A stretch of DNA of 32,790 bases from an uncultured Clostridia bacterium. Its GTDB lineage: Bacteria; Bacillota; Clostridia; Christensenellales; Aristaeellaceae. The position numbers and the translations under genes were made by a program. How positions within the stretch are numbered: position 1 is the stretch's first letter; the number at the start of each line of letters is the position of its first letter. The notes beneath the pieces were generated by a model. That model searched no databases. It was given only the letters and a program-made list of their open reading frames with translations, and had not been told where the DNA came from. Positions 1 to 32,790 of this stretch are shown here, in pieces. Location: NCBI GenBank assembly GCA_947166705.1, contig CAMVFE010000025.1, positions 1-32,790 of the forward strand, written 5' to 3'.

Positions 1-40
1 CTTGGTTCTCTTTTTGCTACCTCCTTTGTGTTACCTATGT

Positions 41-56
41 ATTGTACTCTTACAAT
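41..56. other. Short perfect inverted repeat
   Basis: ATTGTA and TACAAT (6 bp) flank a CTCT loop in an AT-rich 65-bp stretch at the window edge, just past the stop codon of the Gx transporter gene. No T-tract follows in either direction, so it is not a classical terminator. It could be a weak 3' hairpin of the minus-strand transcript or a binding site. Only the symmetry is seen; the function is unknown. Confidence 0.3.
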
Positions 57-65
57 CGGCCGGCT

Positions 66-767
66 TCAGCGCTTCGCCGGAGGCTGCCCGGCGTCCGGAT
101 TCAGCCGCAGCGCCCGGAACACCCTTTCCGCCACGATTCCGGTCAGGCCGCCCACAAGGGCGCCCACGCCGATCAGCACCGGCAGGTAGGTGCTCAGCAG
201 AAGCGGCGTCCTCAGCACGGCGCTGGCCGCCAGCACCTGACCGATGTTGTGGGCCACGGCCCCGGCCACGGAGGTTCCCGGAATGCCCCGGATTTTCCCC
301 TTCCGGATGGCGAGGGCGAACAGCAGGCAGATCAGGCAGGCCGCCCCGATCAGCGACGCGACCCACAGGCGCTGCCCCCGCAGATTCGGCCCGCGCGCCG
401 CCATGGCGGTCACCGCCGCCAGGGACAGCAGCGACGCGGCCAGCGCGCCGCGGTCCGGGCGCTTCCGGAACAGCAGCATGGCCGCAAGGCTGAGCACGCC
501 GCCGGAAAGGCTGTAGAGGATCGCCGTCAGGGATCCGAACAGGAAGCCCGACAGCGCCACCTTCGTCAGCATCAGCAGGACCGCGCTTTTCCAGTCCATC
601 ATGTATACTGCGTAAAGCAGCACGGTGTTGGCCAGGCCGAGCTTGATTCCCGGCGCCGCGCCTCCCAGGAGCGCCGTCAGCGGAATCGCCCGGTCCGCCA
701 GCCCCAGTACAAGCGCCAGCGCTGTCAGCAGCCCGAAGCGCGCCACTCTCTGCGTCGCCTGATTCAC
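66..767 (-). CDS. Gx transporter family membrane protein
   Basis: A 233-residue, very hydrophobic protein with several predicted membrane helices. It resembles the Gx transporter family, often annotated as heptaprenyl diphosphate synthase component I. Family-like features are the opening ARFGLLTALALVLGLADR, the segment PGIKLGLANTVLLYAVY and the later GTSVAGAVAHNIGQ. In this family the small Gly-rich helices suggest a membrane transporter component, often near FMN-binding or Rnf-type redox genes; no such partner is visible here. The start chosen is GTG at 767 because AAGGAGG lies 10 bases upstream. A longer frame reaches 902, but its ATG at 803 overlaps a -10 box (TATAAT at 807-802), so it should not be in the mRNA. 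The substrate is unknown. Confidence 0.8.
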   Translation of the reverse strand: MNQATQRVARFGLLTALALVLGLADRAIPLTALLGGAAPGIKLGLANTVLLYAVYMMDWKSAVLLMLTKVALSGFLFGSLTAILYSLSGGVLSLAAMLLFRKRPDRGALAASLLSLAAVTAMAARGPNLRGQRLWVASLIGAACLICLLFALAIRKGKIRGIPGTSVAGAVAHNIGQVLAASAVLRTPLLLSTYLPVLIGVGALVGGLTGIVAERVFRALRLNPDAGQPPAKR

Positions 768-801
768 TCCCGCCCTTCCTCCTTTTCCGCCGTACGGCTC
801 C

Positions 802-830
802 ATTATACCTTCTTTCCCGGCCTGAATCAA
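802..830 (-). promoter_or_regulatory. Promoter of the Gx transporter gene
   Basis: On the minus strand TTGATT (830-825) is followed by a 17-base spacer and a perfect TATAAT (807-802). This fits a housekeeping sigma-A promoter. Transcription would begin near 795, giving a leader of about 28 bases that holds the AAGGAGG ribosome site of the GTG start at 767. Confidence 0.7.
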
Positions 831-962
831 CGGATGAAGCTCCCCCGCAGGAAGCCGGCCGCGGGAGGCGGTTTCCGGCCAGCGGAAGAGGCCGTTTTTC
901 ACCTTCCGGCGCGCGTTTTGAGCCGAATTGCGCTTTCTTTGCGGTTCACTGCTCTTTTTTTG

Positions 963-998
963 TTGTATTTGACGGAAAAGTATGGTATATAGTAATCA
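963..998 (+). promoter_or_regulatory. Candidate promoter for the giant surface-protein gene
   Basis: Two overlapping weak options lie in the only AT-rich patch upstream: TTGTAT (963-968), 17 bases, TATATA (986-991); and TTGACG (969-974), 18 bases, TAATCA (993-998). Neither matches consensus well. The position is reasonable, about 120 bases before the start codon. Confidence 0.35.
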
Positions 999-1124
999 GC
1001 GGATACTTTAACCTGCATTTTGGTAAATAATTCGCTCCCACAAAACTGAACAACGTAAAGGACCGACCCCTGTACCCATTCCCCCCAGCAACCCGCTCCC
1101 TCCGCACCAAAAGGGGTATCATTC

Positions 1125-4100
1125 ATGATGAAGCGTTTCAAAAGGTTCCTTTCCCTTTTCTGTACTGTCACCATGCTGACCGGCATGGCTGATTGTTATG
1201 CCGATTTGCCCGGAAACGGACCGGACGCGGCGCCCGCCGCGGCCGCAGAGCAGGCGGAGGTATCCGTTCCGGAGCCTGCGGCTCCGCCCGCGCCGGAGCC
1301 CGAACCGGAGCCCGAAAAGCCGGCCCCGAAGCAGGAGGCCGCGGAGCAGAAGCAGGAGGCTTCCTCCGCGGAGGAAAGCGCGCCGAAGCAGAAGCCTCCG
1401 GAGAACAAGGCGCCGGAGCAGAAGCAGGAAGCTTCCTCCGCGGACACGGCCGCTCCGAAGCAGAGCGCCCCGGAGAACAAGGCCCCGGAGCAGAAGCAGG
1501 AGCCCGTTCCGGAGGAGCCTCCGGCAGGCGGCGAAGCCTCTCAGCCGAAGGAATCGGCGGAGGAGCAGCCCTCCGCCCCTGAGCAGCAGGAGCCGCAGCC
1601 CGCTTCCACGGAAAGCGGCCCGGTGAACACCGGCGCGGAGGGCGCGGTCTCCCTGGATCCTCAGCCCGAGCCTTCGGCGGATCAGCCGGCCGGCGGAACC
1701 GGGCCTTCGGACAATCCCGCGGAGCAGGGCGGCTCGCCGGCAGGCGGGAACGATGAGCCCGGCAGCACGGCGGACGCTCCGAAGGAAAGCGGCGCTTCCG
1801 CGGAAATGAATCCCGGCGATGCGGACCGGAAGAATCCGGAGAATCCGCAGGCCGGCGGAGAGGATCCGGAGGATGTTACGGAGCTTCCCATCGGCGGAAA
1901 TCCGGTCCTGGCGGCCGCGTCCCCCGAAAAGCCCGCCCGGCTGCTGATCCGCTCGAAAAAGGCCGGAAAGCTTCTGCTGACGGTCCTTCTGACCGCCGGG
2001 GATCAGATCCTCCCGGCCGTTGAGGATGTCCCGCTGAATCCCGTCAGCACGGCAGCGGACGGGGATTCCGACAAGCAGCGGCTGGTTTACGAGCTGAACA
2101 CGGAAGCCGGTTCCTCCTGCCTCCTGGTGGTCGCCGCGCCAAAGGCGACGGAATTCTCCATCCAGGCCGCCCGCGAAGCGAAGGCTTCCCCGAAGGATGA
2201 GAAGCAGGCGCCTGCGAAGCCCGCCGAAGACGCAGGATCGGAGGAGGCGCCCGGAGCCGCGCAGGAAGCGGCCGGAGAGCCGGGATCGGACGATCCGGAA
2301 GGGAATCCGGCGGACGGGCCGGAGGGCGCGGCGCAGGAACAGACCGGAGTACAGGAGCCCGGTGAACCGGGGGAGAACCCGGAGGGTGATTCCGAAGAAA
2401 ACCCGGATGAAGGCGGGGATGTCCCGGAGGGAAAACCCGGCGATCCGGAAGAGAATCCGGAGGGCGAAAATCCGGAAGAAAACCCGGAGAATGTAAATCC
2501 GGAAGAGAATCCGGAGGAAGACCCGGAGGGCGATAATCCGAAAGAGACTCCGGACGAAGGCGAAGACGCCCCGGAGGGGGAACCCGGCGATCCGGAGGAA
2601 GACCCGGAAGGCGAAAATCCGGAAGAAAATCCCGAGGAAGAAGCCGACGGTCCGGACGAAGAAGCGGAGCCGTTCTCCGAGGGCGGCACCCTGACCGCGT
2701 CCGCCTCCGACTGCACGGTGACGGTGCGGTACGGCGCGGACGCGCTCTTCCCGGAGGACGTCACCCTGACCGTGGAGGAGGTTCTCCCGGGCACCGCGCG
2801 CTACGCGGAGCTGACCGGCCTCACGGAGGAGATGCTGACGAACGACTGGGTCGAAGCCGGCGCCTTCCAGCGGGTCTTTGACATCACGTTCCGCAGCGGC
2901 GATGAAGAAATTGAACCCGCCGCGGCGATCCAGGTGGATTTCCGGTTCAGCGATCCCGTTTCGCTGGAGGACAACAGCAGCCTGCAGGTCGTCCACGTGG
3001 ACCAGCAGAACAACGCCGAAATCGTACCGGCGGACGCCTCCGCGGCGCCCGCCGGCGCGGCTGTGGACGGCATTTCCTTCGCCTCCGACAGCTTCTCCGC
3101 CTACGTCGTTTTCCAGACCCGGGAGATCGTTTCCAAAACGATCGAGGACGAGGATCATATCGTTTCCATCACCTACGGCCGCGCCAACGGGATCCCGGAG
3201 AATTCCCAGGTCCTGGTGACCGCCATCGAAGAAGGGACGGAATCCCACGAAGCCTTTCGCCGGCGGCTGATTCAGCAGCTGAACCTGGACGAAAAGCGGC
3301 AGACCGTCCTTTTTTCTGCTCTGTACGATATTACCCTTCTGGACGAAAATAACAGCGAAGTCCCGATCCGGGACAACACCACGGTCACCGTGACCGCCGA
3401 GCTTCCCGCGGACGCCGCCCGGGAGGACGTGATGGTGATTCACTTCGACGGCAGCGGGGACGGCGCCAGCGAGCTGGACGCGACGGCCCGGGCCAACGTC
3501 GTGACCTTTGAAACCGACGGCTTTTCCGTCTACGGCTTTGCCTACACGGTGGATTATGCCTATCAGGGCTCTGAATACTGTATGCAGGGCGGCGGCAGCA
3601 TCACGCTGTCGGAGCTGTTCACCCTGCTGGACATCCCGGAAAGCGCGGCCGACGCCGAGAAGGCCGTGTTCAGCAACCCCGCCCTGATCCGCGTTGAGCG
3701 CGCGGAGGGCGACTGGCTGCTGACCAGCCTCCGGCCCTTTATGACCGAGGAAACCCTGACCGTCACCCTTTCCAACGGGCGGATGATCCTGATCACCGTG
3801 ACGGACGCCCCCACCGATCCCTGGTATATCCAGGACGGCGAGCTGCACATCATGTCGGACGCGGCGATGTATTTCACCCGCGCCGCCAACGCGCCCTGGT
3901 ACAGCCGGCGCAATGAGATCACCTCCATCATCATCGAAAACGGCGTGACGAAAATCCCCCAGAATTTTACCTACACCAACACCTCGACCGAGAACTATCC
4001 CAACCTGAAGAGCGTCACGGTCGCGGATTCGGTCAATACCATGGGCAGCAACGCCTTCTGTAACTGCAAGTCCCTGGAAAGCGTCACCCTGGGCGCAGGC

Positions 4101-7100
4101 CTCACCTCGCTGCCCCAGTACGCCTTCCGGTACTGCTCCGCCCTGAAAAGCATCGACCTGCAGCATGTAACCTCGATGAGCACCTACTGCTTCTACGGCT
4201 GCAGCTCGCTGGAGGAGGCCGTGCTGGGAGAAGGCCTGCAGACCCTTCCCTCTTACACGTTCCAGAACTGTTCCTCCCTGAAAAGCATCGACCTGAAAAA
4301 CGTAAAAACGATCAACTCCTCCTGCTTCTCCGGCTGCTCGGCGCTGGCGGAAGTGACCCAGGACGGCGAACTCCGGACCGTTGGCTATAGCGCCTTTGAT
4401 AACTGCCGGGCGCTGCAGTCCATCGACCTGACCGGCGTCACCTCCCTCGGCAGCTCCTGCTTCTACAACTGCACCGCGCTGAAGGAGGTCATCCTGGACG
4501 AAAACCTGAAAACCGTCCAGGGCAGCACCTTCCAGAACGCGAAGGCCCTGGAGACGATCAACCTTGAGAACGTCGAGAACTTCGACAGCTACTGCTTCTC
4601 CGGCTGCACGGCCCTGAAGAACGCCGACCTTTCATCCGCCAAAGCCATCGGCAGCTACGCGTTCCAGAACTGCACCGGCCTGACCGGGGCGGTGACGGGC
4701 GATGCCCTGAAAACCGTCGGCGAATGCGCCTTCTACGGCTGCTCCGGCCTGAAGGAGATCGACCTTTCATCCGCCACCGCCATCCAAAACTACGCGTTCT
4801 ATAACTGCACCGGCCTGACCGAAGCGGTCCTGGGCGATTCCCTGAAAACCATCGGCTCATACGCGTTCTATAACTGCGACTGCCTGACCGGAGTGGACAT
4901 TCCGGCCTCCGTGGAAAGCATCGGCGCCAGCGCCTTCGCCTCCTGCGACAAACTGGAATCGGTTTACTTTGATCCCCTCAACCGGATGACCACCCTGAGC
5001 GGGTCCGTCTTCAGCGCCTGCCCGAAGCTGCGGGACGTGGTCCTGCCCCAGGACCTGTACATCATCCCCTCCTCCATGTTCAGCGGCTGTAAGTCGCTGG
5101 AAACGGTGGAGATGCCCGCCAGCCTCAGCATCATCGACACCTACGCCTTCGACGGCTGCTCCGCGCTGACCGACGCGGCGCTGCCCTCCTACGTGAAGGA
5201 AATCCGAAACTATGCCTTCCGGAACTGCACGAACCTGGAGGATCCCGTCTTCCCCGAAACCCTGGAGAAGATCGGCGAAAGTGCCTATCAGAACTGCGAC
5301 GCCCTGACGGACGTGACGCTTCCGGCCTCCCTGACCTCGATCGGGAATCTCGCGTTTTCCGACTGCGCGAAGCTGGAATCCGCGGACCTGTCCCGCTGCG
5401 CCACGACGACCGTGCCCGATTACTGCTTCCGAAACGATCCCCTGCTGGAGTCGGTGCTGCTGCCCAAAAACCTGACGAAAATCGGCGCCAGCGCCTTCAA
5501 CAACGATCCGAAGCTCTCGGAGATCAACCTGCCGGAAACCCTGACCGAAATCGGGAACAGCGCGTTTTCCCAGTGCACGTCGCTCTCCGTGATCAACGAC
5601 GGCGCTCCCGGGGTGCTGGAGGTGCCGGAAAACGTGACCCGGATCGGCACGTCGGCCTTTAACCAGTGCAACAGCCTGACCGAGGCCTATATTCCCGACA
5701 GCGTCACCGACCTGGGCAGCTCCGCCTTCGCCAACTGCGCCAACCTGGAAAAGGCCGTCGTCGGTAAAGGCGTGACGCAGCTGAACCCCAGCGTGTTCTA
5801 CAACGATCCGAAGCTGAAGAGCATCACCTTCGAGAGCGAGCTGATCACGAAAATCCCCAACGACGCCTTCAATGGCTGCCGCAGCCTGGAGGAGTTCCCG
5901 TTCTGGGAGGGACTCAGGGAGATCGGAACCGGCGCGTTCCTGAACTGCACCTCCCTGAAATCCCTGGAATTCCCCTCCACCCTGGAAAAAATCGCGGACG
6001 GCGGCAGCGGATCCTTCGCCGGCTGCACCGGGCTGAAGGAGGTCGTCTTCAAGGACGGCGAAAAAGACCTGAACATCGGAAACTACGCGTTTTACCAGGA
6101 CCGGAACCTCACCTCCGTCAAATTCCCCGAAAACCTGACCCGGATCGGCTCCTACGCGTTCGGCGCCTACGGCAGCAGCACCTCCTACACGATGAACCTG
6201 GCCAACGTGGAGTTCCCGGAGAACTGCCGGCTGACCGAAATCGCCTCAGGCGCGTTCTACAACACGAAGATCCGGGAGCTGGACCTGCCGGATAACGTGA
6301 AAACCATCGGCGACAGCGCGTTCTACTACTGCCGGGAGCTGGAATCCGTCGATCTGCCGGACGGGCTGAAGAGTATCGGGGCCACCGCCTTCAGATACTG
6401 CTCCAAGCTGAAAACCGTCAGCGTTCCGGACAGCGTGACCTCCATCGGCTCCGGCGCCTTCCGGAACTGCAGCGCCCTGACGGAGGCGAAGCTGCCGAAG
6501 AATCTGGAAACCATCAATAATAACGTTTTCACCAGCTGCTCCAGCCTGGCGAAGGTGGAGATGCCGGAGACCCTGAAAACCATCGGGAGCTCCGCGTTCA
6601 GCAGCTGCGGCGCCCTGAAGGAGATCGACCTGCCCGCGACGCTGACCTCCATCGGCAACAGCGCCTTCAACTCCTGCGGGAGCCTCGCGAAGGTGAACCT
6701 GCCGGCGGATTCCCAGCTGGCCTCCATCGGCACCAGCGCCTTCAGCTCCAATTACGCGCTCAAGGAGATCAGCCTGCCGGACACCGTGACCTCCATCGGC
6801 TCCAGCGCCTTCTCTAACTGCACGGGGCTGACGAAGGCGGAGCTTTCGGAAAATCTCAAAACGCTGGAAAACAGCGTCTTCCAGAGCTGCACCAGCCTTA
6901 AAGAAGTTGATATGCCGGACAAGCTCGAAACCATCGGGAACAACACCTTCTACGGCTGCAGCTCCCTGAAGGAAGCCGATCTGCCCGCGACGCTGACCTC
7001 CATCGGCAACAGCGCGTTCTACGGCTGCAGCAGCATGACGAAAGTCTCCCTGCCGGAGGACTCCCAGCTGAAGACCATCTCCCCCTACGCGTTCCAGTTC

Positions 7101-10100
7101 TGCTCCAGCCTCCGGGAAATCGACCTGCCGGACACCGTGACCTCCATCGGAACGTGTGCCTTTGAAGGCTGCCGCGACCTGAAGACCGCGGACCTTTCGG
7201 ACGGCCTGAAGGCGATTGAAACCGCCGTGTTCAGAAACTGCCAGAACCTGACGGACATCGACCTGCACCAGGTGGAAACCATCGGCGAGGAGAGCTTCAA
7301 GGGCTGCGTGGCGCTCGGAGAAATCGACCTGCCCGACACGCTGAAAACCATCTCGAAGAATGCCTTCAACGGCTGCGGCTCCCTGCAGACGCTGGATATT
7401 CCCTCCGGGACCACCTCCATCGGGGAGGGCGCCTTCACCGGCTGCAAGGGGCTGGAATCCATGCGGTGGAACGCGAAGGACGGCGCCATCGAGCCGTTCT
7501 CCAGCGGCACGCGCTTCGCGCTGACCGTCGGCCGCGACGTGGACAACCTCTCCGCCGAAGCGCTGACGAACCTGTTCCGGGGCGGTGCGGAGGAAATCCG
7601 CTTCGAGGGCGGGAACTATCTGACCCTGCCCGACACCCGGAATATCGCCGACGGCGCGCGGGGGCTTCCCCGCCCCCTGAACGCGCTGGACGCGGGCTCC
7701 TACTACGCGGATGAAAACGGCGCCCTCTACGCCGTGCGGGACGGCCAGGCCTCCCTGGTCTATCTCCCGGACGGGCTGACGGAATACACCATTCCGGAAA
7801 CGATTCCCGGGGAGAACGGCGGAGACCCCGTGCCGGTCACCGGCGTCCGGGCCAACGCCCTGTACCAGGCCCAGGCGCTGACCGACCTGACCATCGAAAA
7901 ACCGGAAAACATGACGCGCATTGAGTCCAGCGCCTTTGCCAACGCCGCGAACCTGGCCTCCGTCAACGGGGAAACCACCTCCGCGGGCGCGACGGCGCTG
8001 TTCACCCATGAGGGCCTGATCATCGGCAACCAGGTTTTCTATCACACGAAGCTGGACCAGGAGGAGGACACCTCCGTCGCCGGATCGCTGGAATATACGG
8101 ACAGCGAGGATCCCGAGCAGGCCACGCTGAAGCTGACCATCAGCGAACTCGGGGATTCCCGCCGAGGCGACCGGGCCGGAAATCCCAAGCCGCTGGGAGA
8201 GCTGACCACCGACCCGGGCACGAACGCCTACCTGGCGTATACCGGCGAAACCGTCAAAACAATTCTCCAGATCTCCAACCCGGCCAGCGAGGAGATCCCG
8301 GACGACGGGCAGAAGATCCGCGTATACATCCAGCTCGACGAGGGCGGCGAAATCAGCAAGTTTGTGGCCGGCCGGGACAATATCATCAAGCAGACAAAGC
8401 CGAGCGCGGACGGTTTTGTGGAAGCCGATTACCATGTCACCCTGGTTGAAACCGATGTTCGGGGCGTCTATTACTTCGACCTTGACCGCCCGCAGAACGG
8501 CTTTACCGCAACGATCGAGCTGCCGGTCACCTTCAAGTCTCCCCAGACGGGCGGGGGCAACGCCGTCATCTGGGCGCAGTACATGGACGGGGAGGAAGCG
8601 GCGGCAAAGGCCGGCAAGGCCCAGCCCCCGGCCGGGGACCACCATACCGTCAACTGGAGCACGCGCCGCGATACCTTCCCGGTTTCCAAGACCGCTGACA
8701 GCAGCGCTCCCCTGAGCGTCACGGCCGCCGCGGACGGCAGGATCTACGTGAACGCCCATTCCTACCGGATCTCCATGCACCGCTCCAATACCGATTCGCT
8801 GGACGTGGGCCGGGATAACATGGCCAAGGCGGTCTTCACGGACACGCTCACCGTGCCGGAGGGCCTCGTGTTCAACGAAACCATCCGGCAGGAGATCCGC
8901 GACGGCAAAATCCGCTACCGCAACGACGGGGCCTACAAGTATGTGATCTCTCCCTCCTGCGGAGAAATCTTCCGGTTCTATGCCCCCAGCAACAGCGGCT
9001 TCCTGACGCCGCAGCTTTCGCTGGACGCGGACGACAATCTGCGGCTGCAGTGGACGATCCTGAACAGCAATCCCAACTACAACGAAAACGGCGGCCAGAT
9101 CGACCTGCCGAGCTATGTCACGATGACCGTGGGCGGCCGCGTATTCGCGGTTGAGGACAGGACGGCGGACCAGACCTACACCCTCCGGAACGAAGTGTCC
9201 GTCGCCCAGCATTACAGCTATTCCGGGGTCCATACGGAAACCTCCGCCGCCCAGTACCGCGTCAGCTCCGGCAGCGCGAAGCTGGAATTCAGCAAAACCT
9301 CCACCGCCTCTGCCAGGCGGGGCGAATACGCGCCCTTCACCCTTCAGCTCAAAAGTACCGGCGTGCTGCCGGTCACCAGCACGGAGCTGCCCCGGATCAC
9401 GGATGATATCGCGGACGATTACCGCCGTTTCTACATCCCTCCCGAGGGCATCTGGCAGATGTTCAGCGACGCGCATCTCGGCGACGCGCTGACCCTCACC
9501 GTCAGCGGGGCGCATCTCTACGGCGGCGCGGACGCGCTCGCGAAAACCCGGCAGACCGTGACCACGGTCAGCGGCGGCACGGGCACCACGGACGTTTCCA
9601 ACACCGGCTCCCAGCTGCACTACAGCGGGACTCACAGCCAGGAGGACAACATCGTCGACACCGAGGCGGTCTTCACCTTCACCCGCGTTGGCGGCGAGGT
9701 TCAGGTGACGCTGAGCTCCGGCGGTACCGAGGCCACGGAGACGGTGGGCTCCGCGGCGGACATCCGGGCCTTCATGGACCGGCACGGCTTCTTCGTCACC
9801 CGGTGGACCGCCTACAGAGCCGAGTGGGATACCACCCGGATCCCGGGCTTCCACATCGATCCCGGCCAGGACTGGCGCGTCACCATCCCGACCCGCCTGA
9901 AGGATACCTTCATGTCCCTGGAGTCGGACGATATCGAGTATCTGAAGCTCGGGGGCGATTCCACGAGAGGCACATACAATACGGCGAAGTTCGATTACAA
10001 CGGCAGCCAGACCGGCAGATCCGCCTTCACCACGTACGCCAACGACGCGTCCCTCAGCAAGGGCTACAGCTATGCCAAATCCTTCCGGTATAAAAACGAC

Positions 10101-13100
10101 TATACGGATATCGAAATCCCGGAGGTGGTCCGCTACAGCGTAAGCGCGTCCCATTCCGGCAGCACGGCCTACGGCGTCATGCCGCTGACCGACCACATGA
10201 CGCTCCGGCAGCAGCTCCTGGTCCCCGTCAGCAGGAACCAGGGCAAGGCCTGGGCGGAGGGGCTGGAGACCTATGCGCTCGACGGCGTCTCCTACTACGT
10301 GCTGAAGGAAGGCGAGTACAAGGACGTCCATACCGGCAGCGCCTGGGCGGACCACATCACCGTGGCGAACCTGGGCCAGGGAAATTACGATACGAAAATC
10401 TTCTGGTACCTGGACGGCTACCGCGGCAGCAGCACGACCACGATTTCCTACCTTGCGAAGGTGGAGCACAATCCCTTCGTTCCGCTGCAGAAGGCCTTTG
10501 ACATCCATAACGAATCCTGGCTCGGCGACCACGAGGCGCACCGCCTGTGGGACAGCGTCAGCAACGGCGAATACGTCGAGGGCGAGCCGCTTGTGACGTC
10601 GTACGGCAAAAAAATCGTGGGCTATGTGGGCGACACCTCCGAGGGCCGGGACTTCTCCTTTGTCGCCCGCGGCAACGAGGTCATCTACCGCCTGTCCTTC
10701 GCCAGCGACCTCCATCAGGACTTCACCGTCAACGGCACCCAGTTCTATGACATGCTGCCCGCCTTCAGCCCCGCGTTCTCCTGGTCGAAGGATACTGTCA
10801 GCCTGACCTACTGGAACTTCACGACCAATGACCCGGAAGACGTCAAATGGCAGATCATCCCGGACGAAAACAATCCCAACACCCGGCAGAGGATCCGGTG
10901 GGACGACGATTTCGAGATGACCTGCAGCAGCGAAACCGGGCGCGCGTACATCTACGTCACCCTGAAATTCCCGTCGGACGTTCTCTGGGACGATTATGTC
11001 CGGACCCACCAGGGCGGCTCCCTGAACAACACCTTCTACATCAAACGGAACTGGCTCAACTGGTCCAGCGCCGTCGTCCGCCACGAGCTGGCCGACACCG
11101 CTCAGGTCCGCCTGCAGAAGGGCGTGTACGCCACCGGCGGCGTGAACGACGAAAACGTGGATGTCTACCGCACCGGCGGCGATTCCCGCCTGACCTATGA
11201 AAACAACGACGTGATGAAGCGGAAGGTGTACTATTACATCACGCTGCACAACGGCGGATATACCAACCTGTACCTGAACGACATTCAGGACGTGCTGCCC
11301 CGCGGCTTCACGCTCGCCCCGCCCAGCAAGGCCGCCGCCTCGGACCAGAGTCCCCAGTCCACCCCGCGCATCGTGAGCGGCAGCTATGCCGCCGTCACGG
11401 ACGCGAACGGCCGGGGCGTGTCCTATCTCAGCGCCTCGAGCTCCTCCCTGACCGCCCGGACGGAGAATGCCGGAGACGGGCGCCAGCGGGTCGTCATGAC
11501 GCTGCGGCCCGGCGCCAATACCGGCGACGGAACCTCCCATTTCAACCCCTACCTGGACGGCGGGCGGTACTTCCTCCGTCCCGGGGAGGCCGTCGTGATC
11601 CGCCTCGACTGCTATACCAACGAATACGCTTCCACGGACGACAACGCCGAAAACGCGGCAGTCATGCCCTACTATGACTTCTACGGCCAGGGACTGATCC
11701 TGGACGACTCCACCGCCACCAGCGGGAACAGGGCTTCCCTGGCGGAGGCGGAGAAGAACGACGGCGGCTGCGAAATCATGGACAGCTCCTACGTCGGCGC
11801 CGCGGGCTTCAGCACCGCGGGCCAGACCCGGGCCACCCAGTGGCTTTACTCCGATGTCGCCGTCCGCCGCGGCGAGATACAGCCCGGGCTCTCCAAGAGG
11901 CTGCTCAAGACGATCGAGGTCAACTCGGACGGATACGAGGTGGAGAACCTCCATCCCGGCGTCCCCCACCCCAACGACAAGCTGGTCTGGTCCGTGGTCG
12001 CGGAAAACAGCGGATCCAGCCCGCTGCTCGACTATGTGGTCTCCGATCAGATGCCTCAGCCCTACGCCTTCAGCGGCGACGTCACCTTCCGGCAGATCTA
12101 CAACAGCGACGGCGAAGCGAGCCCCGAAATCGTGCTCTTCAGCGTGCGCGGGCGTTCCGTCGTGATGGTGGGCGGTGAAAAGCAGGCCGGCCCCGGGATG
12201 ACGCTCGTCACCTACGCCGCCGACGGGGCAGAGGCCGCTTCCTGCCCGCTCACCGTCGACGGGGATCCGGTCACCCTGGCCGTTCCGAACTGGCGCGGCG
12301 GAAACTGCAGCATCCAGGTCAGCGCAAAGACGGTCAACGGGAACGAGACGATGTTTATCCGCTTCCCGGATAAGGAAATGTGCGTCCTTTCCGGCGGAAA
12401 GCTCGTGATGACCTTCATCTCGGAGAATGTACCCGGAGTGATGCAGAACAAGGTGTTCGTCAACCGGGCCTACATCACCCCCTCCGCCGGACAGCAGACC
12501 CTCTGGGACGGGCTGACCGACGAAGGCAGCATCACCCCCTGGGCGGTCCCGAACGCAACGGGCGCGCAGCGCTCCGTCTCCTCCAGCGCGCAGGTCATCA
12601 CCAGCTACGGCTCTTCAACCAGCTCCATCAAGTCCATTCATGAAAAGGCGGATCCCTCCAACAGGACCAATTCGGATCTGACCCCGAACTATATCACGCT
12701 GCCCGATAAAAAGAGCGTCTTCACCTATTCGCTCAGCGTGACCAACTCCACCTACCAGCCCATCCGGGATCTGGTGCTCATCGACAACCTGCCGGAGGTA
12801 AACGACCACACCACCTTCCAGGCCTCCGATCCGCGCGGCAGCGCCTTCCGGGTGCTCTTCAACGAAGAGCCGGCGTTCACCCTCACGGTGCGGGACGTCC
12901 TGACTCCGAACGTGGTCAGGACCATCGATCCGCGGTACTACCGGGTCGAGCTGAGCCGGAAGACCGATTTCAGGCCCGCGGACTGGAGCGGCTCCGCCTC
13001 CGCGGACTGGACGGAGCTCGCGGCGATTCCGGCCGGCCAGAGGTCCTCCTACCGCTCCGCGCGGATCGTCTTCCACGACGACGCGGTCGGGAATTCCAGC

Positions 13101-16100
13101 TGTGTTTTCCCGCGGAACAGCGAGATCACCCTGTCCTTCGACGCGGTCATCGACGGCAGCGATCCCGAAGCGCAGCCCGGCCGGATCGCCTGGAACAGCT
13201 TCGGCTACCAGTTCATGGACGGAGCGAATCCCATGGAAGCGGCGCCGCTGGAGGTGGGCGTCCGGATCCCGGACCTGCCGAAGGTATCCAAGACGCTGAT
13301 CAATTCCCTCGGCAAGCCCTTTGCCGCCGAACAGGACGAAAGCTTTACCTACGTGCTGTATAAGGGCGCCCCGGTCACGGTGCAGGACGGCCAGAACCCG
13401 CTGGATGCCGTGACGGCCGCGGGGCGTGACTACGCGACGGTGACCGTCACCGTCCCGGCGGGCGGGAGCGAAGCCGGCCCGGTCAGCTTCAACGGGGTCC
13501 CCGGGCATTACCGGGACGGAAGCGGGTACCGGAACGGCGAATGGCTCATGGTCAACAAGGCGGCCTACACCCTCTGCGAAATTCCCGCCGAGTTCTTCAT
13601 GGCCGAAAGCTTCAACAACAGAAAGGTACAGCAGTACCAGTTCACCTACAACGCAAACAGCAAAGCGTTTTCCATCAGTTCCGTCAACCGGCACGACGAC
13701 TGGAACCTGGATCTCCGGAAAACGGACCAGCTCTCACGGAAGCTGGCCGGCGCGGTCTTCGCGTTCTACACGCCGCTGGAAAACGAGCGGTGCATGACGG
13801 AGGCGGAATACCGCGCGCTCTCCCTCCAGGCGCTCAACGACGCCTTCGGCCTGGCGCTGACGGAAAAGCCCGCCTATACCCTGGAATCCGAAGGAACCTC
13901 CTACGCCCTTTACACCCTGGCCCGGACCGACGACCTTGGGGCCCTGCGGCTCACCGAGCTGATGGCTGGCGCCTATCTCTGCCGGGAGGTTCAGAGCCCC
14001 GGCCCCGAATACCTGATGGACGAAAGCATGCGCCGGGTGGAGCGCCCCGCGGCCTCCGATGGCGCGGTCAGAACCGTTTCCGTCGAAAACCACTACAAGG
14101 CCTCGGGCGAGGTCACGATCGACGCGGCCAAGCAGCTGGACGGCCGCTGCCTGAAGGAGGGCGAGTTCCGCTTCCGGCTGGAGGGCTACGACCTGGTTCA
14201 GAAGCGCCCGCTCACCGACGCGGATCCGCAGCCGCCCATGCCGGCGGCGCTGGAAACCGCCAACGGCGCCGACGGGGAAATCCGCTTCGGCCCGATCCCC
14301 CTGACGGAGGCGAACATCGGGGAAACCTACTGCTACCGTATCACGGAAATCGTCCCGGAGGAGGATCAGAGGCCCTTCGGCGTCACGTATGACGAGCGGA
14401 AGATCATCGTGAAGCTCACGGTCACGGACGGCGGAAACGGCCGGATCGACAAGGCCCTCACCTACTCCATGGTCAACGAGCACGACGAGGAAACCACCCT
14501 GACCGGCGACAGCGCGAAATTCCTGAACACCTACAGGGCCGAGGCCAGCCTGGTGCTCAGGACGAGAAAGATCCTGGAGGGCCGGGCCTGGAAGGCCTCC
14601 GACAGCTTCGCCTTCCAGCTCGCCGGCATTCCCGATCCGGAGGATCCGGAAGCCCCGTGGGACGAGATTATCCTGCGCCAGACGGCCAGCCAGGCCAGGC
14701 AGGATCCCCCCTTCGTCCTGGGCTATACCGAGCAGGATATCGGGCATACCTACCATTACCGGATCACGGAGGAAATCCCCCGGAAGGCCGCCGCCTACCA
14801 CGCGGATACCGGCGAAGCCGTGAAATACAAAAAGAAGGATCTGACCTACAGCAAGTACCTCACGCTGACCGACGAGGAAAAGGCCGCGCTGCCGCCCGCC
14901 GAAAAGCTGCGGTGGAAATATAACGGCCTGGTCAGCGACACCACGGCCTTCCTGCTGCAGGTGGCCGTCAGGTATGATGAGGAGACCGGAAAGCTGAAGA
15001 CGGAGGCGCTGCTGGACGGACAGCCGCTGCCCTCGGGCCTCGACGCCGCCGAGCCCGTCGCCTTCCGGAACGTCTACCAGGCGGACAACCTGGAGGCATC
15101 GCTTCCGGTGGGCAAGACGCTCCGGAACAGGCCGTGGAAGCGGCTTTCGAAACCCGGGGATGCGAACGCCGATCCCTATCCCGACGCCTACCGCTTCACC
15201 CTTGAGGCGGAGGATCCGGCCGCCTACACTCCGCTGCCGGAGGAATCCGGCCGGACAGTCACCGTCGTCCGCGCCGATATGACCACGCTCCCGGAGACCC
15301 AGACCGCAAAGTTCACCATCCCCTACCGCTGGGACGACCTCCTGGCCGACGGCGAGCGGCTGAGCTCCCGCGACTTCTACTACATCATCCGGGAAGAAAT
15401 CGATCCCGAGGCGGCGGGCGCCCGCGTGACGCGAGACGAAAGCGGCAGGATCACCGGCTACGTGCTGGACCAGGTCACCTACGACCTGAGCGTCCGGCGG
15501 GTGAAAATCACCCTCCGGGACAACGGATCCGGCGGGCTCGCGGCGCAGGCCGTCTATCTGGACAGCGATGGAAACCCCGTTGACTCCCTGGTGAAGGCGA
15601 CGGATCCCTTCGTCAACACCTACGCGCCGGAACCCATCGACGTCCCCATCCGGCTGAGCAAGCTGGTCAACGGCATTCCCGCGCCGCGGGGCAGCTATAC
15701 CTTCACCCTGTACGACCAGAGCGGCGATCCGGTGAAGGAAAACCTGGCCATCGACGCCGGGGAAGGCGGAACGGAGCTTGAAGCTGTGATCGAAAAGCTC
15801 GGCACGGAGTTCACCAGCTGGACGGATCCCGACAGGACCTATACCTTCACCCTCCGGGAGAATATCCCGGCGGACGCCCTGGGCTACCGGGACGGAAAGC
15901 CGCTCGGCACGGACGGAAACGTCCTCGCGGAGGGCGGCGAGCCCCTGGCGTGGGCCGACGCGGACGACAGCCGGGCGGATCCGTCGATCGTCTGGAAGAA
16001 GGACGGCATGCGCTATGACGCGGCGCCGGTCACCGTCACCGTCACCCTGTCCATGGATCAGCTGCAGTACCGCCTGGGCGCGACGGTGGCTTACAGCCCC

Positions 16101-19100
16101 GCCCCGGCCTCCGGCGAAAGCGAGGCTGTGTTCGAAAACCACTACGAAGCCGAAGGCTCAGGCGTCCTGAGCGTTCGCAAAACCATCGACGGGCGCGGCT
16201 TCCTCCCGGGCGAAAGCTTCACCTTTGAGCTGACGCCTCTGGAAAGCGCGCCGCTGAGGACCGCGGACGGCGATCAGGAAAAGCTGACCGTCCGCGCCGA
16301 ATCCCCGGACGAAGTACCCTTTGATGAAATGCTGTTCCGCGTCCCGGACCTGGATAACGGCGACGGAACCTGGAGCGAAAAGGACTTCACCTACACCCTC
16401 CACGAGGTCGTTCCGGAGAATGCGTCTGTTAAGGACGGCGGAGCCGTGCTCCTGTATCAGGACGCCTCCGCGGAGAAGAAAAAGGAATACGACGGGCAGT
16501 GGACCCTGGACGGCATCACCTACGCCGCGGACCGAACCGTCACCCTGCATGTCGCCGACAGCCGGGACGGAACCCTTTCCGTCACCCCCGGCACGGGGCT
16601 GAACGGGGACGGCCGCGCGGATGCTGTGAACCCCTACGCGGCCGAAGGCGCCGGCGTCCTCCGCGTGCGTAAAACCATCAGCGGGCGCGGCTTCCTCCCG
16701 GGCGAAAGCTTCACCTTTGAGCTGACGCCTCTGGAAAGCGCGCCGCTGAGGACCGCGGACGGCGATCAGGAAAAGCTGACCGTCCGCGCCGAATCCCCGG
16801 ACGAAGTACCCTTTGATGAAATGCTGTTCCGCGTCCCGGACCTGGATAACGGCGACGGAACCTGGAGCGAAAAGGACTTCACCTACACCCTCCACGAGGT
16901 CGTTCCGGAGAATGCGTCTGTTAAGGACGGCGGAGCCGTGCTCCTGTATCAGGACGCCTCCGCGGAGAAGAAAAAGGAATACGACGGGCAGTGGGCCCTG
17001 GACGGCATCACTTATGCGGCGGACCGGACCGTCACCCTGCATGTCGCGGACCGCGGGGACGGCAGCCTTTCCGTCACCCCCGGCGCGGGGCTGGACGAAG
17101 AGGGCGCCGCGGACGTCGTGAACCCCTACGCGGCCGAGGGCCGCAGGACGCTCCGCGTCCGGAAGGCCATCGACGGCCGCGCCTTCCTCCCGGGCGAAAG
17201 CTTCACCTTTGAGCTGACGCCTGTGGGCGGCGCGCCGCTGCGAACCGCAGACGGAGGCCAGGAAAAGCTGACCCTCCGGGCCGGTTCCGACGGGGCGGTA
17301 TCCTTTGACGAACTTCTGTTCAGCATCCCGGACCTGGATAACGGCGACGGGACCTGGAGCAAAAAGGAATTCACCTACACCATCCACGAGGTGGTTCCGG
17401 AAGGGGCCTCCGTCGCCGAAGGAAGAGGAAAGCTCCTCTACGCGGAAGCCTCCGGGCAGCAGCAGCAGGACCACGCCGGAAAGTGGGCCTTCGACGGCAT
17501 CGTCTACGCAAAGGACCAGACCGTGACCCTGCGGGTCGAGGACGACGGCGCGGGCCGGCTGACCGTGACCCCGCTGGGAACGGACAGCGCGGATTCGGTC
17601 TCCTTCACCAACGAATTCCGGCCCGAGCTGATCACCGCGCCCATCCGCGCGGACAAGGCCTGGCTGAACTATGACGGAACAACCAATCCCCCCGCCGGCG
17701 CGAAGGCGGCCCTCTCGCTCTTCGCGGACGGCGAGGCCACCGGCCGGACTGTCGAGCTGGACGGCGGGACGGACGCCGAAACGGCGGACGGGCGGACGGA
17801 CGGCGAATACGAGCCCTGGAAGGCGGTCTGGAACGACCTGCACGTCTACCGGAGAGGCGCGGACGGCCGCTGCATCCCGGAGGGGGACGACTATCAGCGG
17901 ATCGTGTACACCGTCAGGGAAACTGAAATCACCCTGCCGGAGGACTGCTATGCCTCCTACGCTTCCGACGAGCCTGAGGAAGGCGCGGCGGCCTCCGGGG
18001 ATCCCGCCTCTGCCCTGCTGACCAACGTGCAGGAAACGGGAAGCCTGACCGTCTCCAAGAAGGTGGATACGCCGCTGGCGAAGGAGGAAAACAAGGCGTT
18101 TACCTTCCGCATCGAGCTGTCGGATCCGACGGTCAGCGGAACCTTCGACGGCGTTCCCTTCACGGACGGCGCCGCGGAGGTTACGGTCCGGGGCGGCGAA
18201 AGCCTCACCGTCACCGGCCTGCCGCAGGGCCTCGGGTACACCGTGACCGAGCAGCCCGATCCCGACTTCATTCCGGACGAAGCCGTCCGGACCGGCGTGA
18301 TCGGCGCGGAGGAAGCCTCCGCCGAATTCCTGAACACCCGGAAAACCGCGGAGATCCGCGTCACGAAGGTGTACAGCGGCATCCCGCAGCTGCCGGAAGG
18401 CTTTGTGATCACCAACGACTACAATCAGGAAAAATTCACCGTCAAAAACGCGTCCGGCAAGGGAACGGAAAAGGATCCCTACGTCTGGATCCTTTCCGGC
18501 GTGCCCGTCGGCCTCCGGGTCGTCTTCACGGAATCCGGCATCCAGGCCGCCGACTATTCGCTGACCGTGAACGGCACCGCGGTCACCGAAACCTCCGCCG
18601 CCGTCGCGGCGGACGCGGAGGAAGCGCCGGACGCGAAGAACGCGAAGAACGCCGCCGGGTTTGTGAACGTCTACACCTATCAGGCCAGGGGCTCCCTGTC
18701 CCTGAAGAAAATCTTTGAATTCCGCGGCGGCAAACCGGAGCCGGCTCCCGCGCCGCCGGAAGCCGGGCCGACACCCGCGCCGGAGCCGGAACCGCAGCCT
18801 GAGGAAAAGATCCCGACCACCAGCCTCGCGGTCCGGAAGGTCTGGGATGACGACGGAAACGCGGCGGGCCTGCGCCCGGCCCATGTCACGATGACGCTGA
18901 GCAACGGCACGCGCGTCGTCCTGAACGAGGCGAACGGCTGGCAGGCGGTCGTATCCGGGCTGCCCCTGATGGTCGACGGAAAACCCGCCAGGTACTCCTG
19001 GAAGGAATCCGCCGTTCCCGGATACACCCTGGTCCGGACCGCCGTCACCGGCGGAACCACCATCTTTGTCAACGCGCTGCGCCAGCGCGAGGAGCCGCCG

Positions 19101-19214
19101 GAGGGCAGGCCGGTCTACGGCAGCCGCGGAACCGCGTACCTGATCATCGAAGACTACGGCACGCCCCTGGGCGTGGAGTGCGCAATTAACCACGCGGGCG
19201 ACTGCTTCGACTAA
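1125..19214 (+). CDS. Giant secreted BspA-type LRR / Cna-B isopeptide-domain surface protein
   Basis: A 6029-residue protein in one open frame, with ATG at 1125 and AAGGGG 8 bases upstream. A signal peptide (1 to about 26, MMKRFKR plus a hydrophobic stretch) leads into Pro/Glu/Ala/Lys-rich repeats (about 28-255), a small beta-like segment (256-345) and a second Pro/Glu/Gly/Asn repeat (350-515). Uncharacterised beta domains follow (520-920). Then come about fifty BspA/LRR_5 repeats of 23-24 residues (932-2115, one stray near 2260), of the form I...AF..C..L..I.LP. DUF11-like and other beta domains span about 2300-4050. SpaA, Spy0128/FctA-like and Cna-B domains span about 4054-5985, including three tandem 164-residue copies (5009-5501). 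The final Cna-B domain keeps a plausible isopeptide triad (K in RKVW, E in WKES, N in FVNAL). The C-terminus is a tail ending YGTPLGVE...GDCFD. There is no LPXTG, SLH domain or terminal helix. It is probably an adhesin: LRRs for binding, Cna-B domains as a protease-resistant stalk. Ligand and anchor are unknown. Confidence 0.9.
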   Translation: MMKRFKRFLSLFCTVTMLTGMADCYADLPGNGPDAAPAAAAEQAEVSVPEPAAPPAPEPEPEPEKPAPKQEAAEQKQEASSAEESAPKQKPPENKAPEQKQEASSADTAAPKQSAPENKAPEQKQEPVPEEPPAGGEASQPKESAEEQPSAPEQQEPQPASTESGPVNTGAEGAVSLDPQPEPSADQPAGGTGPSDNPAEQGGSPAGGNDEPGSTADAPKESGASAEMNPGDADRKNPENPQAGGEDPEDVTELPIGGNPVLAAASPEKPARLLIRSKKAGKLLLTVLLTAGDQILPAVEDVPLNPVSTAADGDSDKQRLVYELNTEAGSSCLLVVAAPKATEFSIQAAREAKASPKDEKQAPAKPAEDAGSEEAPGAAQEAAGEPGSDDPEGNPADGPEGAAQEQTGVQEPGEPGENPEGDSEENPDEGGDVPEGKPGDPEENPEGENPEENPENVNPEENPEEDPEGDNPKETPDEGEDAPEGEPGDPEEDPEGENPEENPEEEADGPDEEAEPFSEGGTLTASASDCTVTVRYGADALFPEDVTLTVEEVLPGTARYAELTGLTEEMLTNDWVEAGAFQRVFDITFRSGDEEIEPAAAIQVDFRFSDPVSLEDNSSLQVVHVDQQNNAEIVPADASAAPAGAAVDGISFASDSFSAYVVFQTREIVSKTIEDEDHIVSITYGRANGIPENSQVLVTAIEEGTESHEAFRRRLIQQLNLDEKRQTVLFSALYDITLLDENNSEVPIRDNTTVTVTAELPADAAREDVMVIHFDGSGDGASELDATARANVVTFETDGFSVYGFAYTVDYAYQGSEYCMQGGGSITLSELFTLLDIPESAADAEKAVFSNPALIRVERAEGDWLLTSLRPFMTEETLTVTLSNGRMILITVTDAPTDPWYIQDGELHIMSDAAMYFTRAANAPWYSRRNEITSIIIENGVTKIPQNFTYTNTSTENYPNLKSVTVADSVNTMGSNAFCNCKSLESVTLGAGLTSLPQYAFRYCSALKSIDLQHVTSMSTYCFYGCSSLEEAVLGEGLQTLPSYTFQNCSSLKSIDLKNVKTINSSCFSGCSALAEVTQDGELRTVGYSAFDNCRALQSIDLTGVTSLGSSCFYNCTALKEVILDENLKTVQGSTFQNAKALETINLENVENFDSYCFSGCTALKNADLSSAKAIGSYAFQNCTGLTGAVTGDALKTVGECAFYGCSGLKEIDLSSATAIQNYAFYNCTGLTEAVLGDSLKTIGSYAFYNCDCLTGVDIPASVESIGASAFASCDKLESVYFDPLNRMTTLSGSVFSACPKLRDVVLPQDLYIIPSSMFSGCKSLETVEMPASLSIIDTYAFDGCSALTDAALPSYVKEIRNYAFRNCTNLEDPVFPETLEKIGESAYQNCDALTDVTLPASLTSIGNLAFSDCAKLESADLSRCATTTVPDYCFRNDPLLESVLLPKNLTKIGASAFNNDPKLSEINLPETLTEIGNSAFSQCTSLSVINDGAPGVLEVPENVTRIGTSAFNQCNSLTEAYIPDSVTDLGSSAFANCANLEKAVVGKGVTQLNPSVFYNDPKLKSITFESELITKIPNDAFNGCRSLEEFPFWEGLREIGTGAFLNCTSLKSLEFPSTLEKIADGGSGSFAGCTGLKEVVFKDGEKDLNIGNYAFYQDRNLTSVKFPENLTRIGSYAFGAYGSSTSYTMNLANVEFPENCRLTEIASGAFYNTKIRELDLPDNVKTIGDSAFYYCRELESVDLPDGLKSIGATAFRYCSKLKTVSVPDSVTSIGSGAFRNCSALTEAKLPKNLETINNNVFTSCSSLAKVEMPETLKTIGSSAFSSCGALKEIDLPATLTSIGNSAFNSCGSLAKVNLPADSQLASIGTSAFSSNYALKEISLPDTVTSIGSSAFSNCTGLTKAELSENLKTLENSVFQSCTSLKEVDMPDKLETIGNNTFYGCSSLKEADLPATLTSIGNSAFYGCSSMTKVSLPEDSQLKTISPYAFQFCSSLREIDLPDTVTSIGTCAFEGCRDLKTADLSDGLKAIETAVFRNCQNLTDIDLHQVETIGEESFKGCVALGEIDLPDTLKTISKNAFNGCGSLQTLDIPSGTTSIGEGAFTGCKGLESMRWNAKDGAIEPFSSGTRFALTVGRDVDNLSAEALTNLFRGGAEEIRFEGGNYLTLPDTRNIADGARGLPRPLNALDAGSYYADENGALYAVRDGQASLVYLPDGLTEYTIPETIPGENGGDPVPVTGVRANALYQAQALTDLTIEKPENMTRIESSAFANAANLASVNGETTSAGATALFTHEGLIIGNQVFYHTKLDQEEDTSVAGSLEYTDSEDPEQATLKLTISELGDSRRGDRAGNPKPLGELTTDPGTNAYLAYTGETVKTILQISNPASEEIPDDGQKIRVYIQLDEGGEISKFVAGRDNIIKQTKPSADGFVEADYHVTLVETDVRGVYYFDLDRPQNGFTATIELPVTFKSPQTGGGNAVIWAQYMDGEEAAAKAGKAQPPAGDHHTVNWSTRRDTFPVSKTADSSAPLSVTAAADGRIYVNAHSYRISMHRSNTDSLDVGRDNMAKAVFTDTLTVPEGLVFNETIRQEIRDGKIRYRNDGAYKYVISPSCGEIFRFYAPSNSGFLTPQLSLDADDNLRLQWTILNSNPNYNENGGQIDLPSYVTMTVGGRVFAVEDRTADQTYTLRNEVSVAQHYSYSGVHTETSAAQYRVSSGSAKLEFSKTSTASARRGEYAPFTLQLKSTGVLPVTSTELPRITDDIADDYRRFYIPPEGIWQMFSDAHLGDALTLTVSGAHLYGGADALAKTRQTVTTVSGGTGTTDVSNTGSQLHYSGTHSQEDNIVDTEAVFTFTRVGGEVQVTLSSGGTEATETVGSAADIRAFMDRHGFFVTRWTAYRAEWDTTRIPGFHIDPGQDWRVTIPTRLKDTFMSLESDDIEYLKLGGDSTRGTYNTAKFDYNGSQTGRSAFTTYANDASLSKGYSYAKSFRYKNDYTDIEIPEVVRYSVSASHSGSTAYGVMPLTDHMTLRQQLLVPVSRNQGKAWAEGLETYALDGVSYYVLKEGEYKDVHTGSAWADHITVANLGQGNYDTKIFWYLDGYRGSSTTTISYLAKVEHNPFVPLQKAFDIHNESWLGDHEAHRLWDSVSNGEYVEGEPLVTSYGKKIVGYVGDTSEGRDFSFVARGNEVIYRLSFASDLHQDFTVNGTQFYDMLPAFSPAFSWSKDTVSLTYWNFTTNDPEDVKWQIIPDENNPNTRQRIRWDDDFEMTCSSETGRAYIYVTLKFPSDVLWDDYVRTHQGGSLNNTFYIKRNWLNWSSAVVRHELADTAQVRLQKGVYATGGVNDENVDVYRTGGDSRLTYENNDVMKRKVYYYITLHNGGYTNLYLNDIQDVLPRGFTLAPPSKAAASDQSPQSTPRIVSGSYAAVTDANGRGVSYLSASSSSLTARTENAGDGRQRVVMTLRPGANTGDGTSHFNPYLDGGRYFLRPGEAVVIRLDCYTNEYASTDDNAENAAVMPYYDFYGQGLILDDSTATSGNRASLAEAEKNDGGCEIMDSSYVGAAGFSTAGQTRATQWLYSDVAVRRGEIQPGLSKRLLKTIEVNSDGYEVENLHPGVPHPNDKLVWSVVAENSGSSPLLDYVVSDQMPQPYAFSGDVTFRQIYNSDGEASPEIVLFSVRGRSVVMVGGEKQAGPGMTLVTYAADGAEAASCPLTVDGDPVTLAVPNWRGGNCSIQVSAKTVNGNETMFIRFPDKEMCVLSGGKLVMTFISENVPGVMQNKVFVNRAYITPSAGQQTLWDGLTDEGSITPWAVPNATGAQRSVSSSAQVITSYGSSTSSIKSIHEKADPSNRTNSDLTPNYITLPDKKSVFTYSLSVTNSTYQPIRDLVLIDNLPEVNDHTTFQASDPRGSAFRVLFNEEPAFTLTVRDVLTPNVVRTIDPRYYRVELSRKTDFRPADWSGSASADWTELAAIPAGQRSSYRSARIVFHDDAVGNSSCVFPRNSEITLSFDAVIDGSDPEAQPGRIAWNSFGYQFMDGANPMEAAPLEVGVRIPDLPKVSKTLINSLGKPFAAEQDESFTYVLYKGAPVTVQDGQNPLDAVTAAGRDYATVTVTVPAGGSEAGPVSFNGVPGHYRDGSGYRNGEWLMVNKAAYTLCEIPAEFFMAESFNNRKVQQYQFTYNANSKAFSISSVNRHDDWNLDLRKTDQLSRKLAGAVFAFYTPLENERCMTEAEYRALSLQALNDAFGLALTEKPAYTLESEGTSYALYTLARTDDLGALRLTELMAGAYLCREVQSPGPEYLMDESMRRVERPAASDGAVRTVSVENHYKASGEVTIDAAKQLDGRCLKEGEFRFRLEGYDLVQKRPLTDADPQPPMPAALETANGADGEIRFGPIPLTEANIGETYCYRITEIVPEEDQRPFGVTYDERKIIVKLTVTDGGNGRIDKALTYSMVNEHDEETTLTGDSAKFLNTYRAEASLVLRTRKILEGRAWKASDSFAFQLAGIPDPEDPEAPWDEIILRQTASQARQDPPFVLGYTEQDIGHTYHYRITEEIPRKAAAYHADTGEAVKYKKKDLTYSKYLTLTDEEKAALPPAEKLRWKYNGLVSDTTAFLLQVAVRYDEETGKLKTEALLDGQPLPSGLDAAEPVAFRNVYQADNLEASLPVGKTLRNRPWKRLSKPGDANADPYPDAYRFTLEAEDPAAYTPLPEESGRTVTVVRADMTTLPETQTAKFTIPYRWDDLLADGERLSSRDFYYIIREEIDPEAAGARVTRDESGRITGYVLDQVTYDLSVRRVKITLRDNGSGGLAAQAVYLDSDGNPVDSLVKATDPFVNTYAPEPIDVPIRLSKLVNGIPAPRGSYTFTLYDQSGDPVKENLAIDAGEGGTELEAVIEKLGTEFTSWTDPDRTYTFTLRENIPADALGYRDGKPLGTDGNVLAEGGEPLAWADADDSRADPSIVWKKDGMRYDAAPVTVTVTLSMDQLQYRLGATVAYSPAPASGESEAVFENHYEAEGSGVLSVRKTIDGRGFLPGESFTFELTPLESAPLRTADGDQEKLTVRAESPDEVPFDEMLFRVPDLDNGDGTWSEKDFTYTLHEVVPENASVKDGGAVLLYQDASAEKKKEYDGQWTLDGITYAADRTVTLHVADSRDGTLSVTPGTGLNGDGRADAVNPYAAEGAGVLRVRKTISGRGFLPGESFTFELTPLESAPLRTADGDQEKLTVRAESPDEVPFDEMLFRVPDLDNGDGTWSEKDFTYTLHEVVPENASVKDGGAVLLYQDASAEKKKEYDGQWALDGITYAADRTVTLHVADRGDGSLSVTPGAGLDEEGAADVVNPYAAEGRRTLRVRKAIDGRAFLPGESFTFELTPVGGAPLRTADGGQEKLTLRAGSDGAVSFDELLFSIPDLDNGDGTWSKKEFTYTIHEVVPEGASVAEGRGKLLYAEASGQQQQDHAGKWAFDGIVYAKDQTVTLRVEDDGAGRLTVTPLGTDSADSVSFTNEFRPELITAPIRADKAWLNYDGTTNPPAGAKAALSLFADGEATGRTVELDGGTDAETADGRTDGEYEPWKAVWNDLHVYRRGADGRCIPEGDDYQRIVYTVRETEITLPEDCYASYASDEPEEGAAASGDPASALLTNVQETGSLTVSKKVDTPLAKEENKAFTFRIELSDPTVSGTFDGVPFTDGAAEVTVRGGESLTVTGLPQGLGYTVTEQPDPDFIPDEAVRTGVIGAEEASAEFLNTRKTAEIRVTKVYSGIPQLPEGFVITNDYNQEKFTVKNASGKGTEKDPYVWILSGVPVGLRVVFTESGIQAADYSLTVNGTAVTETSAAVAADAEEAPDAKNAKNAAGFVNVYTYQARGSLSLKKIFEFRGGKPEPAPAPPEAGPTPAPEPEPQPEEKIPTTSLAVRKVWDDDGNAAGLRPAHVTMTLSNGTRVVLNEANGWQAVVSGLPLMVDGKPARYSWKESAVPGYTLVRTAVTGGTTIFVNALRQREEPPEGRPVYGSRGTAYLIIEDYGTPLGVECAINHAGDCFD
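1344..1515 (+). repeat. 72-bp tandem repeat coding a Lys/Gln/Glu/Pro-rich N-terminal segment
   Basis: About three imperfect units begin at 1344, 1416 and 1488, exactly 72 bases (24 residues) apart. Each starts EQKQE and the first two continue into ASSA. A whole-codon period means copy-number change alters segment length without breaking the frame. Such segments commonly act as wall-spanning spacers; here that is inference. Confidence 0.75.
2400..2660 (+). repeat. 147-bp and shorter Pro/Glu/Gly/Asn repeats
   Basis: Two long units (PDEGGDVPEGKPGDPEE and PDEGEDAPEGEPGDPEE) sit 147 bases (49 residues) apart. Between and after them are short ENPEE/ENPEG units. The DNA is built from repeated CCGGA(A/G)GA(A/G)AAT-like words, so slippage or recombination could change its length in multiples of three. 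The product is a highly acidic, probably extended linker. Confidence 0.7.
3900..7480 (+). repeat. BspA-type leucine-rich repeat array (about 50 repeats)
   Basis: These bases encode back-to-back repeats of 23-24 residues with the core pattern AF..C..L..I.LP..L..IG. This is the LRR_5/BspA class seen in surface proteins of anaerobes and protists. The first third alternates two registers (DL...SI...CF and LG..L.T...AF), giving a double repeat of about 46 residues; later repeats are more uniform. The repeat count is by eye. Confidence 0.85.
16149..17624 (+). repeat. Three tandem 492-bp repeats, two with a 313-bp identical block
   Basis: Copies begin at 16149, 16641 and 17133, each exactly 492 bases (164 residues) apart, and each encodes one isopeptide-type stalk domain (LPGESFTFELTP ... 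DLDNGDGTWS). Bases 16190-16502 and 16682-16994 are identical over 313 bases, including third codon positions, while the flanks differ. Copy 3 is clearly diverged. This indicates a recent duplication or gene conversion between copies 1 and 2. Confidence 0.95.
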
Positions 19215-19225
19215 GCGGCGGATAA

Positions 19226-19244
19226 GCCGCGGCATCCCCGCGGC
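19226..19244 (+). other. GC-rich hairpin between the two surface-protein genes
   Basis: A perfect 7-bp stem (GCCGCGG, loop CATCC, CCGCGGC) lies 12 bases after the stop of the giant gene in the 78-base gap before the next gene. No U-tract follows, so it is unlikely to be a full intrinsic terminator. It could protect the upstream mRNA end or attenuate read-through, which would set the ratio of the two proteins. Function is inferred. Confidence 0.45.
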
Positions 19245-19292
19245 GGCGCCCGCAGCGGAACAAAAAGGCCCTGAAGGAATCAGAGGGGGAAG

Positions 19293-20381
19293 ATGGAGAT
19301 GAAAAAAGCTTTCGGAAGGCTGCTTGCGCTGATGTGCACGCTGACTTTGCTGCTGTGCGGAACCGCTCCGGCGGAGGGGGCGGCCGCGCCCTCCCCGGCC
19401 TCCGCCGCGGAAACCACCCCTTCCCCGGAGGAGCTCGGCGGGCTGGTGTTCCGGATTGACGGGCCCGGAGAAGGCCAGTCCGTCACCGTGAAATACAGCG
19501 ATTTCCGGGACGGGGAATACCTCCTGGAGAATCTGGCGCCGGGAACCTACACCGTCACGGAAATCAATCCCGACCGTCTGGTCGATGGGTATACCCTGAA
19601 CCGCGGGGAAAGCGTGCGGAAGGCGACCGTCGAGGTGAAGGCGGACGGGAAGGCCGTCGTGACGCTGAAGAACATCTACGAGAAAAGCCCGGAAGGCGGG
19701 GACGAACGGATCAGCATCCGCGTGTCCAAGGTCTGGGAGGATGCCGGCAACCGGGACGGAAACCGGCCGCAGCGGGTCACGGTGAACCTGTTGGCCGACG
19801 GGAAGCGCGCGGCCGGCGCCGTGCTGAACGAGGCCGGCGGATGGGCCTGGGAGTTTACGGACCTGCCGCGCTTCGCCGGCGGCCGGGAGATTCACTACAC
19901 CGTGACGGAGGATCCGGTGCCCCTGTATACGGCGCGGGTGGACGGCTTCGTCATCACGAACGCCTATACTCCCGGGACGACCAGCGCCTCCGTCGCGAAG
20001 GTATGGCTGGACAACGAAAACGAAAAGGGCCTCCGCCCCGCCGCGGTCCGCTGCACCCTGAGCAGCGGGGACAGCGTCCTGCTGAACGAAGCCAACGGCT
20101 GGCAGGCCACGGTCGAGGGGCTGCCGGCGGTCGTAAACGGAAAGCCGGCGGAATATACCTGGACGGAGCAGGAAGTGATCGGATACGAAAATACCGCCGT
20201 CGACCGCAGCGGCAATCTTACTGTTTTCACCAACGCCCTGACGGAGCGCGGCGAACTCCTGCCGGAGGGAAAGCGCGTACCCGTCGAGCGGCGCGGGGAC
20301 GCCTTCCTGGTCATCCGGGAGTACGGAACGCCCCTGGGCGTGGAAACCGAAATCAACCACGTCGGCGACTGCTTCGACTGA
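19293..20381 (+). CDS. Small secreted Cna-B protein, partner or paralogue of the giant adhesin
   Basis: A 362-residue protein. The signal peptide has a hydrophobic core at about 8-22 with probable cleavage after APA at 27; there is no lipobox. A SpaA-like domain (about 46-128, ending TLKNIY) is followed by two Cna-B domains (about 130-225 and 229-315). Isopeptide residues are visible: K in SKVW and AKVW, E in TVTE and TWTE, N in ITNAY and FTNAL. The second Cna-B domain and the tail (319-362) closely match the last 130 or so residues of the upstream giant, including NEANGWQA and the ending YGTPLGVE...INH.GDCFD. A GAGGGGG site precedes ATG 19293 closely; ATG 19299 would be better spaced, so the true start may be two codons later. 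The 78-base gap suggests one operon with the giant. It could be a minor subunit, a cap or an anchoring partner. No sortase or LPXTG is seen. Confidence 0.85.
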   Translation: MEMKKAFGRLLALMCTLTLLLCGTAPAEGAAAPSPASAAETTPSPEELGGLVFRIDGPGEGQSVTVKYSDFRDGEYLLENLAPGTYTVTEINPDRLVDGYTLNRGESVRKATVEVKADGKAVVTLKNIYEKSPEGGDERISIRVSKVWEDAGNRDGNRPQRVTVNLLADGKRAAGAVLNEAGGWAWEFTDLPRFAGGREIHYTVTEDPVPLYTARVDGFVITNAYTPGTTSASVAKVWLDNENEKGLRPAAVRCTLSSGDSVLLNEANGWQATVEGLPAVVNGKPAEYTWTEQEVIGYENTAVDRSGNLTVFTNALTERGELLPEGKRVPVERRGDAFLVIREYGTPLGVETEINHVGDCFD

Positions 20382-20406
20382 TTCAGGCGGCTGCTTCGAC
20401 GGATTC
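20364..20406 (+). repeat. Direct repeat of the gene's own 3' end
   Basis: Bases 20364-20384 (the codons for GDCFD, the stop and the next three bases) recur at 20386-20406 with 19 of 21 positions identical, 22 bases later. The second copy lies outside the gene. It looks like a small tandem duplication of the conserved C-terminal coding end. Confidence 0.75.
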
Positions 20407-20409
20407 CGC

Positions 20410-20438
20410 TTTACTTTGCCCGCCTCCTGCCTTATGAT
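20410..20438 (+). promoter_or_regulatory. Promoter of the GNAT gene
   Basis: TTTACT (20410-20415), a 17-base spacer and TATGAT (20433-20438) match a sigma-A promoter well. The start site would be near 20445, leaving a leader of about 58 bases with AGGAGG at 20487-20492. This suggests the acetyltransferase is expressed independently of the surface-protein genes upstream. Confidence 0.6.
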
Positions 20439-20502
20439 AGCCCTGCGGCCTGCCGGCTCCTCCGGGAGAAAAATACGGCGGCGGACAGGAGGGGGGGCAC
20501 CC

Positions 20503-21051
20503 ATGCGCATCCGGAAATCCACCGGGCAGGACCTTGCCCGCATCATGGAAATCTACGCCCATGCCCGGGCGTTCATGGCCGGGCACGGCAATCCCCGGCA
20601 GTGGGGCGCGACCAACTGGCCCCCGGAAGCCCTGATCCGGCAGGATATCCGGGACGGCCGCAGCTACGTCTGCGAAAATGATGACGGAAGGGTCGTCGGA
20701 ACCTTCTTTTTTATCTTCGGAAAGGATATCGAACCGACCTACCGGGCGATCGAGGACGACGCCTGGCTGGATGACAGCCCCTACGGCGTCGTCCACCGGA
20801 TCGCCTCCGACGGCTCCGAAAAAGGAACGGGTTCATTCTGCCTGCGCTGGGCCCTGGCCCAGTGCGGGCATCTTCGTATCGACACCCACGGGGACAACGC
20901 CGTCATGCAGGGCCTGCTGAGGAAGCTCGGCTTTGTGCGCTGCGGCACGATCCATGTCGCGGAGGACAACGATCCGCGCCTGGCCTTCGAGAAATCGGAA
21001 GCCGCCGCGGCCAGGGCTGATTCCGCCGCGGGCATCACCGGAGGGGCGTGA
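20503..21051 (+). CDS. GNAT family N-acetyltransferase
   Basis: A 182-residue acetyltransferase of the GNAT fold, which moves an acetyl group from acetyl-CoA to an amine. Typical features are the opening MRIRKSTGQDLARIMEIYAHAR, the central strand RVVGTFFF and the C-terminal segment LRIDTHGDNAVMQGLLRKLGFVRCG, where family members bind CoA and end the fold. The usual Q/RxxGxG/A loop is poorly conserved (SDGSEKGTGS). The start at ATG 20503 is supported by AGGAGG 10 bases upstream; the frame is open further upstream but has no ribosome site there. The last 17 bases overlap the end of the convergent PreA-like gene. The substrate cannot be read from the sequence. Confidence 0.85.
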   Translation: MRIRKSTGQDLARIMEIYAHARAFMAGHGNPRQWGATNWPPEALIRQDIRDGRSYVCENDDGRVVGTFFFIFGKDIEPTYRAIEDDAWLDDSPYGVVHRIASDGSEKGTGSFCLRWALAQCGHLRIDTHGDNAVMQGLLRKLGFVRCGTIHVAEDNDPRLAFEKSEAAAARADSAAGITGGA

Positions 21052-22540
21052 CGCGCTTTTTCCCCGGGACCACCGCCTGCTGCGGGCAGACCAGGACGCA
21101 CAGGTGGCACCCGACGCATTTCTTTCCGTCGAGCTTCGGCCGGCGGTTTTCGTCCAGCCGGATCGCCTGATGCCCCCCGTCCGCGCAGGAGACCGCGCAG
21201 CGGCCGCAGCCGATGCAGCGCTCCGCCCGGAACTGCGGATACAGCACGGAGTCCCGCTCCAGGGTGTCCGTGTCGGCACTCAGCGTATCCAGCGCCAGGC
21301 CCACAGCCTCGCGGACGGAGCCCATGCCCTTCTCCGCCAGGTACAGGTTCAGGCCCGCCTTCAGATCTTCCACAATCCGATAGCCGTACTGCATCACCGC
21401 GGTGGTCACCTGGATGGAGCCTCCGCCCAGCAGGATGAATTCCAGCGCGTCCTGCCAGGTCTCGACGCCTCCCATGGCGGAGATGTGCATCCCCTTCAGC
21501 GCGGGATTCTTGGCCAGCTCCGCGATAAACCGCATGGCAACCGGCTTCACCGCGTTCCCGCTGTAGCCCCCCACCGCACTCTGCCCGCGGACCGCGGGGG
21601 CCGTGACATAGGTGTGCAGGTTCACGCTCACCACGGACTTGATGGTGTTGATGGCGGAGATCCCGTCGGCGCCTCCCCTGCGGGCCGCCTCGGCCGCCGG
21701 GCTCATCTCCGCCACGTTCGGGGTCAGCTTGGCGAGCACCGGAATCCCGCACGCCCGCTTCGCCGCCGCCGTAAAGCGCTCCACCAGCTCCGGCACCTGC
21801 CCGATATCCGATCCGAGGCCGTCCTCCGCCATGTTGGGGCAGGAAAAATTCAGCTCCACGGCGTCCGCGCCGTTTTCCTCGCACAGCCGGGCCAGCCGGC
21901 CCCATTCCGCCTCGTCCCGCCCCATGATGGAGGCGATGATCACCCTGGTCGGATATTCCCGCTTCAGGCGGCGGAAAATCTCCATGTTTTCCTCCACGCT
22001 GTGATCAGAAAGCTGTTCGATGTTCTTGAAGCCGATGATGCTGCCGTCGCTGCCGGTGATCGCTGAAAACCGGGGCGAAGCCTCGTGAATATCCAGCGTG
22101 CAGATGGTTTTGAAGCACACCCCCGCCCAGCCCGCCTCAAAGGCACGGGCGCACATGTCATAGGTGCTCGCCACGACCGAGGAGGAAAGAATGAAGGGAT
22201 TTTCCAGCGGCACGCCGCACAGGTCGCAACGCAGGCGTTCCTCATCCTCCGGCAGCGGCGTTTCGCACTCCGGCCGCACCTGATAGTACAGCCGGTTGAC
22301 CACGTCGCGGACCGGCACCTCCCCGGCCCGGACGCAGGCGCTTTCGCAGGGCGCGGCGCAGGTCAGGCAGGGGTTCGTTTCCGGAAGGCGCAGGGCGGCG
22401 GTCTGCTCGTTCCGCAGCCAGACGCTGCGCAGCAGCTCCGCCGGCTTCAGCAGCCCGCAGGCCGCGTCGCAGGGCGCGTCCGCGCACATCACGCAGCGGA
22501 TCATATCCGCGCGGCGGATGATCGGTTCATTATGGATCAT
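21035..22540 (-). CDS. preA: PreA-like dihydropyrimidine dehydrogenase with an added PreT-type Fe-S domain
   Basis: A 501-residue cytosolic iron-sulfur flavoprotein. Residues about 105-430 match the FMN TIM barrel of PreA / dihydropyrimidine dehydrogenase (ENPFILSSS, GFKNIEQ, IIASIMG, ELNFSCPNM, GSDIGQVPELV, LAKLTPNV, ADGISAINT, MQYGYRIVEDL). This barrel reduces uracil or thymine, or the reverse. The C-terminus has two [4Fe-4S] motifs (C442, 445, 448, 452 and C475, 478, 481, 485). The extra N-terminal 95 residues hold two more four-cysteine sets (C16, 19, 24, 28 and C58, 61, 65, 69) and resemble the start of PreT. The FAD/NAD(P) domain that normally follows is absent. Bacterial PreA is usually near 410 residues. 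The start at 22540 has AAGGAG 9 bases upstream. No preT lies nearby, so the electron donor may be ferredoxin (inference). Other dihydroorotate-dehydrogenase-like substrates are possible. Confidence 0.88.
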   Translation of the reverse strand: MIHNEPIIRRADMIRCVMCADAPCDAACGLLKPAELLRSVWLRNEQTAALRLPETNPCLTCAAPCESACVRAGEVPVRDVVNRLYYQVRPECETPLPEDEERLRCDLCGVPLENPFILSSSVVASTYDMCARAFEAGWAGVCFKTICTLDIHEASPRFSAITGSDGSIIGFKNIEQLSDHSVEENMEIFRRLKREYPTRVIIASIMGRDEAEWGRLARLCEENGADAVELNFSCPNMAEDGLGSDIGQVPELVERFTAAAKRACGIPVLAKLTPNVAEMSPAAEAARRGGADGISAINTIKSVVSVNLHTYVTAPAVRGQSAVGGYSGNAVKPVAMRFIAELAKNPALKGMHISAMGGVETWQDALEFILLGGGSIQVTTAVMQYGYRIVEDLKAGLNLYLAEKGMGSVREAVGLALDTLSADTDTLERDSVLYPQFRAERCIGCGRCAVSCADGGHQAIRLDENRRPKLDGKKCVGCHLCVLVCPQQAVVPGKKRVTPLR

Positions 22541-22669
22541 CTGTCTGTTCTCCTTTCTCTGTCATTCCGGACCTGAACATATCGACGCTGAAAAGAAGGG
22601 CCTGGACGCGGCGCGCCGGAATCCCCGTCCGCTTCATCCGGACCCTCCGGCGGCGCTGCTGTTTTTTTC

Positions 22670-22698
22670 ATTATACAGGGATTTCCGGGCGCCTTCAA
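22670..22698 (-). promoter_or_regulatory. Promoter of the preA-like gene
   Basis: On the minus strand TTGAAG (22698-22693), a 17-base spacer and a perfect TATAAT (22675-22670) form a good sigma-A promoter. The predicted start is near 22663, about 120 bases before the ATG at 22540. Confidence 0.65.
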
Positions 22699-22861
22699 CC
22701 GTCCGGCCCATGTTTTTTCTGCCCCGGAAGCAGCCTTTTTTCCTCTGCGCTTTTTCGGTCCTCCTCCGCCGCACCTGTTCCCGCCGCGTCCGGCTGCCTG
22801 CAGCCTTTTCACCTCGGCGTCTTTTCCGCCCTCAAAAAAACTTCGCTTTTTTCATGCGATA

Positions 22862-22880
22862 TACATTGACAGGCGATGTA
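22862..22880. promoter_or_regulatory. Candidate PadR operator over the -35 box
   Basis: TACAT and ATGTA form an inverted repeat with a 9-base centre that includes the TTGACA box. A direct repeat GATATAC also occurs at 22858-22864 and 22892-22898, on both sides of the promoter. PadR proteins usually bind ATGT/ACAT-type dyads in their own promoters, though normally in the opposite half-site order. Autoregulation is therefore inference. Confidence 0.45.
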
Positions 22881-22894
22881 ATGCGCGTTATGAT
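22866..22894 (+). promoter_or_regulatory. Near-consensus promoter of the padR operon
   Basis: TTGACA (22866-22871), a 17-base spacer and TATGAT (22889-22894) differ from sigma-A consensus at a single base. The leader would be about 25 bases, with AAGGAGG (22911-22917) 7 bases before the padR ATG. Such a strong core promoter is consistent with a gene that needs a repressor. Confidence 0.85.
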
Positions 22895-22924
22895 ATACCT
22901 ATCCAAGCGAAAGGAGGCCCGGAC

Positions 22925-23329
22925 ATGGCATTATCGGCAGATCTGCTGCGCGGGTACACGGACACCATCATTCTGAACCGACTGCGGGAGGGGGACAGCT
23001 ACGGATACGAAATCAACCGGAAGGTTTCGGAGCTGTCCCGGGGCGCGCTGGAGCTGAAGGAGGCGACGCTGTACACCGCTTTCCGCCGGCTGGAAAGCAG
23101 CGGATACATCATCAGCTACTGGGGCGGCGAGGGTTCCGGCGCCCGCCGGAGGTACTACTCCATCACCGTGGAGGGGCGCAACCGGCTGGCGGAGGACCAG
23201 GCCGCCTGGAAGGAAACCCGCCGGATTCTGGATACGCTGCTGAATCCGGAAGAAAGAAGGCCCGTCCTGCAGGGGCGGAGCGGTCAGGAAATACCAGTAA
23301 TTCATGTGGAGGATCAAAGCGATGAATGA
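22925..23329 (+). CDS. PadR family transcriptional regulator
   Basis: A 134-residue DNA-binding protein. Residues about 10-90 form the PadR winged helix-turn-helix: DTIILNRLREGDSYGYEI, then the recognition-helix region LKEATLYTAFRRLESSGYI, then the wing with GARRRYYSIT and GRNRLAE. PadR members usually repress their own operon and a neighbour until a ligand or envelope signal releases them. The start has an ideal AAGGAGG 7 bases upstream. The stop overlaps the next start (ATGAATGA, 8 bases shared), so the two proteins are translationally coupled. A dyad over its own -35 box suggests autoregulation. The ligand is unknown. Confidence 0.92.
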   Translation: MALSADLLRGYTDTIILNRLREGDSYGYEINRKVSELSRGALELKEATLYTAFRRLESSGYIISYWGGEGSGARRRYYSITVEGRNRLAEDQAAWKETRRILDTLLNPEERRPVLQGRSGQEIPVIHVEDQSDE

Positions 23330-24485
23330 GAAGGTAACACAGATGATTTCGCTGCTGTTCCGGGACCTGCAGCCCTCGGAGGAAGTCCGGGCGCTGCACG
23401 ACGAGGTCCTGAACAACTGCCAGGAGCGCTTCGCCGACCTGACGGAGAACGGCCTGAGCGAGGAGGAAGCCCTCGCGGCCGTGATGGAGAGCCTGCGGGG
23501 CATGGAGGACGTGCTGAAGGATTATCCGCGGACGGACGCCGCCCCCGCAGAGGAAGCTCCCGCCGCGCCGGCGGAGGAGCCCGCGACGGAAGAAGGGCGT
23601 TCCCTCTCGCATTTTGCGCCGGAGGACATCCTGGCCATCGAGACCTCGCTGACCTCCAGCGACGTGGAGGTCCTGGCCTCGGACCATGAATTCTCCCTCG
23701 AAATCCGCGGAGAGGTTTACTCCCGGCTGGATTCCGACGGCACGCTGCGGATCTGGCAGGAAAAGGCAACCGACGACCTGTTCCGGGGCATCTCCTGGGA
23801 GCACAGCTTTGACAGCTTCGAAAGCTTCGGGGACGCCATGGGCAAGCTGGGACAGAATCTTTCCCGGCTTGTCAACCGCGGGCTGCAGATCGCCCGGGAG
23901 CGTTCGGACTGCCGGGTGCTGATCCGGATGCCCCGCGCCATCCACCCCGATATCCGCATCCGCACCATGAGCGGCAGCATCCGCTGGGAGGATGCGGTGC
24001 CCGGCGGGGAATTCAGCCTGCGCAGCACCAGCGGGAACGTCCTCGTCCAGGTTCCGGGCAGCTATCTCCTGCCCCGGGCGCAGCTGACCACCATGAGCGG
24101 GGACGCCGAGGCCCGGCTCTGCGCCGACGACCTGCAGATCGCCTCCGTCAGCGGCGATGTATCCTGGGAAGGCGAGGCCGGAACCCTGGCGATGAGCAGC
24201 ACCAGCGGCGACGCGGAGGCCGCCGGCTTCTTCCGGAAGGCCTCCCTGAACACCACCAGCGGCGACCTCACCCTCGAGATGACCCGCGGCAGCTCCGCGG
24301 AAATCCGGGCCAAATCCGTATCCGGAGACATCGAGGTCCGGCTCCCGCGCGAGATTCGGGAGGTATCCGCTTCCCTGAAGACCGTCAGCGGCGAAATCCG
24401 GCAGCGCGGCGTGGAAATCGCCGACGGCGCGCCGGTGTTCATCGAGGCCGGCACCGTCAGCGGCGACCTGAAGATCTCGCACTGA
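23322..24485 (+). CDS. HAAS-like / DUF4097 repeat protein
   Basis: A 387-residue protein. Residues 1-70 form a helical HAAS/DUF1700-like region (MNEKVTQMISLLFRDL ... GLSEEEALAAVMESLRGMEDVL), followed by an Ala/Pro/Glu linker (71-95). Residues about 100-387 form a DUF4097-type beta-solenoid in which SGD, SGN, SGS or SGE recurs about every 16-20 residues (TMSGS, STSGN, TMSGD, SVSGD, STSGD, TTSGD, SVSGD, TVSGE, TVSGD). In Clostridia and Bacilli such proteins are typical partners of PadR regulators. Many have membrane helices between the two parts; here I see none, nor a signal peptide, so it may be cytosolic. The start at 23322 (GGAGG, 9 bases) overlaps padR; an upstream ATG at 23304 lacks a ribosome site. 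It may act with PadR in sensing envelope stress (inference). Confidence 0.85.
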   Translation: MNEKVTQMISLLFRDLQPSEEVRALHDEVLNNCQERFADLTENGLSEEEALAAVMESLRGMEDVLKDYPRTDAAPAEEAPAAPAEEPATEEGRSLSHFAPEDILAIETSLTSSDVEVLASDHEFSLEIRGEVYSRLDSDGTLRIWQEKATDDLFRGISWEHSFDSFESFGDAMGKLGQNLSRLVNRGLQIARERSDCRVLIRMPRAIHPDIRIRTMSGSIRWEDAVPGGEFSLRSTSGNVLVQVPGSYLLPRAQLTTMSGDAEARLCADDLQIASVSGDVSWEGEAGTLAMSSTSGDAEAAGFFRKASLNTTSGDLTLEMTRGSSAEIRAKSVSGDIEVRLPREIREVSASLKTVSGEIRQRGVEIADGAPVFIEAGTVSGDLKISH

Positions 24486-24629
24486 CCCGGCGCATTCAGA
24501 AGCTCCCCGAGGGCCTGTCATTCAGTTCGCAGATAACGGCATCCTGAAGGCCGTCCGGAACCGCCCCAACCCATGAGACGGAGACTCCTTCCTTGTTGTG
24601 ATCACTGCAGCCGGAGGTGAAAAGTCGTG

Positions 24630-25373
24630 ATGCTGGAACTGTCAAAATACGATGGGAAGCACGTCCGGATAACGGACAGGTGGAAAAAAACCTACACCGG
24701 CATGGCCCGGTATGCAAACGCCGATTTCCTGGAGTGTGAATACGGCGGTGAGGAAGACGGCCTTTTCATTGAAAACAATCTGATTTACCGTTCACAGATC
24801 GTTTCGATCGGGGAGATCGCGGTGCACGGCACCGTCGAGCTGTGGACGGAGCATCTGGTTCTGCGAAGATACCGTCCGGAGGATGCCCGGGATCTGTATC
24901 GCAGCTTTGGGACAGATCCGGAAATGGCCAAATACTCCGACTGGAATCCCTACGCTGCGCCGGAGACGGCGCAGGAAACGGTGCGCGGATTTATCGAAAG
25001 CTATGCGGACGCGCATTCCTACTCATGGGTGATGGACGTTGACGATGTCGTTGTCGGAACGATCGGCGCCTACGATTATGCGAACAATCAGATTGAGGTG
25101 GGCTTCAGCGTGGACAAAGGCTGGCAGGGACGCGGCTTTGCGACGGAGGCGCTGCGAAAGGTGCTCGCATACCTGACGGAAAACGAAGGCATTCCCTGCG
25201 TGACCGCCTGGTGCGCCGCTGAGAACCGCGGATCACGGAGAGTGCTGGAAAAAGCAGGGATGAAACCTGTCCGCACTGAAAAGGGCGGGCTTACAGTCGG
25301 CAAAAAGACCTATGATAAGCTGATCTTTGCATATGAGGGCGAAGAAAAAACTGAAAACGGCCGCGGGGGATGA
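24630..25373 (+). CDS. Sm-like domain / GNAT acetyltransferase fusion
   Basis: A 247-residue two-part protein. Residues 1-65 form a small beta-rich domain resembling Sm/LSM folds (LSKYDGKHVRITDRW, ECEYGGEEDGLFIENNLIYRSQIVSI). Residues about 72-240 form a RimJ/RimL-like GNAT domain: LWTEHLVLRRYRPEDARDLY, VVGTIGAYDY, IEVGFSVDKGWQGRGFATEAL with the acetyl-CoA loop Q-G-R-G-F-A, then AENRGSRRVLEKAGM. It should transfer acetyl from acetyl-CoA to a protein N-terminus, an amine metabolite or an antibiotic; the substrate is not evident. The start is ATG 24630, with GGAGGTGA ending 9 bases upstream; an in-frame GTG at 24627 is the alternative. The 144 bases upstream show no convincing promoter. Genes on both sides are unrelated. 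Confidence 0.82.
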   Translation: MLELSKYDGKHVRITDRWKKTYTGMARYANADFLECEYGGEEDGLFIENNLIYRSQIVSIGEIAVHGTVELWTEHLVLRRYRPEDARDLYRSFGTDPEMAKYSDWNPYAAPETAQETVRGFIESYADAHSYSWVMDVDDVVVGTIGAYDYANNQIEVGFSVDKGWQGRGFATEALRKVLAYLTENEGIPCVTAWCAAENRGSRRVLEKAGMKPVRTEKGGLTVGKKTYDKLIFAYEGEEKTENGRGG

Positions 25374-25439
25374 AGGCATTCAGTCCGGAGGCCTCGGGAA
25401 AGCAGCCGGACCATGCGGCGGTTTAAGCGCCTGCGCGGT

Positions 25440-25476
25440 AAAAAAACAGGAAGCCCGGGCTCGTGCCGGAACCCGG
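25440..25476 (-). terminator. Candidate intrinsic terminator of the DUF1015-GH5-YdcF operon
   Basis: Read on the minus strand, 17 bases after the ydcF-like stop codon, CCGGGTT and AGCCCGG form a 7-bp stem (one G-U pair) with an 8-base loop. A run of seven T follows about 8 bases later. The gap between stem and T-run is longer than ideal. It sits between convergent genes, where a terminator is expected. Confidence 0.5.
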
Positions 25477-25492
25477 CAGCGCGGCGGTTCTG

Positions 25493-26941
25493 TCACACCA
25501 CCATGGACAGCGCGCCGAAGAACGCGGTCAGCGCCGCCAGCAGCAGGAGCTCCTGCTTCCAGCGCCTCGCCAGCAGCCCCGCGCACTCCCGCATGAAGGC
25601 GTTCGGCCAGTACCACCATTTCGTCCGGCTTCCGATTCCCTCCGCGGGAAGGCCCGCCTCCGCCGCCCATACTCCGCTGCGGAAGACATGGTAATTGGTC
25701 GTGGCGTAGGCCGTTCTGCCCTCCGGCAGGATGCCCCGGATGATCTCCCGGGAATAGGCCATGTTCTGGAGGGTATTGACCGCGCGGCTCTCCGTCCGGA
25801 TCAGGGCTTCCGGGATTCCCTCCGCGATCAGGTAATTCCGCATGGCCTCCGCCTCCGGCATGGGCTCGTCCCAGCCCCGGCCGCCGGAAGGAATCAGGAT
25901 GGCTTCCTTGCCGGTTTTTTCCTTCTGCTCCCTCCAGAAGCTGACCGCCCGGTCCACCCGGCCGCGCAGCAGGGGCGGCAGCGTGCCGTCATTCCGGAAC
26001 CAGCATCCCAGAATCACGATGAAATCCTTATCCGGAGCCGGCTGGTACCGCGCGGAACGCGTTCCGCAGATCACGGACCCCGCCAGCATGCATTCGAAAT
26101 AAACGAAGACCGTCGCGTAGACATTGCTCAGCGTATCCTGCAGGCGGATCTCCGCTTCCGCGCCGGACAGCTCCCTGCTGAACAGGAACCATCCCAGCGC
26201 TTCCCCGCCCAGCAGCATCAGGCCGATCAGGATCCCCAGCAGGTTCCGGATCCGGGGGGTTGCGTGGCGGAGCAGGGCCAGGTTGCTGACGATCATCGCC
26301 AGGGCAAAAAGCGCCACCGCCGGCATCGTCAGCGTCATGAACTGCCGGCTGGCTCCGTTGACCGCGCTGTAAACCATCATCATGTTGTAGGAGAGCGGAT
26401 CGATCAGGCGGGACACCGTCACCCGGAGCATCAGCAGGGCACTGACCAGCGCGAAGAGGGAGAAGCCCGCATAGTAAACCGTTGCATACGCGTAGTACGC
26501 CGGCCCCCGCGCCTGGCGGTAATGCCAGACCATGATCGCGCTGACCGCCGCCCAGAACAGCGTCACCGCGATCATCACCGCGGTGTCCCCGGTAAAGCCG
26601 CCGGTCTGCAGGTCGTATACCGTCCGGAAAGGGCCCACGCGCAAAAGATAAATCTGTTCCGGGTCCTTCCCCTTTCCCAGCACGTCAATCTGCGCCTCTC
26701 CGCGCTTTTCGGGATGGATGGTAACCCGGAGATGGTTCCCCTTCCTCTCCGGCACGTCCACGCGGATCACGTCCGTGTCCTCCGTCCGGATCCGCGGCTC
26801 CGCCGCCTCCCTGCCCTCTCCCTGCGGGATATTCATGGGGATGTACGCCGTATAGGAACGAAAGAATACGACGCGGCAGAACACGCAGAAAAGGATCAGA
26901 ATTCCCGCGCACGCCGCGATCTGTTTGATTGCTTTTCTCAT
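25493..26941 (-). CDS. YdcF/SanA-like (DUF218) membrane protein
   Basis: A 482-residue membrane protein. One helix at the N-terminus (8-27) leads to an extracytoplasmic-looking segment (30-115). About five further helices follow (118-140, 153-173, 204-225, 233-254, 272-292), then the DUF218 domain (about 306-445) and a last helix (464-481). DUF218 marks are FIVILGC, LLRGRVDRA, IPSGGRG, EAEAMRNYLIAEGIP, ESRAVNTLQNM and ATTNYHVFRSG. Family members (YdcF, SanA, ElyC) act in envelope maintenance and possibly lipid-carrier metabolism; the exact reaction is unsettled. The start at 26941 has only a weak GAGAG site, and translation may depend on the upstream GH5 gene 56 bases away. It is the last gene before a terminator. 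Confidence 0.85.
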   Translation of the reverse strand: MRKAIKQIAACAGILILFCVFCRVVFFRSYTAYIPMNIPQGEGREAAEPRIRTEDTDVIRVDVPERKGNHLRVTIHPEKRGEAQIDVLGKGKDPEQIYLLRVGPFRTVYDLQTGGFTGDTAVMIAVTLFWAAVSAIMVWHYRQARGPAYYAYATVYYAGFSLFALVSALLMLRVTVSRLIDPLSYNMMMVYSAVNGASRQFMTLTMPAVALFALAMIVSNLALLRHATPRIRNLLGILIGLMLLGGEALGWFLFSRELSGAEAEIRLQDTLSNVYATVFVYFECMLAGSVICGTRSARYQPAPDKDFIVILGCWFRNDGTLPPLLRGRVDRAVSFWREQKEKTGKEAILIPSGGRGWDEPMPEAEAMRNYLIAEGIPEALIRTESRAVNTLQNMAYSREIIRGILPEGRTAYATTNYHVFRSGVWAAEAGLPAEGIGSRTKWWYWPNAFMRECAGLLARRWKQELLLLAALTAFFGALSMVV

Positions 26942-26997
26942 TTTACTCTCAGCTGCGGTTCTTCAGGCCGGCGTCCGGTTTTCCGGGGCACAGGCGG

Positions 26998-28182
26998 TCA
27001 TTCGGCGGCCGGCTCCGCGCAGTATTTCATGATCGCCTCCAGGATCTCCGGGCAGACGCATTCCGCCGCATTCCGGTCGAAGAGGCCGAAGCGCTCGCCG
27101 TCCCCGCTGAAAACGTGGTTGTCCCACCAGCAGCAGGTGAGGCCCCGGGCGCGGGCGTTCGCAACATACCAGGAAACCCAGTCCACCCGGGACTGCAGGT
27201 TTCCGTTCTTTTCCATCGCGCCGAACTCGCCGATCACCACCGGAATTCCCCGGGAAACGAAGGTATCGTACAGCCTGTCCATAAACCCGGTGACGGAAGC
27301 CTTCTGCCCGCTGTTCTCCAGCGACCAGGCGCTGACGCCCGGCTGCTGCAGGGCGAATTCATAGGGCGTATAGGCATGGACGGAGACGATGATCCGGCCC
27401 GCCGGATCCTCCGGCAGGGTAAAGGCCGGGCTGCAGGCATAGTCGGGATTCGCGTCGTAGGCCGGCACCATCAGGTACCGGTCGGCGTTGTTTCCGCCCG
27501 CGGCCCGCACCGTGTCCACGAAAACCTGGTTCAGCGCCGCGATCTGCGCCATGGCATCCCGGCACCGGGGATCCGCCGGATCCCACCACCATTCGTGGTC
27601 CGTCCCCGTCAGCCGGGGCTCGTTGACGGCCTCGAAGATCAGCCGGCTTCCGAAGTCCGCGAATTTCCCGGCCAGCTGCCGCCAGATCCCCCGGATATAC
27701 GCCGCGGAGCTTTCCGCATGCGCGGCGTCCGGATAATAATAATCCTCCCCGTCGTCATGGTGGATGTTCAGGATCACGTAAAAATCCCGGCCGTACGCCC
27801 AGGAAACCACCTCGCTGACTCTGTCCAGCCAGGCCGCGTCAATGGTCCCCTCCGCGTCCAGATGGTTGTGCCAGCTGACCGGAATCCGGATCGTGCGGAA
27901 GCCCGCGGCCTTCAGCGCGTCCAGCAGGGCCTCGCTCGTCTTCGCCCCGCACCAGGCGGACTCGTAATCCAGCCCGTCCTTCACCCAGAAGCAGTCCCGG
28001 GCGTCAAACGTGTTGCCCAGGTTCCACCCGGCCTTCATGTCCCGGACCATCCGCAGGCCTTCCGTATCCGGAACCTCCCGGCCGGGCACCGCGATCTCCG
28101 GGATTTTCACCGCCTCCGCCGGCGCCCCCTGAATTCCGCACAGCAGCAGAAGCGCCAGCATCAGCGCAGCCTTTCTTTTCAT
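26998..28182 (-). CDS. Secreted GH5 endoglucanase (cellulase)
   Basis: A 394-residue glycoside hydrolase family 5 enzyme, which cuts internal beta-1,4 links in glucans with retention. The signal peptide (MKRKAALMLALLLLCG, cleavage near A24) means it is exported. Family signatures in order are MKAGWNLGNTFDA (50-61), IRIPVSWH (98-105), ILNIHHD (137-143), FEAVNEPR with acid/base E188, VSVHAY (267-271) and PVVIGEFG with nucleophile E319; a conserved late Trp is in CCWWDNH. There is no carbohydrate-binding or dockerin domain, so it is probably free or loosely held. The start at 28182 has GGGAGG 7 bases upstream; the frame extends to 28236 without support. Related xyloglucan or mannan activity cannot be excluded. 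Confidence 0.93.
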   Translation of the reverse strand: MKRKAALMLALLLLCGIQGAPAEAVKIPEIAVPGREVPDTEGLRMVRDMKAGWNLGNTFDARDCFWVKDGLDYESAWCGAKTSEALLDALKAAGFRTIRIPVSWHNHLDAEGTIDAAWLDRVSEVVSWAYGRDFYVILNIHHDDGEDYYYPDAAHAESSAAYIRGIWRQLAGKFADFGSRLIFEAVNEPRLTGTDHEWWWDPADPRCRDAMAQIAALNQVFVDTVRAAGGNNADRYLMVPAYDANPDYACSPAFTLPEDPAGRIIVSVHAYTPYEFALQQPGVSAWSLENSGQKASVTGFMDRLYDTFVSRGIPVVIGEFGAMEKNGNLQSRVDWVSWYVANARARGLTCCWWDNHVFSGDGERFGLFDRNAAECVCPEILEAIMKYCAEPAAE

Positions 28183-28216
28183 GCCTTTTCCTCCCCGGCG
28201 CCCGGCCGGAGCCCAC

Positions 28217-28234
28217 GCCCGGCGGAAGCCGGGC
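28217..28234 (-). other. Intercistronic hairpin before the GH5 gene
   Basis: A perfect 7-bp stem (GCCCGGC, GCCGGGC) with a 4-base loop lies in the 61-base gap between the DUF1015 stop and the GH5 start. No T-run follows. It may stabilise or partly attenuate the transcript rather than end it; this is inferred from shape only. Confidence 0.4.
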
Positions 28235-28243
28235 ATGTCCCGT

Positions 28244-29500
28244 TCAGATTCGCTTGCACTCCATGTAGAAGCGCTTTTCGTCCGCCTCGCCCATGGAGAA
28301 GGTCTTCCGGGGTAGCACGCCCAGCTCCTTCACGTCCGCGAAGAAGCTGTGCTTGTCGATCCCGGGCAGGATGAAGCCGATCGCGTCCTTATGCCTGGCC
28401 AGGGTCCGGAGCGTATCCTCCCCGTGGATGTAGTCGATCACCGCGTGGGGATGCTCCGCCAGGAAGCTGTCCAGGAACAGCTGGATCGTCTCGCAGGGAA
28501 TGGCTCCCTCCGGGTTCCTGACCACCACGGGATACTCGTCCCTCCGGATGGCCATGAGGAAGGTGTGGCCCTCCCCGTCCTCCGCCAGCTCCATGCCCCG
28601 CTCCGCCGCGTAGCGCTCCCAGCAGTCGTAGAGCTCCTCCGGCGTGGTGCCGGTAATCAGCCGGTGAATCGGCTCAAAGAGCAGGGCCGGGTCGTGGATA
28701 TTCTCCACCTCGCACAGGGCGAAGCGGGCGGGATGCGTTTCCCGCTCCTCCGGGGAAAGGGTCTCCCGGATCTCGTTCCAGTGGGCCTTGGCCGTGGCCA
28801 GCGAATGGTTTCCGTCCCCCACCGCCAGCAGCAGCGGATGCTCCCCGAGCTTTTCCTTCAGCGCGCGGAGCGCCCGCTCCACGCCCGCCAGATCCTCCGG
28901 AGCCTCCACCGCGAAGCCCGCCAGATGGCCGCCTCCCTGCATGAGGTCAAAGTCGTACAGCTTTCGCAAAGCGTCCGCCTTTGCGGCCAGCGGCTCGAGC
29001 ACCGTCCGGTCCGGATCGTCGATCAGGATCAGGATATGGGTCAGCTCCACCGGCGCGCCGCGGCGGATCCGCTGGCGGGGCGGCAGGCGGTCGGCAATGG
29101 TCTGCTCCGTCGGGCGGACCAGGGACTGCGAGCCCGCGGTGAAATCATATTCCTCCAGGTCCACCGTCCCCACCAGCCCGGTCCGGGTTCCGGAGGCGGT
29201 GGTTCTCCGGCAGAGCACGAAGCCGCCGCGGACCGCCGGCGTCAGGATTCCCCGCTCCAGGTAGTCCGCCATGGCCGCGTGGATCGCCGGAATCCGGGAC
29301 GCGCTGTCCCCCAGCCAGCATTCGGGCAGCATCAGGCGCAGGGTGGAAGGCCGGTCCCCGACGATCTCCCCGGTTTTTTCCCAGTATTCAGGCTGGGACG
29401 TATACTGATCGCAGGCGAGGCACGCCCAGGTTTCCGGGGCCACCCCCTCCGCCGGCAGCAGAATTTCCGCCGGATGAAAAGCAATCTGATTTCCCGCCAT
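28244..29500 (-). CDS. DUF1015 family protein
   Basis: A 418-residue soluble protein of the DUF1015 family. Family-like segments are FHPAEILLP at the start, VGDGNHSLATAKAHWNE (about 232-248) and the ending RKTFSMGEADEKRFYMECKRI. No membrane segment or signal peptide is seen, so it is cytosolic. Some homologues sit beside serine biosynthesis genes, but neither serA nor serC is here, so I assign no reaction. The start at 29500 has AGGAG 9 bases upstream. It is the first gene of a probable three-gene minus-strand unit with the GH5 enzyme and the YdcF-like protein; the grouping rests on orientation and short gaps (61 and 56 bases). Confidence 0.88.
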   Translation of the reverse strand: MAGNQIAFHPAEILLPAEGVAPETWACLACDQYTSQPEYWEKTGEIVGDRPSTLRLMLPECWLGDSASRIPAIHAAMADYLERGILTPAVRGGFVLCRRTTASGTRTGLVGTVDLEEYDFTAGSQSLVRPTEQTIADRLPPRQRIRRGAPVELTHILILIDDPDRTVLEPLAAKADALRKLYDFDLMQGGGHLAGFAVEAPEDLAGVERALRALKEKLGEHPLLLAVGDGNHSLATAKAHWNEIRETLSPEERETHPARFALCEVENIHDPALLFEPIHRLITGTTPEELYDCWERYAAERGMELAEDGEGHTFLMAIRRDEYPVVVRNPEGAIPCETIQLFLDSFLAEHPHAVIDYIHGEDTLRTLARHKDAIGFILPGIDKHSFFADVKELGVLPRKTFSMGEADEKRFYMECKRI

Positions 29501-29570
29501 GAAACATCTCTCCTCTCCCGAATATTCCTCCGACCCGAGGGCAAAACGAAAAAAAAGGCGATTTCATTTC

Positions 29571-29599
29571 AGTTTACACCCAACCAGATGCGAAAACAA
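29571..29599 (-). promoter_or_regulatory. Weak candidate promoter of the DUF1015 operon
   Basis: On the minus strand TTGTTT (29599-29594), 17 bases and TAAACT (29576-29571) match sigma-A consensus only partly, about 70 bases before the ATG at 29500. It is the best match in this AT-rich gap. Confidence 0.3.
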
Positions 29600-29714
29600 T
29601 GGCAATTATGGTTCTTCCATGTTGGAGCAGTGGGCATTGGTCTCGGCACATTCGCGAAATAAGAAACACTCAGGTGGAAGCTGGATTTAGGTAACTCTAT
29701 TTGACGGCGAAAGA

Positions 29715-30650
29715 CTAAGTTCCACTTCGAAGTGTGGTAGTGCAATTGTTAGTCAGACAAAGCTTATCGGCGCCCTTATCCTCTTCTTCTGTTTTGCTGA
29801 TTACAGAAATATATCCACGCTTCGATAGCTGCTTGTTCAGTTTGCCCTGCAAAACAAGCAGGTCATCGTCAGTCATCGCTTCTATGCTATCCTTATCCTG
29901 CTCCTTGCTGATGATCTGATTAAAGCCAGCAGCGATAATACCTGTTGGGATAGCAATGATTCCTATGCCTACCAGGCTTATAACCGAAGCAAAGAATCTT
30001 CCGACGACGGTTATCGGGTAAACATCACCGTAGCCTACTGTGGTGAGTGTACATATTGCCCACCACAAGGATGAAAGCACATTCGGAAACTGCTCTGGCT
30101 GTACGGGGTTTTCGACCTCATACATTATTATTGCTGAAAACAGCATGACAAAGAAGCAGATCACCACCGACATAACGAGCTGAGGACCAGATGCTTTGAT
30201 AACTTTCACAATGACATGAAGAGCCTCAAAATATCGTCCAAGCTTGAATACACGCAGGAGCCTGAAAAGCCTGAAAAGACGCATCATTCGGAGGAAACGG
30301 AGATCTGCCGAGAAAAATGGCAGATAAAAAGGCAGAATTGCTAAAAGATCAATAATAGCCATGAAAGAAAAACAGTATTTCAATCGTGGGTGCTTTGCTT
30401 CCGGATAGAGCAGATCAGCTGTCCAGATCCGAAGCATATATTCAAACGTGAAAACTATAACGGTAATGATCTCAAAAATCTGAAATGCTGCCTGAAACTT
30501 ATCATGAATAACCTGGAAGGAATCAAGAATTATAGTAAGAATGCTTAGGGCGATCAGAATCATTATTGTCCAGTCGAATATAGCGCTGGCTCTGTCACCA
30601 TTTTCAGCCTTGTTGATAATTTCAAAAACCCTTTGCTTTAATCTTCTCAC
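29715..30650 (-). CDS. Voltage-gated potassium channel (ion transporter, 6 TM)
   Basis: A 311-residue Kv-type channel subunit that would form a tetramer in the cell membrane. Helices S1-S3 lie at about 27-45, 57-76 and 94-112. S4 (117-138) carries arginines every third residue (R118, 121, 124, 127, 130, 133), the hallmark of a voltage sensor. S5 is at about 156-178, the pore helix is followed by the selectivity filter TVGYGD (204-209), and S6 is at about 217-245. The soluble C-terminus is short and charged (about 250-311). I chose GTG 30650 because AAGGA lies 10 bases before it; GTG 30659 would sit against that site. GC content is well below that of genes to the left, suggesting separate ancestry. 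No regulator of K+ uptake is adjacent. Confidence 0.92.
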   Translation of the reverse strand: MRRLKQRVFEIINKAENGDRASAIFDWTIMILIALSILTIILDSFQVIHDKFQAAFQIFEIITVIVFTFEYMLRIWTADLLYPEAKHPRLKYCFSFMAIIDLLAILPFYLPFFSADLRFLRMMRLFRLFRLLRVFKLGRYFEALHVIVKVIKASGPQLVMSVVICFFVMLFSAIIMYEVENPVQPEQFPNVLSSLWWAICTLTTVGYGDVYPITVVGRFFASVISLVGIGIIAIPTGIIAAGFNQIISKEQDKDSIEAMTDDDLLVLQGKLNKQLSKRGYISVISKTEEEDKGADKLCLTNNCTTTLRSGT

Positions 30651-30895
30651 TCTAACCACATCCTTCGCGGTTTTTCTTTCTCTGTTTATATTACTTTATC
30701 ATATTTCTTTCTTTTCGTCCATCTGATGACAGAAGATGGAAATGATAGAAAATGCTAGAGAATGAAATGAAATAAGTACAGATTTCACTATGGCTGTTAA
30801 GAGGAATATACACTTAGTAGAAGAATATAATATATTGAAAAAGTACTATAATGGCGTTAATTGAAAATCATTACGCGTAAGGAGAAATTATACTC
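30651..30895. promoter_or_regulatory. AT-rich divergent promoter region
   Basis: This 245-base gap separates the channel gene (-) from the small membrane protein (+). Two perfect TATAAT words occur on the plus strand at 30826-30831 and 30847-30852, but neither has a good -35 box at 16-18 bases. AAGGAG (30879-30884) lies 11 bases before the ATG at 30896. A TATGAT word on the minus strand could serve the channel gene. Confidence 0.4.
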
Positions 30896-31336
30896 ATGGG
30901 AGATAATGGAACGAACAAGGTTGGAGGACGAGTTATTGCCTCCCGCCTGTCAACTACGAAAAGTATCACAAGTGCTATTACTGCTTTAATTGTTTGTGCT
31001 GGGATATTTATATGGCTGAATTCAATGAACCTGCGGCTCGTGAGAAGCGTAACAAATGCCTATCCGTATGCATATCCCGGTATAACTTATGAAGAGGCGT
31101 TTGGTAAATTTTATTCTAATCCAAAATGGGAAGATGCCAGCACGGGAAACACAAAAGTAGTCCGTTTCACTGGCGGTTGTACATATGAAGGTAAAAAAGC
31201 AACGGTTATTATGAATTTCTGGGTGGACGATAAGCAGTTCGGATTACATGACGGGACGATTAACGGAACATCCGCCAGTATTCTTGAATTGAACGAACTA
31301 CATAATCGTCCTTTCGAAGAATACAAAACAAAGTAA
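30896..31336 (+). CDS. Hypothetical single-pass membrane protein
   Basis: A 146-residue protein with a basic N-terminus, one membrane helix (about 25-43, SAITALIVCAGIFIWLNSM) and a C-terminal extracytoplasmic domain (about 44-140). The domain has the segments YPGITYEEAFGKFYSNPKWE, VVRFTGGCTYEGKKATVIMNFWVD and a short acidic end. This resembles a small domain found in clostridial zinc-ribbon membrane proteins; no biochemical role is known to me. AAGGAG lies 11 bases before the ATG. The next gene begins 15 bases after the stop and encodes a zinc ribbon, so the two are probably co-expressed and may interact. GC content is low, as in the rest of this end of the window. Confidence 0.75.
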   Translation: MGDNGTNKVGGRVIASRLSTTKSITSAITALIVCAGIFIWLNSMNLRLVRSVTNAYPYAYPGITYEEAFGKFYSNPKWEDASTGNTKVVRFTGGCTYEGKKATVIMNFWVDDKQFGLHDGTINGTSASILELNELHNRPFEEYKTK

Positions 31337-31351
31337 GAAGGAGGAGTAGGG

Positions 31352-32017
31352 ATGTTCTGCAAATATTGTGGCCATGAAATAGCAGACGACTCTGTCTTCT
31401 GTGAAAAATGTGGGAAAAACATAAAAGAGATTGAAACTGATAAAAAAGATCCTGTAACGTTTATTGTTGATACCACAAAATCGTTTGCAAGCAAAAAGGC
31501 TTCGTCTGAGGAATCAGATAACTGGTATTATTTGGATGGTACAGAAATGGGTGGCCCTTTATCTGCTGAAACGATGAGGACGAAGATTGAAAACGGCATA
31601 ATTGATCTTGATGCCAAAGTCAGGCGCCGCCCTTCTGATCCTTGGGTTTCCCTGGTAGACTCTCCATTTGCTGATACTGCAATAGAAATGACGCCTGCAC
31701 CAGTTTCTGTTTCGGATAGATGGTTATGGTGCCTGGCTATCATTCCGATGGCTGCAATGATCTTACTTTATTATCTGAAACTCATGCCAACAGAAGGGGC
31801 TATTAGCTGGTTTGTTCCGTTTGCCATAAACACAACTTTCTTCCTTCTGGATAAAAAAGAGCTTCAAGACAAAGGTTTCTATCCAGAAGGATGGATGTGG
31901 ATGGGCTTCTTTCTGATCCCGGTTTATCTTATCGTCCGGGAAGTAAAGACAAATCGGAATTACGTACCTGCAATCATCTGGTGCTTCTTATTTGCTGTTG
32001 AGACATTCATTTTGTAA
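31352..32017 (+). CDS. Zinc-ribbon / GYF_2 domain membrane protein
   Basis: A 221-residue protein. An N-terminal zinc ribbon (C3, C6, C17, C20; MFCKYCGHEIADDSVFCEKCG) is followed by a linker and a GYF_2/DUF4339-like domain (about 57-106, NWYYLDGTEMGGPLSAETM ... VRRRPSDPWVSL). Four hydrophobic helices come next (about 123-142, 150-166, 181-196, 204-221). GYF_2 domains are thought to bind short proline-rich or C-terminal peptides. A sensor or scaffold role at the membrane is inference. AAGGAGG lies 7 bases before the ATG, and the 15-base gap indicates one operon with the gene before it. Confidence 0.82.
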   Translation: MFCKYCGHEIADDSVFCEKCGKNIKEIETDKKDPVTFIVDTTKSFASKKASSEESDNWYYLDGTEMGGPLSAETMRTKIENGIIDLDAKVRRRPSDPWVSLVDSPFADTAIEMTPAPVSVSDRWLWCLAIIPMAAMILLYYLKLMPTEGAISWFVPFAINTTFFLLDKKELQDKGFYPEGWMWMGFFLIPVYLIVREVKTNRNYVPAIIWCFLFAVETFIL

Positions 32018-32433
32018 TAGAGCTTGAGATAGAGGGAGCCATTATGAAGTGATTACTGGCTATTCTGCCTGCTTTGTGCTTTGGTTTTGCATGTTGCATA
32101 CGGGGTGGTAGAACGGAGGCTTAATACTTTGTTTGCCTTGGGTGATATCCACCCGGAAGGCCTCAAGGGGGGCTTTAAAGGATGAGATACAGAAGAATGA
32201 GTTGGAAAAACGGCTGAATAAAAGTTATTTCTGACTCAAAACGAAGGATACCGGGTAACTCTGTTATTGTTCAGCGTATCCCTAGTTCATCGACGATGAT
32301 GGTGAGGCGTATATAGTCCTAAACGCCATACTGACCCGGAAAACTAACCGGAGGGCCAACACCCAGGTGAGGCAGCACATTGCTAAGGTGAACAGTATAG
32401 CGAGAACTATCAAGAATACATGGAGGAATCGGC
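32018..32433. other. Long AT-rich stretch without a convincing gene
   Basis: These 416 bases follow the zinc-ribbon gene. I see no frame with both a ribosome site and a sensible product. Visible items are a broken signal-peptide-like frame (32044-32124), the separated inverted repeat GGATAC...GTATCC and a small CACC-CA-GGTG hairpin near the right end. Decayed mobile or accessory DNA is the best guess. Confidence 0.5.
32044..32124 (+). pseudogene. Possible remnant of a secreted-protein start, with early stop
   Basis: ATG AAG TGA is followed in frame by a hydrophobic run (LLAILPALCFGFACC) and a TAA at 32122. AGAGGGAG lies 5 bases before the ATG. It looks like a signal or lipoprotein leader killed by a nonsense codon at position 3 and then truncated. 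TGA is an ordinary stop elsewhere in this window, so recoding is unlikely. Could be chance. Confidence 0.2.
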
Positions 32434-32607
32434 ATGAGTTTTGAAATAATTATTTCACTAATTTCAATCGTGATCCTGATCATCTGGGGGATCGCCTGGG
32501 AGCAGATGAAGGAAAAGCTAATTATCCGCATCGAGCGTCTGGAAGAAGACGTGCGGGTTCTGGTAAAGGATGTCGACGAACTAAGGAAAAGGAATGGAAT
32601 GCCATGA
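32434..32607 (+). CDS. 57-residue membrane-anchored coiled-coil miniprotein
   Basis: A short ORF with a strong ribosome site (GGAGG at 32422-32426, 7 bases before the ATG). Residues 4-22 are a hydrophobic helix (EIIISLISIVILIIWGIAW). Residues about 25-53 are highly charged with Ile/Leu/Val spaced for a coiled coil (LIIRIERLEEDVRVLVKDVD). It would insert once in the membrane and oligomerise or bind a partner. The TGA overlaps the next ATG (ATGA). No family is recognised; the good Shine-Dalgarno and clean topology make it likely to be real. Confidence 0.65.
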   Translation: MSFEIIISLISIVILIIWGIAWEQMKEKLIIRIERLEEDVRVLVKDVDELRKRNGMP

Positions 32608-32660
32608 TCTGTCCGAAAAGCCAAAAGGAGATTCTTGACGATGCAGTGATCTGTTTATGA
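32604..32660 (+). pseudogene. Truncated zinc-ribbon fragment
   Basis: Eighteen codons (MICPKSQKEILDDAVICL) then TGA. It aligns position by position with the start of the zinc-ribbon protein at 31352: C3, E9-I10, D-D at 12-13, V15 and C17 agree, but the second cysteine is serine and the stop falls before the fourth. It is best read as a decayed paralogue. Its start overlaps the previous stop (ATGA) and its stop overlaps the next start (ATGA). Confidence 0.55.
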
Positions 32661-32790
32661 AAAGAGCTTCTGGCCTTCGTAAGATCCCCATTGATGAGAT
32701 TAACCTCACTCCATCGCTTCTTAAGGACAAACGTCCTGACAAAAGAAAGAAGCATGCTGGTGGTAGAAAGCCAAAAATCTCAGCGATTTC
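32657..32790 (+). CDS. Partial basic protein running off the window
   Basis: At least 44 codons, open at the right edge: MKRASGLRKIPIDEINL, then LLKDKRPDKRKKHAGGRKPKIS. It is rich in Lys/Arg, and the GGRKPKIS segment resembles the lead-in to helix-turn-helix domains of recombinases or transposases, but I cannot assign a family. The start overlaps the broken zinc ribbon's stop (ATGA) and has no separate ribosome site, so it may be translated by coupling, or be part of a larger frameshifted gene. Confidence 0.4.
   Translation, partial: MKRASGLRKIPIDEINLTPSLLKDKRPDKRKKHAGGRKPKISAI

Follow-up and report, generated by a model that had tools for sequence, protein, structure and literature searches.

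Among the surface proteins of rumen and gut Clostridia are giant adhesins, from 6,000 to perhaps 11,000 residues long, that carry no recognisable anchor. How can such proteins be retained at the cell envelope? The question is raised by the stretch of DNA analysed here (the window: 32,790 nucleotides of contig CAMVFE010000025.1 from an uncultured Clostridia bacterium), in which a 6029-residue adhesin and a 362-residue neighbor (P0002) finish in the same C-terminal tail.

Two surface proteins with a common end

The giant adhesin starts with a signal-peptide-like N-terminus (by eye), which is followed by a low-complexity Pro/Glu-rich region, a BspA-type LRR_5 array, FctA (seven stretches matched by Pfam), DUF7601, Cna_B and the tail; this protein was scanned against Pfam as two halves. 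The 362-residue protein consists of a signal-peptide-like N-terminus (by eye), a SpaA/DUF5979-like domain, two Cna_B stretches and the tail (Table 1). The shared end that the original prediction had described is indeed present: the last 134 residues of the two proteins are 57% identical (E 1e-47), and YGTPLGVE..INH.GDCFD forms the exact C-terminus of both. The paralogy is real, but the shared end of about 130 residues that had been described comprises two parts, a Cna-B domain and, separable from it, a tail some 22 residues long.

Table 1. Features of the two tail-bearing proteins, in positions of the window
Feature	Position	Strand	Basis or detail
Giant adhesin ORF, 6029 aa	1125..19214	+	ORF call and Pfam scan
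P0002 ORF, 362 aa	19293..20381	+	ORF call and Pfam scan
Last Cna_B (PF05738) of the giant adhesin	18828..19064	+	Pfam, residues 2902-2980 of the second half
C-terminal tail of the giant adhesin, GTAYLIIEDYGTPLGVECAINHAGDCFD	19128..19211	+	Core INHAGDCFD at 19185-19211
C-terminal tail of the 362-aa protein, GDAFLVIREYGTPLGVETEINHVGDCFD	20295..20378	+	Core INHVGDCFD at 20352-20378

The predicted lack of a conventional anchor (LPXTG end, SLH domain, C-terminal membrane helix or basic end) is borne out. An LPXTG signal, consisting of the motif, a hydrophobic helix and a basic tail, was sought at both C-termini and not found; LPxTG-like strings are confined to the interior of the adhesin. The Pfam listing of the two proteins holds no SLH domain. 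Past the first 45 residues, the highest 19-residue Kyte-Doolittle window reaches only 1.29 in the adhesin and 0.62 in the small protein, and a C-terminal helix is therefore absent from both. The tail has no hydrophobic segment like that of PEP-CTERM-type tags, nor does its core INHVGDCFD contain LPKT.

A tail separable from Cna-B

Across relatives, the tail ends approximately in N-x-V-G-[D/E]-[C/T]-hydrophobic-[D/E]-COOH, and in several of them the core is limited to the last nine residues or so. The distance from the motif to the C-terminus is fixed and the terminal residue is acidic in all 108 tails. The Cys is less constant. It is absent from 18 of the 108, where position -3 is occupied by Thr, Ser, Ala, Ile or Leu, which rules it out as an essential element and leaves the active role once proposed for it unsupported. 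Weak tail matches that were suspected to be LPXTG variants turned out, in the fetched loci, to be Cys-less or GICFE/GVCLE-type tails. INHVGD, preceded by DE.TPL, resembles LPxTGD, and the tail may be a decayed LPXTG signal.

Could the tail merely be the ordinary last strand of the Cna-B fold, as the original prediction had named as its own refutation? In the adhesin, the last Cna_B matched by Pfam stops ahead of the linker and tail, and the linker joining Cna-B to the tail is variable. Furthermore, 31 of 65 tail proteins have no Cna_B within their last 600 residues or fewer, and in other proteins the tail comes after MucBP, MBG, DUF11 or class B sortase modules. The variable linker and the proteins devoid of Cna_B rule out the last-strand explanation as far as sequence can do so. 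Taken at that level, the tail is a supported, real C-terminal element that appears signal-like and distinct from the last strand of Cna-B.

Occurrence of the tail

The same C-terminus is found elsewhere in the assembly of the window, twice on contig C43 and once on contig C4 (one-tail search and two-tail profile). A profile of 21 tails matched 41 of the 45 genomes of the genus (E<=0.05). Conservation of the tail goes beyond chance, given these repeats and the matches in 41 of 45 genomes. The tail is also present in three sister genera. Among 398 genomes of the phylum, the tail profile matched only the window's own genome, as did the SBP profile introduced below (at most three first-look candidates scored per genome), and a search of viral contigs with P0002 returned no relative. 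It is borne by giant adhesins, by the MucBP or Cna-B stalk proteins that sortase-pilus operons encode, and by class B sortases that extend outside the cell.

It had been suggested that the tail generally replaces the sortase signal. This does not hold: sortases of any class occur in 36 of the 45 genus genomes, which also rules out a sortase-free genus as the cause of the tail, and ordinary LPXTG proteins sit beside a tail protein within pilus operons. The window's own assembly (71% complete) yielded no sortase.

A binding-protein gene follows the tail gene

The gene 3' of a tail gene often encodes a secreted OppA/AppA-like protein (SBP_bac_5, here SBP). An SBP profile, whose 18 seeds were themselves tail neighbours, fetched 80 loci among the matches listed; four of these contain a near-copy of a seed and leave 76 when dropped. 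The 76 were scored with tail profile A4, built before the SBP scan (threshold 10 bits). Among the matches listed, a tail was detected in 60 of 65 genes immediately upstream of the SBP versus 0 of 586 other genes. For all 80 listed loci the figures are 65/69 versus 2/618, with a profile that includes tails of that set, while inspection by eye counts an upstream tail in 69 of the 80. Six of these 80 listed loci have upstream sequence but no tail (L116, L117, L121, L146, L147 and L156).

The same arrangement is seen from the side of the tail. Within the 45 genus genomes, 67 of 115 tails (E<=1e-3) are followed by an SBP at most 800 bp downstream on the same strand, against a chance expectation of about 4e-4 per tail, in a count that omits the last seven tail matches listed (E above 0.0267). 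The other 48 strong tails, the window pair included, have no adjacent SBP. Conversely, 36 of 121 SBP places in the genus (split matches merged, at most 26 candidates scored per genome) lack an upstream tail match, although some of them have Cys-less tails by eye. In one open frame, a stalk region that is secreted runs into the N-lobe of an SBP of this kind, and no tail is present.

A co-occurring membrane enzyme had been raised as a possibility. Instead, the most constant co-occurring gene found is that of the secreted SBP-fold protein, matched in 39 of the 41 tail-positive genus genomes, versus 35 of 41 for a sortase. The two exceptions are G061 (68% complete) and G019 (87% complete). Three of the four genomes without a tail match do have an SBP match, low-scoring only in G031 and G067 and strong in G020. 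A single tail protein followed by an SBP is common, which rules out mutual pairing of the two window proteins as a general rule. The docking peptide once envisaged is the reading that the evidence favors, but the link between the window's two proteins is unsupported, with the SBP gene as the recurrent neighbour elsewhere.

Properties of the binding protein

All four SBPs scanned pass the gathering score of SBP_bac_5 (PF00496; 106-127 bits, threshold 32.4), while three SBPs reach 71-97 bits against NCBIfam Opp4A, for which the cut-off is 650. The AF2 model (pLDDT 86.6) has AppA with a bound nonapeptide (1xoc) as its top PDB match. OppA-peptide complexes of L. lactis also score high, and nickel binders are likewise among the best fold matches.

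Binding proteins of Gram-positive ABC importers are usually anchored as lipoproteins. The SBPs described here have signal-peptide-like N-termini, yet a lipobox-like string was found by pattern in only 11 of 68 (none in 57), and none of 91 has a hydrophobic window beyond residue 60 that could be a membrane helix. ABC permease or ATPase neighbours were not recurrent: no Pfam family occurs in more than three of 60 downstream genes (25 of 74 families listed). A permease-like gene was noted by eye downstream of L206, a low-scoring relative without a tail.

Unpaired tails resemble the paired tail of their genome

Tails without an adjacent SBP are seldom alone: of 23 genomes in which strong tails (E<=1e-12) stand unpaired, 22 have a paired tail as well. 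Identity of the 41 unpaired tails to the paired tail is 0.897 within a genome and 0.776 between genomes, and 39 of the 41 are closer to that of their own. The 100 residues preceding the tails served as a body control (0.503 own versus 0.479 other); here too, none of 2000 permutations reached the observed value, though the effect is small. This comparison omitted 5 of 74 tails, which belong to other classes, and one body that was too short.

Tail classes also cluster on a tree of the SBPs (limited to the 91 of 108 paired SBPs that reach 550 aa), with 17 changes versus 48.4 after shuffling and none of 200 shuffles as low, a match that is also expected from joint inheritance of linked genes. The SBPs of the sortase fusions L044, L103, L108 and L111 belong to the NxG[DE]C region of this tree, and those of L045, L048, L049, L050 and L053, with [HQ]xG[VI]C tails, lie apart from them. 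Genome G018 (97% complete) has two INH-class tails and no paired tail of that class; it does have an SBP, preceded by a weak tail (L204). Residue covariation of tails with SBPs, computed at an Neff of 41, brought no further support.

A putative docking system and its alternatives

The frequent succession of tail gene and SBP gene suggests that the tail is a signal for docking and has a receptor of its own. From sequence and predicted fold, we consider it somewhat probable that a dedicated peptide-binding protein, itself secreted, holds the tail as a docking peptide. Client proteins would be exported with a flexible, exposed C-terminus, the last residues of which may be gripped in the cleft of the OppA/AppA-fold protein. 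The SBP gene would normally lie 3' of one client gene, and the same SBP would serve further clients elsewhere in the genome. The window proteins could be among these, their likely SBP partners being encoded on contigs C43 and C4. In this way, large surface proteins would be retained or assembled at the envelope without covalent bonds. The wider proposal, in which a repurposed OppA/AppA-type protein captures the soluble tail for surface display, with one receptor per tail class and several giant adhesins, pilus proteins and sortases as clients, is about evenly balanced between holding and failing; it would extend over Clostridia of gut and rumen and, provided that the bin labels are right, rumen Chloroflexota.

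Points against docking include the loci and genomes in which only one of the two partners was matched, and the SBPs have no recognisable anchor to keep the complex at the cell. The purpose may be the reverse, the tail serving the SBP by tethering it to a membrane-anchored sortase, pilus or giant adhesin for the capture of peptides or other solutes near the cell. The scarcity of lipobox-like strings and membrane helices in proteins with signal-peptide-like N-termini agrees with this, as do the sortase fusions, which bear the tail yet appear anchored in the membrane at their N-terminus. Still, this reversal is unlikely: no transporter family recurs in more than three of 60 genes downstream of the SBP (25 of 74 families listed), and a giant adhesin without an anchor could hardly serve well as a tether. 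Genes of one operon commonly act in one pathway without their products touching, and the tail might bind a wall component or another receptor while the SBP, co-transcribed as an accessory, has a ligand of its own; the nickel binders of the fold family would fit. We regard this as decidedly improbable, as the SBP pairs with tails across differing client architectures and tail classes, and unpaired tails vary with the paired one that their genome encodes.

Anchoring by a sortase is a weaker rival to docking, and only slightly less improbable than an accessory SBP. Here a class B sortase would cut a short signal without a membrane helix near V-G and join the protein to wall or pilus. AbpA offers a published class B precedent (PMC4974636), and the two tail-bearing sortases that were scanned match class B, under the equivalog cut-off (their match to the LPKTxAVK-type model is weaker). 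However, the tail has neither Thr-Gly nor LPXT, sortases themselves bear it, and the SBP accompanies it more closely and more constantly. A sortase is moreover undetected in six of the 41 tail-positive genomes, including that of the window, although all six are incomplete (54-85%). It is highly improbable, finally, that the tail is cleaved from its protein and that the SBP picks up the freed peptide as a cue. Proteins of the OppA type do act as receptors for peptides and the conserved part of the tail is peptide-sized, but conservation takes in the free C-terminus of huge structural proteins, and no permease, kinase or regulator recurs in more than three of 60 loci (25 of 74 families listed).

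If docking is correct, a receptor-type tag would account for the retention of adhesins without a covalent bond and would give a role to secreted SBPs that annotation would label as transport proteins. It would also supply a short peptide for use as a tag, together with its binder.

Comparison with known systems

Literature searches of open-licence papers gave, among the papers listed, no recognised description of the tail or of the tail-SBP pair. The SBPs share their sequence family with Cluster C binding proteins (OppA, AppA; PF00496) and resemble them in predicted fold and in the peptide cleft to be expected. Unlike these, they mostly lack a lipobox-like string and a recurrent permease or ATPase neighbour, and their gene lies 3' of that of a tail-bearing surface protein. 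Like the signal of the LPXTG/sortase system, the tail is short and lies at the C-terminus of stalk proteins with Cna-B, FctA and MucBP, and sortase-pilus operons are among its hosts; in contrast, it has no LPXTG, membrane helix or basic end, and its recurrent partner gene encodes an SBP.

AbpA of oral streptococci is reported to have a short LPKTS-AVK signal read by the class B sortase SrtB (PMC4974636). Both signals lie a few residues from the C-terminus without a membrane helix, and class B sortases figure among the tail-bearing proteins. The tail differs in lacking LPKT, in its many clients, in its SBP_bac_5 partner and in its presence on sortases.

Tags of the PEP-CTERM, GlyGly-CTERM and MYXO-CTERM kinds contain a hydrophobic segment and go with an enzyme of the membrane. 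Their partners are reported to be exosortase, rhombosortase and myxosortase, respectively, and many-to-one pairing with one factor is stated for GlyGly-CTERM in a title (PMC3237569, PMC11980579 and PMC1569441 for this literature). The likeness lies in one C-terminal tag common to many otherwise unlike surface proteins, whereas the tail described here is soluble and its factor is a secreted binding protein.

The window proteins and their surroundings

The assembly comprises 2.18 Mb (71% complete), and the window is one entire contig of it (C25). The original prediction that a giant and a small protein encoded here have a common C-terminus is borne out by ORF reading and pairwise comparison. The lack of an LPXTG end, of a C-terminal helix and of a listed SLH domain, also claimed there, was confirmed for both proteins by Pfam and hydrophobicity. 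Among the Pfam and NCBIfam models listed for them, the best-matching stretches all stop short of the shared C-terminal element of about 22 residues (the tail). Both window tails are of the INH class and unpaired, i.e. without an adjacent downstream gene for an SBP, a secreted OppA/AppA-like SBP_bac_5 protein.

The 492-base array in the giant gene is a recent domain duplication, and the end of the small protein's tail looks as if duplicated past the stop codon. The long minus-strand frames are ascribed to base composition and repeats. The low-G+C contig end is a possible acquired segment.

Coordinates of features in the window and in related loci (L-numbers denote fetched loci)
Feature	Location	Description
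Heptaprenyl diphosphate synthase component I-like gene	window 69-902	flanks giant gene
Giant protein	window 1125-19214 (+)	BspA-type LRR_5 array, FctA repeats, last domain Cna_B (Pfam)
Tandem array	window 16137-17401	period 492 bases, 2.6 copies, 90% matches; FctA-rich part of giant gene
Small protein	window 19293-20381 (+)	SpaA/DUF5979-like domain and two Cna_B stretches (Pfam)
Near-copy of GDCFD-coding bases	window 20364-20406	right past stop of small protein; 22-base period, 2 copies
Very long open frames	window 1119-4166, 6246-11969, 16158-20546 (-)	opposite giant gene
GH5 cellulase-like gene	window 27001-28236	
Ion-channel-like gene	window 29718-30659	adjoined by low-G+C end
Low-G+C end	window 30001-32000	G+C 0.40 near contig end, about 0.61-0.66 before
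Open frame of 11,632 codons	L008 (own contig C4), 2-6121	SBP gene comes next
Tail on C4	G000:C4:46043-46117	same class as window's
GH5 look-alikes (by eye)	L089 12978-14282; L090 7727-8947; L099 1670-2893	in or near relatives' sortase-pilus loci
Gene with start similar by eye to window 69-902	L154 4843-5349	downstream of tail-SBP pair
Secreted stalk	L205 1986-5054 (genome G018, its C18)	long PTDK repeat, in frame with N-lobe of the tail-paired SBP family

Anatomy, hosts and distribution of the tail

The anatomy of the tail was derived from 108 non-redundant tails upstream of SBPs, which were chosen by a profile score that favours the motif. In this set 75 tails end in Glu and 33 in Asp, and position -2 is always Phe, Tyr, Ile, Leu, Val or Ala. 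At position -3, 90 have Cys and the other 18 have Thr, Ser, Ala, Ile or Leu; position -5 is Gly in 105. Four loci (L137, L149, L162 and L176) keep INHVGDC[FY][DE] even though their TPLG stretch has decayed or changed. Taken with the position counts, this defines a core of about nine residues whose register to the free C-terminus is fixed. The counts at position -3 also imply that the tail Cys is not essential, and the earlier proposal of this Cys as the working element was abandoned.

A linker of variable sequence precedes the tail, and the host proteins are unlike one another. Pfam scans of the C-terminal 600 residues (or fewer) of 65 tail proteins identified Cna_B in 34, MucBP in 29, DUF7507 and DUF11 in 21 each, FctA in 9 and MBG_2 in 4. 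Several class B-like sortases whose N-terminus forms a hydrophobic anchor likewise end in the tail; the two scanned with NCBIfam were placed with class B at scores below the equivalog cut-off. In L044, L045, L047-L051, L053 and L054 a tail-bearing sortase precedes the SBP gene; these sortases have extracellular extensions made of MucBP, of MBG-like stretches or of as many as 11 Cna_B stretches. Sortase and tail protein are encoded by separate genes in L106 and L107.

The search of the own assembly gave five clear places (two in the window, two in adjacent genes on C43 and one on C4) and a weak match on C18. The C4 frame possibly encodes a surface protein even larger than the window's giant. 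Within the genus, 41 of 45 genomes match the tail (profile A4, E<=0.05). At the level of the order, 9 of 297 genomes match at E<=0.001, all of them in four genera of the window's family, and among 398 genomes of the phylum the tail profile matches the own genome only.

Pairing with an SBP gene

In many loci the tail gene is directly followed by one for an SBP_bac_5 protein, about 630-840 aa long. The pair is found in adhesin loci (own contigs C43, C4 and C18), in sortase-pilus operons also containing ordinary LPXTG proteins and signal peptidases (NCBIfam assigns two L091 sortases to class C), and in signal peptidase and sortase operons where the sortase itself carries the tail. In L046 the sortase tail is degraded to SSQVGDCFE and no SBP gene follows. 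All three SBPs of the subfamily in the own assembly (C43, C4, C18) have a tail gene before them; the tails on C43 and C4 are INHVGDC tails resembling the window's, and that on C18 is of another class. Across the genus, an SBP lies <=800 bp downstream of 67 of 115 strong tails, and 85 of 121 SBP places have an upstream tail match.

In the reverse test, 84,980 species genomes were scanned with an SBP profile, which is not fully independent because its seeds are tail neighbours. The best 80 loci of at least 485 relatives were used, four of them near-copies of seeds. By eye, the upstream gene ends in the tail in 69 of these 80, fewer than 170 bases precede the SBP in five, and six show no upstream tail (L116, L117, L121, L146, L147, L156). 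Profile A4 was built before the scan, and about two of the 21 tails in it come from loci of the scan set. With the four near-copies removed, it detected 60/65 upstream C-termini vs 0/586 other genes at 10 bits, and 61/65 vs 3/586 at 5 bits. Profile A7, which includes tails from scanned loci, detected 65/69 vs 2/618 in all 80 loci and 61/65 vs 2/586 without near-copies; its two positive 'other' genes (L110, L157) lie upstream of SBPs overlooked by the simple gene caller. When tail-fetched loci were added, the counts were 108/115 vs 26/945.

Three of these best 80 loci (L112, L115, L116) are labelled Chloroflexota at NCBI and the others Clostridia, the Chloroflexota assignment being that of metagenome bins (Flexilinea for two). 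A tail stands upstream in L112 and L115, which suggests transfer between phyla if the bin labels hold; L116 has none on its contig. At E<=1e-110 the SBP subfamily went undetected in 397 other genomes of the phylum, where no more than three candidates per genome were scored. Among 60 downstream genes no Pfam family occurs in more than three (25 of 74 families listed). By eye, one low-scoring SBP relative (L206) resembles a genuine importer component: the gene after it is permease-like and no tail precedes it.

Matching of tail class to SBP

In a FastTree phylogeny of 91 paired SBPs, tail class changes 17 times, vs 48.4 when shuffled (0/200 as low). One group of 21 SBPs has INHVGDC (17) and N[HN]VGDT (4) tails, and a group of 13 comprises all 11 [HQ]xG[VI]C tails plus two related ones of the G[VI]C kind. 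Joint inheritance of adjacent genes would give much of this match. Two observations go beyond it. The tree places the SBPs of the sortase fusions L044, L103, L108 and L111 in its NxG[DE]C part and those of L045, L048, L049, L050 and L053 apart from them, so that tail class goes more with the SBP than with the architecture of the host. The other is the match of unpaired tails. A paired tail is present in 22 of 23 genomes holding strong unpaired ones. The 74 tails fetched from 25 genomes include 69 of the INH class, and 41 unpaired tails were set against every genome's paired tails. Over 22 residues the identity is 0.897 within the own genome and 0.776 elsewhere (39/41 closer to own); over the preceding 100 residues it is 0.503 and 0.479 (30/40 closer to own), and in either case 0/2000 block permutations reached the observed value. 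The tails of one genome thus co-change far more than the adjoining domains, as expected if they share one common receptor; gene conversion confined to protein ends is the alternative. The exception, G018, has no paired tail of the INH class; it encodes a pair of giants resembling the window's pair (L207) and, in L204, an SBP preceded by a weak tail. The L205 open frame has no tail.

Proposed docking and the sorting alternative

A candidate docking of the tail by the SBP would account for the free C-terminus at its fixed position, for the pairing of the genes, for the many-to-one pattern and for the co-change of tails, and we lean towards it. In pairs of the adhesin type, no visible anchor was found on either partner. 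It is improbable that a class B sortase reads the tail as a short signal without a helix. This reading has a precedent in AbpA, whose short helix-less signal is reported to be read by a class B sortase (PMC4974636), and sortases were found in 36 of the 45 genus genomes. Tail-positive genomes match the SBP in 39 of 41 cases and a sortase in 35; the six with no sortase match are 54-85% complete and may still encode one. The own assembly, at its 71% completeness, yielded no sortase. Three of the four tail-negative genomes match the SBP, two of them with low scores only.

The SBP compared with known binding proteins

All four SBPs scanned passed the Pfam SBP_bac_5 threshold. A lipobox-like string is present in 11 of 68, and no membrane helix was found beyond residue 60 in 91. 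By sequence, the closest structures are OppA 9p48 and 3drf. The ligand is not readable from the fold alone, since peptide and nickel binders are both among the top matches of the predicted structure (pLDDT 86.6, pTM 0.84): the nickel binders NikA/NikZ and the L. lactis OppA-peptide complex stand near the top, and the best match is B. subtilis AppA in complex with a nonapeptide.
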